In this document: positions 1 to 64,000 of the stretch, piece by piece
How the letters are laid out: every line of letters begins with the position of its first letter
Numbering within the stretch: position 1 is the first letter of the stretch
Assembly: GCF_007830615.1 (NCBI RefSeq)
Contig: NZ_VLLI01000013.1
Location: 1 to 64,000, forward strand
Source of the DNA: Mucilaginibacter frigoritolerans
Lineage (GTDB): Bacteria; Bacteroidota; Bacteroidia; Sphingobacteriales; Sphingobacteriaceae
DNA length: 64,000 nucleotides
Reading direction: 5' to 3'
The notes under the pieces: generated by a model
Told to the model about the DNA's origin: nothing
What the model saw: the letters and a program-made list of their open reading frames with translations, nothing else
Databases searched by the model: none
Translations under genes and position numbers: made by a program

Positions 1-984
1 GCATTAACGGTAACCTATTCAGGCTTTGTGAATGGCGATAGCCAGGCCAGTTTAACTACAGCAGCCACAGCAAGCACGACTGCCACCAGCAGTTCATCCG
101 TAGGAGTTTATGCGATTACGCCAAGTGGAGCAGTAGACAATAACTATGCGATCACTTATATAAACGGAACACTAACGATAACAGATGCAGCTGCGACATT
201 GACATTTGCGCAGATAGCGACCAAAACGTACGGGGATGCCGACTTTAATGGTGGCGCCACTACATCCGGCGGGGAGACCATTATTTATACGAGCAGCAAT
301 CCAGCAGTAGCGACAATTGTTAACGGGTCGATCCATATTACAGGAGCAGGTACTACAACGATCACCGCAACACTGGCAGCCAATGGTAATTATACTACTA
401 TCCCATCTATCAGCAGGCAGTTGGTAGTGAATAAGGCCCAGCAGACGATCAGCTTTGCAGCGATCCCGGTACAGCTGAAGGGTTCGCACTATGACCTGAG
501 CACGATAACGGCCAGTTCAGGGCTTCCGGTAACGTTCAGTTCTGCCAATCCGCTGATAGCAGACATCCAGGGCAGCAGCCTCGGCGCCTTACAGCTGGGT
601 AGTACAGAGATTACGGCAAGCCAGGCAGGAGATAACAACTATGAAGCAGCCACCAGCGTGATCCAGCCGGTAGTGATTATTGATGCCGCAGGTGATGACA
701 TCCTGGTACACCAGGCCGTATCACCGAATGGAGACGGGATCAATGATTTCTTATATATTGAAGGGATCCAGAACTATCCGGAGAATGAAGTGACGCTGAT
801 CAACCGCAATGGGGTGATCATTTACCAGGGCTTTAAATATGACAATACCTCGCATGTATTTGACGGGCACTCCAATCTCACCGGAGCGTTGCAGCAGGCA
901 GGCACGTATTTCTACCGGGTAGAGATTGTAGTGAACGGAGAAAGAAAGAGCAAAACCGGCTACTTCGTACTAAAATATCAATAA
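1..984 (+). CDS. T9SS type B cargo protein with MBG-type repeats and gliding-motility C-terminal domain, 5' truncated
   Basis: The reading frame is open from the first base, so the true start lies outside the window; 327 residues are visible. The N-terminal part holds MBG/Ig-like beta repeats (the phrase NNYAITYINGTLTIT is typical) and Thr/Ala/Ser-rich spacers. The last ~95 residues form a gliding-motility-associated C-terminal domain (CHU_C, type B T9SS signal) with the hallmark SPNGDGIND and ending GYFVLKYQ. Such proteins are large surface adhesins exported by the type IX secretion system and kept or released at the cell surface. The PorP/SprF gene 28 bp downstream is the usual partner of type B cargo. 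Domain class is seen directly; the ligand cannot be told. G+C is high compared with most of the window. Confidence 0.9.
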   Translation, partial: ALTVTYSGFVNGDSQASLTTAATASTTATSSSSVGVYAITPSGAVDNNYAITYINGTLTITDAAATLTFAQIATKTYGDADFNGGATTSGGETIIYTSSNPAVATIVNGSIHITGAGTTTITATLAANGNYTTIPSISRQLVVNKAQQTISFAAIPVQLKGSHYDLSTITASSGLPVTFSSANPLIADIQGSSLGALQLGSTEITASQAGDNNYEAATSVIQPVVIIDAAGDDILVHQAVSPNGDGINDFLYIEGIQNYPENEVTLINRNGVIIYQGFKYDNTSHVFDGHSNLTGALQQAGTYFYRVEIVVNGERKSKTGYFVLKYQ

Positions 985-1012
985 AAGGAAGCAACCTGAA
1001 TCAAAAAAAGAG

Positions 1013-1948
1013 ATGAAATTGAAAAAGAGTCATAAGGTGAACAGAGCAGCCAGCGTGGTACTGTTACTATTAATAGGGATCCTGGTAGCCGGAAGTGTAA
1101 AAGGTCAGACGCAGCAGTTCAGTTATACCCAATACATGGATAACCTGACGCCGCTGAACCCGGCCTATTCATTGCTGGACAAGGCGGGATCGCTGAACAT
1201 GCTGGGCAGGAAGGAATGGGTAGGGGTAGACGGGGCACCGACGACCTTCCTGTTCAACGGGAATATCCCGATTCCGACGATCAATGCAGCAGCGGGTCTG
1301 ATTGTCATGAATGACCAGTTTGCCATAGAGCGGCAGACGGAGGTGAATGCCTATTTTGCCAAATCGATCCAGTTGGGTCCTGAGGCCTACCTGGGGGTGT
1401 CGCTGAATGCAGGTGTGCGGAACTATGTAGCCAATTACTCCCAACTGGCCGCCAATGACCCGGTATTTGCGACCGATGTGCGGCAGACCAAGCCGAATGT
1501 GGGCTTTGGGGTGATGTATTATACCGACTGGTATTACCTGGGGATATCGGTACCGGAACTGACTTTTACCAGCCTGGGAACAGCATCGATCCAGAACAAT
1601 AATAACTTTATCAATCATTATTACTTTTCAGGGGCACTGATCACCAATATAGACGAAGACATCAAGTTCAAACCGGCCACGTTGTTCTCCTACGCCAGCG
1701 GGGTACCATTAGTGGCAGACTTCTCGGGCACCTTCTACCTGAAAGAGACGCTGGGACTAGGCGTGAACTACCGTACCAATAATGAGATGGCCGGCATCAT
1801 TACGATCAATGTCAGCTCCTTCCATGTAGGCTACAGTTATCAGTTTGGTACTACCAGCAATAACCTGGGCGGCGCCAATATCCCTACCCATGAGGTTACC
1901 CTGAGCTATCGCTTTGGCAGAACCTCCGGGAATGCTAAACTGCTCTAA
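1013..1948 (+). CDS. PorP/SprF family type IX secretion system outer-membrane protein
   Basis: A 311-residue protein with an N-terminal signal peptide (hydrophobic stretch about residues 13-28, likely cut after VKGQ) and the conserved PorP start FSYTQYMDNLTPLNPAYSL, followed by alternating aromatic beta-strand segments of an outer-membrane barrel and a C-terminal SYRFG strand. PorP/SprF proteins are linked to secretion and surface attachment of type B T9SS cargo, which fits the cargo gene 28 bp upstream; the two probably form one transcript ended by the hairpin at 1975. It shares the elevated G+C of the upstream gene. Confidence 0.92.
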   Translation: MKLKKSHKVNRAASVVLLLLIGILVAGSVKGQTQQFSYTQYMDNLTPLNPAYSLLDKAGSLNMLGRKEWVGVDGAPTTFLFNGNIPIPTINAAAGLIVMNDQFAIERQTEVNAYFAKSIQLGPEAYLGVSLNAGVRNYVANYSQLAANDPVFATDVRQTKPNVGFGVMYYTDWYYLGISVPELTFTSLGTASIQNNNNFINHYYFSGALITNIDEDIKFKPATLFSYASGVPLVADFSGTFYLKETLGLGVNYRTNNEMAGIITINVSSFHVGYSYQFGTTSNNLGGANIPTHEVTLSYRFGRTSGNAKLL

Positions 1949-1974
1949 AAAAAGAGATTCATCTTAAATGATAC

Positions 1975-2008
1975 AAAGGGCCTGTGATTGTAGATTACAG
2001 GCCCTTTT
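1975..2008 (+). terminator. Rho-independent terminator of the T9SS cargo/PorP pair
   Basis: The 11-bp perfect stem AAAGGGCCTGT / ACAGGCCCTTT closes an 11-nt loop and runs into a short T tract, 26 bp after the porP stop codon. Confidence 0.9.
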
Positions 2009-2113
2009 GATTTTGGAATTCTGTAGATGATTTATCCCCATTTTTAAACCAAGCACAAAATTCATATGTCTATAGCAATAAAAGATTATTTTTAACCATT
2101 ATAATCGATATAA

Positions 2114-3070
2114 ATGAATCAATCTGAACATCCTTTAAAAAGTTGGATACCTTATAAACTTGACTTGAAAAATGATGACAGCTTATTATGTAAATGGTTA
2201 AATACGTTTAATAAGCCATACATCGAACCATTTTTTGATGAAACGATCAGCAAATGCAAAGCACTTGATCAGCATATATTGAAATTTATAAGCGCAGCAG
2301 ATCTTAGGGTTTTAGAAGATTGGGCGGCAGGTATTGAAAAAGTTGAGCCTACAGCTTTTATTTTTCATATTTCACGTTGCGGTTCTACGCTTGTTTCGCA
2401 GCTTTTAGGGATGAATGAGCAGAATATCTCTTTAGCTGAAGTGCCTTTTTTTGATGATATTTTAAGGTTGCCACTAAAAAAGAGTGATGTAAAAGAATTA
2501 TATACAGGTAAACTACTAAGTGCTGCAATAAAATTTTACGGACAGAGAAGATTTGGTACAGAAACTAACTTATTTATAAAAACGGATAGCTGGCATGTTT
2601 TCTATTATAAGAAAATAAGACAATTGTATCCAGAAGTGCCATTTGTGTTTTTATATCGTACGCCAGATGAGGTATTTAATTCGCACCTTAAAAAGAGTGG
2701 GATGCAGGCTGTTCAGGGACTGATTGAACCGGAGCTGTTCGGATTAGACAATGTAGAAGTTGTACATATGCCACAGCGGGAATATATAGCGAAAATGATA
2801 GAAAGGTATCTGGAAATGTACCTGGAGATAATAGAAAGTGATAAATTGAGCCTTTTTCTGGATTACAAAGAAGGAATTATTCCTATTGTTAAAAAAATTG
2901 CTGCTTTTACCAAAGTGGAGATAGATGAAGATGAATTATCGACGATGGAAAACAGGATTCAATATCATTCAAAATATCCAAATGAGGCTTTTAGTGAGAA
3001 AAAAGTAATTTCGGTTATCCCAGAATTAGAAAGAGCTTTTGAATTGTATGGAAAAATGGAAATAAAGTGA
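2114..3070 (+). CDS. sulfotransferase family protein
   Basis: A 318-residue cytoplasmic protein with no signal peptide. The motif FIFHISRCGSTLVSQLLG (about residues 82-99) is the 5'-phosphosulfate loop of P-loop sulfotransferases, with RCGST replacing the kinase-type Walker A. The segment PFVFLYRTPDEVFNSHLKKSG matches the 3'-phosphate-binding RxPxxxxxS region. It would move sulfate from PAPS to an acceptor; the acceptor (lipid, glycan or small molecule) cannot be read from the sequence. Its stop lies one base from the stop of a convergent adenylylsulfate kinase gene, which would supply PAPS. G+C drops sharply here relative to the first 1950 bases. Confidence 0.82.
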   Translation: MNQSEHPLKSWIPYKLDLKNDDSLLCKWLNTFNKPYIEPFFDETISKCKALDQHILKFISAADLRVLEDWAAGIEKVEPTAFIFHISRCGSTLVSQLLGMNEQNISLAEVPFFDDILRLPLKKSDVKELYTGKLLSAAIKFYGQRRFGTETNLFIKTDSWHVFYYKKIRQLYPEVPFVFLYRTPDEVFNSHLKKSGMQAVQGLIEPELFGLDNVEVVHMPQREYIAKMIERYLEMYLEIIESDKLSLFLDYKEGIIPIVKKIAAFTKVEIDEDELSTMENRIQYHSKYPNEAFSEKKVISVIPELERAFELYGKMEIK

Positions 3071-3071
3071 T

Positions 3072-3596
3072 TTATTTAAGTTGATCTTTTACAAATTGAT
3101 AAAGTTTCGCTGCTGATTCATCGATACTTTCAAGGTGAGTGTCTAATTTAAAATCATAATTTAAAGGTGTTTCATAACAATCGTTTACACCGGTTAAATT
3201 GAATATTTTATCTGGATCTTCATCAGGTAATAATGCCCTTTTATATAGACCTTTGGTATCCCTTGATATCAGCGATTCGAGCTCACAATTTATCCAAACT
3301 GTTTTTGCATTATGTTTAAATTTTAATTCAGCCCGGGCTTCTTCGTACGGATTTATGGCTGCAATTATAATTGCATTATATTGAGCAACAAGTGATGCAG
3401 CAAGACCTCCTAAACGCCTGATGTTTTCAAGTCGATCGCTTTTTGAAAATCCTAGATCTTTACATAATGTTTTTCGGTATTGATCTCCATCCAATATTTC
3501 AATATTGATATTTTGAGCGGCAAATAATGGTTTTATCTTGTTGGAGAGTGTGGTTTTACCGCAGCCAGATAATCCGGTGAGTTGTATTATTAGCAT
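3072..3596 (-). CDS. cysC: adenylylsulfate kinase-like protein (CysC family)
   Basis: A 174-residue P-loop kinase. Walker A is GLSGCGKTT (residues 8-16), followed by the APS-kinase hallmarks ILDGDQYRKTL (about 34-44), a DRLENIRRLG helix and INPYEEAR, which replaces the family's ISPYRxxR. The enzyme would phosphorylate adenylylsulfate to PAPS. It is slightly shorter than the usual ~200 residues, and no sulfurylase genes (cysD/cysN) are next to it, so it is not in an assimilation operon. It faces the sulfotransferase gene tail to tail. A related nucleotide or sugar kinase role cannot be excluded, but DGD plus the helix motif favours APS kinase. Confidence 0.8.
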   Translation of the reverse strand: MLIIQLTGLSGCGKTTLSNKIKPLFAAQNINIEILDGDQYRKTLCKDLGFSKSDRLENIRRLGGLAASLVAQYNAIIIAAINPYEEARAELKFKHNAKTVWINCELESLISRDTKGLYKRALLPDEDPDKIFNLTGVNDCYETPLNYDFKLDTHLESIDESAAKLYQFVKDQLK

Positions 3597-3664
3597 TTGG
3601 ATTTAACAATATTATGTGGGCCTAATTTAATGATTAAATAAGTTTACCCTAATATTCAGGCAAT

Positions 3665-3705
3665 AAAAAGCCCCGGATAAATTATTGATCTATCCAGGGC
3701 TTTTT
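3665..3705 (-). terminator. Terminator after the GDSL hydrolase gene
   Basis: A near-perfect stem AAAAAGCCCcGGATA / TATCCaGGGCTTTTT closes an 11-nt loop just downstream of the leftward GDSL gene; the A/T arms give a U tract on either strand. Confidence 0.85.
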
Positions 3706-3719
3706 ATAACTAATTAAGA

Positions 3720-5039
3720 TTAAGGAAATTTCACTCCCCTGTAATTTGCAACGTTTGCTAGTGGGATATTTGATCCGTATTTACTATTAATAGCTTTAAT
3801 AAATTCATTGGCAACTATTGCATAACCTCTTGGAGTTAAATGTACTCCATCAAGTGAAAATAAACCACCGCTAATGTAATTTGAATTCAGATTTAAACCG
3901 TCAATAACCAAGCCGTTTTGTTTTATATTATTCAAAAATGTATAAGCATCAAATACAGCTAAACCTTTTGAAGCAGCAATTGATGTAATAGTGCTATTGA
4001 AAGAAAGTACGTGCTCTTGAGTAAGCGCAATTTCATTTGCATCTAATACATATTGATTATCAATTGGAGAATAAGGAGTTAAGCCATAGGGTAATTCTCC
4101 GTAAGGAGTTGAAACAAGCTGGCCAATCATACTTGTAGGGAAAGTTAATACAATTAAATCTTTAGCTGTGGCTAGTCTTGGAGCATATGTGGTACCTGAA
4201 ACTAATGCATTTATATAAATGCCCTGTACTGCAGGATTTAATTTTTGTACTCCCGCAACTATAGCATTAACAGTTACCGTATTAAAATAAGGTATAGAAG
4301 TTACGTCGGGAATGGTCGCAACTACTCCTTTGGCACCGGTTGCTGTTAACTTGCTTATTGATAAGCTGTATAACTGAGCAAAGGTTGTTTCATCAGTCAA
4401 TACATCGCCCGCACCTCCTGAAGTTGCATACAAAAGGGCATCGTTATTACCCAACCAGTCAGAAAAGAAAGTAAATGGTTTTGCAGTTACAAAATCCAGA
4501 TAATCGGTTGTATTGGTTGGTGCATCATTAGGTAACAGGCGCTCAAAATAACCATTGAGGTTACCATATGGGGCGTATGTAATGTTGAGTAATTTAATTC
4601 CGGGAACGCCATAGTTTTCAATATCGCCGGTATATTTTGTGTATAGCGTCACATTTCCAAAACCAGGAACAGGTAAAATACCTCTTATAGCTAAATCTGT
4701 AGTAACGGGTGTAGTAATAGGTGTTCCATCTGCATTAAAGCCTGTTAATTGTAAATATCCAGAGCCATTGGCTTGTGCGGATGTAAATAATGGTTGATTA
4801 AAAGAGCCGCCCCCTACAGATTGCATCTGACCAGCCATAATTGATGGATAGGAGTTGAGTTGTCCATCTAAATAAAGGCCTCCATCAGCATAACCGGCAG
4901 TTAAGGAGTTACCGACTGCTATGAATCTTGAAAAATTTGCGGATCCGTGGGTGAGTTGTGCGGTTTTTACTTCGGGTTTACATGCCGCAAGTAAAAATAA
5001 ACCCGCAATTATATAAATATGTTTTTTTAGAAATTTCAT
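3720..5039 (-). CDS. SGNH/GDSL-type hydrolase lipoprotein
   Basis: A 439-residue lipoprotein: signal MKFLKKHIYIIAGLFLLAAC with acylated Cys20. SGNH blocks are present in order: block I VGNSLTAGYADGG (nucleophile Ser45), block III LGNNDALLY, and block V DGVHLTPRGYAIVANEF with the Asp-x-x-His pair. It should hydrolyse an ester on the periplasmic or outer surface. The gene starts 18 bp after the FadL-like porin gene on the same strand, so the two are probably co-transcribed. With the beta-oxidation genes nearby, acyl ester hydrolysis before uptake of the fatty acid is a reasonable inference; a carbohydrate esterase role is the main alternative. Confidence 0.85.
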   Translation of the reverse strand: MKFLKKHIYIIAGLFLLAACKPEVKTAQLTHGSANFSRFIAVGNSLTAGYADGGLYLDGQLNSYPSIMAGQMQSVGGGSFNQPLFTSAQANGSGYLQLTGFNADGTPITTPVTTDLAIRGILPVPGFGNVTLYTKYTGDIENYGVPGIKLLNITYAPYGNLNGYFERLLPNDAPTNTTDYLDFVTAKPFTFFSDWLGNNDALLYATSGGAGDVLTDETTFAQLYSLSISKLTATGAKGVVATIPDVTSIPYFNTVTVNAIVAGVQKLNPAVQGIYINALVSGTTYAPRLATAKDLIVLTFPTSMIGQLVSTPYGELPYGLTPYSPIDNQYVLDANEIALTQEHVLSFNSTITSIAASKGLAVFDAYTFLNNIKQNGLVIDGLNLNSNYISGGLFSLDGVHLTPRGYAIVANEFIKAINSKYGSNIPLANVANYRGVKFP

Positions 5040-5057
5040 TTGCTTAAATATTAAATT

Positions 5058-6281
5058 TTACCAATGATAAGAAAGTGATACACCTGGGATATAAATATTT
5101 GATTCGTAAGTGCCCGACAACTGATATTGAATATTGGTTGATGTACGGCTTAACAAATGCTCAAATTCAAATGATGCATCCAAATCCAGATGTTTACTTA
5201 TCAGGTAGCCAAAACCACCGGTAAAATACACCCGGTTGGCATCAGGGGCTTCAGGAGTAACATAGCTATCGCCAACTGCTGTAGTTGCGAAGCCTCCGCC
5301 AAAGCGCCATGCTGTTCTGGGAGATGATTTATACTGTGCGCCTGCCCTGAATGTAAAAGCATCATTATAATTTCTTGGTGAAACGGTGTTCTGTAAATCA
5401 GGTGTGGTGTATTTGTAATCAAACTCTAAAGTCTTATAAACGTTCCAGCTGGTAATGTTCATATCTAAAGCTAATGTCCATTTAGGCGATGGATAAAAAC
5501 CTATACCAACTGAATTAACTGCAGGTAGTGGGATAGTTGATTTAAATGTGTTAGGTTGAGGGAAATAGCTTTGAAGGGCTGTTGGAACGGTAAATATAGC
5601 ATTACCATTATTAATGGTGGTAGAAACACCACTACGGTGTGTTATACCAACTGTAACGCCTGATTCTGTTTTAAAATAGATGCCGGCGTTCCATCCGTAT
5701 CCATGACCGGTGCCTTTTAACTCTGCTTGTCCGTCTTGTCCTGCCTGATTGGCAAGCGGTATAGCCTGCGTAAGATCAACACTGCCCCGGTTATAAACAA
5801 AACCGCCACCAATACTTACAAAGTCGGCAAGTTTAATGCTTAATGTGGGTTGAAAATAAATGGCTTTTAAATTGAGACTTTCCAATACATATTTCCCCTG
5901 CCAGTTATCGCCCCAGTCTGTTAAACCACCAAATGGGGTATAAACGCCAAAGCCAAATTTCCACCAGGATGATTTTGGACCCCATACTCCGTAAAAAGTA
6001 AATGGAGGAGCAATTTTGTTTAAAGTATGGTACTGAACGTTGGAGCCTGAGGGGTTAAAAACCGACTGGAATACCAACGGACTAATACCTGCCTGAACAT
6101 AATTTTCGGGCAGCATAGCCACTGCACCCGGATTGAAAAATACAGATGCACCATCCGTTAAAAGACCAGTGCCGGTATGGCCCATGCCAATTTGTTTTTC
6201 ACCTTCAAGATTAACCTGGAAGCCTTGCGAAAATGCACATACTGGCAATGCCAACCATAGTAGGAGTAATAGTTTTCTCAT
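5058..6281 (-). CDS. fadL: OmpP1/FadL/TodX family outer-membrane transporter
   Basis: A 407-residue protein with a signal peptide ending near VCAFSQG. It carries the family N-terminal hatch sequence (GEKQIGMGHTGTGLLTDGASVFFNPGAVAML, here interrupted by no gap; key residues are the G-rich hatch, NPG and AML) and ends in the barrel strand YESNIYIPGVSLSYHW with a terminal aromatic residue. FadL-type barrels take up long-chain fatty acids and other hydrophobic compounds by lateral diffusion. It leads a two-gene transcript with the GDSL hydrolase. A copy of the 39-bp regulatory motif that also precedes the beta-oxidation genes lies 96 bp upstream of its start, which ties it to fatty-acid use. Confidence 0.85.
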   Translation of the reverse strand: MRKLLLLLWLALPVCAFSQGFQVNLEGEKQIGMGHTGTGLLTDGASVFFNPGAVAMLPENYVQAGISPLVFQSVFNPSGSNVQYHTLNKIAPPFTFYGVWGPKSSWWKFGFGVYTPFGGLTDWGDNWQGKYVLESLNLKAIYFQPTLSIKLADFVSIGGGFVYNRGSVDLTQAIPLANQAGQDGQAELKGTGHGYGWNAGIYFKTESGVTVGITHRSGVSTTINNGNAIFTVPTALQSYFPQPNTFKSTIPLPAVNSVGIGFYPSPKWTLALDMNITSWNVYKTLEFDYKYTTPDLQNTVSPRNYNDAFTFRAGAQYKSSPRTAWRFGGGFATTAVGDSYVTPEAPDANRVYFTGGFGYLISKHLDLDASFEFEHLLSRTSTNIQYQLSGTYESNIYIPGVSLSYHW

Positions 6282-6377
6282 AAAATAATAATTGGTTTAT
6301 AATATTAATAGCCCGGTGTATTAGGTTACCACTACATAACTATTAAAACATAAAAGTAGTTTGGTTTGAAATGAAAA

Positions 6378-6416
6378 AAAGGGCTATAATGCGGAGATAT
6401 TAGTCAAAAAGTCGGA
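6378..6416 (-). promoter_or_regulatory. Fatty-acid regulon motif, copy 1 (before fadL-like gene)
   Basis: Read on the minus strand this 39-bp block begins TCCGACTTTTTGACTAAT and ends AGCCCTTT. It matches the block at 8494-8532 at 36 of 39 positions, with the first 29 bases identical, and the block at 13070-13108 at 28 of 39. Two TCCG half-sites lie exactly 21 bp apart around a TTGAC. The block sits between the divergent porin and AraC genes, 96 bp before the porin start and 108 bp before the AraC start, so it could also serve AraC autoregulation. Confidence 0.75.
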
Positions 6417-6524
6417 TAATATATACTATAAGTAATAATGTTAATTTGAAGAAAAAAAACTACAGCTTCAATTTAAAAAAAATCACTTAAATAATTTCGG
6501 TAAAAAATTATATATTGTAAGGCT

Positions 6525-7412
6525 ATGAGTAGAAAAATAGGACAATTAAGCCTCTCGAAATTTGCTTATCTGTATGCTGATAAACTTGCCGGGGCAGACT
6601 TTTTTGTGGCTGATGAAAAACAATTATTAAGCTTAAGTGAATATCCTTACCGCTCAGATGGTTATATAGTTGGTATATGTACACGGGGCACAGCTCAGGT
6701 TGAGGTAAACCTACAGGTTTATGAAGCCAAGCCAGATGCTATGCTTTTGGCAACCCCTTTTCACGTTTTAAGGATTTATAACAGTAGTGATGATTTTTTA
6801 TGCAGGTTTATAGTTTTCAGTAAAGCATTTTTGACGGAAAATAGTGTAAATAGCCATTTTTTAGAATCGTTCAGTTATTTTAAAAGCACCTCATTACCGG
6901 TGATATTCTTGGATAGTGCGGATGCTAAAATGATTTTGGATATCTATTTACTAATACAGCAAAAGCTGGAGAGGGAAGGACATCCTTATCACGTTGAAAT
7001 ATCAAGAAGTATTTTAATAACATTGTTATACGAAGTGCAAGCTGCTTATGAGAAACAACATTCTATAGTAAAAGGTAAACAGACCCGTAAACAGGAGTTG
7101 AATATGCTTTTTCAAGATATGGTTTTTCAGCATTATAAGGAACATCGTAGTGTGCAATATTATGCAGATGCTTTATTTGTATCGCCCAAACATCTAACAG
7201 AAACTATTAAAGAAGTTACCGGTAGAACAGCTGGAGAATGGATAGATGATGCAGTTGTATTAGAAGCTAAAGTATTATTAAGAAATCACGATATCAGTAT
7301 TGCCCGTGTGGCCGAGGATATACATTTTCCTGATCAATCTTCATTTGGTAAATATTTTAAGAAACACGCGGGTATGTCTCCATCTGATTACAGAATGGTA
7401 TCGGCACATTAA
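6525..7412 (+). CDS. AraC family transcriptional regulator
   Basis: A 295-residue protein. An N-terminal sensing region of ~180 residues resembles an AraC cupin arm (SDGYIVGICTRGTAQVEVN). The C-terminal ~100 residues carry both helix-turn-helix units: YYADALFVSPKHLTETIKE and IARVAEDIHFPDQSSFGKYF, closing with the family signature HAGMSPSDYR. It is divergent from the fadL-like gene and upstream of the beta-oxidation series. The repeated motif with half-sites two helical turns apart at three nearby promoters is what an AraC protein would bind, so it is the prime candidate regulator of the module; this is inference. The inducer may be a fatty acid or acyl-CoA. Confidence 0.9.
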   Translation: MSRKIGQLSLSKFAYLYADKLAGADFFVADEKQLLSLSEYPYRSDGYIVGICTRGTAQVEVNLQVYEAKPDAMLLATPFHVLRIYNSSDDFLCRFIVFSKAFLTENSVNSHFLESFSYFKSTSLPVIFLDSADAKMILDIYLLIQQKLEREGHPYHVEISRSILITLLYEVQAAYEKQHSIVKGKQTRKQELNMLFQDMVFQHYKEHRSVQYYADALFVSPKHLTETIKEVTGRTAGEWIDDAVVLEAKVLLRNHDISIARVAEDIHFPDQSSFGKYFKKHAGMSPSDYRMVSAH

Positions 7413-7417
7413 AAACA

Positions 7418-7843
7418 ATGAAACAAATTGTTATTGCATTTGGCCTACTAATAACGGCATTGCTGGTGTTATTCCGCATTGCTGGCATCTATAACTTTTG
7501 GGATAAAAGCAATACTACCACCTGGATAGCTGCCTTCAGTTTGCTATTTTTAGTGATCGGGATAATAATAAGCAGGAAATTATTCAACAAAACAATCATT
7601 GTTACCGAACAAAAACAGGGAGTAATTAATGATGAAAAGTTACTGCAAAGCGGATTGAGTAAACGGGAGGCCGAAATTCTTTTACTGATCTATGAGGGTT
7701 TATCTAACCAGCAGATTGCTGATAAATTATTTCTTTCTGAAAACACCATTAAAAAACATATTTCCAATATTTTTCAGAAATTGAGGGTTGAGCGGCGCAC
7801 TGAAGCCATAAAAAAGGCGATGGAGCTATCCATTATTGGCTAA
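7418..7843 (+). CDS. Membrane-anchored LuxR-type HTH regulator
   Basis: A 141-residue protein with two N-terminal membrane helices (about residues 3-22 and 35-55) and a C-terminal LuxR-type DNA-binding domain: LSKREAEILLLIYEGLSNQQ followed by IADKLFLSENTIKKHISNIF. There is no receiver domain, so it is a one-component membrane regulator. The start lies five bases after the AraC stop, suggesting translational coupling. Proteins of this layout are common in Bacteroidota next to DUF4199 genes, as here. Its target is unknown. Confidence 0.87.
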   Translation: MKQIVIAFGLLITALLVLFRIAGIYNFWDKSNTTTWIAAFSLLFLVIGIIISRKLFNKTIIVTEQKQGVINDEKLLQSGLSKREAEILLLIYEGLSNQQIADKLFLSENTIKKHISNIFQKLRVERRTEAIKKAMELSIIG

Positions 7844-7943
7844 TACTAAAGTTGTATTTTTATTTATTAAGCTCAAATACTGCTTAAGTATTAGGTCATA
7901 TTGAAATACTGCTGTTAATTTTAATTCAAAAATCATTAAGATC

Positions 7944-8465
7944 ATGAAAAAAACAGCTTTACGTTATGGCGGGTACGCAGCACTTGCCGAACTATTATTT
8001 TTTGTACTTACCTGGCTTATTATACGTCTCACCGGCATAGGGCATAAAGCACAAGGCAATATTGGCTGGGCCGATCTTTTATGCCCGCTGGTGTTTGTTT
8101 ATTTTGGGATACGATATTATCGAGACCATGTCAATAACGGCAGTATTACTTTTTTACAGGCCCTAAAAATAGGCTTACTAATAGTTTTAATACCTGCTTT
8201 TGCATTCGCATTAATTGAAACTACTTATGTGATCTATATCAATCCGAAGTTTTATGAAACGGTTTACACTTTCGATATTGAGGAGTATAGAAAAACACTA
8301 TCTCCTGCCCAATTTGACATCAAATTAAAAGAACTTAAACAGCAGGTGGCTCTAAGCAATAATCCATTTTTTAATTTCGGCATGATGGTATTAACTATAA
8401 TGGCTTTAGGTACTATAATAACGATTATCTCAGCTATATTATTAAAACGCCGGTTAAAGCTTTAG
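7944..8465 (+). CDS. DUF4199 domain membrane protein
   Basis: A 173-residue protein with four predicted membrane helices: about residues 9-28, 38-53, 66-90 and 143-168. A charged, Lys/Glu-rich segment between helices 3 and 4 (about 105-135) includes YRKTLSPAQFDIKLKELKQQ. This arrangement matches DUF4199, a Bacteroidota inner-membrane family of unknown function often found beside small LuxR-type regulators like the one 100 bp upstream. No enzymatic motif is visible. Confidence 0.8.
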   Translation: MKKTALRYGGYAALAELLFFVLTWLIIRLTGIGHKAQGNIGWADLLCPLVFVYFGIRYYRDHVNNGSITFLQALKIGLLIVLIPAFAFALIETTYVIYINPKFYETVYTFDIEEYRKTLSPAQFDIKLKELKQQVALSNNPFFNFGMMVLTIMALGTIITIISAILLKRRLKL

Positions 8466-8493
8466 AATTAATAAATTGACTTAAAACCTCCTT

Positions 8494-8532
8494 TCCGACT
8501 TTTTGACTAATATCTCCGCATTGCAGACCTTT
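8494..8532 (+). promoter_or_regulatory. Fatty-acid regulon motif, copy 2 (before acyl-CoA dehydrogenase)
   Basis: The 39-bp block begins TCCGACTTTTTGACTAAT, has its second TCCG 21 bp after the first, and ends AGACCTTT. The TTG at 8503-8505 and the GACCTTTC at 8526-8533 are 20 bp apart, which would fit a degenerate Bacteroidota -33/-7 pair (TTG and TAnnTTTG). It lies 177 bp upstream of the acyl-CoA dehydrogenase start, nearly the same distance as copy 3 to its gene (178 bp), implying a long leader. The leader contains a TTTGGC/GCCAAA hairpin at 8604-8624. Confidence 0.75.
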
Positions 8533-8709
8533 CATTGCTTTGCCGGGGAATATAATTTTACCGTTAATTATAAAACTTAATTAAGCCACCATTTCTGAAT
8601 GGGTTTGGCTTAACAAATGCCAAAAAACAGATACAGGCCGCAATTTGTTGCACCTATACCAGTTGTATTAACGTAAAACTAAAAGATCAACATAATTAAT
8701 TATTTAATC

Positions 8710-10506
8710 ATGAATGCCACAGAATCTGTAAAAGCTATAAAAGGCGGAGAGTTTTTGATAAGGGAAACTGCCGCCGAAAGTATTTTTATTCCGGAAGAAT
8801 GGAATGAGGAGCAATTAATGATAGCTGAAACTTGTACTAACTTTTTAGCGCAACACATTACTCCCAATTTAAACCGCATTGATGAACAAGAAGAGGGTTT
8901 AATGGCCCATCTAATGGAAGAGGCTGGAAACCTGGGCTTATTAGGTATTTCTGTGCCTGAAGAATATGGTGGTTTTGGAAAGGATTTTAAAACATCCATG
9001 CTGGTTACCGAAAAATTAGGAGCAGGGCACTCTTTTTCTGTAGCTTTTTCGGCACATACGGGTATAGGTACATTACCAATATTGTACTATGGTAATGATG
9101 CACAAAAGCAAAAATATATCCCTAAACTGGCAAGCGGCGAATGGAAAGGGGCCTATTGCCTTACAGAACCCGGCGCCGGATCAGATGCAAACTCAGGCAA
9201 AGCAAGAGCAAGATTATCTGAAGATGGTAAACACTATCTGATTAATGGTCAGAAAATGTGGATCACCAATGCAGGTTTTGCAGATGTGTTTACTGTTTTT
9301 GCCAAAATTGATAATGACGAAAACCTGAGCGCATTTATTGTTGAAAAGGATCTTGAAGGATTATCTTTAAATACCGAAGAACATAAAATGGGTATAAAAG
9401 GAAGTTCAACTCGCCAGGTGTTTTTTAATGATTGCAAAGTGCCTGTTGAAAACTTGCTTTCTGAGCGCCAAAACGGATTCAAGATTGCGGTAAATATTTT
9501 AAATCTTGGTCGTATTAAATTAGGTGGTGGTACCATAGGTGCAAGCAAGGATGTTATTTCATTGGCCATAAAATATGCTAATGAGCGAGAGCAATTTGGA
9601 AGGCCTATCTCCAAATACGGGGCCATTCGTTATAAATTAGCTCAACAGGCAATCCGTACTTACGCTTCTGAGGCTGCAATTTACCGCGCCAGCCAGAATA
9701 TGGAAGAAGCGACCGACATGCTGGTTGAATCAGGAATGGATGAAATTAAAGCTAAGCTTAAAGGGACCGAGCAATACGCCATTGAAGCCGCTATTATAAA
9801 AGTACACGCCTCTGAAACATTGGACTATGTAGTAGATGAAGGTGTGCAGATTTATGGGGGAATGGGTTTTAGTGCTGAGGCACCAATGGACAGGGCTTAT
9901 CGTGACTCAAGAATCAACAGGATTTTTGAGGGAACAAATGAGATTAACAGGATGTTAACCGTTGATATGATGCTGAAACGCGCTATGAAGGGTGAGCTTG
10001 ATTTAATGGGGCCTGCACAAAAAGTAGCCGGTGAATTAATGAGCATTCCTGACTTTGGCGGTGCCGAAGAAGATGGCTTGTTCTCTAAAGAAAAGAAATA
10101 CATAGCAGGTTTCAAAAAAGCTATTTTGATGGTAGCTGGTGCCGCTGTTCAAAAACTAATGACACAATTGGGTAAAGAACAGGAAGTACTAATGAACCTG
10201 GCAGATATGTTGATTGAACTTTATGTGAGCGAATCATTACAGCTACGGGTTGAAAAACTGGTAGGCATAAAAGGAGAGGATGCCTGCAAAGAACAACTGG
10301 ACATAATGAGGGTTTATGTTTATGAAGCAGCTGAACGCATTTTAAAATCAGGAAAAGAAGCATTAAACTCTTTTGCGGAGGGCGATGAACTGAGAATGAT
10401 GCTGATGGGATTAAGACGTTTTACCAAAACTGAAGATTTTAATACTACCCAGGCCCGTAGAAATGTTGCAGCGAAATTGATTGCTGAAAATAAATATTGT
10501 TTCTAA
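8710..10506 (+). CDS. acyl-CoA dehydrogenase (long/very-long-chain type)
   Basis: A 598-residue flavoenzyme catalysing the first oxidation of acyl-CoA to trans-2-enoyl-CoA. Family signatures are CLTEPGAGSDANSG (FAD/substrate site) and IYGGMGFSAEAPMDRAYRDS followed by RIFEGTNEI, which holds the likely catalytic Glu near residue 405. About 170 residues follow the core domain, as in the mitochondrial VLCAD (ACADVL) group; the normal short/medium-chain enzymes are ~380 residues. It heads the rightward fatty-acid series, and its electrons would pass to the EtfBA encoded next. The start follows a 244-bp gap containing regulon motif copy 2. Confidence 0.92.
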   Translation: MNATESVKAIKGGEFLIRETAAESIFIPEEWNEEQLMIAETCTNFLAQHITPNLNRIDEQEEGLMAHLMEEAGNLGLLGISVPEEYGGFGKDFKTSMLVTEKLGAGHSFSVAFSAHTGIGTLPILYYGNDAQKQKYIPKLASGEWKGAYCLTEPGAGSDANSGKARARLSEDGKHYLINGQKMWITNAGFADVFTVFAKIDNDENLSAFIVEKDLEGLSLNTEEHKMGIKGSSTRQVFFNDCKVPVENLLSERQNGFKIAVNILNLGRIKLGGGTIGASKDVISLAIKYANEREQFGRPISKYGAIRYKLAQQAIRTYASEAAIYRASQNMEEATDMLVESGMDEIKAKLKGTEQYAIEAAIIKVHASETLDYVVDEGVQIYGGMGFSAEAPMDRAYRDSRINRIFEGTNEINRMLTVDMMLKRAMKGELDLMGPAQKVAGELMSIPDFGGAEEDGLFSKEKKYIAGFKKAILMVAGAAVQKLMTQLGKEQEVLMNLADMLIELYVSESLQLRVEKLVGIKGEDACKEQLDIMRVYVYEAAERILKSGKEALNSFAEGDELRMMLMGLRRFTKTEDFNTTQARRNVAAKLIAENKYCF

Positions 10507-10527
10507 ACCGACCTTTATAATTAATAC

Positions 10528-10564
10528 GAATTGCCTCCGGTGTTAAGCCGGGACAATTCTTTTT
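10528..10564 (+). terminator. Terminator/attenuator between acyl-CoA dehydrogenase and etfB
   Basis: The stem GAATTGccTCCGG / CCGGGaCAATTC closes a 7-nt loop and is followed by TCTTTTT. It lies in the 71-bp gap before etfB and could reduce read-through, setting the ratio of dehydrogenase to ETF. Confidence 0.65.
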
Positions 10565-10577
10565 ACAAAACTACTCT

Positions 10578-11321
10578 ATGAAGATATTAGTGTGTATAAG
10601 CCAAGTGCCCGACACCAGTACTAAAATTATATTAAAAGACAATAATACCGCCATCAGCAGTGATGGTGTAACTTACATCATTAATCCTTACGATGAATGG
10701 TATGCTTTAATCCGGGCTTTGGAATTAAAGGAAACAGGTGTGGCAAGTGATGTGCATTTAATAACCGTTGGTAAAGCGGATGTTGAGCCAATTATCAGAA
10801 AGGGCCTGGCATTGGGAGGTGATGAAGCCATCCGCATTGATGCGGCCGCTAATGATCCGTATGAAACGGCCAGTTATATTGCCGAATATGCCAAAAGTGT
10901 TGGCTATGACCTGATTTTATGTGGTAAGGAATCTATTGATTATAATAACGGTGTTACTGGCGTTATGATTGCCGAATTATTGGATGCAGATTATATCGGT
11001 TTTGCTGCAAGTATTCAGATTGAAGGTAATACAGCAATAGTTAATCGTGAAATTGAAGGTGGCGAAGAGACAGATACCTGTAGTTTACCGGTAGTAATAG
11101 CCTGTCAAAAAGGTGTTGCAGAAGCACGTATTCCTAATATGCGTGGTATAATGGCTGCGCGTACACGTCCGCTAAAGGTAGTTACTCCAACTGCTGTAGC
11201 GCCTGTAGCTGCAATTTTATCGTACGAAATGCCACCTGCTAAAGCTGGTATTAAACTGGTTGATCCGGATAATATGGACGAATTGGTTGAGTTGCTGCAT
11301 TCAGAGGCAAAAGTTATTTAA
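10578..11321 (+). CDS. etfB: electron transfer flavoprotein beta subunit
   Basis: A 247-residue protein matching EtfB from its start (MKILVCISQVPDTSTKI) through the AMP/FAD domain, including DLILCGKESIDYNNG and the EtfB signature region around VNREIEGGEE and IPNMRGIMAARTRPL. It forms a heterodimer with EtfA, which begins 25 bp downstream, and carries electrons from acyl-CoA dehydrogenase to the quinone pool via ETF-quinone oxidoreductase, which is not in this window. Confidence 0.95.
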   Translation: MKILVCISQVPDTSTKIILKDNNTAISSDGVTYIINPYDEWYALIRALELKETGVASDVHLITVGKADVEPIIRKGLALGGDEAIRIDAAANDPYETASYIAEYAKSVGYDLILCGKESIDYNNGVTGVMIAELLDADYIGFAASIQIEGNTAIVNREIEGGEETDTCSLPVVIACQKGVAEARIPNMRGIMAARTRPLKVVTPTAVAPVAAILSYEMPPAKAGIKLVDPDNMDELVELLHSEAKVI

Positions 11322-11346
11322 TCTATCCTAAAAATTAAAACGAAAA

Positions 11347-12324
11347 ATGTCAGTATTAGTATTGGTAGAGCATACCGAAGGAATTATAAAAAAGAAAAAC
11401 TTTGAAGCTGTTCAATATGCTTCACAAATAGCCAAACAAACTGGAACAACAGCAACGGCTGTTGTTTTAGGCAGTGCATCAGCAGCAGAAATGGAAAGTT
11501 TGGGTGAATATGGTGCGGAAAAAGTACTGCATATTGCTGATCCCCGTTTAGACGAATTGCATGCCCGTGCCTATGCAAAAGCACTTATTGCTGCCGCAGA
11601 AAAGGAAGGAAGCACGGTAATTATAACCCTGAATGATATTAATGGGAGAGCTGTAGCTCCCCGTGTTGCCGTTAAATTGAAAGCGGGCCTGGTGGCTGGT
11701 GCTTTATCATACCCCGATACAGCAGAAGGCTTTTTAATTAAAAAAACAGTATTTTCAGGCAAGGCCTTTGCCTTTGTAAATGTTTTGAGCGATGTAAAGG
11801 TAATTACGTTGATGCCTAATTCATTTCAGATCAATAAAGGAGAAGGCAAAGCAACTGTTGAAAAGCTGGATGTGAATTTTGATGAAAAAGACTTTGGAAT
11901 AAAAGTAAAACAGGTAAACAAAGTTACAGGAGAGGTTTCTCTTGCAGATGCCGAGCTGGTTGTTTCCGGCGGAAGAGGTATGAAAGGTCCTGAAAATTGG
12001 GGATTAATTGAGGATTTGGCAAAAGAATTAGGCGCTGCTACAGCTTGTTCAAGGCCGGTTGCCGATTCGCATTGGCGTCCACATCATGAACATGTGGGGC
12101 AAACAGGCGGTACAATTCGCCCTAATTTATACATAGCTGCTGGTATATCCGGAGCAATACAACATTTGGCCGGGGTTAACGGATCAAAAATTATTGTGGT
12201 GATTAATAAAGATCCGGAAGCACCATTTTTTAAGGCTGCCAATTACGGTGTGATAGGCGATGCTATGGAAGTATTGCCCAAACTAACGGCTGCAGTTAAA
12301 AAGTATAAAGCGTCTCACAAATAG
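11347..12324 (+). CDS. etfA: electron transfer flavoprotein alpha subunit
   Basis: A 325-residue protein. The C-terminal FAD-binding domain is clear: VSGGRGMKGPENW, CSRPVADSHW, VGQTGGTIRPNLYIAAGISG and the tail EAPFFKAANYGVIGDAMEVLP. It pairs with the EtfB encoded immediately upstream. Length and motif order are normal for the family. Confidence 0.95.
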   Translation: MSVLVLVEHTEGIIKKKNFEAVQYASQIAKQTGTTATAVVLGSASAAEMESLGEYGAEKVLHIADPRLDELHARAYAKALIAAAEKEGSTVIITLNDINGRAVAPRVAVKLKAGLVAGALSYPDTAEGFLIKKTVFSGKAFAFVNVLSDVKVITLMPNSFQINKGEGKATVEKLDVNFDEKDFGIKVKQVNKVTGEVSLADAELVVSGGRGMKGPENWGLIEDLAKELGAATACSRPVADSHWRPHHEHVGQTGGTIRPNLYIAAGISGAIQHLAGVNGSKIIVVINKDPEAPFFKAANYGVIGDAMEVLPKLTAAVKKYKASHK

Positions 12325-12332
12325 TTCATAAT

Positions 12333-12776
12333 ATGAATATATACTATGAAGGACAGGTGTTATGGTCGCAGATTGATGCTAATCAACACTTGCGGCACTC
12401 TGCCTATGCCGATTTTGCCGCGCAGGCTCGGTTAAATATGATGCAGCAGTTGGGCTTAAAACCTATACTGTTATTGGAACAAAAAATTGGGCCCGTATTA
12501 TTCAGGGAAGAGCTTCTCTATTTACGCGAAGTAGCATTAAATGATACCATCAGAATGACTTGTGAGCTTTCAAAAGCAAGGGCTGATGGTTCAAGATGGT
12601 CAATAAGGCATGAAATGTATCGTGAAGACGGTGTGAAAGCGGCTATTATTAATGTAGATGGCGCCTGGATAGACATGGTAAAGCGCAAGCTGTGTTTGTT
12701 ACCTGTTGACATAAGCGAATTGTTTATGAAGGCTCATAAAACAGCCGATTATATTGAAGAACAACCTAAATCATAA
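12333..12776 (+). CDS. acyl-CoA thioesterase, hotdog fold (4HBT type)
   Basis: A 147-residue single hotdog-fold protein resembling the YbgC/4HBT thioesterases: SQIDANQHLRHSAYADFAAQ provides the Asp/Asn-His motif, where the usual D-x-x-G-H-x-N-N is replaced by D-x-N-Q-H-x-R-H. It lies 8 bp after etfA and 16 bp before the acyl-CoA-binding protein gene. Release of free CoA from stalled or excess acyl-CoA is the likely role; chain-length preference is unknown. Confidence 0.78.
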   Translation: MNIYYEGQVLWSQIDANQHLRHSAYADFAAQARLNMMQQLGLKPILLLEQKIGPVLFREELLYLREVALNDTIRMTCELSKARADGSRWSIRHEMYREDGVKAAIINVDGAWIDMVKRKLCLLPVDISELFMKAHKTADYIEEQPKS

Positions 12777-12792
12777 TAAATAATAAAAGAAA

Positions 12793-13056
12793 ATGACTGA
12801 GTTAAAAGATATTTTTGAAGTAGCCGTTAAAGAAAGTAAGGAACTGTCGTCAAAACCTGATAATGAAACATTATTAAAAATTTATAGTTTATACAAACAG
12901 TCAACAGAAGGCGATATCAATATAGATCCGCCTGCAGGTATGTTTGATTTTGTAGCTAAAGCAAAATATGATGCCTGGTTAAAATTGAAAGGGACATCTC
13001 GTGAGGATGCGATGAAACAATATATTAACCTGATTACCGATTTATCTGGTAAATAA
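12793..13056 (+). CDS. acyl-CoA-binding protein (ACBP)
   Basis: An 87-residue four-helix protein of the ACBP family, widespread in eukaryotes and found in only part of the bacteria. Conserved features are LYKQSTEGDIN, FDFVAKAKYDAW and the signature LKGTSREDAMKQYINLI, which contain the Tyr and Lys residues that bind acyl-CoA. It would hold long-chain acyl-CoA in the cytosol and buffer its free level. Its position among beta-oxidation genes fits. Confidence 0.93.
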   Translation: MTELKDIFEVAVKESKELSSKPDNETLLKIYSLYKQSTEGDINIDPPAGMFDFVAKAKYDAWLKLKGTSREDAMKQYINLITDLSGK

Positions 13057-13069
13057 ATAAGAAATAAGT

Positions 13070-13108
13070 TCCGAAATATTGACAAATGTTTCCGTCATTT
13101 AGACCTTT
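13070..13108 (+). promoter_or_regulatory. Fatty-acid regulon motif, copy 3 (before fadN)
   Basis: The block keeps TCCGA, TTGAC, AAT and the second TCCG 21 bp after the first, and ends AGACCTTTG; 28 of 39 bases match copy 2. TTG and GACCTTTG are again 20 bp apart. It starts 14 bp after the ACBP stop and is 178 bp from the fadN start, so fadN onward probably has its own promoter under the same control. A perfect ATCCTT-AA-AAGGAT hairpin follows at 13117-13130. Confidence 0.65.
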
Positions 13109-13286
13109 GTTAAATCATCCTTAAAAGGATATTTGCTATATACAAACCAATACCAATTATTAAAATCATTTCGCGCACAGTTTGTGTTTTATAAAAATGC
13201 ATTAAAGAATAAATTAAAGTATTTTTAGTTTGTTCTTTAACTGCTCCTGAAATTAATATTATAACCTTTTAAAATAAACGTATTGC

Positions 13287-15668
13287 ATGGATGCCAAAAG
13301 AGTAATAAAAAAAGTAGCTGTACTGGGTTCAGGTGTAATGGGCAGCCGCATTGCCTGTCACTTTGCGAACATTGGTCTTCAGGTGCTCTTATTAGATATT
13401 GTGCCGAAAGATGCGCCGGATAACGATAAAAAGATCCGAAATAAAATTGTAAATGATGCTCTAGATTTTGCTTTAAAATCTAACCCTTCGCCCATTTATT
13501 TAAAATCATTTGCAAAGCGTATTACAACGGGGAATTTTGATGACGACATATCCAAAATTGCTGAATGTGATTGGGTAATTGAAGTGGTAGTTGAACGTTT
13601 GGATATAAAACAGAGGGTTTTTGAAAACGTTGAGAAACACCGCAAGCCCGGAACATTGATCACCTCAAATACCTCAGGCATTCCTATACATTTGATGGCC
13701 GAGGGCAGGAGTGAAGATTTTAAGCAGCATTTTTGTGGCAGCCACTTCTTTAATCCGCCACGATATTTGAAATTGCTGGAGATTATTCCAACTAAAGATA
13801 CATTGCCCGCAGTAACTGATTTTTTAATGGAGTTTGGAGAAAAATTCCTCGGAAAAACAACTGTTTTGGCTAAAGATACCCCTGCATTTATCGGTAACAG
13901 GGTAGGCGTGTTCAGCATTATGAGTGTGTTGAACTACGTAAATAAAACAGGTATGACGGTTGAGGAGGTAGATAAACTTACCGGCCCGGTAATCGGTCAC
14001 CCAAAATCGGCAACTTTCCGTACCAGTGATGTGGTGGGTTTGGATACTATGATCCACGTGGCTAACGGGCTTTATGAAAATGCACCGAAAGATGAAGCCA
14101 GGGATATATTTAAGATCCCCGATTTTGTTACCGGTATGGCTAAAAATAATTGGCTTGGTAGTAAAACTAACCAGGGCTTTTATAAAAAGGAAAAGGTTGA
14201 TGGCGTAAACCAGTTTTATGCACTCGATCTGAAAACATTGGAGTACAAACCATCGCAAAAAGTAAAATTCCCTTCACTGGAAACTACCAAAACTGTTGAC
14301 AGTTTAAAAGATCGACTTAAAATACTTTTTGCAGCTAAGGATAAAGCAGGAGATTTTTACCGAGCTACCTTTTATGAGCTGTTTGCCTACGCCAGCAACC
14401 GTATTCCCGAAATTGCAGATGAACTATACAAGATAGATGCTGCCACAAGCGCAGGCTTCGGTTGGGAAATGGGGCCTTTTGAGAAATGGGACGCTCTTGG
14501 TGTTGAAGAAACGGTAAAGGCTATGGAAGCTGCCGGAAATAAACCCGCACAATGGGTTTATGACATGCTTGCATCTGGTGCAAAAAACTTTTATAAAGTT
14601 GAAGGTGGCAAACGCTTGTACTATGATATCCCATCCAAAACTTATAAGGTAATTCCAGGAACGGAAAGTTTTATTTTACTTGATAATATCCGCCCAACAC
14701 ATACCGTATGGAAAAATAGCGGTACTACCATAACTGACATTGGCGATGGGATACTTAACCTGGAGTTCCATACCAAAATGAACACCATTGGCGGCGATGT
14801 AATTGAAGGTATTAATAAAGCTATAACCCTTGCTGAAAAAAGTTACAAAGGTTTAGTGATATCAAATGAAGGGGCCAATTTCAGTGCAGGTGCTAATGTG
14901 GGAATGATATTTATGATGGCTGTGGAGCAGGAGTTTGATGAGTTGAATATGGTGATCAAGGCTTTTCAAAACACCATGATGCGTATTCGTTATTCTTCTA
15001 TTCCGGTAGTGGCTGCGCCTCGTCAAATGGCTTTAGGCGGCGGCTGCGAGTTGTGCTTACATGCCGATAAGGTAGTCGCTCACGCAGAATTATACATGGG
15101 CCTGGTTGAGTTTGGCGTTGGATTGATACCCGGCGGCGGCGGTACCAAGGAGTTCGCTTTAAGATTATCCGACGAATTGCAGGATGGTGATATCGAACTG
15201 AATAATTTCAGGGATCGGTTTTTAACCATTGGTCAGGCAAAGGTATCTACCTCAGCTTATGAAGCTTTTGAGTTGGGTTACCTGAAAAAAGGCCGAGATA
15301 TAGTTGTGGTTTCACAAAACAGATTATTAGCTGAAGCCAAACAGCAGTGTCTGCAACTTGCAGATGAGGGTTATGTACAACCGATACAGCGTAGTGATAT
15401 CAGGGTATTAGGTAAACAGGCACTTGGTTTGGGTTACGTAGGTGCCAATACTATGTTCAGTGGTAATTACATCAGCGAGCATGATGTGAAAATCTCACAG
15501 AAACTGGCTTACGTAATGTCCGGCGGCGATTTGTCACAACCATCCATTGTAAATGAAGAATACTTGCTCGGATTGGAGCGGGAAGCCTTTGTATCCCTGT
15601 GTATGGAAAAGAAGACCCTGGAAAGGATTCAATCCATTTTAACAGGTGGAAAAGTATTAAGGAACTAG
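13287..15668 (+). CDS. fadN: 3-hydroxyacyl-CoA dehydrogenase / enoyl-CoA hydratase fusion (FadN type)
   Basis: A 793-residue bifunctional enzyme. The N-terminal dehydrogenase has the NAD loop VLGSGVMGSRIA (GxGxxG at residues 14-19) and the GSHFFNPPRYLKLLEI block with the catalytic His. The C-terminal crotonase domain (from about residue 480) shows FSAGANVGM for the oxyanion hole, GGGCELCLHAD and VEFGVGLIPGGGGTKE, with both catalytic Glu residues. The domain order, dehydrogenase first, is that of Bacillus FadN rather than Escherichia coli FadB. It performs steps two and three of beta-oxidation and would pass 3-ketoacyl-CoA to the thiolase encoded 115 bp downstream. Confidence 0.93.
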   Translation: MDAKRVIKKVAVLGSGVMGSRIACHFANIGLQVLLLDIVPKDAPDNDKKIRNKIVNDALDFALKSNPSPIYLKSFAKRITTGNFDDDISKIAECDWVIEVVVERLDIKQRVFENVEKHRKPGTLITSNTSGIPIHLMAEGRSEDFKQHFCGSHFFNPPRYLKLLEIIPTKDTLPAVTDFLMEFGEKFLGKTTVLAKDTPAFIGNRVGVFSIMSVLNYVNKTGMTVEEVDKLTGPVIGHPKSATFRTSDVVGLDTMIHVANGLYENAPKDEARDIFKIPDFVTGMAKNNWLGSKTNQGFYKKEKVDGVNQFYALDLKTLEYKPSQKVKFPSLETTKTVDSLKDRLKILFAAKDKAGDFYRATFYELFAYASNRIPEIADELYKIDAATSAGFGWEMGPFEKWDALGVEETVKAMEAAGNKPAQWVYDMLASGAKNFYKVEGGKRLYYDIPSKTYKVIPGTESFILLDNIRPTHTVWKNSGTTITDIGDGILNLEFHTKMNTIGGDVIEGINKAITLAEKSYKGLVISNEGANFSAGANVGMIFMMAVEQEFDELNMVIKAFQNTMMRIRYSSIPVVAAPRQMALGGGCELCLHADKVVAHAELYMGLVEFGVGLIPGGGGTKEFALRLSDELQDGDIELNNFRDRFLTIGQAKVSTSAYEAFELGYLKKGRDIVVVSQNRLLAEAKQQCLQLADEGYVQPIQRSDIRVLGKQALGLGYVGANTMFSGNYISEHDVKISQKLAYVMSGGDLSQPSIVNEEYLLGLEREAFVSLCMEKKTLERIQSILTGGKVLRN

Positions 15669-15714
15669 ACTTTTAGAGTAAATATCCGGGAGAGTTAAAT
15701 TAAATTAAGAACCA

Positions 15715-15769
15715 GGAATCAAAAGAATAATATGAAATCCAAATTTCTATTCTTCGCTCTTGATTCTCC
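15715..15769 (+). repeat. Imperfect palindrome between fadN and fadA
   Basis: GGAATCAA and AAGAATA on the left pair with TATTCTT and TTGATTC on the right, with a 5-nt bulge, giving a transcribed hairpin of about 14 bp. It may be a REP-like element or an mRNA-stabilising stem. It is not followed by a T tract, so it is not called a terminator. Confidence 0.45.
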
Positions 15770-15782
15770 AAATAAAAACTAA

Positions 15783-16958
15783 ATGAACGCATACATAGTG
15801 GCTGCAAGCCGTAGTGCTGTTGGAAAGGCAACAAAAGGTGGTTTAAGGTTTACAAGGCCCGACTCTCTTGCTGCTGATGTTATAAAACACCTGGTAGCTT
15901 CTGTTCCCAATGTAGATAAGGAACAGATTGATGATGTAATTGTTGGTAATGCAACCCCCGAAGCAGAACAGGGCTTAAATGTAGCCCGACTGATTTCATT
16001 AATTGCATTAGATACCGATAAAGTTCCAGGGATGACAGTAAATCGTTATTGCGCATCAGGTTTGGAAACTATCGCTATCGCGGCAGCAAAAATACATAGC
16101 GGTATTTCTGATTGCATAATAGCGGGTGGTGTTGAAAGCATGAGCCTACTACCAATGGGCGGCTGGCGTGTGGTACCTAATGCAGATGTTGCCCTGGCGC
16201 ATCCTGATTATTATTGGGGTATGGGCCTTACCGCTGAAGCCGTTGCCCGTGAGTATAAAGTGAGTAGGGAAGAGCAGGATCAGTTTGCCTATAATTCTCA
16301 TCAAAAAGCGATAACTGCCATTAAAGAGGGGAAATTTAAAGACGAAATTGTGCCTGTTAATATTGTAGAAACCTATGTGGATGAAAGTGGCAAAAAGAAA
16401 AAACGCGAATTTAAGGTAGATACAGACGAGGGCCCCCGCGCAGATACTTCATTGGATGCTTTGTCTAAATTGAAACCTGTTTTTGATGCCAGAGGTGTTG
16501 TTACTGCAGGTAATTCATCCCAAACAAGCGATGGTGCTGCTTTTGTAATGGTGGTAAGCGAAAAGTTTATGAAGCAAAACAACCTTACACCAATTGCCCG
16601 TATGGTGAACTATGCTGTTGCAGGCGTTCCTCCGCGCATTATGGGTATTGGCCCGTTGGTGGCTATACCGAAAGTACTGAAGCTTGCAGGAATGAAACAA
16701 CAAGACATTGACCTGATTGAACTAAATGAGGCCTTTGCTTCCCAATCATTAGCTATTATAAAAGGATTGGAACTAAATCCCGATATTGTAAATGTGAATG
16801 GTGGTGCCATAGCGCTCGGTCATCCATTGGGTTGTACTGGGGCTAAACTTTCTGTTCAGTTATTTAACGAACTGAAAAAACGCGATAAAAAGTATGGCAT
16901 GGTTACCATGTGTGTAGGTACGGGCCAGGGTGCGGCGGGGATATTTGAATTATTATAG
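15783..16958 (+). CDS. fadA: acetyl-CoA C-acyltransferase (3-ketoacyl-CoA thiolase)
   Basis: A 391-residue thiolase. The acyl-accepting Cys90 lies in NRYCASGLETIA; the C-terminal catalytic pair is in GGAIALGHPLGCTGA (His) and CVGTGQGAAGIFE (Cys). It cleaves 3-ketoacyl-CoA to acetyl-CoA and a shortened acyl-CoA. Length, motif order and position after fadN are standard for a degradative thiolase. Confidence 0.94.
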   Translation: MNAYIVAASRSAVGKATKGGLRFTRPDSLAADVIKHLVASVPNVDKEQIDDVIVGNATPEAEQGLNVARLISLIALDTDKVPGMTVNRYCASGLETIAIAAAKIHSGISDCIIAGGVESMSLLPMGGWRVVPNADVALAHPDYYWGMGLTAEAVAREYKVSREEQDQFAYNSHQKAITAIKEGKFKDEIVPVNIVETYVDESGKKKKREFKVDTDEGPRADTSLDALSKLKPVFDARGVVTAGNSSQTSDGAAFVMVVSEKFMKQNNLTPIARMVNYAVAGVPPRIMGIGPLVAIPKVLKLAGMKQQDIDLIELNEAFASQSLAIIKGLELNPDIVNVNGGAIALGHPLGCTGAKLSVQLFNELKKRDKKYGMVTMCVGTGQGAAGIFELL

Positions 16959-16997
16959 ATTTTATCAGGTCATTTTAACTTATAACCGGTTTTACGA

Positions 16998-18812
16998 ATG
17001 GAAAAAGCAACAAGATTATTTGATTGCATGGCAGTTCAGGCAAAAGAGCCTAGAACCGACTTGTTGAACGCTAAAGTAAACGGAAGCTGGAAAGCTTATA
17101 GCACATCTGAAGTGCATGGTATGGTTTACCAGTTAACCCAGGCATTGCTTGATTTAGGTGTTTCTACCGGCGATGGTACAGTTGAAGGACGTGATAAAAT
17201 AGGTTTAATAAGTGCAGGCAGGCCAGAGTGGGTAATAACTGATTTAGCGGTACAGCTCACCGGGGCAGTATTGGTTCCACTATATCCCAACACTAACACA
17301 AAGGAAATTGAACAAATATTAATTGAATCCGAGGTAAAGTATTTGTTTGTAAGTACGAAAGAATTGTTTGAAAAAGCAAAGCTCGTACACGCCAATGTGC
17401 CATCATTAAGAACCATTTTTTCTTTTGATGAGCTGGAGAATTGCCCTAACTGGACAGAATTGTTCAAGCCGCTGAGATCAGGATATGAAGAAAGAATTAG
17501 CGAGGTAAGTGATAAAGTTAAAGAGGATGATGTTACCACTATAATTTATACCTCAGGCACAACAGGCAGACCGAAAGGGGTAATGCTTACCCATAAAAAC
17601 ATTTTAAGTAATGTAAGAGGTTCGGGCGAGATACTTGCTCAGATACCGATAAAAGAGAAAACCGCCTTGAGTTTTTTACCATTGAATCATATCTTCGAGA
17701 AGATGGTGACTTACATTTATTTGTTCTACGGTTTCTCAGTTTCGTACGCCGAAAATATGGATACCATTGGCGCTAACATGAAGGAAGTGAAGCCTTATTT
17801 GTTTACCGCTGTTCCGCGGGTGCTGGAGAAAGTGTTTGAAAAAATAATGATCGAGGGCCAGAAACTAACTGGTATAAAAAGAAAGATTTTCTTCTGGGCA
17901 GTAAGTATTGGTGATGAGTTTGAGATTGGTAAAAATAGCATCGGATACAAACTTAAACTGGCCTTAGCTGATAAACTGGTATTTAGTAAATGGCGCAATG
18001 CCATAGGGGGCAATGTAAAGGCTATTGTAGTCGGAAGTTCATCATGCCCGATAAGATTGGAGAAAATATTTACTGCTGCTGATATGGTTGTTATAGAAGG
18101 ATACGGTTTAACGGAAACATCGCCGGTTATAGCAGTAAACCATTATGCCGAAAATGGCAGAAAATTTGGGACAGTTGGGCCATTGTTGAATGGTGTACAG
18201 GTTAAAATAGCCGAAGATGGCGAAATACTGTGTAAGGGGCCTAATATTATGGCGGGATATTATAAAAATCCCGAATTAATGGCTGAGGTCTTGGTGGATG
18301 GATGGTTCCATACTGGTGATATCGGCACATTAGATGAAAATAATTTCCTGAAAATAACAGATCGTAAAAAAGAGATATTTAAAACATCGGGTGGTAAATA
18401 TGTGGCTCCGTTACCTATTGAAAATAAGATGAAGGAAAACTACTTCATTGAGCAGATGATGGTAGTAGGGTCTGAACGGAAATTCGCAGCTGCGCTTATT
18501 GTTCCATCGTACACTAACCTTAAACCATGGTGCAAAAAGAATGATATCCCTTTTACATCACACAAAGAACTTTTAAAAGATAAGCGGGTTATTGATATGT
18601 ACCAATCTATCATTGATACTTATAATCCAGAGTTTAACCACGTAGAGCAGGTGAAAAAGATTACTTTATTACCTGATGAGTGGTCGGTAGATACCGGCGA
18701 ACTTACGCCAACCGGAAAAATGAAACGAAAGATCATCACCGAAAAATACAAAGTAGAGATAGACAAAATGTATGCAGGCGAAGTAAGTGAAAACCCGGCC
18801 CTGGTAAATTAA
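16998..18812 (+). CDS. long-chain fatty-acid--CoA ligase
   Basis: A 604-residue ANL-superfamily enzyme. The AMP-binding P-loop is TIIYTSGTTGRPKGVMLTHK (about residues 180-199), with YGLTETSP and GWFHTGDIG following, and the C-terminal KTSGGKYVAPLPIE segment and hinge DRKKEIF. It converts a fatty acid to acyl-CoA with ATP, giving the entry step for exogenous acids brought in through the FadL-like porin. The ~600-residue length fits the long-chain FadD15-like group. It starts 40 bp after fadA. Confidence 0.92.
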   Translation: MEKATRLFDCMAVQAKEPRTDLLNAKVNGSWKAYSTSEVHGMVYQLTQALLDLGVSTGDGTVEGRDKIGLISAGRPEWVITDLAVQLTGAVLVPLYPNTNTKEIEQILIESEVKYLFVSTKELFEKAKLVHANVPSLRTIFSFDELENCPNWTELFKPLRSGYEERISEVSDKVKEDDVTTIIYTSGTTGRPKGVMLTHKNILSNVRGSGEILAQIPIKEKTALSFLPLNHIFEKMVTYIYLFYGFSVSYAENMDTIGANMKEVKPYLFTAVPRVLEKVFEKIMIEGQKLTGIKRKIFFWAVSIGDEFEIGKNSIGYKLKLALADKLVFSKWRNAIGGNVKAIVVGSSSCPIRLEKIFTAADMVVIEGYGLTETSPVIAVNHYAENGRKFGTVGPLLNGVQVKIAEDGEILCKGPNIMAGYYKNPELMAEVLVDGWFHTGDIGTLDENNFLKITDRKKEIFKTSGGKYVAPLPIENKMKENYFIEQMMVVGSERKFAAALIVPSYTNLKPWCKKNDIPFTSHKELLKDKRVIDMYQSIIDTYNPEFNHVEQVKKITLLPDEWSVDTGELTPTGKMKRKIITEKYKVEIDKMYAGEVSENPALVN

Positions 18813-18822
18813 TTGAACGCAG

Positions 18823-19599
18823 ATGGATACTTTTCAAATTAAACTTCGTGACAGGTTAGCTATTATTGCTTTAGACCATGGCCGATCTAACCCGGTTAAT
18901 CATCAAATGGTTAAGGAATTAACCACCATTGTTAAAAGCATAAATACCGACGATAATATCAGTGGTTTACTCCTTACCGGAAAAGAAGGTTTTTTTTCAT
19001 CGGGGATTGACCTGATCGAGGCTTATGAATATGATGAGGCACAAAGCAGGCAGTTTTGGAGTGATTTTCTGGAATTACAAAAAGTGATGGTGTCTTTCAA
19101 AAAGCCAATGGTTGCTGCCATAAGTGGCCATAGTCCGGCAGGCGGGTGCGTTTTGGCTATATGCTCTGACTACAGGGTAATGGCCGAAGGTAAGTTTGTG
19201 ATCGGGTTGAATGAGATTCCTGTGGGTATCATTGTTCCTGATGGTATTTTTGATTTATATGCCTTTTGGCTGGGAAAACGTAAAGCCTATCAGTATTTGA
19301 TGGAAGGCAAGTTACTTAGTGTTAACGAAGCATTTGAATCAGGTTTGATAGATGAAATAAGCGCTCCTGAGAGCTTATTAAACACCGCCGAAAAGAAGAT
19401 TAGAACTTATATGCAATTTAGTCCCGTTACCTGGAGTCAAAGTAAATTAAATCTTCGGAAGGAATTAATTAATAAGTTGAACAGTGATCAAACGGAACTA
19501 TTAGATAAAATGCTTCAACAATGGTGGGCACCTGCAACCCGTAAAGGGCTACAATTAATGATTGAGAATTTAAAATCAAAAAGCGCTGCTACTAAATAA
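18823..19599 (+). CDS. delta3,delta2-enoyl-CoA isomerase (ECI1/DCI-like crotonase)
   Basis: A 258-residue crotonase. SGHSPAGGCVLAICSDYRVM and FVIGLNEIPVGIIVP match mitochondrial ECI1 closely. The hydratase GGGCE glutamate is missing (AGGCV here), while a single Glu (residue 131, in GLNE) stays, the arrangement of isomerases, not hydratases. It would shift cis/trans-3 double bonds to trans-2 so that unsaturated chains re-enter beta-oxidation. The gene begins 10 bp after the ligase and ends 6 bp before a 2,4-dienoyl-CoA reductase, the partner enzyme for unsaturated substrates. Many pipelines would label it only enoyl-CoA hydratase/isomerase. Confidence 0.85.
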   Translation: MDTFQIKLRDRLAIIALDHGRSNPVNHQMVKELTTIVKSINTDDNISGLLLTGKEGFFSSGIDLIEAYEYDEAQSRQFWSDFLELQKVMVSFKKPMVAAISGHSPAGGCVLAICSDYRVMAEGKFVIGLNEIPVGIIVPDGIFDLYAFWLGKRKAYQYLMEGKLLSVNEAFESGLIDEISAPESLLNTAEKKIRTYMQFSPVTWSQSKLNLRKELINKLNSDQTELLDKMLQQWWAPATRKGLQLMIENLKSKSAATK

Positions 19600-19605
19600 T
19601 TTGTT

Positions 19606-20502
19606 ATGACTAATTCTGCTGAACAAAACCAGGCTATTACCGAAGGAATGTTAAAAGATGATGCTTTAAAAGGCAAAACTATTGTTATTACCGGCGGTGG
19701 TACAGGCTTGGGCAGAGCAATGGGTACTTATTTTTTAAAAATAGGGGCAAACCTAGTAATCACCAGCAGGAAGCTTGATGTTTTGCAACAAACAGCTACT
19801 GAAATGGAGGCTGAAACAGGTGGTAAGGTATTGGCAGTTGCATGTGATGTTAGGAAATATGAAGAAGTAGAAAATATGCTGAAAGAAGCGGTTGCTAGCT
19901 TCGGCAGGGTGGACGGGCTGGTAAATAATGCAGCCGGTAACTTTATATCCCCAACAGAGCGACTTTCGGCTAATGCATTTTCAGCAGTTATTGATATTGT
20001 TTTAAAAGGTTCGGTTAACTGTTCACTTGCTTTAGGCAAATATTGGATTAACGAAAAAATACAAGGTACTATCCTTAATATTATTACTACTTACGCGTTT
20101 ACAGGTTCGGCCTATGTAGTTCCATCGGCCTGTGCTAAGGGCGGTGTGCTGGCCTTAACAAGGTCATTGGCCGCTGAATGGGGCAGACATGGAATCAGAA
20201 CCAATGCTATTGCCCCTGGGCCATTCCCAACCAAAGGTGCCTGGGAGCGTTTGCTGCCTGGCGACATGGGAAAAAAGTTCGACTTTAAAAACAGGGTGCC
20301 GCTAAAACGAATGGGCGAACACCAGGAACTGGCTAATCTAGCTGCCTTTCTTGTTTCTGGTTTCTCTGGCTATATTAATGGTGAAGTAATTACCATTGAT
20401 GGCGGCGAATGGCTACAAGGTGCAGGTCAATTCAATGCCCTCGAAATGATTCCATCCGAAATGTGGGACGATATTGAAAAAGCTACCAGGTCAGCACAAT
20501 AA
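19606..20502 (+). CDS. 2,4-dienoyl-CoA reductase, SDR type (DECR1-like)
   Basis: A 298-residue short-chain dehydrogenase/reductase. The NADP loop is TGGGTGLGRAMG, followed by NNAAGNFISPTERLS, a phrase diagnostic for the DECR group. Tyr163 (TTYAFTG), Ser174 and Lys178 (VVPSACAKGG) sit where the human mitochondrial DECR1 active-site Tyr199, Ser210 and Lys214 lie. The tail IDGGEWLQGAGQFN is also shared. It reduces 2,4-dienoyl-CoA to trans-3-enoyl-CoA, the substrate of the adjacent isomerase. This is the SDR route and not the flavin/iron-sulfur FadH found in enterobacteria. Confidence 0.87.
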   Translation: MTNSAEQNQAITEGMLKDDALKGKTIVITGGGTGLGRAMGTYFLKIGANLVITSRKLDVLQQTATEMEAETGGKVLAVACDVRKYEEVENMLKEAVASFGRVDGLVNNAAGNFISPTERLSANAFSAVIDIVLKGSVNCSLALGKYWINEKIQGTILNIITTYAFTGSAYVVPSACAKGGVLALTRSLAAEWGRHGIRTNAIAPGPFPTKGAWERLLPGDMGKKFDFKNRVPLKRMGEHQELANLAAFLVSGFSGYINGEVITIDGGEWLQGAGQFNALEMIPSEMWDDIEKATRSAQ

Positions 20503-20633
20503 AAATCCTTTCTGCAAGGCAAATTGCATCAAACTAAAATTTATTTTTGTTTGTCTTTCACTTTAATCCTCTATCGCGGAAAGAAATTGGCATAGTCACA
20601 TTTTGGGTGCTTTTTGTAGGTGAAAGTTGGTTT

Positions 20634-20720
20634 TGTCATATTGGCAGTGTTTTGTCATGGTTTTGGAGGTGTGATTTTCTGCCAAAACTTCGTGATGTTG
20701 CCATGTATGACAAATTGTCA
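20634..20720. promoter_or_regulatory. Pair of TGNCA-N3-TGNCA dyads
   Basis: TGTCATATTGGCA (20634-20646) and the perfect palindrome TGACAAATTGTCA (20708-20720) share a 5-3-5 layout and are 74 bp apart, close to seven helical turns. Partial copies (TTGGCATAG at 20588, TTTTGTCATGG at 20650) lie around them. This suggests sites for a dimeric activator acting on the downstream small gene; the factor is unknown. Confidence 0.35.
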
Positions 20721-21069
20721 ATTTTTATTTTAAAAGCTTAATTGGGCTTATTTGTTTGAGAATTAAGCTTGTTTTTCAATTAACATGTGGTTTTTAAAGC
20801 AAAAAATCATTTAAAATGCATTGATTTCTGAAATTATACTGCTTTTTGTTAAATTATTGATTCTTGTGTCTGTTCATTGTCTTTTTTAATTAATTTATTT
20901 AGCTTTTTTTTTAAACCATAAATTATTTTTTTTTTTGAAACGGATTTTTAGGTGATAAAATAAAAAACTGTAGTTTTTTTGAAGAAGGCTGATTTATTTT
21001 CAGGTATTTTTATTTCGCCGTAAGTTTTGGTTTTTGATCTTTTTTGCCCAAAAACTATAGTTGAGTCAA

Positions 21070-21085
21070 TGGCACGTTTTTAGTA
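21070..21085 (+). promoter_or_regulatory. Sigma-54-like promoter element
   Basis: TGGCACG-N4-TAGTA matches the -24 half of the sigma-54 consensus (TGGCACGNNNNTTGCW) perfectly but has GT in place of GC at -12. A very similar element, TGGCACG-N4-TGGTA, precedes the small gene at 50334. Transcription would start ~85 bp before the 26-residue ORF. Confidence 0.3.
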
Positions 21086-21181
21086 CAACCCTGCACGGAT
21101 AAGTATGTATGTGTTTGTGAAAATGCTACTTGTTTATCCTTAGTTAATAGTTCAATAGTTAAAAATTAAAACACAAAAATC

Positions 21182-21262
21182 ATGTTAGTTGTATTAGAAG
21201 TTGCTGCATTAATCGCTGTAATTGTATTACCATTAGTTCCACAAAAAAAAGCTGTAAAATAA
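21182..21262 (+). CDS. 26-residue membrane microprotein
   Basis: A 27-codon reading frame starts with ATG after an A-rich leader and ends 28 bp before a strong terminator. The product begins MLVVLEVAALIAVIVLPLVP and ends in a basic Lys-rich tail, so it is a single hydrophobic helix with a short cationic C-terminus, long enough to cross the inner membrane once. It has no recognisable family. Support is the ATG, the coherent hydrophobic helix, the dedicated terminator and the position in an otherwise empty stretch. A toxin-like peptide or a small regulator of a membrane complex are both possible; no antitoxin RNA is evident. Confidence 0.6.
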   Translation: MLVVLEVAALIAVIVLPLVPQKKAVK

Positions 21263-21290
21263 TTTAAGTTTACATCTCATTAAAATAATA

Positions 21291-21316
21291 CGGGCTGCTT
21301 TTTGCGGCCCTTTTTG
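21291..21316 (+). terminator. Terminator after the 26-residue gene
   Basis: A 7-bp GC-rich stem GGGCTGC / GCGGCCC (one G-U pair) with a TTTTT loop is followed directly by TTTTTG, a textbook intrinsic terminator 28 bp after the small ORF. Confidence 0.88.
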
Positions 21317-21390
21317 TTTTATACCCTTTTCACCGGATGAGCTATTTGATAAATATTAGCTAAATTTTATAAAACTAAAGTCAAGTAATA

Positions 21391-22584
21391 ATGAGATTAA
21401 TCATAAGCCTGTACACTTTATTAATGATTGTTTTACCAGGGAACCTAAATATAAAATCGGCAAATCATTATAAAACTCACTCAGCATCTGTTAATCAAGC
21501 TTTTCGCAATACTAGTTGGGCGCTTATACCTTTTCTTAAAATTGACAGCATTAATCCGATATTAACGCCCGGAACGGGCAGTTTTATAGATCCGATATTA
21601 AATAAAGGGTTTTTGTGGGAGGAGAAAGATGTTTTTAATCCTGCTATAGTTAATCGGAATGGTAAAGTTTATATGCTTTACCGTGCACAGGATAAAACGG
21701 GAGTGCCTGCAGGTACTTCACGCATTGGGTTGGCTGTTAGCAATGATGCCGTGCATTTTAAAAGGATGGCACAGCCGGTATTATATCCATCAAATGATCC
21801 GTATAAAAAACTGGAATGGGAGGGTGGCTGTGAAGACCCGCGTGTTGTTAAAGATAATATAGGAACCTATTATATGACTTATACTGCCTTTGATGGTAAT
21901 AAGGCGCGTCTGCTTATAGCAACCTCGACAGACCTTGTCCACTGGAAAAAGCATGGTTTAGTATTTGCAAAGGCATATAACGGAAAATATGCCGATAAGT
22001 GGTCAAAGTCGGGTTCCATTGTTTCTACTTATAAAAATGGCGAACCCATTGCTACTAAAATAAATGGTAAGTACTGGATGTTTTGGGGCGATGAGCAAAT
22101 ATGGCTGGCAACATCAACTGATTTAATTAACTGGATTCCTTTAGAAATGAAGAGCGGCGAAAAGCCACCGGTAACATTACGTAATCAATCGCTTACTATG
22201 CCATTATTGAAAATTGCTTTGCCGACTCGTACTGGGAAATTTGATAGCGATTTGGTAGAGTCTGGGCCTCCAGCTATGATAACTGATAAAGGGATATTGC
22301 TGATTTACAACAGCCGGAATGTCCCTTCACTTGGTGATAAATCATTAGCAGAAGGAACTTACACAGTATCGCAGGTATTGTTTGATAAGAATAACCCAAC
22401 CAAAATTTTGCACCGTTTAGATAAATGGTTTTTAAAGCCCGAAAGGCCTTATGAGCTTTCGGGGCAAGTTAATCAAGTTTGTTTTGCAGAGGGTTTAACT
22501 CAGTTTAAAAACAAGTGGTATTTATATTACGGGACGGCAGATTCAAAAATAGCAGTTGCAGAATGCAGTAATAATTTCCGGTAA
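21391..22584 (+). CDS. GH130-like glycoside phosphorylase/hydrolase, exported
   Basis: A 397-residue five-bladed beta-propeller protein with an N-terminal signal-like helix (residues 2-17). GH130 features are NPAIVNRNGKVYMLYRAQD, RIGLAVSNDAVHF, GGCEDPRVV and YYMTYTAFDG near the first half, and VESGPPAMI and FAEGLTQFKNKWYLYYGTAD later. GH130 enzymes act on beta-mannosides by phosphorolysis or hydrolysis; an exported member is more likely a hydrolase since free phosphate use is usually cytoplasmic. It is tail to tail with the trehalase gene (14 bp) and at the edge of the SusCD locus. The substrate is not evident; a GH43/GH32 label would be the alternative. Confidence 0.78.
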   Translation: MRLIISLYTLLMIVLPGNLNIKSANHYKTHSASVNQAFRNTSWALIPFLKIDSINPILTPGTGSFIDPILNKGFLWEEKDVFNPAIVNRNGKVYMLYRAQDKTGVPAGTSRIGLAVSNDAVHFKRMAQPVLYPSNDPYKKLEWEGGCEDPRVVKDNIGTYYMTYTAFDGNKARLLIATSTDLVHWKKHGLVFAKAYNGKYADKWSKSGSIVSTYKNGEPIATKINGKYWMFWGDEQIWLATSTDLINWIPLEMKSGEKPPVTLRNQSLTMPLLKIALPTRTGKFDSDLVESGPPAMITDKGILLIYNSRNVPSLGDKSLAEGTYTVSQVLFDKNNPTKILHRLDKWFLKPERPYELSGQVNQVCFAEGLTQFKNKWYLYYGTADSKIAVAECSNNFR

Positions 22585-22598
22585 ACATAATAGCTTGA

Positions 22599-24164
22599 TT
22601 AAAGACCATCCATATGGTATTTATTAAGCAGGTTTAATAATACGCCGTTTGTCCAGCCAAAACCATCTTGCAGCGGATATTCTCCACCTCCTGCCTTTAC
22701 ATCAGTATCAATTACATTGTATTTTTCCATTAACTTACCAGTGCTGTCAAATACCCTTGTATTAGTACCCATCCAGTTTTCAGCAATGGTACGTGCCAAA
22801 CCTGCCTGATTGTACTTGTTTAACCCATCAATAGCCATATACTGCAACGGGGCCCAGGCATTTGGACTATCCCACTGTTGGCCAGAACGTTGAAATGTTG
22901 TAACTAATCCTCCGGATTTTAAGAATTTCGTTTTAAGAAGCACAGCAACTTTTGCTGCCATAACGGTATCTGCAATTTTAAATTCAAGGGGATAAACACC
23001 GGCAAGCGTTTCAAATGGAGTTATTTGCTGTTGTTTCCAGTTATAATCCATAAACCACCCATGTTTTTCACTCCAGCTATATTTTAAAATGGCTTTTTTG
23101 CGCAATTCTGCTTTACTTAAATAAACCTTGAATTGGGCTTCATTCCCTTGCAAATGATAAGATTGGGCAATAGATTGTTCGAGGTGATACAACAAACAGT
23201 TTAAATCTACAGGAATAATGGCAGTAGTTTGTATGGTGCTTAACTGGCCTGTTGTATCCATCCAACGGGTACTGAAATCCCAGCCTGATTCTGCTGCTGC
23301 TCTTATGTTACGATAAAAATCACCCGGTTGCTGTTTGGTTAACTTTTCAGCATCAATATCTTTTTTGAATGATTCTTCGCGAGGCTTGTCAGACTCATCC
23401 CAATAACGGTTCAATATTTCTCCATCATGCATACGCACGACATTGCGGTAAGATTCACCGTTTTTTAAAGTTTCAGCTCCCATCATCCAAAAAACATATT
23501 CTTTTACCAATTCTTTCTGGTATTTAATTAATACATCATCTCCTTCATCTTTGGCTAACAGATCAATCATCATTGAAAAAAATGGTGGCTGTGACCGCGT
23601 TAAATAATAGGTACGCGTTCCATTAGGAATAAAACCATATTTGTCAATCAGGTAAGCAAAATTACCTATCATATCCTGGATGATCTTTGTTTTATGACTT
23701 TCCTGCAAGCCCAACATAGTGAAATATGAATCCCAATAATAGGTTTCACGAAAACGTCCTCCCGGAATGATGAAATCGTTTGGTAATGGTATTAATGACG
23801 AATATTTAGTTGCTATAGTGTGTTTTCGGTGTAGTACTTCCCATAAGGTATCGATATGCTTACGCACCCCAGCCGAAATATCGCTTTTAAACACAGGACC
23901 ATTGGCTTCTGGGATAGTAAAATTGGCTAAAACAAAGTTCTTAAGGTCAAATACCTTTTTGTCCTTTTGTTCATTGTAATCCTTCATTATTAAATCAGGA
24001 TCCCTGAGTGGAGTGGCATCCACAAATGTTTTATTATCAGGAAATATATCTGATAATTGAATGGCTTCAAACAAGCCAGGAAATAGTTGCCTTGGTGTTA
24101 AAGTTTGTGCATAAACAAAACTTATGGCGATGGCCAGGCATGCGGTTAATAAGAGCTTTCTCAT
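22599..24164 (-). CDS. treA: periplasmic alpha,alpha-trehalase (GH37)
   Basis: A 521-residue enzyme with a signal peptide (MRKLLLTACLAIAISFVYAQ). Both trehalase signatures are complete: PGGRFRETYYWDSYF (about residues 136-150) and QWDSPNAWAP. The catalytic Asp is in ESGWDFSTRWM and the catalytic Glu in LMEKYNVIDTD, as in Escherichia coli TreA. It splits trehalose to two glucose units in the periplasm. It is divergent from the DUF6377 regulator gene and thus probably part of the same sugar-use locus. Confidence 0.95.
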   Translation of the reverse strand: MRKLLLTACLAIAISFVYAQTLTPRQLFPGLFEAIQLSDIFPDNKTFVDATPLRDPDLIMKDYNEQKDKKVFDLKNFVLANFTIPEANGPVFKSDISAGVRKHIDTLWEVLHRKHTIATKYSSLIPLPNDFIIPGGRFRETYYWDSYFTMLGLQESHKTKIIQDMIGNFAYLIDKYGFIPNGTRTYYLTRSQPPFFSMMIDLLAKDEGDDVLIKYQKELVKEYVFWMMGAETLKNGESYRNVVRMHDGEILNRYWDESDKPREESFKKDIDAEKLTKQQPGDFYRNIRAAAESGWDFSTRWMDTTGQLSTIQTTAIIPVDLNCLLYHLEQSIAQSYHLQGNEAQFKVYLSKAELRKKAILKYSWSEKHGWFMDYNWKQQQITPFETLAGVYPLEFKIADTVMAAKVAVLLKTKFLKSGGLVTTFQRSGQQWDSPNAWAPLQYMAIDGLNKYNQAGLARTIAENWMGTNTRVFDSTGKLMEKYNVIDTDVKAGGGEYPLQDGFGWTNGVLLNLLNKYHMDGL

Positions 24165-24424
24165 GGTTATAATCGGCTATATTTTGCCAGTAATGTAGGT
24201 GATGATCCCTTTTGTTTAGGAGCAAAAGGTGATATCGGTTCGTAATTGTTGAAGATAAAAAGAATATTAAATAAAATGCGATATAATGTTCATATTAATA
24301 AACTTCAATCGATAATATTATCATGATATGATTTTTTTATTCAGTAATTAGGCCGGTTTTGATCTTTAAAATTGAAATTTAAAAATCTCTCATTACATTG
24401 CAGACACCAACTATAAATAAAAAA
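24165..24424. other. Divergent regulatory gap between trehalase and DUF6377 genes
   Basis: An AT-rich stretch with no gene. A perfect CCTTTTG / CAAAAGG repeat with an 8-nt spacer lies at 24208-24229, 44 bp before the trehalase start on its strand, and could be an operator or leader hairpin. No -33/-7 pair could be assigned with confidence. Confidence 0.4.
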
Positions 24425-24481
24425 TTATTAGGTAGCAAAATTAAATAGAGTTAAATTAAACTCAATTATTGCTCCTAATAA
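24425..24481 (+). promoter_or_regulatory. 57-bp structured palindrome in front of the DUF6377 regulator
   Basis: Nested complementary arms TTATTAGG/CCTAATAA, AGCAA/TTGCT, AATT/AATT and GAGTT/AACTC, interrupted by single-base bulges and one 5-nt bulge, give about 22 base pairs around a 6-nt loop. It ends 14 bp before the start codon, so as RNA it would sit in the ribosome-binding region and could control translation; as DNA it could be an operator. Confidence 0.55.
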
Positions 24482-24495
24482 CAATCAATTTTAAT

Positions 24496-26118
24496 ATGAA
24501 AGTTTTTTTTATAACCCTGTTTGTTATATTTTTTGGCTATACGGCATTTTCTTCACCAACAACCGATAGTCTTTTAAGTGTATTAAAAGCAGAACTAGCA
24601 AATAAAAAGGTTTATGACGATCAGAAAGAGGTTAGAATAAGAGTTTTAAAAGAAAAATTGGAAGCAATTTCCAAAACAGACTATCTATCGCAATATAATG
24701 TCAGTGCCAAACTATATGAGGAATATAAGGTTTATCAGTTTGATTCGGCTTATGTTTATACACAAAAACTGCTGTATATAAGTCAAACAACACACGATAT
24801 AGCTAAACAATATGAAAGCCGGATAAAATTGGGCTTTATACTGCTATCATCAGGCATGTTTAAAGAAACTTTTGACTGTTTAAATCAGATTAATTCTCAT
24901 TTTTTGAATGATAGCTCAAGGCTGGAGTACTATGCCCTTAAAGCAAGAGCATATTCTGACCTGGCCGATTATAATAATGATAAATATCATACCTCGTTTG
25001 ACAATCAGTTGTCAATGAAATATCTGGATTCGGCTATTCAATTAGCCAGGCCTGAATCTTTTGATATGCTGATGCGCTTGGGCGACAGGCAAATTATATC
25101 CGGGATGACTCAGCAACCATCGGTAGATTATATAAGGCTGCTTGAGCATTATAATTTAACGGCTCATCAACGTGCAATGGTAGCTACAGGTTTAAGTTCC
25201 TTTTATTCAGCGCCTTCACAAAGAGATGAACGCATCAGACTTTTGGCTATCGGGGCTATTAATGATATCCGCTCATCAACAAAAGAAACACTGGCCATTT
25301 TTAAATTGGGAGAACAATTATATCATGATGGCAATTATATAGATGCATATACTTTTATTCAGCAGGCTATGGATGATGCGCAGTATTATGGAGCCAGGCT
25401 AAGGAAAATAAAGATAGCAGCAGTTTTACCTTTGGTGGATGCCCAAAAAATTATCAGGGCTGAAAATGAAAAAAACAGGTTTCTTTTTTACTTACTCTCC
25501 ATTGCCGGGGTTGCTTTAGTGATTACACTCATATCATTTATTGTTTTTATTCAGTTAAAACGACTAAAAGCGAAAGAAAAAATCATTGAAGAAAAAAATG
25601 TGCTGCTCGAGAAAATAAATAACAAGCTAACGGAAGATACCCATATTAAAGAAGAGTATATCGGTTACTTTTTTAACGTAATATCTGGTTATATATTGAA
25701 ACTTGAAAAACTAAAGCGCAATGTGGAGCGGAAAATATCTATAAAAAAATATGATGATGTACTGCTTGCTGTAAATGAGATCAATATAAAAAAAGAACGA
25801 GACACCCTGTTTTATACATTCGATCATGTGTTTTTGAAAATATTCCCAAACTTTATTACCATGTTCAATTCTTTATTAAAAAAGGAAGACCAGATATGGC
25901 CAAAAGATCATGAAGTATTAAATACAGATCTGCGCATATTTGCCCTTATGCGTCTGGGGATAAATGATAATGAAACCATTGCTAACATCCTGGAGTATTC
26001 AGTTAATACTATTTATGTTTATAAAATGCGTATTAAAGCCAAAGCACTCGTTCCTAATGACCAGTTTGAACATAAAATAATGGCCATTAAAGCTGTAGAT
26101 ATTTTAAGTAAAAACTAA
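24496..26118 (+). CDS. DUF6377 regulator (SusR-like membrane protein)
   Basis: A 540-residue protein. An N-terminal signal/TM segment precedes an alpha-helical TPR-like sensor region (to about residue 320), one membrane helix (FYLLSIAGVALVITLISFIV), a coiled coil (KRLKAKEKIIEEKNVLLEKI) and a C-terminal HTH-like domain ending near NETIANILEYSVNTIYVYKM. This is the layout of DUF6377/SusR-type regulators that sense oligosaccharide in the periplasm and activate adjacent SusCD operons. The ATG at 24496 was chosen over the in-frame ATG-less start at 24469 because it gives a proper signal sequence MKVFFITLFVIFFGYTAFSS. The SusC gene lies 629 bp downstream. Confidence 0.82.
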   Translation: MKVFFITLFVIFFGYTAFSSPTTDSLLSVLKAELANKKVYDDQKEVRIRVLKEKLEAISKTDYLSQYNVSAKLYEEYKVYQFDSAYVYTQKLLYISQTTHDIAKQYESRIKLGFILLSSGMFKETFDCLNQINSHFLNDSSRLEYYALKARAYSDLADYNNDKYHTSFDNQLSMKYLDSAIQLARPESFDMLMRLGDRQIISGMTQQPSVDYIRLLEHYNLTAHQRAMVATGLSSFYSAPSQRDERIRLLAIGAINDIRSSTKETLAIFKLGEQLYHDGNYIDAYTFIQQAMDDAQYYGARLRKIKIAAVLPLVDAQKIIRAENEKNRFLFYLLSIAGVALVITLISFIVFIQLKRLKAKEKIIEEKNVLLEKINNKLTEDTHIKEEYIGYFFNVISGYILKLEKLKRNVERKISIKKYDDVLLAVNEINIKKERDTLFYTFDHVFLKIFPNFITMFNSLLKKEDQIWPKDHEVLNTDLRIFALMRLGINDNETIANILEYSVNTIYVYKMRIKAKALVPNDQFEHKIMAIKAVDILSKN

Positions 26119-26747
26119 ACACATGCAATCAATATAATATGCGGAACAATAAGTATAGCCTTAGATTAAAAAAACATGCCTTTTTATATATATTCTATTA
26201 TGAAAGGTTAAATTAAGCTTATATTTTTTCAATTGCTATTTTTTGTAAATTATTGTAAATCAAATATTTAATTTTTTGAAAGTACATATTTTTTTATATT
26301 TTGAAAAAAAAAGTATGTAATACGCTCTTCTACCTATTACTTTGTATAGATATATATATTACCAATTATAACCGGCATTAAATTCAATGCTCAATATATG
26401 TCAACTGCCTTTTACAGGCAGATAAACCAAATAAACTATAAAAGTATTTTTCGTGTCTGCTGTTCTTTTAGTACAGCTGTGATTGATTAAGAATTTAACC
26501 TTATACTGCTAAGTGTGCTTGTTTTCTGCTACACTTTGTTGAAGTTATTTATACTTTTTTAAACTAAACTATGAGCAACAAAATTAAGCCTGATCCTACT
26601 TGAAATAAAATACATCAATTTATAAGAAAACTTTTGTTAAATTATTAGTTATTTAAAATTAACAAATAGAATATTTTATAAAGCATTATTTTATTATAAA
26701 TTAATAATTATATTTACTCAACCAATTTTAAACTCAATCCTAAATTT
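26119..26747. other. Long AT-rich leader region before susC
   Basis: 629 bases without a convincing gene. Two small stem-loops stand out: CTGCCT-TTTAC-AGGCAG (26405-26421) and GCTGT-N9-ACAGC (26459-26477). Such long 5' regions before susC genes are common and may bind the SusR-type regulator or encode a leader RNA. No -7 TAnnTTTG element was found that I trust. Confidence 0.45.
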
Positions 26748-29729
26748 ATGCAGTTAAAAAATTTACTTAAAGTAAGTTGTTTTGCCATATTTTGCTTTTT
26801 TGCATTGCCTGCTATGGCGCAGAACAAAGTAATTACTGGTAAAGTTACCGATGGCAGGGATGGCTCTGCTATTCCGGGTGCTTCAGTAACCGTAAAGGGC
26901 ACAACTATTGGTATCAACACCGACATTAACGGTACCTTTAAATTATCAGCCCCCGAATCGGCAACCACGTTGGTTATATCATTTATTGGATATACCCAGC
27001 AAGAGGTAGCCATATCTGGCGAACCACTATCAATTAAATTACAGCCAACAGCTACCGCATTGAATGAAGTAGTGGTAGTTAGCGTAGGTTATGGCTCGCA
27101 GCGTAAGAAAGACCTTACTGGTGCAGTAGAAAGCATTTCGGCCAAAGATTTTAATCAGGGAACCATCATAAACCCACTGGATCAAATTCAGGGTAAAGTG
27201 GCCGGTTTGGTTATTATACAAGGCGGAGGTGACCCTAACTCAGGCGTAGGTTCAATGGGCGGTGCAAAAACCACCATTCGACTCAGAGGCCAGACCTCAA
27301 TTACTGGTGATCAGTCGCCACTATTTGTAGTTGACGGAGTTCCCTTGGACAATGCACTTGAATTTCAAAACATTGCTCCGGGTGATATTGAATCATACGA
27401 CGTACTGAAGGATGCATCAGCCACTTCTATTTATGGTTCACGTGGTGCAAATGGTGTTATTTTGGTAAACACTAAAAAAGGCAAAACGGGAAGAACTACT
27501 GTTGATTACAGCGGCTATGTAAGTATTGCTAATCAAAGTAAGTATTATGACCTTTTAACCACCCCGGAATATTTGGCTGGTGTGCAGGCTTTAGGTCTAA
27601 CTCCAGCAACCGGACAGGGTGAATCTAATGATGTTAATACCAATTGGCAAAAAGCAATTACCCGTACAGCATTTACCGAGAGCAATAACCTGGCAATTTC
27701 AGGTGGCTCTAACGGATTTAACTATCGGGCATCATTAAATTATCAGGATCAACCCGGTGTAATTATCAATAGCGATAAACAACAACTCGGCATCCGTTTC
27801 AATGCTGAAGAAAAAGCTCTGAATGATAAACTGGACATTATAATGGGTATATCAAACGTGAATACCAACCGAGCATTGGTAAATTATGCTGATATCGGTT
27901 ACGTGTTTAACGCATTACCAACTATTCCAGTTAGACTTGCCAATGGACAGTTTAATGATTTCGGTGCCGGTTATAATGCTTACAACCCTGTTGAATATTT
28001 GAGTGAAACTTACGACAGGCATAATGAGTATTTAACCAACATTAACACTACAATCAATTATAATATTCTTCCTTCGTTAAAAATAGGGGTAACCGGTGCA
28101 ACAAGCCGTAATAATGTGCAAACGCATCTATTTATACCAAGTTTTAGCGCTCAAAATAGTAATAGCGTTGCATCAGATACTACTTTTAATACCAACTCCT
28201 ATAAAGGAGATATCCACGTTAATTACGATAATAAATTTGGTAAAAATACGATTTCGGCAACTGCTGTTTATGAGTATAGTGTTTTCTATAATCAAAACTA
28301 TTTCGCTTCTGCGCAGCAGTTATTGGTTCCATCAGGTTTAGATAACAATCTGGGTACCGGTCTGGAACCCGTAGCTGCACCTATTGGTTCCTACAAAGAT
28401 GAGGTTGAATTAGCATCTTACCTTGGTCGTATCAACTATAATTACGATAGCCGTTTTTATGCCACTGCTTCAATAAGAAGTGACCGGTCGAGCAAGTTTG
28501 GTGCTAACAATCAGGTTGGCTACTTCCCAGCTTTCGACGTCGCTTACCGCTTAAAGCGTGATTTGGTTAGCAATATTGACTGGATAAACGATTTAAAAAT
28601 AAGAGCAGGAATTGGTGAAACGGGTAATGCTAATGGAATTGGCCCATATACTAATTTAGGATTAGTGGGGCCTGGTAATAAATATTACGACGGAGGCTCT
28701 GGCAATTACCCAGCAAGTTACGCGCCAACTCAAAATCCTAACCCCAATTTGAAATGGGAAACAAGGATTGGACGAAACATAGGTTTAGACTTTTCCTTAT
28801 TTAATGATCGTTTATCGGGAGATTTAAACTATTATAATGATAAAACAAAAGATCTGTTGTTTGCAAATGCGGTGCCTCAGCCACCAAATATTTTCCCAAC
28901 AACGGAATCAAACGTTGGTTCATTAACCAATAAAGGATTTGAAGCACAGCTTACCGGTAAAATTTTAACAGGGAGCGGTATTAACTGGACAGCTTCAGGA
29001 AATATTAACTTTACCAATACAAAAATCCAAAGTCTTTCTGGAACGCTTAATGGTGTGCCAATACAAACTACCTTCATTAATGCGGGACTTGCTCAAGGAC
29101 AGGGTTTAAGTTCGAGCCCGATAACTCGTATTGCGCCGGGCTATTCGCCATACGTTTTTTATATACCACATTATACAGGTGTAAATGCACAAGGTGTTGA
29201 AACTTTTGATGGAAAAACACTTGCAGACTGGGCCGGGAACGTTGCCCCGAACCATTATATTGACCCTGCACCGAAATTCAACTATGGCTTAAGTAATACT
29301 TTTGATTATAAAAATTGGAGCTTTAGTTTCTTTTTCCGTGGTGTATACGGACTTAAAGTATTTAACAATACCTTGCTAGATTATGAGTCAGTTACCCGCT
29401 TACCATCAACCAATACTACCAGAGCTGCTTTAACCAATGGGGTTGCAAGCGGTCCGGAAGTTTCGGACAGATGGCTTGAGGGAGCTTCATTCCTGAAATT
29501 AGATAATGCCTCATTGGGTTATACCTTTGGTCATATAAAAGGAGTAAATACTATAAGAGTTTATGTCGCAACTAATAACCTGTTTACCATAACTAAATAC
29601 AGGGGTCTTGATCCGGAAGTTTCAACTGGTATAGGCTCACAAAGTTATATTGATGCTGATTATGGAGGCTTTGCCTATTACCCTCCTGTAAGGTCGTTCA
29701 CCTTTGGCGCCAATGTGTCATTTAAATAG
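26748..29729 (+). CDS. susC: SusC/RagA family TonB-linked outer-membrane transporter
   Basis: A 993-residue transporter. After a signal peptide ending ALPAMAQ comes a carboxypeptidase-regulatory-like domain (VITGKVTDGRDGSAIPGASV), the SusC linker ALNEVVVVSVGYGSQRKKDLTG, and a plug domain with FVVDGVPLDNALEF and DASATSIYGSRGANGVILV. The rest forms a 22-strand barrel ending in a Phe-Lys. It imports oligosaccharide with the SusD lipoprotein encoded 36 bp downstream. Ligand specificity cannot be read, but trehalase and GH65 neighbours suggest an alpha-glucoside. Confidence 0.96.
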   Translation: MQLKNLLKVSCFAIFCFFALPAMAQNKVITGKVTDGRDGSAIPGASVTVKGTTIGINTDINGTFKLSAPESATTLVISFIGYTQQEVAISGEPLSIKLQPTATALNEVVVVSVGYGSQRKKDLTGAVESISAKDFNQGTIINPLDQIQGKVAGLVIIQGGGDPNSGVGSMGGAKTTIRLRGQTSITGDQSPLFVVDGVPLDNALEFQNIAPGDIESYDVLKDASATSIYGSRGANGVILVNTKKGKTGRTTVDYSGYVSIANQSKYYDLLTTPEYLAGVQALGLTPATGQGESNDVNTNWQKAITRTAFTESNNLAISGGSNGFNYRASLNYQDQPGVIINSDKQQLGIRFNAEEKALNDKLDIIMGISNVNTNRALVNYADIGYVFNALPTIPVRLANGQFNDFGAGYNAYNPVEYLSETYDRHNEYLTNINTTINYNILPSLKIGVTGATSRNNVQTHLFIPSFSAQNSNSVASDTTFNTNSYKGDIHVNYDNKFGKNTISATAVYEYSVFYNQNYFASAQQLLVPSGLDNNLGTGLEPVAAPIGSYKDEVELASYLGRINYNYDSRFYATASIRSDRSSKFGANNQVGYFPAFDVAYRLKRDLVSNIDWINDLKIRAGIGETGNANGIGPYTNLGLVGPGNKYYDGGSGNYPASYAPTQNPNPNLKWETRIGRNIGLDFSLFNDRLSGDLNYYNDKTKDLLFANAVPQPPNIFPTTESNVGSLTNKGFEAQLTGKILTGSGINWTASGNINFTNTKIQSLSGTLNGVPIQTTFINAGLAQGQGLSSSPITRIAPGYSPYVFYIPHYTGVNAQGVETFDGKTLADWAGNVAPNHYIDPAPKFNYGLSNTFDYKNWSFSFFFRGVYGLKVFNNTLLDYESVTRLPSTNTTRAALTNGVASGPEVSDRWLEGASFLKLDNASLGYTFGHIKGVNTIRVYVATNNLFTITKYRGLDPEVSTGIGSQSYIDADYGGFAYYPPVRSFTFGANVSFK

Positions 29730-29765
29730 TAAACGTTATTGATTAATAATTAAAATATTAAAGAT

Positions 29766-31295
29766 ATGAAGAATAAGAAAATCTTACTTCTGCTCGTGTT
29801 ATTAGTGGCGGGAAGTAGCTTTATAACCTCATGTAAAAAGCTTCCTCAAAACACCTATAGTGTTGTTCCTGTAGAGAACTTTTTTCAAACTCCTCAACAA
29901 ATTGCTGCTGGTTTAGCTCCTGCTTATACAGCGGCAACTCCATTGCAAACAGAGAATGTGTTTCAGTTAAATGAAGCAACAACTGACGAGATGGTGATTC
30001 CTACCCGTGGTAATAACTGGTACGATGGTGGTGAACACCAACAGTTATGGTTGCATACCGTTGATGAAAATAACGCAAATGATGCCGGAGGTTGGACAGA
30101 TTTGAGCAATGGCATTACCAAGTGTAACTTCGTTATCAGCATTATTAACGGTTTGCCATCAAAACCGGCAAATGCTCCGGCTTTGGTTGCTGAGATCAGC
30201 GTTTTGCGTGATTACTATATCTTTTTAATGATGGACCTGTACGGAAATATTCCCCTTGTAACAACGTATAGCACCAGCGCAAGCCTTGCACCGGTAAAAC
30301 GGGCAGACATATATGCCTATTTGATCTCTGATTTAACAAAGAATGTCCCATTACTGTCAACAGATAATGCTGCAGGTAATGCAGCTATTTACGGGCATAT
30401 GAATCAGTGGGCAGGAGACATGCTATTGGCTAAGTTATACTTAAACGCACAGGTGTATACAGGTACAGCAGATTGGGCCAATGCATTAAAATATGCTAAC
30501 CTGGTTATTGCATCAGGCAAATATAGCCTTCAACCTAATTTTTTTGATAATTTCACTTATAGCAACCGTGGTTCGGTAGAAAATATATTCGTCATCCCTT
30601 TCAATAACCCAAATATCCCGGGAAATGTTATACAGATGTATACATTGAATTATGCCAATAACTTAACTTACAATTTGGTCAATCAGCCATACAACGGTTT
30701 TTGCGCGCCAACTGCTTTCTATGATTCTTTTGACAACGCCGACGTAAGAAAGAATATGTGGATTATTGGACAACAAAATACAAGTGCCGGAGTTCCAATC
30801 GCGGGTGTGGTGCTTAGTAAATATGTACTTCAACTAAGTAACCCAGCAGATAGTTTTGCTTATGCAGGCGCAAGAAGCGTTAAATATCAGCCGCAGCCAG
30901 GTACCGGTAGTGCTGGTACCAGTAATGATGGTGTAAGATTCCGTTTAGCTGATGCCTATATGATGGCTGCCGAAGCAGAATTGGAAACAGGCGACGTTGC
31001 TGATGCTGTTACCAATGTGAATTTAATAAGGGCAAGAGCCGGATTATCTCCGTTGACTACAATTACACTTGATGGTTTATTGCAGGAACGCGGACATGAG
31101 TTTGCATGGGAAGGCTGGAGACGAAATGACTTGATCAGGTTTGAGGTAGCCACAGGTACGCTTTATTATACGGGGGCACGTGTTCCTGATAAACCGGCAG
31201 ATGCATCAGATAAGCATACATTTTTGTTTCCTATACCATTAATTCAACGAAATACCAACCCACTGTTAGTACAGAACCCAGGTTATGGTAACTAA
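29766..31295 (+). CDS. susD: SusD/RagB family nutrient-binding lipoprotein
   Basis: A 509-residue lipoprotein (GSSFITSCKK, acylated Cys23). SusD/RagB features include the helical TPR frame, ALVAEISVLRDYYIFLMMDLYGNIPLVT in the N-terminal half, and the C-terminal block RFRLADAYMMAAEAELETGD, LIRARAGLSPL and LLQERGHEFAWEGWRRNDLIRF, which is close to universal in this family. It caps the SusC barrel and delivers glycan. A strong terminator follows the gene. Confidence 0.96.
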   Translation: MKNKKILLLLVLLVAGSSFITSCKKLPQNTYSVVPVENFFQTPQQIAAGLAPAYTAATPLQTENVFQLNEATTDEMVIPTRGNNWYDGGEHQQLWLHTVDENNANDAGGWTDLSNGITKCNFVISIINGLPSKPANAPALVAEISVLRDYYIFLMMDLYGNIPLVTTYSTSASLAPVKRADIYAYLISDLTKNVPLLSTDNAAGNAAIYGHMNQWAGDMLLAKLYLNAQVYTGTADWANALKYANLVIASGKYSLQPNFFDNFTYSNRGSVENIFVIPFNNPNIPGNVIQMYTLNYANNLTYNLVNQPYNGFCAPTAFYDSFDNADVRKNMWIIGQQNTSAGVPIAGVVLSKYVLQLSNPADSFAYAGARSVKYQPQPGTGSAGTSNDGVRFRLADAYMMAAEAELETGDVADAVTNVNLIRARAGLSPLTTITLDGLLQERGHEFAWEGWRRNDLIRFEVATGTLYYTGARVPDKPADASDKHTFLFPIPLIQRNTNPLLVQNPGYGN

Positions 31296-31319
31296 CAATT
31301 AATTGTATTTTTATTCTGC

Positions 31320-31356
31320 AATAATGGAACAGCTTTAGCTGTTCCATTATTTTTTA
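31320..31356 (+). terminator. Terminator after susD
   Basis: A perfect 14-bp stem AATAATGGAACAGC / GCTGTTCCATTATT with a 4-nt loop and a following T6 tract lies 25 bp after the susD stop; partial read-through would explain lower expression of the downstream genes. Confidence 0.9.
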
Positions 31357-31418
31357 AGTGAATTTTTGTATTAAACTTTATTTAACTTGTTGTTTCACAA
31401 GGTTAAAGGAGCCTTTTA

Positions 31419-32348
31419 ATGAAGAGAACATCCCTTTTTATTCTATTACTATTTATTGTTATAATTTCTATTGGTTTTATTCCCTTTAATCAGCGGGTTT
31501 TAGTAAAAATCAATGCTCCTTACTTTAATTGTTATCAGCAATTATTTATCGTAGATGGCTGGCAGAAGTGGTATCCTGGTCGAAAAAGTAAAAAATCCGC
31601 CATAATACTAATTAATTCACAAAATATATTTGAATTTACTTATCCCGGAGAATCTGTTTTAGTTAAAAAAGAAAGCAGTAATACATTATCTATCAATAAA
31701 GTAATTAATAAGCAGCATATTAATTATTCTTATACTGTAATTCCTGATGCTAATCCATTAAATACCAATATAATAGTTACTTTTAAAACAAACCTTATAA
31801 ACTATATAAGTCCCTCACAACAAAAGGTTAAGCTTGTGGAAACAAACGTTAACTGCTTTAAAAACTATATGGAGGATGTAAAGCAGTATTATGGCTTTGA
31901 TTTAAGTATTGGTTTTGCAACCGAGAAAAATATAGTAGTAAAAAGTAGAATGGTTTTATCGGCAGGAATTTATACCGCAATTAACCAAATGAAAACTGAA
32001 CTGAACAACTTTATTACTTTAAAACATCTGGAGCAAAAAGGGTCCGTTATAATGCAATTTATAGCTAAACAAAACGATTCTGTACAGCTATTGATGGGAA
32101 TTCCGGTAAATAAAAAAATTGCTTCAGGTAATGGTTTTTTGTACATGTACATACCTACTACTAAAACCATAATTGCTGATTACAACGGAAAATATCAGGA
32201 TAGAAAAGTTATTTATGATGCGTTAGAAAAATATCAGCAGGATAAATATCTGCATACAAAAATAGCCCCTTTTGAAACATATGATGGCAAAATGCCTTCA
32301 TATGGGAATGAGAAAATAAGCTTTAAACTAAATTGTCCTGTTTTTTAA
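31419..32348 (+). CDS. SRPBCC/GyrI-like protein of the sugar locus
   Basis: A 309-residue protein with an N-terminal membrane helix (about residues 5-23). The first half begins VLVKINAPYFNCYQQLFIVDGWQKWYP, resembling the start of SRPBCC (polyketide cyclase-like) domains. The second half (from about residue 165) resembles a GyrI-like small-molecule-binding domain: GSVIMQFIAKQN, MGIPVNKKI, TIIADYNGKYQ. No catalytic residues are recognised. It starts 123 bp after susD, follows its terminator, and leads into the ASPIC/UnbV gene. A periplasmic ligand-binding role is only a guess. Confidence 0.55.
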   Translation: MKRTSLFILLLFIVIISIGFIPFNQRVLVKINAPYFNCYQQLFIVDGWQKWYPGRKSKKSAIILINSQNIFEFTYPGESVLVKKESSNTLSINKVINKQHINYSYTVIPDANPLNTNIIVTFKTNLINYISPSQQKVKLVETNVNCFKNYMEDVKQYYGFDLSIGFATEKNIVVKSRMVLSAGIYTAINQMKTELNNFITLKHLEQKGSVIMQFIAKQNDSVQLLMGIPVNKKIASGNGFLYMYIPTTKTIIADYNGKYQDRKVIYDALEKYQQDKYLHTKIAPFETYDGKMPSYGNEKISFKLNCPVF

Positions 32349-32364
32349 TTTGATTGATCGTACA

Positions 32365-35300
32365 ATGCAGCTCATTAAACCTAGTATAATTATTGTTTTT
32401 TGCCTTTCTATTATTGCTTGTAAAAAGAAACAGGAACATCCTCTTTTCGAATTACTTCCATCGTCACAAACCAATATTCATTTTATCAACCACATCAGCG
32501 ATAATGAAAAACCCGGTATTTTAGATTACCTATACTATTATAACGGTGGTGGTGTTGCCATCGGAGATGTAAATAATGATGGCTTGCCTGATATTTATTT
32601 TACATCGAACCATAAAGGCGGTAATAAACTATACATCAATAAGGGAAATTACCAGTTTGAAGATGTCACAGATAAAGCTGGGGTCGCTGGTATGGCCGAT
32701 TGGTGTACAGGTGTTACAATGGCTGATGTAAATAATGATGGCTACCTGGATATTTATGTATGCGCCGTTGCCGGTAAATTTGGGTTGAAAGGGCACAATC
32801 TGCTTTATATTAATAATCATGATGGTACGTTTACCGAACGTTCGGCTGAATATGGTTTGGATTTTTCAGGTTATTCAACCCAGGCGACTTTTTTTGACGC
32901 AGATCATGATGGGAGGCTTGATTGTTTTTTGCTAAATCAATCAGACCACTCAGTAGCAATGTATGGTGATACTTCGTTAAGAAGGAAGCCCAATAAATTT
33001 ACAGGAAGTAGATTTTATCTGAATAAAAACGGGCATTTTAACGATGTTACGCCTACTTCAGGTATTTATAGTAGTGCATTAGGTTATGGTTTAGGGATTG
33101 CTGTTGGTGACATTAATAATGATGGCTGGGATGATGTATATATCGGAAATGATTTTCATGAAAATGATTATTACTACATCAATAATCATAATGGCACATT
33201 TACAGAATCAGGTGCTAAGCATTTTAATCATTATAGCCGTTTTAGTATGGGAAATGATATGGCCGACTTTAATAACGATGGTCAGCTAGACATTATGACG
33301 GTGGATATGCTGCCTGAAGACGAACGTATATTGAAAACTTATGGTGGCGATGAATCATACGATCAGTATAGATATAAAATCTTGAAAGGTGGTTTTCAGT
33401 ATCAGTACTCCCGTAACTGTTTGCAAAAAAATTTAGGTAATGGTGAAGCATTTAGCGAAGTAGGTTTAATGGATGGCGTATCTGCTACAGATTGGAGCTG
33501 GAGCCCATTACTGGCAGACTTTGATAATGATGGTATTAAGGACCTTTTTATAGCAAACGGTATCAAGCGCAGACCAACAGATATGGATTATGTAACCTAT
33601 GTTTCGAATGAGGCAGTACAGGGCATGTTACTTAACACAACTTCAATGGATAGCGTTGTGCTGGATAAAATGCCTACGGGTGAATCGCAGAGCTATTTGT
33701 ATAAAGGAACCAAAAGTGAAAAGTTTATTAATAAGAGCATGGATTGGGGAATTAAGGAGGCTATGCTTTCAAATGGCGCTGCTTATGCTGATTTAAATAA
33801 CGATGGAAATCTTGATCTGGTAACTAATAATATGAATCAGGAGGCTTGTATCTACAAAAATACATCAAAGGAAAACCATTATCTGAGCCTTAAATTCAAT
33901 GGTCGGGAAGATAATAAGTTTGGTGTAGGGGCAAAGGCTTATGTGTTTTGTGATAAGCAGATGCAATATGAACAGTTAATGCTTACCCGTGGATTTCAAT
34001 CATCAGTTGAACCTAAATTACATTTTGGTTTAGGCGAGTCATCCAAAATTGATAGCTTATTAATTGTTTGGCCCAATCAAACATATCAGGTGATAAAAAA
34101 TCTTAAAGGAAATAGACTGCTTGCTATAGATCAGAAAGATGCATCAGGGCATTTCGAGTATGCTTCGTTCTTCCCTAAAAAAGCACCTATACTTCAGGAT
34201 ATTACGTCAAGCGTAAACCTTAACTGGAAACATCAGGAAGATGATTTTGTTGATTTTAACCAGCAACCGCTTATTCCTCATATGCTATCAACTGAGGGGC
34301 CGAGGATGGCTGTTGCCGATGTAAACCATGATGGGCTTGACGATTTTTATGTTTGTGGTGCCAAGGGGCAGACCGGGGCCTTATTTATTCAGAATCCTAA
34401 TGGCAGTTTTAAACGTTCAGATCAGCCGGAATTTGTAAAAGATACCCAATGTGAGGATATTGATGCTGTTTTTTTAGATGTTAATAATGATGGGTATCCG
34501 GATCTTTATGTGGCGAGCGGTGGAAATGAATATTCAAATGGTGCTGCTGAACTTGTCGACAGGCTTTATATCAATGATAAAAAAGGCCATTTTATCCGTT
34601 CAAATGATATCCCATCTATTAAATTAAATAAATCTTGTGTCGCGGTTGCCGATGTGAATCATGATGGCTATCCGGATATTTTTGTTGGTGGTGCGCCGGA
34701 TGCCCATTCATATGGGAAAATACCAGAGTCATATTTATTAATGAATGATGGTAAAGGGCATTATAAACAGGTGCAATTGCCCGAAGAATTAAAGCATACA
34801 GGAATGCTTCGGTCGGCCGCTTTTGCTGACCTGGATAATGATGGCTGGCCCGATCTGGTAGTGGCAGGAGAGTGGATGCCGGTAAAGGTTTTTATGAACA
34901 GGAAAGGGAAGTTTGTACTGCAGCACAATGAGGAAATGGACAAACTTTCGGGATGGTGGCAAAGGGTAATGCTTACCGATGTTGATGGTGATGGGAAAAT
35001 TGATATTGTAGCAGGCAATTATGGATGGAACTCTAAATTAAAACCAACTGCAGATAATCCTGTAAAACTATATCTGTCTGATATTGATAAAAACGGCACT
35101 GTAGATCCCATTATGACCTATAGCATTAACCAAAAAGATTATACGTTTTTAGGGAAGGGTGAAATTGAAAAACAAGTGCCGCTATTGAAAAAGAAGTTTC
35201 TGTATTACCATGATTTTGCCGGGAAAAGCGTTGATCAGTTATTTGGTGATTCGCTAACAGGTAAGCCATGGATAGCAATTTCTTTTACATCGGGAGTTTT

Positions 35301-35643
35301 TTATAACCAAGGACATGGTAATTTTAAGTTTAAGGCTTTCCCCTCAGCTATGCAAGTTTCACCGTTATTTGGTTTAGCAGTATTAAATGGGCCTACTAAA
35401 GGGCTTTTAAGTGGCGGTAATTTTTCAGGAGTTATGCCCTACGAAGGACGATATGATGCCGATTATGGTGATGTATTGCTTGTTGATAAGTCACGAGGTT
35501 TTAAATATATATCATCGGTTTCGTCTGGATTTTTATTGCGCGGCGAAGTAAGAGATATCAAAACAATAAAAACAGCAAATGGTATAGTTTACGCTGTAGC
35601 CTTTAATAATAAACCCATTGAATTTTTTAAGATAATTAATTGA
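32365..35643 (+). CDS. VCBS/FG-GAP repeat lipoprotein with ASPIC/UnbV domain (CRTAC1-like)
   Basis: A 1092-residue lipoprotein; the ATG at 32365 was preferred over the TTG five codons upstream because it gives a clean signal, MQLIKPSIIIVFCLSIIAC (Cys19). Many calcium-binding repeats of the form DxNxDGxxDI are visible (for example GDVNNDGLPDIYFTSN, ADVNNDGYLDIYVC, DLNNDGNLDLVTN, DVNHDGYPDIFVGG), making two beta-propeller blocks around an ASPIC/UnbV domain (EDNKFGVGAKAYVFC, LMLTRGFQSSVEPKLHFGLG). Function of the family is not established; surface binding of glycan or protein is likely. It lies between SusCD and the GH65 gene. Confidence 0.88.
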   Translation: MQLIKPSIIIVFCLSIIACKKKQEHPLFELLPSSQTNIHFINHISDNEKPGILDYLYYYNGGGVAIGDVNNDGLPDIYFTSNHKGGNKLYINKGNYQFEDVTDKAGVAGMADWCTGVTMADVNNDGYLDIYVCAVAGKFGLKGHNLLYINNHDGTFTERSAEYGLDFSGYSTQATFFDADHDGRLDCFLLNQSDHSVAMYGDTSLRRKPNKFTGSRFYLNKNGHFNDVTPTSGIYSSALGYGLGIAVGDINNDGWDDVYIGNDFHENDYYYINNHNGTFTESGAKHFNHYSRFSMGNDMADFNNDGQLDIMTVDMLPEDERILKTYGGDESYDQYRYKILKGGFQYQYSRNCLQKNLGNGEAFSEVGLMDGVSATDWSWSPLLADFDNDGIKDLFIANGIKRRPTDMDYVTYVSNEAVQGMLLNTTSMDSVVLDKMPTGESQSYLYKGTKSEKFINKSMDWGIKEAMLSNGAAYADLNNDGNLDLVTNNMNQEACIYKNTSKENHYLSLKFNGREDNKFGVGAKAYVFCDKQMQYEQLMLTRGFQSSVEPKLHFGLGESSKIDSLLIVWPNQTYQVIKNLKGNRLLAIDQKDASGHFEYASFFPKKAPILQDITSSVNLNWKHQEDDFVDFNQQPLIPHMLSTEGPRMAVADVNHDGLDDFYVCGAKGQTGALFIQNPNGSFKRSDQPEFVKDTQCEDIDAVFLDVNNDGYPDLYVASGGNEYSNGAAELVDRLYINDKKGHFIRSNDIPSIKLNKSCVAVADVNHDGYPDIFVGGAPDAHSYGKIPESYLLMNDGKGHYKQVQLPEELKHTGMLRSAAFADLDNDGWPDLVVAGEWMPVKVFMNRKGKFVLQHNEEMDKLSGWWQRVMLTDVDGDGKIDIVAGNYGWNSKLKPTADNPVKLYLSDIDKNGTVDPIMTYSINQKDYTFLGKGEIEKQVPLLKKKFLYYHDFAGKSVDQLFGDSLTGKPWIAISFTSGVFYNQGHGNFKFKAFPSAMQVSPLFGLAVLNGPTKGLLSGGNFSGVMPYEGRYDADYGDVLLVDKSRGFKYISSVSSGFLLRGEVRDIKTIKTANGIVYAVAFNNKPIEFFKIIN

Positions 35644-35645
35644 AC

Positions 35646-37679
35646 ATGAACAAGCTATATGTATTTATATTAAGCTTTATTTTATTTGGTGTAAGAAGCA
35701 TACTTGCCCAGGATCCCTGGATAATAAAAGCAGATAAAATAGATCCGGCAAATTATTATGGTATTACTGTTGCCAACGGGATGATAGGAATTGTGTCATC
35801 ACCAGAGCCATTTAAGGTTAAAAATGTGGTGCTTGCCGGTGCTTATGATCTGTATGGGCGCGGTCGGGTAAGCAATTTTTTAAACAGCTTTAACCTGCTC
35901 AATATGTACTTGGAGATTGACGGCAAAAGGATCGATTCAAAAAATATCAGTAATTTTAAGCAGGAGCTGGATATGCAGCATGCCGTCTTTACTGCCTCTT
36001 TTGATTATAGCGATGCTGCAACTGTAAAATATACATATTATTCGTTGCGCCAGTTACCTTTTACCGTTTTGATGGACATTTCCATTACCGCAAAAAAGGC
36101 TATCAATATTACTTCAGCAAGTATAATGGAAGCGCCTGATGCTTTGAAAGATGTGCAGAATTATTACAACGAAATTGACAGGCCGCATGTTACTATCAGT
36201 TTATTGACATCTACTGCCAGGAGCCCAACAGGAAAACTTCAATTATGTGCGTCTAATACGTTTTTGTTTAATGAGATACATGGATCAGAACCTAAGGTGA
36301 TACATGAGATGTGGGATAATAACATGCACCTGATGAAGTTCAGCAAGGCTATTGCTGCAGGGCAAACTTATAACTATGCTGTAGCAGGCTCTTCTATTAC
36401 TTCGGCTCATGATGCTGACCCGTTGAACCAGGCGGAGCGTTTAACCATGTTTGCCAAACTTGAGGGACGTGACCGATTAGTTAAATTTCATGAGCAGGCC
36501 TGGAACGAACTATGGAAAAGCGATATTAAAATAGAAGGTGATGCACAGGCGCAACAGGATGTACACAGTATGTTGTATCATTTGTATTCTTTTTCGCGGG
36601 AGGGTACCGCATATTCACCTTCACCAATGGGGCTATCAGGTTTAGGGTATAACGGACATGTTTTTTGGGATGCCGATTTGTGGATGTACCCGGCATTACT
36701 GGTACTGCATCCGGAGATAGCTAAGTCGTTGGTTGAGTATCGTTTTCAGCGCTTATCAGTAGCAAAACAAAATGCATTTTCGCATGGATATAAAGGTGCA
36801 ATGTTTCCATGGGAAAGTGCAGATAGCGGGGTAGAGGAAACACCCGTTTGGGCATTAAGCGGTCCGTTTGAACATCATATTACGGCTTGTGTTGCTCTTG
36901 CAGCCTGGAATTATTATTGTGTAACACAAGATAAACAATGGCTGCTGGAAAAAGGCTGGCCCTTACTATCAGCCACTGCTGATTTTTGGGCCAGCAGGGT
37001 TGAGCGCAACGGCCCGGGACATTATGCTATAAAAGATGTAGTTGCTGCTGATGAATGGGCCGAAAATGTAGATAATGATGCCTTTACCAATGCAGCAGCC
37101 AAAGCCAACTTGCAATATGCTACAGAAGCTGCAAAGATTTTGGGTTTAAAAGTGGATGCTGATTGGGAAGTGGTTGCTCAAAATATACCTATATCTAAGT
37201 TCCCTGATGGGGTAACTAAAGAGTTTGACAGCTATAAAGGAGAGGGTATTAAGCAGGCTGATGTGAATTTACTGGCCTATCCTTTAAAAATAATAACTGA
37301 CCCGGCTCAAATAAAAAAAGATCTGGAATATTATGAAACAAGAGTTCCGAATGAAGGTACACCTGCAATGACTCAGGGAATTTTTACCTTGTTATATGCT
37401 CGCCTGGGAAACGGTGATAAAGCATATCATTTTTTTAAGGATGCTTACGAGCCAAATTTAAACCCACCATTCAGGGTGATTGCCGAGACTAAAGGAGGCA
37501 CCAACCCTTATTTTGCTACAGGAGCAGGGGGGATTTTGCAAAGTTTGTTAATGGGGTTTGGAGGATTGGATATTACACCAAAAGGTATTGAACAGGTTAA
37601 AAGTAAAATTCCATCTAACTGGAAAACATTAACTATAACAGGCGTAGGTGTTGAAAAAAAGACCTATGTGATTAAATAA
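35646..37679 (+). CDS. GH65 hydrolase (kojibiose hydrolase / acid-trehalase-like)
   Basis: A 677-residue secreted enzyme with signal peptide ending SILAQ. It has the GH65 beta-sandwich plus (alpha/alpha)6 barrel, with VFWDADLWMYP and FPWESADSGVEETP. The general acid Glu is in VAADEWAENVDND and a second Glu is in VIAETKGGTNPYFATGAGG; hydrolases, not phosphorylases, keep this second Glu as base. Counted from the TTG two codons upstream these are residues 472 and 616, the same numbers I recall for the Flavobacterium johnsoniae kojibiose hydrolase, which suggests alpha-1,2-glucosidase activity. Trehalose hydrolysis is the alternative. It begins two bases after the ASPIC gene. Confidence 0.82.
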   Translation: MNKLYVFILSFILFGVRSILAQDPWIIKADKIDPANYYGITVANGMIGIVSSPEPFKVKNVVLAGAYDLYGRGRVSNFLNSFNLLNMYLEIDGKRIDSKNISNFKQELDMQHAVFTASFDYSDAATVKYTYYSLRQLPFTVLMDISITAKKAINITSASIMEAPDALKDVQNYYNEIDRPHVTISLLTSTARSPTGKLQLCASNTFLFNEIHGSEPKVIHEMWDNNMHLMKFSKAIAAGQTYNYAVAGSSITSAHDADPLNQAERLTMFAKLEGRDRLVKFHEQAWNELWKSDIKIEGDAQAQQDVHSMLYHLYSFSREGTAYSPSPMGLSGLGYNGHVFWDADLWMYPALLVLHPEIAKSLVEYRFQRLSVAKQNAFSHGYKGAMFPWESADSGVEETPVWALSGPFEHHITACVALAAWNYYCVTQDKQWLLEKGWPLLSATADFWASRVERNGPGHYAIKDVVAADEWAENVDNDAFTNAAAKANLQYATEAAKILGLKVDADWEVVAQNIPISKFPDGVTKEFDSYKGEGIKQADVNLLAYPLKIITDPAQIKKDLEYYETRVPNEGTPAMTQGIFTLLYARLGNGDKAYHFFKDAYEPNLNPPFRVIAETKGGTNPYFATGAGGILQSLLMGFGGLDITPKGIEQVKSKIPSNWKTLTITGVGVEKKTYVIK

Positions 37680-37697
37680 CCTTATTATAAATATTTG

Positions 37698-39050
37698 ATG
37701 AAATCCATTTTGTCTTTTTTAGTTGTTGCTTTAGCGCTTTTTGCATCATGCAAAAAGACAGATTATAAAAAAATATTGCATGATCCAGCACTTTACAGTC
37801 ATACGGTTCATGAGTTAAACAGGGTGGTAATGGGCAATAACTTTAGTCCGGTTGTGGCATCGCGGAACTATGCCTATGCAACAATTGCAGGGTATGAAGT
37901 TATAGCAGCCGGATACCCATCGCAATACAAATCCCTTGTTGGTCAGCTTAATGGCTTTGTTAAAGTTGCCAAACCATTGGCAGGTCAAAATATTGATTAT
38001 GAATATGCTTCTATACTGGCTTTTTGTAAGGTTGGGGAAGCTGTTACCTTTCCGGAGGGTAGCCTGCGATATTATACAGATAGTTTGCATCTATTAGCCG
38101 TTAATCATGGTATGCCAGAAGAAATGATTATCAATTCGGAAAATTATGCGACTGCAATGGCCAAATCTGTAATGGCCTGGAGTAAGAAAGACCACTATTT
38201 GCAAACCCGTACAGCTCCCAAATTTGCAATTAATGATTCTGCTGGCAGATGGGTGCCCACACCGCCAGGTTACTCGGAAGCCGTTGAGCCACATTGGGGA
38301 GAAATAAGAACAATGGTAATGCATGATGCCAAAGAATACAGCGTACCATCACCTCCTGTATTTAATGTTACGGATAAAGAAAGCAAATACTATAAAGAGG
38401 TGATAAGCATTGAGAATGCAAGTAATAACTTAACCCAAGATCAAACCCATATGGCTGATTTTTGGGATGATAACCCGCAAAAATTTAATGTTGCCGGGCA
38501 TATTATGTTTTTAACCAAGAAGTTTTCGCCGCCAGGGCATTGGTTGAGTATAGTAGGTATTGGTGCTAAGAAAACCAATGCTGATTTTAACACTACAGTT
38601 TGTGCCTATGCTAAAACTGCAATAGCGTTGTTTGATGCTTTTATAGAATCATGGAGCGCTAAGTATTTTTATAAAACGGTAAGACCCGAAACGGTTATAG
38701 ATAAATATTTTGATCCTGCCTGGAGACCCCATTTGCAAACTCCGCCTTTCCCTGAATATACCTGTGGACACTGTACTATATCTGCAGCAGCAGCCGAAGC
38801 TTTGACAAGTGTCTTGGGCGATAGTGTAACCTATACTGATACATCAGAACTTGAATTCGGAATAAAAAGCCGCTCGTTTAAATCATTCAGAGATGCAGCT
38901 GCTGAAACCGCTTGGGCAAGATTTTATGGTGGAATCCATTTTCATAATTCGTGCATGGTATCTACCCAATATGGTAAGGTTGTTGGTGATTCGGTTGCTG
39001 TAAAACTGGTAATGAAAAAAATGAATAATTTTGGTCAAAAATTAAAATAA
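37698..39050 (+). CDS. vanadium-dependent haloperoxidase/PAP2-like lipoprotein
   Basis: A 450-residue lipoprotein (LVVALALFASCKK, Cys18). The PAP2/vanadium-haloperoxidase core motifs appear in order: K-x6-RP in KYFYKTVRP, then GHCTISAAAAEAL in place of PSGH, and R-x5-H in ARFYGGIHFHNS with the catalytic His; the Asp three residues on is replaced by Ser. The N-terminal ~150 residues are an all-helical extension seen in Bacteroidota members. It may be a halide oxidase or a phosphatase; vanadate-phosphate binding is shared by both. It starts 18 bp after the GH65 gene and probably shares its transcript. Confidence 0.78.
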   Translation: MKSILSFLVVALALFASCKKTDYKKILHDPALYSHTVHELNRVVMGNNFSPVVASRNYAYATIAGYEVIAAGYPSQYKSLVGQLNGFVKVAKPLAGQNIDYEYASILAFCKVGEAVTFPEGSLRYYTDSLHLLAVNHGMPEEMIINSENYATAMAKSVMAWSKKDHYLQTRTAPKFAINDSAGRWVPTPPGYSEAVEPHWGEIRTMVMHDAKEYSVPSPPVFNVTDKESKYYKEVISIENASNNLTQDQTHMADFWDDNPQKFNVAGHIMFLTKKFSPPGHWLSIVGIGAKKTNADFNTTVCAYAKTAIALFDAFIESWSAKYFYKTVRPETVIDKYFDPAWRPHLQTPPFPEYTCGHCTISAAAAEALTSVLGDSVTYTDTSELEFGIKSRSFKSFRDAAAETAWARFYGGIHFHNSCMVSTQYGKVVGDSVAVKLVMKKMNNFGQKLK

Positions 39051-39232
39051 AGTTTAAATTTTTAGTTGACTCTTTAATTATAAATAATTGATTTTTAATT
39101 ATATATGTTTATTTTTTGATGGCTTTGTTTAAATTTTTTTTGTAAAAATCACTGGTCAGTTAAAATGAATATCTGACTGTTATTATAAATGTTATTTTTA
39201 TAATGTTTTGTAATTGAGATTGGTATTGTTGT

Positions 39233-39267
39233 AAAGGCAGCTGGATTTTCCCCCGGTTGCCTTTTTT
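39233..39267 (+). terminator. Terminator of the ASPIC-GH65-haloperoxidase transcript
   Basis: A 12-bp stem AAAGGCAGCTGG / CCGGTTGCCTTT with two G-U pairs and an 8-nt loop runs into T6, 183 bp after the haloperoxidase stop. Confidence 0.85.
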
Positions 39268-39365
39268 GTTTATGCTAATGCGGCTTAGTTTTAAATTAAA
39301 GGCTGATACCTTTCTCTTTTCAATAGCCTTATCCTTTGTGTAAGTAATTTAATTAAAAAACAAGC

Positions 39366-39405
39366 GTTCATGGTGTTTATCTTGTTCACGCGTTCAAAAA
39401 TGAAC
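39366..39405. promoter_or_regulatory. GTTCA/TGAAC operator-like cluster before moxR
   Basis: The perfect inverted repeat GTTCA-AAAA-TGAAC (39392-39405) is preceded by two more GTTCA half-sites at 39366 and 39384, spaced 18 and 8 bp. It is ~170 bp upstream of moxR and looks like a site for a dimeric regulator; none is encoded alongside. Confidence 0.4.
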
Positions 39406-39574
39406 ACTAGTTTGCCGCATCACTTATTGTAAATATTTTACTTGAGCCATAATTAAATATCAAAGGCATCAATAAATTATTAATTTTAACAAATTTTAAC
39501 ATTTATACCCCGAATTTTATTGGCAAAAAAATGTCTATCTGTTTAAGTTTGCCATTCCAAATTAAAAAGATTTC

Positions 39575-40630
39575 ATGGAAGAAATAAAAAGTAACACAGG
39601 TTATCCTTCGTCTGATGCAGTAGCAGGTAGTTCGTCCTACTCAACAGATATAAGGGCCATTAATGAAATGATACAGTGTGAGAGCGCCTTTGTCGATCTT
39701 TTAAAAATGGAGATGGACAAAGTAATTGTCGGCCAGAAATATATGGTTGAGCGTTTATTAATCGGTTTATTAGCCGATGGGCATATTTTATTAGAAGGTG
39801 TACCCGGTTTGGCTAAAACACTAGCTATTAATACACTTTCAAAAGCCATTCAGGCTGATTTTAGCCGTATCCAGTTTACTCCGGATTTGTTGCCAGCCGA
39901 TTTAGTTGGAACGATGATCTACAATCAAAAGAAAGAAGAGTTTATTGTTAGAAAAGGCCCTGTTTTTTCTAATTTTGTTCTTGCTGATGAAATTAACCGT
40001 GCACCGGCAAAAGTACAAAGCGCATTGCTTGAAGCGATGCAGGAAAGACAGGTTACCATTGGTGATAATACCTTTGCTTTGCCAAATCCATTCCTGGTGC
40101 TGGCTACCCAGAATCCTATAGAGCAAGAGGGTACTTACCCGCTTCCTGAAGCCCAGGTTGACCGCTTTATGCTTAAAGTAGTAATTGGCTATCCTAACAA
40201 AGAAGATGAGAAAAGAATTGTAAGGGCTAATATCGCTCCTCAGGGAATGCTTAAACCAAATGCCATTATTCATCCTGATGATATTGTGCGGGCCCGTAAA
40301 GTGGTAAGGGAAGTTTACATGGACGAGAAAATTGAGCAATATATCATTGATATTGTTTTTGCCACCCGTTATCCTGATCAATACAAGTTATCAAACTATA
40401 AAAACCTGATCAGTTTCGGTGCATCTCCGCGTGCTAGTATTAACTTGGCTCTGGCTTCAAAAGCTTATGCATTTATAAAACGCCGCGGATATGTTATTCC
40501 GGAGGATGTTAGAGCTGTTTGTCATGATGTTTTAAGGCACCGTATCGGTTTAACATATGAAGCTGAAGCTGAGAATATGACCACCGAAGATATTATTACG
40601 GGGATATTAAACGCAGTCGAAGTACCTTAA
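39575..40630 (+). CDS. moxR: MoxR family AAA+ ATPase
   Basis: A 351-residue AAA+ ATPase. Walker A GVPGLAKT (residues 75-82), Walker B FVLADEIN (134-141), and the MoxR sensor segments ATQNPIEQEGTYPLPEAQVDRF are intact. MoxR ATPases act as chaperone-like partners of von Willebrand A proteins and are thought to load metals or fold their clients. It opens a series with DUF58 and BatA-E, the classic Bacteroidota arrangement. Confidence 0.95.
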   Translation: MEEIKSNTGYPSSDAVAGSSSYSTDIRAINEMIQCESAFVDLLKMEMDKVIVGQKYMVERLLIGLLADGHILLEGVPGLAKTLAINTLSKAIQADFSRIQFTPDLLPADLVGTMIYNQKKEEFIVRKGPVFSNFVLADEINRAPAKVQSALLEAMQERQVTIGDNTFALPNPFLVLATQNPIEQEGTYPLPEAQVDRFMLKVVIGYPNKEDEKRIVRANIAPQGMLKPNAIIHPDDIVRARKVVREVYMDEKIEQYIIDIVFATRYPDQYKLSNYKNLISFGASPRASINLALASKAYAFIKRRGYVIPEDVRAVCHDVLRHRIGLTYEAEAENMTTEDIITGILNAVEVP

Positions 40631-40726
40631 TAGAAACTGAAACCAGGTGTAAGGGATAGAGCAGGAAAGAGCAATATTAATTGTGTTTTGATCCTGAATT
40701 TATCAAGGGCACTTATCTCTCAAAAA

Positions 40727-41608
40727 ATGGCAAGGGACACTAAAGAACTATTAAAAAAGGTACGGAAGATTGAGATTAAAACCCGCGGGTTAAGTAATCA
40801 CCTTTTCTCGGGCGAGTACCATTCTGCTTTTAAAGGGAGGGGTATGGCCTTTAGTGAGGTGCGTGAATACCAACTCGGCGATGAGATCAGAACAATTGAC
40901 TGGAATGTAACAGCCCGTTTCAATCATCCTTATGTTAAAGTTTTTGATGAAGAACGTGAGCTTACCGTAATGTTATTGATGGATGTGAGTGGCTCTGAAA
41001 ATTTTGGTACCATTAATCAACAAAAGCAGGACCTGGCAACGGAACTGTGTGCGGTCCTGGCTTTTTCGGCAATTCAAAATAATGACAAAGTGGGTGTGAT
41101 ATTTTTTAGCGATAAGATTGAGAAATTTATCCCTCCTAAAAAAGGGCGCAGCCATATCCTGATGATCATAAGGGAGCTGATTGATTTTAAACCCGAAAAT
41201 AAAGGTACCAACGTTGCTGAAGCTTTGAAATATTTCACAAGCGCAATTAAAAAGAAGTGTACGGCCTTTATTATCTCTGATTTTATGAGCCCTGGTTTTG
41301 AATCTGAACTTAAGATCGCCAATAAAAAACATGATATTATTGCGCTTCGTCTTTATGATAAACATGAGGAAGAATTCCCTGATTTGGGTTTGATTCCTGT
41401 AAAAGACGAAGAATCTGGCGAGGTGTTATGGATTAATACCGGAGATAAAAAGGTACGTGATGCTTTCAAAATTGATGCACTTAGAAGGAATGCCGCATTA
41501 AAAGATGTGTTCAGCAAATCAGGTGTTGACGCTGCAGATATTGGAACCCATGAATCGTATGTTAAACCTTTAATGACGTTGTTTAAAAAGCGTGAAAGAA
41601 AAAGGTGA
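40727..41608 (+). CDS. DUF58 domain protein of the Bat operon
   Basis: A 293-residue protein. The DUF58 core GRGMAFSEVREYQLGDEIRT is followed by DWNVTARFNHPYVKVFDEER and a degenerate von Willebrand A fold with MDVSGSENFG. The ATG at 40727 (MARDTKELLKKVRK) was chosen, since the longer frame would use a TTG and adds an uncharacteristic leader. DUF58 proteins are routinely encoded between moxR and bat genes and are supposed MoxR clients. Confidence 0.88.
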   Translation: MARDTKELLKKVRKIEIKTRGLSNHLFSGEYHSAFKGRGMAFSEVREYQLGDEIRTIDWNVTARFNHPYVKVFDEERELTVMLLMDVSGSENFGTINQQKQDLATELCAVLAFSAIQNNDKVGVIFFSDKIEKFIPPKKGRSHILMIIRELIDFKPENKGTNVAEALKYFTSAIKKKCTAFIISDFMSPGFESELKIANKKHDIIALRLYDKHEEEFPDLGLIPVKDEESGEVLWINTGDKKVRDAFKIDALRRNAALKDVFSKSGVDAADIGTHESYVKPLMTLFKKRERKR

Positions 41609-41612
41609 TAAA

Positions 41613-42581
41613 ATGAAGAAACAGTTTTTTAATTACAATCTATTCTTGTTTTTAATCTGCTTTAAGATAAATGCAGGCGCTCAAAACATTCAACCGGAAG
41701 CTAAATTACAGCAGTACACTATCAGGATAGGTGATCAAACCAAGTTCTTTCTGAGTGTGCACCAGCCGGTAAAAGAGCATATTAACTTTCCTAATTTAAC
41801 GGATACACTTACTGGAAAGGTTCAGATTGTTAATATCAATAAACCGGATACTGCATTGGACGCGAACGACCGTAGCCAGGCCACCATAACACAAAGCTAC
41901 ACCATTACCAGCTTCGATGCAGGTACTTATACAATACCATCATATTTATTTGGATCTGCCGGTGGTGTTTTAAAATCGAACGAACTTACGTTGCAGGTTC
42001 AAACTGTAAAGGTTGATACCACTAAAGGGATTTATGACATTAAACAACCCATAATGGTATCATACAGCTTTGTTGACTGGTTTAAAGATAATTGGTACTG
42101 GGTGATAATCCCTCTGTTGCTTATTGCTGCTGTAATTGGTTTGATAGTTTATTTGAAAAATCGCCCGAAACCACAACCTATAGTAAAGGTTGTAAAGCCA
42201 ACTGTACCCGCGCACATTATAGCTTTAGGGAAACTAACAGAAATACAGGGCAAAAAGCTCTGGCAACAGGAGCAGACCAAACAATATTATATCGAATTGA
42301 GTGACGTATTGCGTGAGTACCTGGAAAATCGATATCATTTAAAGACACACGAAAAAACAACGGATGAGATATTATCAGATTTAAGGCGTATAGATATCAT
42401 TGATGATAGCAGACGAGCATTAAAGCAGATTTTAGTTTTATCCGACTTGGTAAAATTCGCAAAAGAAAAGCCTCTTCCGCTTGAAAATGAACAAGTTTTG
42501 GAACAAGCGATCACCTTTGTGAAAAATACGCAGCAAGTGACTGTTAAAGTGAATACTGAAGGAGGTAGTTCCAATGTTTAG
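41613..42581 (+). CDS. BatD-like single-pass membrane protein (extra Bat-operon gene)
   Basis: A 322-residue protein with a signal peptide (to about INAGAQ), a beta-sandwich periplasmic domain, one membrane helix (WYWVIIPLLLIAAVIGLIVYL) and a cytoplasmic helical tail with QTKQYYIELSDVLREYLENR. The tail resembles DUF4381-type segments. It is present in many Bacteroidota bat operons without a firm name. The ATG at 41613 is preferred over the GTG at 41592 because it gives a normal signal sequence. It overlaps batA by 8 bp. Confidence 0.75.
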   Translation: MKKQFFNYNLFLFLICFKINAGAQNIQPEAKLQQYTIRIGDQTKFFLSVHQPVKEHINFPNLTDTLTGKVQIVNINKPDTALDANDRSQATITQSYTITSFDAGTYTIPSYLFGSAGGVLKSNELTLQVQTVKVDTTKGIYDIKQPIMVSYSFVDWFKDNWYWVIIPLLLIAAVIGLIVYLKNRPKPQPIVKVVKPTVPAHIIALGKLTEIQGKKLWQQEQTKQYYIELSDVLREYLENRYHLKTHEKTTDEILSDLRRIDIIDDSRRALKQILVLSDLVKFAKEKPLPLENEQVLEQAITFVKNTQQVTVKVNTEGGSSNV

Positions 42582-43572
42582 TGGAATTGAATTTGCTCAT
42601 GCGGGATTCTTCTGGCTTTTGTTGATAGTGCCGTTAACTATTGCCTGGTATATCTGGCGTCAGCAAATATTGCAGGGTAGTTTAAGTGTATCGGCAGTAA
42701 AAGGATTTTCAATACCAACAAAAAGTTTAATGCCACGCTTACGGCATTTAGGTATTGTATTACGGTCATTGGCTTTAGTGGCTTTGATTATTGCCTTGGC
42801 ACGGCCCCAATCATCTTTGAGCTGGCAAAATACAACAACCGAAGGGATTGATATTATAATCGCATCAGATATTTCGGGTAGTATGCTTGCAGAAGATTTT
42901 CAACCTAACCGTTTAGAAGCAGGGAAAAATATTGCTATTGATTTTATTAAAAACAGACCTGATGACCGCATTGGTTTGGTTATTTTTAGTGGTGAAAGCT
43001 TTACACAATGTCCGTTAACTATTGATCATGATGTATTGATTAATCTGTTTAAAGATGTTAAAAATGGGATGATTGATGATGGTACAGCCATCGGAATGGG
43101 GCTTGCCACAGCTGTAAACAGACTTAAAGAAAGTGACGCCAAAAGTAAAGTAGTGATTTTACTGACTGATGGCTCAAATAATATGGGATCAATTCCACCG
43201 GTTACAGCTGCAGAAATTGCCAAGCAATTTAATGTACGGGTTTATACAGTGGGTATTGGTACACATGGTTATGCGCCATATCCGGTACAAACCCCAATGG
43301 GTATTCAATATCAACGCATTCCGGTTGATGTTGATGAAGGAACTTTAACCAAAATTGCAAATATTACAGGCGGTAAATATTTTAGAGCTACTGATAACGA
43401 AACGCTGAAAAATATTTATGATCAGATTGATAAATTGGAGAAAGCTAAAATTGATGTAACTCAATACCATAAAAAAACAGAGATGTTTTTACCTTTTGCC
43501 TTAATTGCCTTGCTGTTTTTATCATTGGAATTCATTTTGAAAAATACTTTGCTGAAAGGAGCTTTGACTTAA
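42574..43572 (+). CDS. batA: BatA, von Willebrand A membrane protein
   Basis: A 332-residue protein with a BatA N-terminal membrane helix (about residues 10-27), a second near residues 60-76, a VWA domain with MIDAS motif DISGS (residues 99-103) and the Thr/Asp sites in DDGTAIGMG and VVILLTDGSNN, and a C-terminal membrane helix. Bat proteins were linked to aerotolerance and stress resistance in Bacteroides. It would face the periplasm and work with BatB. Confidence 0.93.
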   Translation: MFSGIEFAHAGFFWLLLIVPLTIAWYIWRQQILQGSLSVSAVKGFSIPTKSLMPRLRHLGIVLRSLALVALIIALARPQSSLSWQNTTTEGIDIIIASDISGSMLAEDFQPNRLEAGKNIAIDFIKNRPDDRIGLVIFSGESFTQCPLTIDHDVLINLFKDVKNGMIDDGTAIGMGLATAVNRLKESDAKSKVVILLTDGSNNMGSIPPVTAAEIAKQFNVRVYTVGIGTHGYAPYPVQTPMGIQYQRIPVDVDEGTLTKIANITGGKYFRATDNETLKNIYDQIDKLEKAKIDVTQYHKKTEMFLPFALIALLFLSLEFILKNTLLKGALT

Positions 43573-43573
43573 T

Positions 43574-44614
43574 ATGCTACGTTTTGCACATATGGAATAT
43601 TTATGGGGATTATTAATCGTCCCAGCATTCCTTCTGCTTTTTATAGTGGTGACTGAATGGAAAAAAAGAGCCATTGCAAGTTTGGGCGACAAAAAAGTGG
43701 TTAACCAGATGATGCCAGAAGTATCCTTGTCAAGGCCATTGCTTAAATTTATTCTGTTTACCATAGCTTTTGCATTTTTAATAATTGCCGCTGCAGATCC
43801 ACAGATTGGATCAAAAATGGAAGAAGAAAAACGAAAAGGTGCTGATTTGATGATACTACTTGATGTTTCAAACAGTATGCTTGCCCAGGATCTTCCGCCA
43901 AGCCGTTTAGAAAATGCCAAACAGGCAATAGCGCAATTAATTGATAATTTACACAGTGATCGTATTGGTATAATTGTTTTTGCAGGGGAAGCCTATGTAC
44001 AATTACCAATGACTACAGATTACTCAGCCGCCAAACTGTTTTTAAATACCATAAACACTAATATGGTGCCTACTCAAGGAACGGCCATTGGAGCTGCAAT
44101 TGATATGGGAATGCGGTCATTTGATTTTAAAGATGGCACAGGCAAATCAATGATTATTATAACTGATGCCGAAAACCATGAAGACGATGCTGTCGCTGCA
44201 GCAAAAAACGCAACCGAAAAAGACGTAATGGTAAACGTTATAGGAATCGGCTCTGCAGAAGGTGCTCCGATACCTGTATATCAAAACGGAAAACAGATTG
44301 GCTTTCATACAGATAGTACAGGAAAAACTGTAGTGAGTAAGTTAGATGAAAATATGGGTAAGGAAATTGCCGCTGCCGGTAACGGGACTTATGTACGCGC
44401 AACTAATGCTAACAGCGGTTTGAATATCGTAATGGATCAGATAAATAAAGTACAACGAAAAACTATCGATAGTAAATCATTTAAAGATTATGAAGATCGT
44501 TTTCAGTTTTTCCTGGCTATTGCATTCGTGTTATTAATTATTGAATTCTTTATTTCGAATCGCAAAAGTTTAAGATTAAGTGGTTTAAAACTATTTGAAG
44601 TGAAAAAATCATGA
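43574..44614 (+). CDS. batB: BatB, von Willebrand A membrane protein
   Basis: A 346-residue paralogue of BatA with the same membrane-VWA-membrane layout; the MIDAS motif is DVSNS (residues 97-101), followed by TQGTAIGAAI and IIITDAENHEDD. It begins one base after the batA stop and its end overlaps batC by 4 bp, so translation is probably coupled. Confidence 0.93.
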   Translation: MLRFAHMEYLWGLLIVPAFLLLFIVVTEWKKRAIASLGDKKVVNQMMPEVSLSRPLLKFILFTIAFAFLIIAAADPQIGSKMEEEKRKGADLMILLDVSNSMLAQDLPPSRLENAKQAIAQLIDNLHSDRIGIIVFAGEAYVQLPMTTDYSAAKLFLNTINTNMVPTQGTAIGAAIDMGMRSFDFKDGTGKSMIIITDAENHEDDAVAAAKNATEKDVMVNVIGIGSAEGAPIPVYQNGKQIGFHTDSTGKTVVSKLDENMGKEIAAAGNGTYVRATNANSGLNIVMDQINKVQRKTIDSKSFKDYEDRFQFFLAIAFVLLIIEFFISNRKSLRLSGLKLFEVKKS

Positions 44615-45333
44615 AACGGATATTAGTGATATTTATATTTTTACTGGCTGTACAAGTACTTTGTGCACAGGAAAAAACCTATATTAAAAAGGGCAACGAT
44701 TTGTACCAGCAGCAAAAATTTAAAGAAGCTGAAGAAAATTACCGTAAGTCTGTCGAGAAAAAAGATCAGAATGTTCCGGCTAATTTTAACCTGGGAGATG
44801 CCTTGTATAAACAAAAGAAATTTGGTGATGCTGGTGAACAATTTACTAGGATAGCAGCTTCAAATAACAATAAGAAAGTAGTTGCCGATGCATATCATAA
44901 TTTAGGCAATTCCTTATTGGAGAATAAGAAGCTGGAAGAAAGTATTGAAGCTTATAAAAAATCATTGCTGAATAATCCTGGAGATGACCAGACTCGTTAT
45001 AATCTTGCTTATGCACAGGAAAAACTGAAGCAGCAACAACAGCAAAATAAAAACAACAAAAACCAGGATAACAACAAAAAACAAGATAACAAGAATAACC
45101 AGGATAAACAAAATCAAGATAAAAAAGACCAGGATAAGCAGAACCAAAATAATCAAGACAAACAAAATCAGGATAAAAAGGATCAGCAAAATGGGCAGCA
45201 GCCTAATCAGGTATCCAAAGAAGATGCGGAGCGGATGCTGGATGCCAGTAATAATAATGAAAAAGCTACCCAGGAGAAACTGAAAAACAAAAAATTAAAA
45301 GGAACCAAGTTAAATATCTCAAAAGACTGGTAG
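44611..45333 (+). CDS. batC: BatC, TPR protein with Asn/Gln/Lys/Asp-rich tail
   Basis: A 240-residue exported protein. After the signal (MKRILVIFIFLLAVQVLCAQ) three TPR-like units run to about residue 135. A ~65-residue low-complexity region follows, made of NQDKQ/KKDQ-type units, before a short C-terminal helix (VSKEDAERMLDASNNN). BatC TPR proteins bind BatB in the periplasm. The low-complexity segment is longer and purer than most of the gene would predict. Confidence 0.9.
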   Translation: MKRILVIFIFLLAVQVLCAQEKTYIKKGNDLYQQQKFKEAEENYRKSVEKKDQNVPANFNLGDALYKQKKFGDAGEQFTRIAASNNNKKVVADAYHNLGNSLLENKKLEESIEAYKKSLLNNPGDDQTRYNLAYAQEKLKQQQQQNKNNKNQDNNKKQDNKNNQDKQNQDKKDQDKQNQNNQDKQNQDKKDQQNGQQPNQVSKEDAERMLDASNNNEKATQEKLKNKKLKGTKLNISKDW

Positions 45334-45381
45334 GAATGTTTAAGGTACGAAAGTCATTAGCTGTGACAGTTAGATTAAATA

Positions 45382-47181
45382 ATGAAGATTAAATATTTTA
45401 TATTATCGTTTCTGTTGCTCTGTGCAAACCTTTTATTGGCTGATGGAATAAAGTTTACTGCATCGGCAAGTAAAACAGAGGTAGGTACTGGTGAGCAATT
45501 TGAAATTACTTTTTCTGTAAATGGTAATGGTGATGATTTCAGGCCACCTAACATTAACGATTTTCAGATATTATCGGGGCCAAATGTATCTACCAGTATG
45601 GAGTCTATTAATGGAAATACAACCGTTAGTACTTCGTACAGCTATATTTTAATGGCAGCTAAAGAAGGCGAATTTACAATTGCTCCAGCAACAATGGTTG
45701 TTAACGGACGAAGACTAAGCACTCAACCCATTAAAATTAAAGTGATAAAGGGCCGTCCGGTTCCTCAAAATAATGCACAACAAAATAATCAAACAGATAA
45801 CACGCCTCCTCCAAACACTTCCGATCTTTCTAAGCTATTATTTATAAGGGCTGTAGTTGATAAAAATAATGTTTATGATGGACAGCAGGTAACGGTAAGT
45901 TATCGCTTATATACACGTGTTGGTATAGATGATAGTCAGCCTGATAAATTACCTGACTTAAATGGTTTTTGGAGTGAAGATGTTAAGCGGCCACAACAGG
46001 TGCAATGGAATACTGAAACTTATAAAGGACAGCAATACAAGGTAGCTGATATTAAGCAGAGTATTTTATTTCCTGAGCATGATGGTAATTTAACTATCGA
46101 TCCATTGTCTATGGTTTTTATAGTTAGGCAACCGGTGGCTTCAAGAGATATTATGGATCAGTTTTTTGGTTCGTACAGACAAGTTAAATACAAAGCACAG
46201 AGTGCCCCAGTAACCATTCATGTAAAGCCTTTGTCCGAAGAAGGTAAACCAGGTGGTTTTGCTGGTGCTGTTGGCAAGTTTACTATTGATGCCAGCATTG
46301 ATAAAACAGAAGTAAAAACAAATGATGCCATAAATTATAAGGTTAAAATAACCGGATCTGGTAATATTAAGCTGTTTAAACCTTTAACGGTTAATTTCCC
46401 TGCTGATTTTGAGAAGTATGACCCCAAAGTTACCGATACAGTTACAGAAGATATAAAAGGCGTATCAGGAAGCAGAATCTATAATTACCTACTAATTCCA
46501 AGGCATCAGGGGGATTACACTATTGAACCCCTGAAATTTTCTTATTTTAATCCGAATACAGGAAAATATGTGACGCTTGAATCACAACCTTTTCATGTTA
46601 AAGTAAATAAAGGGGCTGCTGAAAGTAATGTAACTGCTTTTTCAGGTACAGAAAAGGAAGACCTGAAAATATTAGGTAAGGATATCAGGTATATTAAAAC
46701 CAATGGCGATTTAAGCAATGCAGATGATATGTTTTTTGGATCGTTTGGATATTGGTTATTGATTAGTTTAGGCCCTGTTTTATGTGCAGGTGCATTTATT
46801 TATCGTAACAAAGTCAGGAAAGAGAATAGTGACGTTGTTAAAGTAAAAAGTAAACGCGCCGGTAAAATAGCTGCCAAACATTTGGCAAATGCCCAGCTAC
46901 AATTAAATATTAAAAATACAAAGGGATTTTACGAAGCCATATTTAAAGGTTTATATGGATACCTGAGTGATAAACTGAATATTTTGTATGCCAATCTTGA
47001 TAGAGAAACTATCGCATCAGCATTAAGGGCAAAATCAGTAAATGAACAACTAATTAAACGATTATTAGATACACTTGATTTATGTGAAATGGCACGTTAT
47101 GCGCCGGTAACTCATATCTCTGAACAGGAAGTATTTGACAAGGCAAAAGGTATAATAAACGATATTGAAAGTGAAATTTAA
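45382..47181 (+). CDS. batD: BatD, oxygen-tolerance family membrane protein
   Basis: A 599-residue protein with a signal peptide, the BatD periplasmic Ig-like domains (FRPPNINDFQILSGPNVSTSM near the start, and repeats around residues 150-430), one membrane helix (about 453-473), and a cytoplasmic helical tail. The end overlaps the start of batE at the sequence level. Its family is Pfam BatD (oxygen tolerance). Confidence 0.93.
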   Translation: MKIKYFILSFLLLCANLLLADGIKFTASASKTEVGTGEQFEITFSVNGNGDDFRPPNINDFQILSGPNVSTSMESINGNTTVSTSYSYILMAAKEGEFTIAPATMVVNGRRLSTQPIKIKVIKGRPVPQNNAQQNNQTDNTPPPNTSDLSKLLFIRAVVDKNNVYDGQQVTVSYRLYTRVGIDDSQPDKLPDLNGFWSEDVKRPQQVQWNTETYKGQQYKVADIKQSILFPEHDGNLTIDPLSMVFIVRQPVASRDIMDQFFGSYRQVKYKAQSAPVTIHVKPLSEEGKPGGFAGAVGKFTIDASIDKTEVKTNDAINYKVKITGSGNIKLFKPLTVNFPADFEKYDPKVTDTVTEDIKGVSGSRIYNYLLIPRHQGDYTIEPLKFSYFNPNTGKYVTLESQPFHVKVNKGAAESNVTAFSGTEKEDLKILGKDIRYIKTNGDLSNADDMFFGSFGYWLLISLGPVLCAGAFIYRNKVRKENSDVVKVKSKRAGKIAAKHLANAQLQLNIKNTKGFYEAIFKGLYGYLSDKLNILYANLDRETIASALRAKSVNEQLIKRLLDTLDLCEMARYAPVTHISEQEVFDKAKGIINDIESEI

Positions 47182-47182
47182 T

Positions 47183-47944
47183 ATGCTTAAACGCTCATTA
47201 TATATTTTTATATGGCTTGTTTTACCAATATGTTCATTTGGTAATGATAATGCACCTCAATTATTTGAAAAAGGTAATGCACTTTATGCAAAAGGGCAAT
47301 ACAAGGAGGCATTAAATACTTATCAGGAATTATTGAACGGCGGCTATCAATCTTCTACGGTTTATTATAACATGGGTAATGCCAGTTATAAGTTAGATGA
47401 TATACCTTCTGCAATTCTTTATTTTGAAAAGGCTCATAAGCTTGCACCAAATGATGAAGATATAAATTTTAATATTCGCCTGGCTAATTCAAAAACAACC
47501 GATAAGGTTGATGAAATACCGGAGTTTTTCCTTACAAGGTGGTGGAAATCATTTATTTTTTCATCTTCTTTAAATACGTTATCTATTTTAAGTATTGTAT
47601 TCTTTTTAGCAGCATCCGGATTGTTAATTCTTTACTTTTTTGCTGGTGCTTTTTCAATTAAAAAATATTCTTTTTATGCTGCTATAATTGGGTTCTTTTT
47701 CGGACTGATATTAATTTTTATGGCCGGCAGACAAGTGAGTTATTTTGATAGCCATAAACAGGCAATTGTTTTCACCAATTCAGTAACCGTAAAAAGTGGT
47801 CCGGTAGATAAATCATCGTCTTTGTTTGTAATTCATGATGGAACCAAAGTAAACGTTGAAGATTATAATAACGACTGGATAAAAATTAAACTCATCAACG
47901 GTAATGAAGGCTGGATAAAAGCATCTGATGTAAGGGGAATTTAG
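47183..47944 (+). CDS. batE: BatE, TPR and SH3 domain membrane protein
   Basis: A 253-residue protein. The signal sequence is followed by two TPR units (FEKGNALYAKGQYKEALNTY, VYYNMGNASYKLDDIPSAIL), two membrane helices (about 125-145 and 155-175) and a C-terminal bacterial SH3 domain ending NDWIKIKLINGNEGWIKASD. The ATG at 47183 was chosen; an upstream TTG would overlap batD by 17 bp. Confidence 0.9.
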   Translation: MLKRSLYIFIWLVLPICSFGNDNAPQLFEKGNALYAKGQYKEALNTYQELLNGGYQSSTVYYNMGNASYKLDDIPSAILYFEKAHKLAPNDEDINFNIRLANSKTTDKVDEIPEFFLTRWWKSFIFSSSLNTLSILSIVFFLAASGLLILYFFAGAFSIKKYSFYAAIIGFFFGLILIFMAGRQVSYFDSHKQAIVFTNSVTVKSGPVDKSSSLFVIHDGTKVNVEDYNNDWIKIKLINGNEGWIKASDVRGI

Positions 47945-48059
47945 GGCTATTTGTAAGCTTAGATTATATTAACTGTATAAAACAATCTAAACTAAAATCA
48001 GATACACCAACTCAATTTTATAACAACTAAACCGATCAAAATAATTCTCATATTGTGAT

Positions 48060-48084
48060 TTTTGAAGCTGATTCAACTTCAAAA
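48060..48084 (+). repeat. Stem-loop in the batE-transporter gap
   Basis: A perfect 8-bp inverted repeat TTTTGAAG / CTTCAAAA with a 9-nt loop lies 115 bp after batE. It has no T tract beyond the stem, so a termination role is only possible. Confidence 0.35.
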
Positions 48085-48134
48085 GTTGCGATTGCTATCT
48101 TTAAATACTAAGTTTCTCGCCTCAATTTTTGTAA

Positions 48135-48161
48135 ACTCTAAAATTTATATACTTTTAGAGT
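48135..48161 (+). promoter_or_regulatory. Perfect inverted repeat before the UMF1 transporter
   Basis: ACTCTAAAA-N9-TTTTAGAGT is a perfect 9-bp inverted repeat ending four bases before the transporter start codon. As RNA it would mask the ribosome-binding region; as DNA it would cover the promoter start. Either role would regulate the transporter. Confidence 0.5.
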
Positions 48162-48165
48162 CAGT

Positions 48166-49521
48166 ATGGAAGCAAAAAACAACAAAAAAACGATCTGGGC
48201 CTGGTGCATGTTTGATTGGGCCAATCAATCCTATAATATGGTGATCACCTCCACCATATTTCCGGCTTATTATGTGTTTTACACAACCTATCACAATGCT
48301 AATCACGATATAGTTACCTTTTTTGGGCACAAGTTTGTAAATACAGTATTGCTAACCTATGCTTTAGGTTTATCATACATGCTGATTGTGCTTCTGTTAC
48401 CTATACTAACCTCCATTGCCGACTATAAGGGGAACAAGAAATTATATCTCCAATTTTTTACCTGGCTTGGGGCTTTATCCTGTGCCGGCCTGTTTTGGTT
48501 TAAACCTGTAGCACACGGTACGCCAGCCCTTGAACTTCCATTAATATTTTATGGATTGGCTTGTATTGGATATTGTGGCGGCTTTGTTTTTTACAACTCC
48601 TATCTACCCCAAATTGCTACTGATGATCAAATGGATAATGTGAGTGCAAAAGGCTTTATGTATGGCTACGCGGGTAGTTTAATTATGCAGCTTTTGTGTT
48701 TAGTTGTAATACAACAACCGACTTGGTTTGGCTTAAAAGAAGACGTATTGCAGGCAATTCCTGAACGTATGTCATTCCTGCTTATTTTCTTTTGGTGGAT
48801 GGGCTTTTCCATTATTCCTTTCAGACTGTTACCAAAAGGCGAGCCGAGCGTTAAGAAGCAAAATTACAATGTGTTAACTGGTGGTTTTAAGGAGCTGGGT
48901 AAAGTTTTCAAAAAGGTTCAGAAAATGCCTTTGTTAAAGCGTTTTCTATTATCCTTCTTTTTCTATTCTGTTGGTGTACAAACTATTATGCTGGTTGCCG
49001 CTAACTTTGCATCTAAAGAACTTCACATGTCTGATGATGTATTGATTGAGATTATTCTTTCCATTCAGGTTGTTGGGGTTATCGGAGCATGGCTTACTTC
49101 AAAAGTATCAGGTAAGTACGGTAACGTGAGAACGCTCATAGGCCTGGTGTCTATCTGGACGGTGCTTTGTCTGTTGGTGTTTTTTATAGCTAATACGCCA
49201 CAGTTTTTTGCCGCTGCAATTGTAGTTGGTGCTGTAATGGGTGGCGTACAGTCCATATCACGCTCAACCTATTCAAAATACTTACCACCTAATATCCCTG
49301 ATACCGCTTCATTTTTTAGTTTTTATGATGTGACCGAAAAACTAGCAATAGTAGTAGGCTTATTCACATTTGGGTGGGTTGAAGCAGTAACAGGTGAAAT
49401 GCGTGATTCAGCCTTAGCATTAGATTGCTTTTTCGCGACTGGTTTAATCCTGATGATTGTACTTTATGTGGCAGAGAAAAAGGCAAAAAAACAAGTTGAA
49501 CCTGAAGTGGTTATTGCATAA
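48166..49521 (+). CDS. MFS transporter, UMF1 (Atg22-like) family
   Basis: A 451-residue protein with about 12 membrane helices. The N-terminal WCMFDWANQSYNMVITSTIFP is the UMF1 hallmark (DWANSAY in many members), and VQSISRSTYSKYLPPNIPDT matches the conserved GxxQSLSRSxxSxxIP region. Substrates of bacterial members are not established. It is monocistronic, with an inverted repeat covering its start region. Confidence 0.88.
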   Translation: MEAKNNKKTIWAWCMFDWANQSYNMVITSTIFPAYYVFYTTYHNANHDIVTFFGHKFVNTVLLTYALGLSYMLIVLLLPILTSIADYKGNKKLYLQFFTWLGALSCAGLFWFKPVAHGTPALELPLIFYGLACIGYCGGFVFYNSYLPQIATDDQMDNVSAKGFMYGYAGSLIMQLLCLVVIQQPTWFGLKEDVLQAIPERMSFLLIFFWWMGFSIIPFRLLPKGEPSVKKQNYNVLTGGFKELGKVFKKVQKMPLLKRFLLSFFFYSVGVQTIMLVAANFASKELHMSDDVLIEIILSIQVVGVIGAWLTSKVSGKYGNVRTLIGLVSIWTVLCLLVFFIANTPQFFAAAIVVGAVMGGVQSISRSTYSKYLPPNIPDTASFFSFYDVTEKLAIVVGLFTFGWVEAVTGEMRDSALALDCFFATGLILMIVLYVAEKKAKKQVEPEVVIA

Positions 49522-49542
49522 TTGCTCTTCGCTTATTTAAAG

Positions 49543-49604
49543 CTAAGATTTATAAGATTGAATGATCATACAATATTTCTGTAATTTAAATTTATAAATC
49601 TTAG
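49543..49604 (+). repeat. 13-bp inverted repeat before the cupin gene
   Basis: CTAAGATTTATAA (49543-49555) and TTATAAATCTTAG (49592-49604) are exact reverse complements, 36 bp apart, ending eight bases before the cupin start codon. It may be a dispersed genomic palindrome or a leader stem. Confidence 0.45.
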
Positions 49605-49612
49605 TTCATATC

Positions 49613-50101
49613 ATGAATGCTCAAATCGGCAAATACTGGATTAAACACTTAGATCTTCAGCCTCATCCCGAAGGTGGATATTATAAAGAAGTGTTTCGCT
49701 CCCTTCAGCCGGTAAACAGGCAAGGTGAGACTGAAATCAGACAAGCCTGTACATCAATTTATTATTTATTGGAAGGGGCCGATTTCTCAGGATTTCATCG
49801 TATTTCGTCTGACGAGTTATGGTACTTCCATAAAGGAGTGCCCCTGCTTATTCATAGTATAGATGAAGATGGAAACTACTTTAAATTTGAATTGTCTGAT
49901 TGCCCCTCAGGGAGTTTGTCTGTGGCTGTTAAAGCAGGACTATGGTTTACTGCTGAAATACCATCGAAAAGCGAATTTACGTTGGTAAGCTGCAATGTTG
50001 CGCCCGGTTTTGAATTCAGCGAGTTTGAAATGGCCGATAAACGAACACTAACTGTAGCATTTCCGCAACATGCTGATGTATTAAACAAACTTTGCCGTTA
50101 A
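49613..50101 (+). CDS. cupin, DUF985 family
   Basis: A 162-residue single-domain cupin. HLDLQPHPEGGYYKEVFRS and FSGFHRISSDELWYFHKGVPL contain the conserved His and Glu residues that would line a metal or ligand site, and FTLVSCNVAPGFEFSEFEMAD closes the barrel. DUF985/cupin_5 proteins are widespread; some have sugar-epimerase-like folds but no firm function. Not obviously co-transcribed with a neighbour. Confidence 0.88.
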   Translation: MNAQIGKYWIKHLDLQPHPEGGYYKEVFRSLQPVNRQGETEIRQACTSIYYLLEGADFSGFHRISSDELWYFHKGVPLLIHSIDEDGNYFKFELSDCPSGSLSVAVKAGLWFTAEIPSKSEFTLVSCNVAPGFEFSEFEMADKRTLTVAFPQHADVLNKLCR

Positions 50102-50289
50102 TAATTAGACGTGTTTCAATAAAACCTTAAAATAACTACTTAAAGGTGGTTTTGAAGCAAAATGTATACTTTTTTAAGCAGCTCTGTATCTCTTCAGTAT
50201 ACGATAACACGTCTTTTTTCTATGGATTTTCTATTACATTATTGAATTTTTATAGAAGCGAATAGATTTTAAAGCACTAACCAATATTA

Positions 50290-50305
50290 TGGCACGGTGT
50301 TGGTA
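50290..50305 (+). promoter_or_regulatory. Sigma-54-like element before the 44-residue gene
   Basis: TGGCACG-N4-TGGTA has the perfect sigma-54 -24 half and the same GTA end as the element at 21070. Transcription would begin about 15-20 bp upstream of the small ORF start. Confidence 0.33.
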
Positions 50306-50333
50306 TAAACCTATGCAGCTAAAAAATTAACTT

Positions 50334-50468
50334 ATGAAAACTTCAACTAACACCCGTGTAATATTAAAAGCAATCGATTTAGAATTAAGAGCGTCATTGA
50401 AAAAAGATCTTCAGCATTTTAGAATGATTCAGGAAAACAAACAGGCTTCAATTAAAAAAGCAGCTTGA
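50334..50468 (+). CDS. 44-residue charged small protein
   Basis: A 44-residue reading frame from ATG, after an A-rich leader, beginning MKTSTNTRVILKAIDLELRA and ending in a Lys/Ala-rich tail. It is helical, basic and has no signal or membrane segment, so it should be cytosolic. It belongs to no family I recognise. A strong hairpin terminator follows 21 bp downstream and a sigma-54-like element precedes it, which supports a real transcript. Confidence 0.55.
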   Translation: MKTSTNTRVILKAIDLELRASLKKDLQHFRMIQENKQASIKKAA

Positions 50469-50488
50469 TCAGCATATCATCTACCTAT

Positions 50489-50530
50489 ACGAAAAAGAGG
50501 ATCCTTATTTAATATTAAGGATTCTCTTTT
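50489..50530. terminator. Bidirectional terminator between the 44-residue gene and the flavin reductase
   Basis: AAGAGGATCCTTAA pairs with TTAAGGATTCTCTT over 14 bp (one G-U) around a short AT loop; A and T tracts flank it on both sides. It can end both convergent transcripts. Confidence 0.85.
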
Positions 50531-50543
50531 CATTTTTAAGACT

Positions 50544-51212
50544 TTATTCTTCAATAACAATATTCTTTTCGTTTACGCAGAGTTCAATCAGATTAGTTTT
50601 TAGTCCGGATACAAATTCATCAGGCCCGCAGATATAGTAATATTGATATTGTTTACTAACAAACTGTTTCAGTAATTCTATATCAATACGTCTCCCTTGT
50701 TTGCCAGTAGATTTAGGCTTTGAAATAATATCAATGTGGTTTTCTCCCAGCATTTCATCCAGTTCATCTTTAATAATAATATCATCTTCGGTTCGGTTAG
50801 CAAATAGCAGGGTGCAACCTGTCAGTTTATGGTCATGCTTCAGCATTCGTAAAATAGATATAAACGGTGTTATACCCGCCCCGCCTGCTATAAACAACCC
50901 TGGTCCTTTATAATTTATAGCACCGAATACGTCGTGTAATATCAATTCGTCTCCGCTGTTAACATCCAGTAGCCTTTCGGTAATACCATTATGCCCTTTG
51001 TAAATTTTGATAGTAAATTCAAGATGATTATCACTATTAAGGCAGGTAAAAGTAAAAGGCCGAAATTCATTTTCTAAACCGTGTTTATTGATAGATACGT
51101 CAGTGGCTTGTCCGGATATGAATGAATAGCCTTTTGGTTTTTCCAGAGTGAATCGCTTAACATTATGCGTTACCATCTCTGTTTTTAAAACTTTAACAAT
51201 ATGTTTTTCCAT
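50544..51212 (-). CDS. ferredoxin/flavodoxin reductase-like FAD/NAD(P) protein
   Basis: A 222-residue two-domain FNR-fold protein: FAD-binding FRPFTFTCLN, followed by the nucleotide-binding GLFIAGGAGITPFISILR and the tail YYYICGPDEFVSGL. There is no ferredoxin domain, so it is a stand-alone reductase. It would pass electrons between NAD(P)H and an unknown partner. Its divergent neighbour is the hexuronate operon, with no evident functional link. Confidence 0.88.
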   Translation of the reverse strand: MEKHIVKVLKTEMVTHNVKRFTLEKPKGYSFISGQATDVSINKHGLENEFRPFTFTCLNSDNHLEFTIKIYKGHNGITERLLDVNSGDELILHDVFGAINYKGPGLFIAGGAGITPFISILRMLKHDHKLTGCTLLFANRTEDDIIIKDELDEMLGENHIDIISKPKSTGKQGRRIDIELLKQFVSKQYQYYYICGPDEFVSGLKTNLIELCVNEKNIVIEE

Positions 51213-51278
51213 AATAGTTGTTTATTAATATTGTAGTAATAATTATAAAAGGATAGTGTTTTAAATATGTTGATTAAT

Positions 51279-51313
51279 ATTTGGCCAAATCAATACATGC
51301 TTTTGTAAATTTG
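51279..51313 (+). promoter_or_regulatory. Promoter and palindrome of the hexuronate operon
   Basis: TTTG at 51280-51283 and TAAATTTG at 51306-51313 match the Bacteroidota -33 and -7 consensus (TTTG, TAnnTTTG) with a 22-bp spacer. The perfect 12-bp palindrome ATTTGGCCAAAT (51279-51290) covers the -33 box and would suit a repressor. The leader to uxaC is ~130 nt. Confidence 0.6.
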
Positions 51314-51418
51314 TAGTGTAACTTTAAATTAATCAATTTAACCCTTAATGTTTTTGTAACAATTGCTATATAAAAAGTATATTGCTGCCGGAAAGTTAAA
51401 CCTTATAACCCCAATAGT

Positions 51419-51440
51419 TTTTGCCGTAAATCCGGCAAAA
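51419..51440 (+). promoter_or_regulatory. Inverted repeat just before uxaC
   Basis: TTTTGCCG-TAAATC-CGGCAAAA is a perfect 8-bp stem with a 6-nt loop ending 10 bp before the uxaC start, so it overlaps the ribosome-binding zone. Confidence 0.5.
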
Positions 51441-51450
51441 TAATTCAGAG

Positions 51451-52863
51451 ATGAAGAGTTTTTTAAATGAAGATTTTTTGCTGGAAACAGAGACTGCTAA
51501 ACGTTTATACCATGAATATGCAGCGGCATTACCTATAATTGATTATCACTGCCATTTACCGCCTGATCAAATTGCTGATGATATTAACTTTGATAACCTT
51601 ACGAAAGTTTGGCTTTTAGGCGATCATTATAAATGGCGGGCAATGCGTGCCAATGGAATAGGAGAGGCCTATATTACCGGGAATAAAACAGACTTTGAAA
51701 AGTTTGAAAAATGGGCAGCTACGGTACCATATACGCTTCGTAATCCATTATATCATTGGACGCATCTGGAGTTGCAGCGTTATTTTAATATCCATGAATT
51801 ACTGTCGCCTGCAACAGCGCGTAAAATATTTGATGAATGCAGTGAAAAGCTGCAATCGCCGGAATATAGTGTCAGGAACCTGATTAAAAAAATGAACGTG
51901 GAGGTAGTTTGTACTACCGATGATCCGGCCGATGACCTGGCACATCATCATAAAATAAAAAAAGACGGTTATGGAGTAAAGGTTCTGCCTGCTTTCAGGC
52001 CTGATAAGGCAATGGAGGCTGATAATACCAAATCACTTAATATTTATATTAACCGTTTGGAAGAGGTTGCTGGTTTAAAGATCAACAGCTTTGACATGTA
52101 TCTGGATGTATTAAAAAGACGTCACAATTTCTTTGCTGCCAGTGGCTGTAGTATCTCCGATCATGGTTTGGAGCATTTATATGCCGAAAGTTGTACCGAA
52201 AGCGAGATAAAAGCAATATTTACAAAGATAAGGACAGAGCAAGTTTTATTTTCAGAAGATGTGATGAAGTTTAAATCGGCAATGTTGTATTATTTTTCGG
52301 TTTGGGATCATGAAAAAGATTGGGTACAACAGTTTCATTTAGGTGCTTTACGTAATAATAACACCCGTGCTTTAAAAGAAGCCGGCCCTGATACAGGTTA
52401 TGACTCTATCGGTGATTTTCAGCAAGGTCGTGCTTTGTCTAAATTTTTAAATAAGCTACAAGCCGAAAATAAACTTACCAAAACCATTCTGTATAATCTT
52501 AATCCATCAGATAACGAAATGATGGCAACTATGGCCGGTAATTTTAACAATGGTTCTATAGCCGGGAAGATGCAATTTGGTTCGGCATGGTGGTTCCTTG
52601 ATCAGAAGGATGGAATGACAAAACAGTTAAATACAATATCAAACATGGGCCTGTTGAGCCGTATGGTTGGAATGCTTACTGATTCACGTAGTTTTATGTC
52701 GTTCCCAAGACACGAGTATTTCCGACGCATATTATGTAATCTTTTTGGTAACGATATTGAAAATGGCGAACTGCCAAATGATATCACCTGGACCGGAAAA
52801 ATTATACAGGACATCTGCTACTATAATGCTAAAAGGTATTTTGATTTCGATAAAATAAAATGA
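51451..52863 (+). CDS. uxaC: glucuronate isomerase
   Basis: A 470-residue uronate isomerase of the amidohydrolase-like family. The metal motif is DYHCHLPPDQIADD (His33, His35), followed by CTTDDPADDLAHH and the C-terminal NMGLLSRMVGMLTDSRSFMS block. It interconverts glucuronate/galacturonate and fructuronate/tagaturonate in the cytoplasm. It overlaps kdgK by 4 bp, the first step of a three-gene catabolic operon. Enzymes to reduce and dehydrate the product (uxuB/uxaB, uxuA/uxaA) must be encoded elsewhere. Confidence 0.96.
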   Translation: MKSFLNEDFLLETETAKRLYHEYAAALPIIDYHCHLPPDQIADDINFDNLTKVWLLGDHYKWRAMRANGIGEAYITGNKTDFEKFEKWAATVPYTLRNPLYHWTHLELQRYFNIHELLSPATARKIFDECSEKLQSPEYSVRNLIKKMNVEVVCTTDDPADDLAHHHKIKKDGYGVKVLPAFRPDKAMEADNTKSLNIYINRLEEVAGLKINSFDMYLDVLKRRHNFFAASGCSISDHGLEHLYAESCTESEIKAIFTKIRTEQVLFSEDVMKFKSAMLYYFSVWDHEKDWVQQFHLGALRNNNTRALKEAGPDTGYDSIGDFQQGRALSKFLNKLQAENKLTKTILYNLNPSDNEMMATMAGNFNNGSIAGKMQFGSAWWFLDQKDGMTKQLNTISNMGLLSRMVGMLTDSRSFMSFPRHEYFRRILCNLFGNDIENGELPNDITWTGKIIQDICYYNAKRYFDFDKIK

Positions 52864-53891
52864 GTCTAACTGTCGGTAAACATACAGGTAAGGTGCTTTC
52901 CTTTGGCGAATTGCTGCTGCGTATTTGCCCGGATGCGAATGGCGAATGGCTTAATGAAAATCGACTGCCGTTTTATGTTGGCGGTGCAGAATTAAATGTG
53001 GCTACAGCACTTTCTCTTTGGGGATTACCATCAGGATATTTTACTGCGTTGCCGGATAATGGCATGTCGGCCCAGCTTATAGTGTTTTTACAGGAGAAAG
53101 GGATTGATACCTCCGCAATTGTCAAGTCAGGAGATAGGATAGGCCTTTACTACCTGACACAGGGACAGGATCTGAAACACAATGCACTGATTTATGACCG
53201 TGCCAATTCATCATTTTCAGCGTTGCAAACAGGACAGATCGACTGGGACAAATTGTTGAATGGAGTAAGTTGGTTTCATTTTAGTGCCATCTGTCCGGCA
53301 ATAAGTCAAAACGTGGCTGATGTTTGTATGGAAGCTCTTGAAGCTGCATCAAAGAGGAATATTACCATATCCGTTGATATGAATTACCGGGCCAAATTAT
53401 GGCAATATGGTAAGTCGCCGGTAGAGATAATGCCCGATTTGGTAAAATATTGCCATATAATAATGGGAAACGTTTGGGCAGCCGAAAAGATGCTGGGTAT
53501 CCCTGTTATTCCTGATATTCACAAAAGTGGGCAAAAAAGTATATATTTAAGGGAATCATTAAAAACATCCGAGGCTATTAAGGAACGTTATCGAGGATGT
53601 CAGGCTGTTGCTAATACCTTTCGCTTTGATGCTACTAATGAAATAACTTATTATACATCACTTTTTATAAACGGGCAATTTTATACTTCAAATCAGTACG
53701 ATACGAGTAAGGTTACAGACAAAGTGGGAAGCGGCGATTGTTTTATGGCCGGTCTTATTTATGGGCTCTACAAAAACCTTGATCCACAGCAAACGCTTGA
53801 ATTTGCTACCGCTGCTGCATTTGAAAAGTTATTTATTAATGGCGATTCAACTACCAAAACTGTAGCAGAAATAGAAAATTCAATCAAATGA
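52860..53891 (+). CDS. kdgK: 2-keto-3-deoxygluconate kinase (PfkB family)
   Basis: A 343-residue PfkB/ribokinase-fold kinase. The start FGELLLRICP, the GGAELNVATALSLWG sugar-binding block and the catalytic DKVGSGDCFMAGLIYGL (Asp base) are typical. Position between uxaC and KDPG aldolase points to KDG as the substrate, giving KDPG. The middle contains an insertion around residues 200-235 relative to the common form. Confidence 0.92.
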   Translation: MSLTVGKHTGKVLSFGELLLRICPDANGEWLNENRLPFYVGGAELNVATALSLWGLPSGYFTALPDNGMSAQLIVFLQEKGIDTSAIVKSGDRIGLYYLTQGQDLKHNALIYDRANSSFSALQTGQIDWDKLLNGVSWFHFSAICPAISQNVADVCMEALEAASKRNITISVDMNYRAKLWQYGKSPVEIMPDLVKYCHIIMGNVWAAEKMLGIPVIPDIHKSGQKSIYLRESLKTSEAIKERYRGCQAVANTFRFDATNEITYYTSLFINGQFYTSNQYDTSKVTDKVGSGDCFMAGLIYGLYKNLDPQQTLEFATAAAFEKLFINGDSTTKTVAEIENSIK

Positions 53892-54547
53892 AAATTAAAA
53901 AAGCCGTATTAAACAGCATCTTAACCCAAGGAATGTTACCCTTGTTTTTTTTTGAAGATGCTGAAGTGAGTCTTCAGGTTGCGCGCACATTATACAAAGC
54001 GGGTATAAGGGTGCTGGAGTATACCAATAGGGGTAAACAGGCGCTTGATAATTTTAAGGTGCTCAAAAAGGCTCAGCAAAAAGAAATGCCAGAATTACTA
54101 CTGGGTATAGGCACTATAAAAAATGTGTCAGATGCAGAAGCTTTTATTGATGCAGGGGCTGATTTTATAGTTTGTCCAATCATTAACCCGGAAGTAGCTA
54201 AAGTAGCTCAAAAACATAAACTACTCTGGATTCCGGGTTGTATGACACCTACGGAGGTGTATAGTGCCAAAAAAAATGGTGCCGACCTGGTTAAAATATT
54301 TCCTGCCAATATTGTTGGTCAGGCTTTTATCAGTTCAATCAGAGAGCTGTTTCCCGGCCAGCTTTTTATTCCAACAGGCGGAGTTGATTTAACTGCTAAA
54401 AATATAAGCGGATGGTTCCAAGCCGGAGCCTGCGCCGTTGGAATGGGTAGTAAATTGATCAGCAAAGATGTTTTAGAAAAAAAACTATACGATCAGCTAT
54501 ACACCGATACTGTTAAGACCCTTGAATTGGTGAAAGCTGCTATGTAA
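53888..54547 (+). CDS. eda: 2-keto-3-deoxy-6-phosphogluconate aldolase
   Basis: A 219-residue (beta/alpha)8 aldolase. Glu44 in VLEYTNRG and the Schiff-base Lys136 in GADLVKIFPAN match KDPG aldolase; IPTGGVDLTAKNISGWFQAG binds phosphate. It splits KDPG to pyruvate and glyceraldehyde 3-phosphate, ending the hexuronate route. It overlaps kdgK by 4 bp. Confidence 0.95.
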   Translation: MKIKKAVLNSILTQGMLPLFFFEDAEVSLQVARTLYKAGIRVLEYTNRGKQALDNFKVLKKAQQKEMPELLLGIGTIKNVSDAEAFIDAGADFIVCPIINPEVAKVAQKHKLLWIPGCMTPTEVYSAKKNGADLVKIFPANIVGQAFISSIRELFPGQLFIPTGGVDLTAKNISGWFQAGACAVGMGSKLISKDVLEKKLYDQLYTDTVKTLELVKAAM

Positions 54548-54577
54548 AGCATAACAACTTTCTAAATACTGCTAGCT

Positions 54578-55273
54578 CTAACTGAATTTTTCAGTCATTT
54601 TTTTACTTGCACTACTCATTACTGGTTTACCATGCCCAAAACAAGCAATTTTGAAATTGTATTTCGATATATTTTTCAGTGTCTGTTTTGCCAGGGTTAC
54701 ATCTTCATACAAAATACTGTAATCAACAAGACCGTTTGTGTTCATGCAAATATCTCCCGCAATTAATAATTCCTCTTTCTCAATCAATAAAGAGATATGA
54801 CCAGCCGAATGCCCTGGTGAATGAATTACTTTCGCTCCGGCGAGTATTGGCAATACCTGTTCATCGTTTAATTTAATAATATTGCTCACTGGGGTAATCG
54901 TCTTTGGCGCCTTTTTGAGCAATAAACTATATACCAGCCATGATATAAAGCCTGGTGTCCTTGTCATCGGTTCTCTCATCCCAATTCCTTTTTCAATTAA
55001 TGCAGCATCTGTATAATGAGCATAAACCGGAATATTAAGCATTTGCTGAATTACTGCTGCTGAACCTGCATGATCAGGATGCAAATGAGTTAGGATTATT
55101 TGTTTAAGATCAGTTGGTTTCTTCCCAATTTCTGCCAGTGCTTTAAATATCTTTTTTTCAGCACCGTCAACGCCCGTATCTATCAGTGTTAAAGCTCCGC
55201 TATCATCAATCAGATAGCAATTGACAACTCCCAGATCAATCTGATAGATATTTTTGATTATATTTTTTATCAT
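54578..55273 (-). CDS. MBL-fold metallo-hydrolase
   Basis: A 231-residue metallo-beta-lactamase-fold hydrolase with the metal motif LTHLHPDHAGS (HxHxDH), a second His in VIHSPGHSAGHI and an Asp in LLIAGDICMN. The length and simplicity suggest a glyoxalase II-like or small thioesterase/lactonase enzyme. It is divergent from an HxlR regulator, with shared operator-like repeats between, so it may be that regulator's target in a detoxification response. Confidence 0.9.
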   Translation of the reverse strand: MIKNIIKNIYQIDLGVVNCYLIDDSGALTLIDTGVDGAEKKIFKALAEIGKKPTDLKQIILTHLHPDHAGSAAVIQQMLNIPVYAHYTDAALIEKGIGMREPMTRTPGFISWLVYSLLLKKAPKTITPVSNIIKLNDEQVLPILAGAKVIHSPGHSAGHISLLIEKEELLIAGDICMNTNGLVDYSILYEDVTLAKQTLKNISKYNFKIACFGHGKPVMSSASKKMTEKFS

Positions 55274-55327
55274 CTGTTTAAATTAACAGAACAAAGCTAT
55301 GGTAAGTGAAGTAGTTATTAATGATGC

Positions 55328-55354
55328 TATACTTTAGTATACCAGTATACTTTG
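55328..55354. promoter_or_regulatory. GTATAC repeats between the MBL and HxlR genes
   Basis: TATACTTTAG and TATACTTTGA form a direct repeat at 18-bp spacing, and AGTATACCAGTATACT carries two GTATAC palindromes. The position, 56 bp before hxlR-type gene start and 55 bp before the MBL start, suits a shared operator for the HxlR protein. Confidence 0.5.
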
Positions 55355-55409
55355 AGAAACCGGGTAAGAAAAGAATTCAATTAAATATATTTATAGTTTA
55401 TTACAAAGT

Positions 55410-55787
55410 ATGGATACTACTGATTATGATTTAGAAAATTTGCCCCCGGATTTATCTTATGAAGATTTTCTTCAGATGTTGTTGCCATTAAGGGATTCCC
55501 TGGATATTTTGGGTGGGAAATGGAAATTGCAGATCATCTTTTCTTTAAAGTTTGGCCGAAAACGATTTAAAGAAATTCAAAGAGAAATACCTGGCATTAC
55601 ATCCAAAATGTTATCAAAAGAGCTTAAGGATCTTGAAATGAATGATCTGGCTACCAGGTACGTGCATAACACAGCACCTATAACAGTAGAATATGAATTA
55701 AGCGAGTATGGTAAAACCTTAAAATCCGTTGTTATTGAATTATATAAGTGGGGTTCTGCGCACCGTAAACATATTACCAGTAAGTAA
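55410..55787 (+). CDS. HxlR family winged-helix regulator
   Basis: A 125-residue protein with the HxlR core LDILGGKWKLQIIFSL, KRFKEIQREIPGITSKMLSK and YELSEYGKTLKSVV. HxlR proteins often sense reactive electrophiles or oxidation through a Cys, but no Cys is obvious in the core, so the signal is unclear. It is divergent from the MBL gene and convergent with the alpha/beta-hydrolase gene (6 bp). Confidence 0.92.
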   Translation: MDTTDYDLENLPPDLSYEDFLQMLLPLRDSLDILGGKWKLQIIFSLKFGRKRFKEIQREIPGITSKMLSKELKDLEMNDLATRYVHNTAPITVEYELSEYGKTLKSVVIELYKWGSAHRKHITSK

Positions 55788-55793
55788 ATAGTT

Positions 55794-56618
55794 TTAAAGC
55801 GAAGTACCTGGAGGGTTACTTATACTTTCCAGGAAATATATTACAGCCTGGTTAAATTCATTCGGGTGCTCCAGATTGGGCATATGTCCGGCATCTTCAA
55901 TAATAACCAGTTTGCAATTCTGTAGGTTTGCTTTAAGTTCTTCTGCTTTTGCAACAGGAGTAAACTCATCCTCTCGGCCAACAATTACCAGCGTAGGAAC
56001 ATTAATTTGCGGTAGTACTTTAGTAAGATAATCAATTCTTTCAGCTCTGGCTCTTAGAGCTGTGGCAGCAGCCTCAGGAGCGGTTGCTTTCATCATTTTA
56101 ACAACATGTTCAGCCACCTCAGGCATTGAACTAACATGTTTTGGGCGGATCATTTTATAAATCACCTCGTCAGCATACGCATCCATTCCTTCTTTTTCCA
56201 AACGGTTGGCAGCATCATAGCGGCCTTGCTTTATTTCTGGAGTATCTAAACCAGCAAAAGTATCAGCAAATATTAATGATTTTATCCTGTTGGGTGCCTG
56301 GCGAAATATCTCCATAATAATTTGGCCCCCCATTGACAAGCCGGCCAAATGAAAACGATCTACATTTAAATAATCCAGCAGTTGCAATACATCGGTGGCG
56401 TAATCTTCAAATTTTGTATTTACCGGATGATGGGGCAGGCTGCTGTTGCCATAGCCCCTTAAATCAGGTGTTATTACCTGGTAATCATCAGAAAACTCAA
56501 TAACTTGCGGATACCACATGGTATGGTCAAAAGGGTGTCCATGTATTAAAACTAAAGGTGCTTTACTGCCGGTAACCTTGTAATTAAGTTCAACTCCGTT
56601 AATTTTTGCCTTAGCCAT
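55794..56618 (-). CDS. alpha/beta hydrolase
   Basis: A 274-residue alpha/beta-hydrolase: oxyanion turn VLIHGHPFDH, nucleophile elbow GLSMGGQ (Ser95), acid in GREDEFTPV and catalytic His in AGHMPNLEHP. No signal peptide is present. The layout is like esterases and 3-oxoadipate enol-lactonases. It is convergent with the HxlR gene and upstream of the CDGSH gene on the same strand order. Confidence 0.9.
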   Translation of the reverse strand: MAKAKINGVELNYKVTGSKAPLVLIHGHPFDHTMWYPQVIEFSDDYQVITPDLRGYGNSSLPHHPVNTKFEDYATDVLQLLDYLNVDRFHLAGLSMGGQIIMEIFRQAPNRIKSLIFADTFAGLDTPEIKQGRYDAANRLEKEGMDAYADEVIYKMIRPKHVSSMPEVAEHVVKMMKATAPEAAATALRARAERIDYLTKVLPQINVPTLVIVGREDEFTPVAKAEELKANLQNCKLVIIEDAGHMPNLEHPNEFNQAVIYFLESISNPPGTSL

Positions 56619-56660
56619 TGCCGAATTTAAAGATTGTTCAATTGTTTGGATTACCTATAA

Positions 56661-56885
56661 TTAAACTTTTTTGGGTGGAAGATCAAATGCAATTGCATTA
56701 TGCTCAAAGTGACCTTTATGTGAGCCATCGCAAAAAGGTTTATTGGCTGATAAGCCGCAACGACAAATAGAAACTATTGTTCTGCCCTGCAAACCATATT
56801 CATTACCCTGCATGTCTACAATTTCAAAATCGCCTTCAATTTTAACCGAACCATTATTGTTTATGGTAAGTTTCGTTTTACTCAT
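56661..56885 (-). CDS. CDGSH iron-sulfur domain protein
   Basis: A 74-residue protein with the 2Fe-2S motif CRCGLSANKPFCDGSHK (ligands Cys41, Cys43, Cys52, His56). Bacterial CDGSH proteins transfer or sense redox state through a labile cluster. It is encoded 42 bp before the alpha/beta-hydrolase on the same strand, so a shared transcript is possible. Confidence 0.95.
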   Translation of the reverse strand: MSKTKLTINNNGSVKIEGDFEIVDMQGNEYGLQGRTIVSICRCGLSANKPFCDGSHKGHFEHNAIAFDLPPKKV

Positions 56886-56973
56886 ATTTTTATATTTTGC
56901 TGGCGAAGATAATCATCCTATAACTAGGTAGGATGAAGCCGAAAAAAAATAATTATTAAATATGATGCGGTCT

Positions 56974-57660
56974 TCAGCTCTTTCCAGTCAGCACATCCTG
57001 CAAAACATGCCAAACGTTGTTGCCTACAATTTTAGCCCCTCCGGCTGTTGGATGTATACCATCTTTTTGATTTAAAGAAGGCACACCGCCCACATCCTTT
57101 AAAAGAAACGGCATTAATGTCATTTTATTTTTTGCAGCTAGTTCAGGAAAAATCGCCTTGAAACTATACGCATAGGCTGTGCCCATATTGGGCGGTACCT
57201 GCATACCTAGCATTACTAATTTAGCATCCGGGTATTTTGCTTTTACGGCATTAACAATATCCTGTAGATTTTTAATGGTTTCACTTACTGGAATACCTCT
57301 TAAACCATCGTTGGCCCCCAATTCCAATATAAAAACATCAACATGCTGTTTTAAGATCCAGTTGATCCTTCCTTTTCCGCCCGCTGATGTTTCGCCACTA
57401 ACACCTGCATTGACTACTTTGTAAGGAAGCTTTGCGGAGTCAATTTTGTTTTGAACTACTGACGGGTATGCCTGTGACGGATCATCAAGCCCATAACCGG
57501 CGGTAAGACTATCTCCAAAAAATAAAATAGTTTTTGATGACGATGAACTATCAGGTTTTTCAGTCGTTACCGAAGTTTGCGATGTAGATGTTTTATTATT
57601 ACCGCAGGCTTCAAAAATAAATATTATGCAAGCCAGCGAAAGTATTTTGAATTTGAACAT
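56974..57660 (-). CDS. tesA: TesA-like SGNH esterase lipoprotein
   Basis: A 228-residue lipoprotein (IIFIFEACGNN, Cys19). SGNH blocks: FFGDSLTAGYGLD (Ser51), GANDGLRG and DGIHPTAGGAKIV. It is arylesterase/thioesterase-I-like. It follows an ABC permease and ATPase of the YbbP/YbbA type, reproducing the tesA-ybbA-ybbP neighbourhood of enterobacteria, here with all three genes on one strand. Acyl release from exported lipids is a possible joint task. Confidence 0.9.
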   Translation of the reverse strand: MFKFKILSLACIIFIFEACGNNKTSTSQTSVTTEKPDSSSSSKTILFFGDSLTAGYGLDDPSQAYPSVVQNKIDSAKLPYKVVNAGVSGETSAGGKGRINWILKQHVDVFILELGANDGLRGIPVSETIKNLQDIVNAVKAKYPDAKLVMLGMQVPPNMGTAYAYSFKAIFPELAAKNKMTLMPFLLKDVGGVPSLNQKDGIHPTAGGAKIVGNNVWHVLQDVLTGKS

Positions 57661-57710
57661 TTTTATTTTTTTAATCCCAATTATAAGTCAAAAGTTAATT
57701 TTAAGACTGA

Positions 57711-60251
57711 TCAGGAAGCTCTCAACACTTCCAGCGGAGGCTTATTTAGTACACCTCTGCTGTTTAATAGTCCAATGACAACTGTCAACAATGAAATAAT
57801 TAAAAATAATGCAGCAACTGGTAGTAAATTTATAGCAAAGGGGATTTCGAAACTATATTTTGCCAGTAACCAACTACTTGCTAATGCAATTACAATACCA
57901 GTTAACGCTGATAGTGCTCCTAAAAATAGATATTCTAAGGTAGTAATCACAAATATTTGTTTGCGGCTGGCTCCCAGTGTACGTAATAATACACTTTCGC
58001 GGATCCGCTGATATTTGCTTATTCTTACAGAGGCAATTAATACTACAATGCCTGTAATAATACTAAATGCACTCATAAAACGGATAATGTAGCCTATTTT
58101 ATCCAGTAAATCATCTACAGTTACCAAAACTTGGCCCAGGTCAATGATAGAAACGTTAGGGTATTGTTTTACTATAGCCTGCTGATATTTGGCGGAAACT
58201 TTTGACGACGGCACATGAGTAAGCAGCACATGAAATTGTGGAGCATCGTCCAATACACCTTTCGGAAACAAGATTTGGAAATTGGTTTGAATTTTATTCC
58301 AGTTCACTTGTCTTACACTTGCAACTACAGTTGTCATGTTAAGTCCCTGTACATTGAAAACTAAATGATCGCCAACATTAATGTGATTACGCTTGGAAAA
58401 ATTATCCTCTATGGATACAGGTATATCCTTGCCAACATCGGCTTTGCCAATCCATTCGCCTTTTATTATTTTTTCCGATGGTGTTAATGTATCACGGTAA
58501 GTAACACGATATTCATTAGAGAACACATGCTTTGAAATTTTAAGGGTAGAATCTTTTCTCAAATCTGCTGCCGTTTTTTCGTTGATGCTTTCCAGCCTGA
58601 TGGTAATAATAGGCACTTGTTGTAAAACAGGAAGCTTTTGTTGTTTGGTGAGCTCAGCAATAGATTTTTCCTGACTGCTTTGGATATCAAATAAAATCAT
58701 ATTAGCCTGGTTGCCGCTCGATGACAGGTTAACCTGATTAATCAGGATACTTTGTATAAAGAATAGCGTGCAAATAAATGCAGTACTCAATCCAATAGAT
58801 ACAATAAGGATAATAGTTTGATTGTTTGGCCGGTAAAGGTTGGCAAAGCCCTGACGCGTTAAATAGCTCCATGTACTCTGGATGATGATGCGCATAACCT
58901 TCATTAATAACCAGGCTGTAAAGGCCAGTATCATAAAAGCAATCAGAATACCGATAGTGAAAAATACACTTGCCAGCCAGCTATCAAGTTGTAAAAAGCT
59001 AAAAGTGATAACAAAAGCAAGGATCAATAAATAAACCAGCCATCTGAAAGGGTCACGTACCAAGTTTATATCTTCAAAGGTGATCCTGAGGGTATTTAGC
59101 GGTGATATATTTCTGATGGAGATAAGGGGTAATAATGCAAAAAGAATGGAAATGATCACTCCTAATAAAATTCCCTGTCCTATAGCCAGCCATGATATAG
59201 CTGTTGAAATGGTAAAGGGTAAAAAATCCTTTAATATCATAGGCAAAACATGCTGGATAAGTGTACCCAGAAATGCGCCTGTTATAGAACCGATAATACC
59301 GATTCCAACAATTTGAATAAGAAAAATAATAAATGCTTCGGACGCTTTTACTCCAAGACAACGTAGTATAGCAATTGATGCAATTTTTTCGCGGATATAA
59401 ATGTGTATGGCACTGGCGACGCCAACACAACCAAGTAGAAGTGCAATGAAACCAACTAGGGAAAGAAACCGCGTTAAATCACCAAATGAACGGCCCGTGT
59501 TTTCCTTGCGGGTTTCAATGGTTTCGTAATTCATTTCAGCTTTATCTAACCTCGGGTCAATACTTTTAATAAGCTTATCCATATTTACAGGATGGTTATA
59601 TTTATAGTAAAAACTATAATTGATACGGCTACCTTTTTTTGAAAGCCCGGTCTGTTCCAGATATTGTAATGGTATATAAACAATAGGCGCAATACTCGTT
59701 GATACACCAGTTTGCCCAGGTGCTTTATTCAAAACTCCCGCAATGGAAAAGGTCACATTGCCAATTTTTATAGAATCGTTTACATGTGCATTAAACTGCA
59801 GCATCAGCGTTTTATCAACCAAAGCCATTTTTTTATTTCTAAAAGCCTGGCCGGCTTGCTCTGGCGTAGTTTCTAAGCTCCCATAATAGGGGAAATCACC
59901 CTGTAATGCACGAATCTGTACTAAACGTGTGCCATTACCTTTTGGGAAATAGATCATGGAAACGAAACTCCGCTCTTCTGATCTTTTATCGCCTAATGAA
60001 TCCAGCAGTGGTTTTATGGTAACGTCTGCTAGTTTGTTGCCTGTTATGGATAAATCAGCACCTATAAGCGTTGCGGCCTGGGCGTTAATATCTTTCTCCA
60101 AATTAAATCTGAACGAGTATATCGCTACCAAGGCAGCAATACCAAATATAATGGCTGATATGAATAATAATAACCGCGAACGGTTTCTGCGACTGTCGCG
60201 CCAGGCCATCTGAAAAAGCCAGGGGATATTTATGCTCCGTTTGTTTTCCAT
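57711..60251 (-). CDS. ABC transporter permease (YbbP-like, FtsX domains)
   Basis: An 846-residue permease with ten likely membrane helices and two FtsX/MacB-like domains; one periplasmic domain lies between helices 1 and 2 and a second further on. NRSRLLLFISAIIFGIAALVAI starts helix 1 and IRESVLLRTLGASRKQIFVIT is a typical FtsX coupling segment. It starts six bases after the ATPase gene. MacB-type transporters extrude or move lipids and lipoproteins across the inner membrane by mechanotransmission. Confidence 0.92.
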   Translation of the reverse strand: MENKRSINIPWLFQMAWRDSRRNRSRLLLFISAIIFGIAALVAIYSFRFNLEKDINAQAATLIGADLSITGNKLADVTIKPLLDSLGDKRSEERSFVSMIYFPKGNGTRLVQIRALQGDFPYYGSLETTPEQAGQAFRNKKMALVDKTLMLQFNAHVNDSIKIGNVTFSIAGVLNKAPGQTGVSTSIAPIVYIPLQYLEQTGLSKKGSRINYSFYYKYNHPVNMDKLIKSIDPRLDKAEMNYETIETRKENTGRSFGDLTRFLSLVGFIALLLGCVGVASAIHIYIREKIASIAILRCLGVKASEAFIIFLIQIVGIGIIGSITGAFLGTLIQHVLPMILKDFLPFTISTAISWLAIGQGILLGVIISILFALLPLISIRNISPLNTLRITFEDINLVRDPFRWLVYLLILAFVITFSFLQLDSWLASVFFTIGILIAFMILAFTAWLLMKVMRIIIQSTWSYLTRQGFANLYRPNNQTIILIVSIGLSTAFICTLFFIQSILINQVNLSSSGNQANMILFDIQSSQEKSIAELTKQQKLPVLQQVPIITIRLESINEKTAADLRKDSTLKISKHVFSNEYRVTYRDTLTPSEKIIKGEWIGKADVGKDIPVSIEDNFSKRNHINVGDHLVFNVQGLNMTTVVASVRQVNWNKIQTNFQILFPKGVLDDAPQFHVLLTHVPSSKVSAKYQQAIVKQYPNVSIIDLGQVLVTVDDLLDKIGYIIRFMSAFSIITGIVVLIASVRISKYQRIRESVLLRTLGASRKQIFVITTLEYLFLGALSALTGIVIALASSWLLAKYSFEIPFAINLLPVAALFLIISLLTVVIGLLNSRGVLNKPPLEVLRAS

Positions 60252-60257
60252 GCCCGT

Positions 60258-60947
60258 TTATCCGTTTATGGTTTTTTCGTCGGCAACCAGTTTGCCGCCT
60301 TTTATACGAATAATGCGCTGGGTTTTAGCTGCCAGTTCCAGATCATGTGTAACCAATACCAATGTAGTACCGGCTTCTTTGTTTAGATCGAATATCAGTT
60401 TAACTACCTTTTCGCTGGTTTCAGCATCCAAATTACCTGTAGGTTCATCAGCAAATAATATAGATGGAGAATTAGAAAAAGCGCGGGCCAATGATACCCT
60501 TTGTTGTTCACCGCCCGAAAGTTGAGCAGGGTAGTGGTGACTCCTGTCTGCAAGACCCACTTTATCAAGTAGATCCATTGCTCGTGCCTTGATATTCTTT
60601 TCACCTCTTAGCTCTAATGGAACCATTACGTTTTCCAATGCGGTTAGGGTAGGCAATAGCTGAAAGTTCTGAAAAATAAAACCAATATATTGATTACGCA
60701 CCTGTGCTCTTTGGTCTTCTGATAAATTGCCCAGATTAATGCCATTTAATTCAACTATGCCCGAACTCGATCTGTCCAACCCTGCACACAAACCCAGTAG
60801 TGTTGTTTTGCCACTTCCAGATGGCCCTACAATAGCATTTGTTGAACCTTTGGTAATAGAAAAATTAATTTGATCAAGAACCGTAAGTATACGCCCGGCA
60901 CTTTGATAGGTTTTACCCAGATCTATGATATTTAGTATAGTTTCCAC
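60258..60947 (-). CDS. ABC transporter ATP-binding protein (YbbA/LolD type)
   Basis: A 229-residue ATPase with Walker A GPSGSGKTT (residues 41-49), Q-loop FIFQNFQLLP, signature LSGGEQQR (144-151) and Walker B ILFADEPTGNLD. It is the first gene of the ybbA-ybbP-tesA-like set and pairs with the adjacent 846-residue permease. Confidence 0.95.
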   Translation of the reverse strand: METILNIIDLGKTYQSAGRILTVLDQINFSITKGSTNAIVGPSGSGKTTLLGLCAGLDRSSSGIVELNGINLGNLSEDQRAQVRNQYIGFIFQNFQLLPTLTALENVMVPLELRGEKNIKARAMDLLDKVGLADRSHHYPAQLSGGEQQRVSLARAFSNSPSILFADEPTGNLDAETSEKVVKLIFDLNKEAGTTLVLVTHDLELAAKTQRIIRIKGGKLVADEKTING

Positions 60948-61141
60948 TTAAATGTTTTTTTAATAGATTAAAAAACTTTGTTTTTGTTACTTCAATAAGG
61001 TTCGTAAATATCCGCTTATCACGCTATACAGCAATAAAAATCAGTAAAAATTGAAAGTATGACATAAATATGTCTTTTCTGACTTTTTTTAAGTTAGAGT
61101 CAATAATATAAATAGAAGAGCATTTCTAGTAGAAGGAAACA

Positions 61142-61744
61142 TTATTTTAATATTCTGCCAAGACTTTCCTTTACATCATTTTCCCATTCATTTTTTAAGA
61201 TACTTAAAACGATGGAATCTCTTCTTCCACCTCCGTGTAAAGGCATGTTGCTTCTTAAAATACCTTCTGATTTACAGCCAATGCTTTTCATGGCTGCAAT
61301 ACTCAACTCATTTCTGGCATCGGCTCTAAATTCAACCCTTAACGCATTCATTTTTTCAAAAGCAAATTGAAGCAGTAAAAACTTACAATGTTTATTTAGC
61401 CCTGTTCCTCTAAATTTTTCGCCATACCAGGTATAGCCCAATTGTACGGTTTGCCAATGCATTTTAATATCATAAAAGCGCGTACTGCCGGCATATGATG
61501 AGGTTTGTTTATCAAATACAATAAAAGGATATTCATCACCTGTTGCCCTGTTTTTAAGTGCTTCATTAATATAGGTACGCAAGCCCTGTTCACCTTTAGC
61601 ACTTTGGTGCGAATATTTCCAAGTTTCCGGTTCATTTAGTGCAAATGGCAAAAGAAATTCAATATCAGTTTCCTTTAAAGGGGTTAATAGTACACGGTCA
61701 TCTTCCAGTACATAATCTACATTACGGTCAAAATTTAGGGTCAT
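61142..61744 (-). CDS. GNAT family N-acetyltransferase
   Basis: A 200-residue acetyltransferase of the RimJ/RimL-like group. The acetyl-CoA loop is in GEKFRGTGLNKHCK, followed by ALRVEFRADARNELSIAAMK and IGCKSEGILRSNMPLHGGGR. The acceptor is unknown. It stands alone between two other unrelated genes. Confidence 0.9.
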   Translation of the reverse strand: MTLNFDRNVDYVLEDDRVLLTPLKETDIEFLLPFALNEPETWKYSHQSAKGEQGLRTYINEALKNRATGDEYPFIVFDKQTSSYAGSTRFYDIKMHWQTVQLGYTWYGEKFRGTGLNKHCKFLLLQFAFEKMNALRVEFRADARNELSIAAMKSIGCKSEGILRSNMPLHGGGRRDSIVLSILKNEWENDVKESLGRILK

Positions 61745-61896
61745 TGTTTAATGTTTGTTAAATGTATCGTAATTATTTAGGTAACTTATTTTAACCAATA
61801 TCTTAATGCTGTTACAAAAAATAAATGGGTGATTAATCTCAAAAATAATACAGAAATCGCTATAACATTTTAAAAAACTTTCGTTTATTAGGACAT

Positions 61897-62376
61897 ATGA
61901 TTTATTCATCATTAACTGAGCGTTTAAAAAATCAACATAAAACTATCGCCTCTGTTATTATCAAATTAAATAATAGGCGAATACAGTTACATTCTGTTCG
62001 GGGCAAATGGAGCATTCACGAAAATATAGCACATTTGGCTAAGTATCAGCCTGTTTTTATCGATCGAATGCGCAAAATCCTTGCTATTGATAATCCTACA
62101 TTTGAAGTTTATAAAGCAGAAAATGACGATGAATTTGAAATTTATTGTGCATTTACAACTTATGAGTTGCTAAAGAAAATATCGGCAGACAGGGAAGTTA
62201 TTTACCACCTTATTAATAGTTTACCTAAAGATAAACTGGAGCGTATAGGTATCCACCCGAAATTTGGGAAATTAACTATAATGGAATGGCTGGAGTTTTT
62301 TCTGCTTCATGAATCACATCACCTTTATACAATTTTTCAATTAGCTCATTCTGGCGGGAATAAGTTGAAACAATAG
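61897..62376 (+). CDS. DinB-like metal-binding protein
   Basis: A 159-residue four-helix protein. WSIHENIAHLAKYQPVF, with the first metal-site His, and the C-terminal HESHHLYTIFQL, with further His residues, match DinB/YfiT-type bacillithiol-transferase folds. The thiol and substrate are unknown. An AT-rich hairpin follows at 62450-62473. Confidence 0.85.
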   Translation: MIYSSLTERLKNQHKTIASVIIKLNNRRIQLHSVRGKWSIHENIAHLAKYQPVFIDRMRKILAIDNPTFEVYKAENDDEFEIYCAFTTYELLKKISADREVIYHLINSLPKDKLERIGIHPKFGKLTIMEWLEFFLLHESHHLYTIFQLAHSGGNKLKQ

Positions 62377-62449
62377 CAATAGCTTTGGGAAAAGCATATT
62401 AAACTGTTTAATTCATAAAATTTTTCTATTGCTCATTCGTCAACATAAT

Positions 62450-62473
62450 TAAATAACATTGTTTGTTATTTTT
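62450..62473 (+). terminator. Weak AT-rich terminator-like hairpin
   Basis: AAATAAC / GTTATTT forms a 7-bp stem with an 8-nt loop and a short T run, 73 bp after the DinB-like gene and 31 bp before the ABC exporter start; it could instead be a promoter-proximal element. Confidence 0.35.
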
Positions 62474-62504
62474 ACTGCCTCTTAAATCTAAATAAAATAT
62501 AATA

Positions 62505-64000
62505 ATGAAGCCAACCGATAACAAATCTAAACCACCCGGTATTTTTAGCCTGTTGAAGCCTTATTCGGGTTTGGTTACCCTGCTTATATTGTTTGCGCTC
62601 TTTAGCAATACAGTTACCTTATGGCTTCCAAAAATTATTTCGCATGGAATTGATGATTATATCCATAGTTTGTTTACGCACTCAAAGTATAATGTAAACC
62701 CAATATTGGTTAAATTCACCCTAGCTGTCTTATTTATTTTTGTATTTGCTTACTTGCAAACCATTATACAAACCTATACATCAGAAAAAGTAGCCCGCGA
62801 TCTGCGCACCCAACTTTCTGATAAAATTTCGAGACAAAGCGGTGTTTTTATTGAGCAGGTCACACCTTCAAAATTGCTCACCAATCTTACGGCCGACGTT
62901 GATTCAATAAAGCTTTTTGTTTCACAGGCTTTAGTCTCTATCGTATCATCAGTATTTATAATTGTGGGAGCCAGTATATTGCTGCTTACTATTAATTGGA
63001 GATTAGGCCTTTGTATTATTGCTATAATCCCTATTATTGGTGGAACTTTTTTTTATGTACTGAAAAAAGTCAGGGCATTGTTTATTAAAAGCCGTGGGGT
63101 TATTGACTGGTTGAATAAAGTAATTAACGAAAGTATTTTAGGCTCAGCACTAATACGTGTTATCAATTCACAGCAATTGGAGTTTGATAAATTTTTAAAA
63201 GCCAATTCGGAGGCAAGAGACATCGGTCTATCTATTTTAAGACTTTTTGCGGGCCTTATACCTATAATTACTTTTACAGCAAACTTGGCTTCTTTGAGCA
63301 TTCTGGCTTTAGGTGGCCACTTTGTGATAAATGACACTATGACATTGGGTGATTTTGCTGCATTTAACAGCTACCTGGCTCAATTGATATTCCCGATTTT
63401 GGTTATTGGCTTTATGAGCAATATAATTGCTCAGGCAACAGCTTCATTTCAGCGTATTAATGTTGTTTTGGATGCTGCTGATACTTCTGAAAAAGGGGAA
63501 CTAACTGCGACTTTAAACGGTGATATTGAACTGAAAGATGTTTCTGTTTCTTATGGACAGAAACCGGCACTGAAACAAATTTCATTTAAGGTTAAGGCAG
63601 GGTCTAAAATTGCTGTTATAGGCCCAACCGCTGCGGGCAAGTCACAGTTGTTATACCTGCTTACAGGTTTAATAAAACCAAGTACGGGAGAGGTTCTTTT
63701 TGATGATAAAAGTATTGATGTTTATAACAGCGAATCGTTCCACAGCCAGGTGGGTTTTGTTTTTCAGGATAGTATTATTTTTAATATGAGTATCCGCGAA
63801 AACATTGCCTTTAGTGATACAGTTACAGATGAATCATTACAAAAGGCTATTGATACAGCAGAGTTAGGTGAGTTTATCAGTTCATTACCAGAGAAGTTAA
63901 GCACTATTGTCTCTGAACGAGGCTCGAGTCTTTCAGGTGGCCAAAAACAACGTATAATGTTAGCAAGGGCATTGGCCATTAATCCTAAAGTTTTATTACT
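62505..64000 (+). CDS. ABC exporter, fused permease and ATPase, 3' truncated
   Basis: The gene starts at the ATG at 62505 (MKPTDNKSKPPGIFSLLKPY) and runs off the right edge; about 498 codons are visible. Six membrane helices form the exporter core. The ATPase has Walker A GPTAAGKSQ (about residues 373-381), Q-loop VGFVFQD, and signature SLSGGQKQR near residue 474; the Walker B strand is just reached (PKVLL) and the rest is missing. It is a half-size exporter of the MsbA/LmrA type that would dimerise. Substrate is unknown. Confidence 0.93.
   Translation, partial: MKPTDNKSKPPGIFSLLKPYSGLVTLLILFALFSNTVTLWLPKIISHGIDDYIHSLFTHSKYNVNPILVKFTLAVLFIFVFAYLQTIIQTYTSEKVARDLRTQLSDKISRQSGVFIEQVTPSKLLTNLTADVDSIKLFVSQALVSIVSSVFIIVGASILLLTINWRLGLCIIAIIPIIGGTFFYVLKKVRALFIKSRGVIDWLNKVINESILGSALIRVINSQQLEFDKFLKANSEARDIGLSILRLFAGLIPIITFTANLASLSILALGGHFVINDTMTLGDFAAFNSYLAQLIFPILVIGFMSNIIAQATASFQRINVVLDAADTSEKGELTATLNGDIELKDVSVSYGQKPALKQISFKVKAGSKIAVIGPTAAGKSQLLYLLTGLIKPSTGEVLFDDKSIDVYNSESFHSQVGFVFQDSIIFNMSIRENIAFSDTVTDESLQKAIDTAELGEFISSLPEKLSTIVSERGSSLSGGQKQRIMLARALAINPKVLL

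Follow-up and report, generated by a model that had tools for sequence, protein, structure and literature searches.

Gene Content of the Locus

The genes described here lie in a 64,000-nucleotide stretch of DNA from the soil bacterium Mucilaginibacter frigoritolerans, referred to below as the window. Protein families were assigned by Pfam and NCBIfam scans of the ten proteins encoded between positions 21391 and 40630. The cluster begins on the forward strand with a GH130 glycosidase gene (21391-22584; PF04041, 144.9 bits; top PDB match 3r67). The encoded protein is nearest to the BT3780-type β-1,2-mannosidases and scores 416.8 bits with NCBIfam model NF058598, below the cut-off of 550. A secreted-type GH37 α,α-trehalase is encoded on the reverse strand at 22599-24164 (PF01204, 482.8 bits; NF009774, 599.5 bits, above the cut-off of 560) and matches the periplasmic trehalase of PDB 2jf4 with 523 bits. 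All further features are on the forward strand. They start with genes for a SusR-type membrane regulator containing DUF6377 (24469-26118; NF058541, 589.5 bits, above the cut-off of 480), a SusC/RagA TonB-linked outer-membrane transporter (26748-29729; TIGR04056, 681.7 bits), and a SusD-like lipoprotein (29766-31295; PF07980, 105.5 bits; PF14322, 49.6 bits). The presence of a SusC-SusD pair with a regulator and a glycosidase identifies the cluster as a SusCD-type polysaccharide utilization locus. It does not qualify as a branched-dextran locus, since the GH66 and GH31 dextranase families are absent from the ten scanned proteins. No peroxide-generating enzyme was recognized among the same ten proteins.

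Four further genes follow susD. They encode a protein that we label P6 (31419-32348), an FG-GAP β-propeller lipoprotein with an ASPIC/UnbV domain (32350-35643), a GH65 enzyme (35640-37679), and a lipoprotein with the fold of the Zobellia vanadium iodoperoxidase (37695-39050). The original prediction, made from the DNA letters, had placed every gene that it named correctly, as judged by open reading frames, translations, and family scans, and had given gaps of 2 and 18 bp for the run from ASPIC/UnbV through GH65 to the haloperoxidase-like protein. These gaps hold when counted from ATG starts at 35646 (GH65, where ATG is likelier than the TTG at 35640) and 37698 (haloperoxidase homologue); the upstream TTG starts give -4 and 15 bp instead. 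That prediction lacked the SusR-type regulator, P6, and a hairpin in the susD/P6 gap.

The hairpin (31320-31351) is terminator-like: a T-run comes directly after an inverted repeat of 15 bp that has no mismatch. A hairpin occupies this place in all seven examined relatives that share the gene order, and two of these are identical in gap sequence. The conserved hairpin sets susCD apart from P6, ASPIC, GH65, and the haloperoxidase homologue, and these four genes may form a transcription cassette of their own, partly insulated from susCD. A second terminator-like stem-loop (39233-39264; 12-pair stem, then a T-run) lies 3' of the haloperoxidase-like gene.

The GH65 Protein Resembles Kojibiose Hydrolases

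The GH65 protein scores 1227 bits with the curated kojibiose hydrolase equivalog model NF053734, far above the cut-off of 800, and matches PDB 7fe3 with 964 bits. Numbered from the TTG at 35640, the catalytic pair is Glu472 (acid) and Glu616 (base), as given in the original prediction and as printed for FjGH65A in the available text of PMC8626586. Of 15 FjGH65A residues checked at their published numbers, 14 are the same in the window protein, and all four residues of the replaced phosphate site are present (Met330, Pro575, Ala576, and Phe625; for their roles see the accessible part of PMC8626586). The sole exception, Ser for Thr at position 407, is shared by 72 of 75 haloperoxidase-linked GH65 proteins in an alignment of 104 rows, kept after loci with split or short GH65 genes or many masked letters were dropped.

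According to the accessible part of PMC8537180, the GH65 enzyme of the congener M. mallensis cleaves kojibiose but not trehalose or maltose. Of the two α-glucosides put forward in the original prediction, kojibiose thus gains support as the predicted GH65 substrate from both the model score and the congener's activity, whereas trehalose does not, because the congener's enzyme failed to cleave it. On the same two grounds we rejected trehalose as a GH65 substrate; its cleavage would be the task of the separate GH37 enzyme.

P6 and the ASPIC Lipoprotein

P6 is predicted to consist of an N-terminal membrane helix, an SRPBCC-like domain, and a GyrI-like small-molecule-binding domain. No Pfam family scored above its cut-off with P6, and NCBIfam contained no match to P6 or to the haloperoxidase homologue. 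An AlphaFold2 model of P6 (pLDDT 91.6) was matched by Foldseek to CTR107 (rhodamine-binding), BrlR, and GyrI, as well as to aromatase/cyclase and START folds. Within the best 80 of 553 GH65 loci, 49 of the 64 haloperoxidase-linked ones had P6 no more than 10 kb away, versus 2 of the 16 unlinked ones; the P6 profile had been widened with three proteins of family group f15 before the wider locus sampling.

The ASPIC lipoprotein combines the ASPIC/UnbV domain (PF07593, 74.7 bits) with FG-GAP repeats (PF13517, 263.9 bits). Its lipobox cysteine, Cys24, is nearly invariant among 26 aligned proteins, a conservation that we count in support of the function proposed below. SusC, SusD, ASPIC, P6, and other proteins of the sampled loci were assigned by local profiles; the 26 ASPIC proteins were also checked individually with Pfam, and all 26 carried PF07593.

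Fold and Vanadate Site of the Haloperoxidase Homologue

The last protein of the run matches PDB 4cit with 362 bits. Its predicted model (pLDDT 90.5) superimposes on PDB 4usz with a Z-score of 56 and a root mean square deviation of 1.4 over 407 residues (VIA-align), giving it the overall fold of the Zobellia enzyme. Z-scores were about 30 against other vanadium haloperoxidases and below 14 against acid phosphatases. Six of the seven vanadate-site residues are kept, namely Lys323, Arg330, Gly358, His359, Arg409, and the axial ligand His415. The seventh position, where serine is expected, holds Cys357. The haloperoxidase label of the original prediction therefore needs qualification, and we term the protein a homologue.

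Serine occupies this position in 70 of 111 aligned proteins and cysteine in 37. We know of no characterized haloperoxidase with cysteine there. A thiol beside peroxovanadate could be open to oxidation, and this makes the peroxidase activity of the window protein unsure. Cysteine was first seen in GH65 loci only, but broader sampling added cysteine types without GH65 (loci L213, L215, L216, L217, and L225), and the idea of a variant specific to GH65 loci was dropped. Class A acid phosphatases are marked by the motif PSGH...HX3D. The window protein has TCGH and HX3S and was not assigned to them; Ser419 takes the place of the motif aspartate, which is present in 14 of the 111 relatives.

Conservation of the Association

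The original prediction had found the tight trio unexpected, and a neighborhood search showed it to be conserved. Among the best 80 of 553 GH65 loci, a sample skewed to Mucilaginibacter, a haloperoxidase homologue lay within 1.5 kb of GH65 on the same strand in 64 loci, and in 52 of the 65 with enough flanking sequence. In a 395-genome sample of the class, 12 of the 24 genomes with this GH65 had an adjoining haloperoxidase homologue, spread over family groups f1, f36, and f15; the other half had none beside GH65. Because the linkage recurs in this way, the odd run is more than a local coincidence. We found no description of an ASPIC-haloperoxidase-SusCD or GH65-haloperoxidase association in the titles and abstracts of the literature open to our search.

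As a unit, the trio needs redrawing. ASPIC accompanies 53 of the 64 linked pairs, and three of the best 80 loci (L004, L024, and L061) keep ASPIC and lack the haloperoxidase homologue despite adequate flanks. In a census of the 52 best-scoring haloperoxidase homologues of the class sample, a few of whose loci are cut by contig ends (e.g. L246), 36 had ASPIC within 3.5 kb, and 27 of these 36 were without GH65; several of the 52 had neither ASPIC nor SusCD nearby. The stable unit is thus ASPIC with the haloperoxidase homologue, P6 included, often without GH65. The ASPIC-haloperoxidase module also has other neighbors, such as a GH2 enzyme, a LamG protein, or a GH3 enzyme accompanied by a hybrid two-component regulator. 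Gene order varies, the haloperoxidase homologue lying upstream of GH65 in 21 of the 64 linked loci, downstream in 42, and on both sides in 1.

The linked homologues of f1 and f36 form one clade (tree supports 99 and 100) that also holds members without GH65. Those of f15 fall in another lineage in the trees, but an AU test did not reject their grouping with the f1/f36 clade (p 0.052), and for this reason an independent origin of the f15 linkage is not claimed. A different substrate for the haloperoxidase-linked loci was also considered and dropped: α-glucanases occur in 6 of 54 linked versus 5 of 19 unlinked loci, a scarcity not significant within either of the two samples, which share some genomes and from which loci with <7.5 kb on either side (L190 included) were removed.

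Proposed Function and Alternatives

In our view the cluster is very probably a kojibiose locus to which a conserved ASPIC-haloperoxidase module belongs. The recurrence of the pairing in many relatives suggests that it contributes to sugar use. Kojibiose or short α-1,2-glucosylated compounds would be sensed by the SusR-type regulator and taken up by SusC/SusD, with the FG-GAP/ASPIC lipoprotein as an additional surface binding protein. Exported GH65 would remove α-1,2-linked glucose, and the adjoining trehalase and GH130 may process related disaccharides. The haloperoxidase-fold lipoprotein and ASPIC would constitute a recurring accessory module of Bacteroidia SusCD loci, joined by GH65 in several lineages. 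The haloperoxidase homologue may perform extracytoplasmic, vanadate-dependent peroxide/halide chemistry, its target being either the portion of the glucosylated substrate that is not sugar and is probably aromatic or hydrophobic, or peroxide met during feeding. P6 would bind that non-sugar part, since both of its domains belong to folds that bind such small molecules. An oxidative role for the homologue, taken by itself, is possible but doubtful; the combined reading of an α-1,2-glucoside locus with an oxidative module we hold tentatively, at slightly less than an even chance. Several observations speak against the combined reading: Cys357 in the vanadate site, the half of the GH65 genomes and the three ASPIC-bearing loci with no neighboring haloperoxidase homologue, the census homologues with neither ASPIC nor SusCD close by, the nonsignificant α-glucanase comparison, and the lack of a recognized peroxide-generating enzyme among the ten scanned proteins.

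The homologue could be a vanadium-free hydrolase of the same superfamily, a phosphatase or other phosphoryl-transfer enzyme, that acts on a phosphorylated glycan or glycolipid and removes its phosphate or a different group. Class A acid phosphatases have the same fold, with Z-scores reaching 13.7, a phosphate intermediate was trapped in apo-chloroperoxidase (according to the title of PDB 3bb0), and cysteine in place of serine could suit different chemistry. The nearest relative in both sequence and fold is nevertheless the Zobellia iodoperoxidase, and with the motif aspartate also missing we find a hydrolase improbable.

Haloperoxidases make bleach-like halogen compounds, and the ASPIC-haloperoxidase module might serve general surface defense, by peroxide removal or by hypohalite directed at competitors or quorum signals, being carried by nutrient loci and unrelated to the sugar. 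The variety of adjoining enzymes and the 27 ASPIC-linked cases without GH65 fit such a role, as does the available text of PMC9296495, where a Zobellia iodoperoxidase shows induction on a brown alga and is considered together with the defense of algae by halogenated compounds. Close linkage to GH65 that recurs across three family groups and in differing gene orders exceeds what free-riding needs, and leaves defense unlikely. Descent from a single ancestral cluster, retained by inertia with no functional coupling, would agree with the single f1/f36 clade and with the AU test for f15. Because gene order varies, inertia would hardly keep the genes together across family groups, and association by descent only has little chance of being the whole account.

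The oxidative reading of the module can be taken further. Bacteroidia SusCD loci might carry an undescribed oxidative module, made up of ASPIC/UnbV and vanadium-haloperoxidase-fold lipoproteins and often a membrane-anchored SRPBCC/GyrI-like protein, that opens or detoxifies glycan-linked aromatics much as copper monooxygenases aid glycosidases; the Cys357 lineage would then have modified, possibly thiol-dependent, chemistry. We consider this speculation distinctly unlikely. SusCD loci are mostly viewed as systems of hydrolases and lyases. A haloperoxidase-fold lipoprotein beside ASPIC/SusCD in many Bacteroidia provides a tight context for the roles of non-marine bacterial vanadium-haloperoxidase homologues, tightened by linkage to the biochemically defined sugar enzyme GH65 in several lineages. 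The ASPIC/UnbV proteins of Bacteroidia gain a testable partner, and kojibiose as the substrate lends itself to simple growth and induction experiments.

Comparison with Known Systems

The window GH65 agrees with MmGH of M. mallensis (PMC8537180, whose accessible text does not treat the gene neighborhood) and FjGH65A (as far as the available text of PMC8626586 goes) in subfamily, acid/base glutamates, and subsite residues, FjGH65A differing by Thr407. The haloperoxidase homologue shares with the Zobellia galactanivorans vanadium iodoperoxidase (PDB 4cit/4usz) its length, its fold, and the Lys/Arg/Gly/His/Arg/His set of the vanadate site, the difference being Ser in Zobellia and Cys in the window protein. 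The branched-dextran utilization locus FjDexUL of Flavobacterium johnsoniae, as described in the accessible part of PMC10316084, resembles the cluster in combining SusR, SusC, and SusD with a kojibiose hydrolase of family GH65. FjDexUL also has SusE/F, GH66, GH31, and GH97; the cluster lacks all of these and has P6, ASPIC, and the haloperoxidase homologue in their place. A set resembling FjDexUL (GH66-GH31-GH97-GH65), without a haloperoxidase homologue, is present in one genome of our sample (G416, locus L190). The best reading is that of a kojibiose/α-1,2-glucoside locus built on a SusR-SusCD chassis, in which an ASPIC-haloperoxidase accessory module stands where its F. johnsoniae counterpart has endo-dextranases.

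Organization of the Locus

The host genome comprises 5.66 Mb in 32 contigs, and by GH65 its nearest named relatives, among the best 80 of 553 GH65 loci, are Mucilaginibacter. The locus (21391–39050) begins with a GH130 gene on the plus strand (21391–22584), to which BT3780-type β-1,2-mannosidases are nearest at a score under the curated cut-off. A GH37 trehalase gene on the minus strand separates it from a plus-strand SusR-type regulator gene, which lies upstream of SusC. SusC, SusD, P6 (31419–32348), an FG-GAP/ASPIC-UnbV lipoprotein (ASPIC, 32350–35643), GH65 (35640–37679) and a lipoprotein haloperoxidase homologue, P0009 (37695–39050), follow in this order, all on the plus strand. Taking the first start codon of each gene, the gaps that follow SusD measure 123, 1, −4, and 15 bp. 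The next gene, for a MoxR-type ATPase, starts 524 bp further on, at 39575.

The susD-P6 gap contains a 15-bp perfect inverted repeat with a T-run (31320–31351). This gap folds as a hairpin in all seven same-order relatives examined; the stems differ, and two of these gaps (L044 and L220) are identical in sequence. A second terminator-like site (39233–39264) follows the haloperoxidase homologue. The region holds 19 such sites against 14.9 expected, so single sites weigh little and the conserved place is what counts. The hairpin and the distal site together suggest that P6, ASPIC, GH65, and the haloperoxidase homologue likely form a single cassette, probably situated below a partial terminator.

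Predicted Specificity of GH65

The original prediction that GH65 acts on kojibiose-type glucosides was upheld and sharpened. GH65 passes the curated model for kojibiose hydrolases (1227 bits; cut-off 800) and matches FjGH65A (7fe3) across its length with 964 bits. Numbered from the TTG at 35640, its catalytic Glu-472 and Glu-616 carry the same numbers as those printed for FjGH65A, and 14 of 15 site residues are identical, the exception being a Thr-407 to Ser replacement (residue roles from PMC8626586). The Mucilaginibacter mallensis enzyme was shown to cleave kojibiose and not trehalose (De Beul and others, PMC8537180).

Conservation of the GH65-Haloperoxidase Linkage

A haloperoxidase homologue was present within 1.5 kb of GH65 and on the same strand in 64 of the 80 nearest loci (best 80 of 553), or in 52 of the 65 whose flanks reach 1.6 kb or more upstream and 1.9 kb or more downstream. 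It lay downstream in 42 of the 64 linked loci, upstream in 21, and on both sides in one. Within the same best 80 of 553, ASPIC was nearby in 53/64 linked loci, and P6 lay within 10 kb in 49/64 as against 2/16 loci without the homologue. GH130 and GH37 were near 12 and 16 of the 64, respectively.

An evenly drawn class sample of 395 Bacteroidia genomes yielded 25 GH65 genes of this kind in 24 genomes. The homologue lay within about 0.85 kb of GH65 in 12 of the 24: six from the window's genus (own genome included), one from another genus of its family (f1), and two and three from families f36 and f15; in the remaining 12 it was not found within the stretches examined. Adjacency by chance would be about 1% or less, by arithmetic from ~4 homologues per ~5-Mb genome. 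In the reverse direction, GH65 was found in the 1.5-kb flank of 23 of 30 haloperoxidase loci from the relatives search (window included). ASPIC adjoins the homologue in five of the other seven; one (L092) is cut by a contig end, and one (L110) has neither GH65 nor ASPIC. The ASPIC-GH65-haloperoxidase run originally noted is real and conserved. The active-site residues of GH65 are nearly the same whether or not a locus is linked, so the partner is not explained by a changed GH65 specificity.

Predicted Fold and Active Site of the Haloperoxidase Homologue

P0009 matches Zobellia iodoperoxidase (4cit) with 362 bits. Its AlphaFold2 model (pLDDT 90.5) gave a Z-score of 56 to 4usz, around 30 to other chloroperoxidase-group vanadium haloperoxidases, and below 14 to acid phosphatases. 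Six residues of the vanadate site are retained and the Ser is replaced by Cys-357. Among 111 aligned proteins this position is Ser in 70, Cys in 37, Ala in three, and Ile in one; on the tree, one change suffices for the Cys rows (support 99). Some Cys types have no GH65 in their stretch, and most of these adjoin ASPIC.

Residues 357–360 of P0009 read CGHC, placing two cysteines three residues apart. The second (Cys-360) is present in 24 of the 37 Cys-type proteins, and the pair is a possible disulfide switch. The active-site cysteine warns against naming P0009, a putative enzyme, a haloperoxidase from its sequence and fold.

Predicted Structure of P6

P6 (309 residues) scored above no Pfam or NCBIfam cut-off; relatives occur in loci of families f1, f36, f15, and f54. 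Its model (pLDDT 91.6) predicts two domains, one SRPBCC-like and one GyrI-like, and a single N-terminal helix. Foldseek matches were rhodamine-binding CTR107, BrlR, EcmrR, and GyrI, with aromatase/cyclase and START folds for the other half (E = 3e-8 to 3e-4). Ligands of both folds are usually aromatic or hydrophobic small molecules, from which we guess that the substrate of the locus may carry a non-sugar part.

The ASPIC-Haloperoxidase Unit beyond GH65

Of the 52 best-scoring haloperoxidase homologues in the class sample, 36 have ASPIC within 3.5 kb, 12 have GH65 within 2.5 kb, and nine have both; SusC or SusD is in the stretch for 20. In the own genome, which has four homologues and five ASPIC genes, two of each form ASPIC-haloperoxidase pairs. 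The census and these pairs indicate that the recurrent unit is ASPIC plus the haloperoxidase homologue, with GH65 a frequent guest. Loci of this kind that lack GH65 carry other enzymes, for example GH2, or GH3 accompanied by a hybrid two-component regulator.

The own genome has a second SusCD-ASPIC-haloperoxidase locus (L123, C14:62000–81500), with Ala at the Ser position and adjoining GH2 and LamG genes. Three f54 loci (L207, L208, and L209) have runs of ASPIC-ASPIC-haloperoxidase homologue-P6 without GH65, and the stretches of two of them include a GH37-type trehalase. Another, distant haloperoxidase-like family (~510 aa) is represented in L200 (own genome, C1:674500–694000), L226, L179, L054, and L083. 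It is accompanied by two outer-membrane proteins and an unknown protein of 186 aa, a set that may serve metal or anion uptake. In Chitinophagaceae-type loci, genes of this family are neighbours of GH65 and of the first homologue, and in some cases a FecA-like TonB receptor is present too. In L194 (sample genome G095), a protein related to the 186-aa one comes after SusD-ASPIC-ASPIC-GH65, and the haloperoxidase homologue was not found in the stretch.

Comparison with the Flavobacterium johnsoniae Branched-dextran Locus

From its gene content, the locus is a SusCD locus carrying a putative ASPIC-haloperoxidase module. No description of this finding appeared at title and abstract level in the searchable literature. 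The substrate would be a short α-1,2-glucosylated compound that is imported intact; its non-sugar part, or peroxide at the surface, may be treated oxidatively.

The branched-dextran utilization locus of F. johnsoniae (FjDexUL, PMC10316084) shares the SusR-SusC-SusD-GH65 chassis with the window, and its glucan is cut by GH66, GH31, and GH97. Another sample genome (L190) has an FjDexUL-like set without the haloperoxidase homologue. Across the loci compared, the absence of α-glucanases from linked loci was not significant. The window locus, in contrast to FjDexUL, lacks GH66, GH31, and GH97 and carries P6, ASPIC, and the haloperoxidase homologue in their place.
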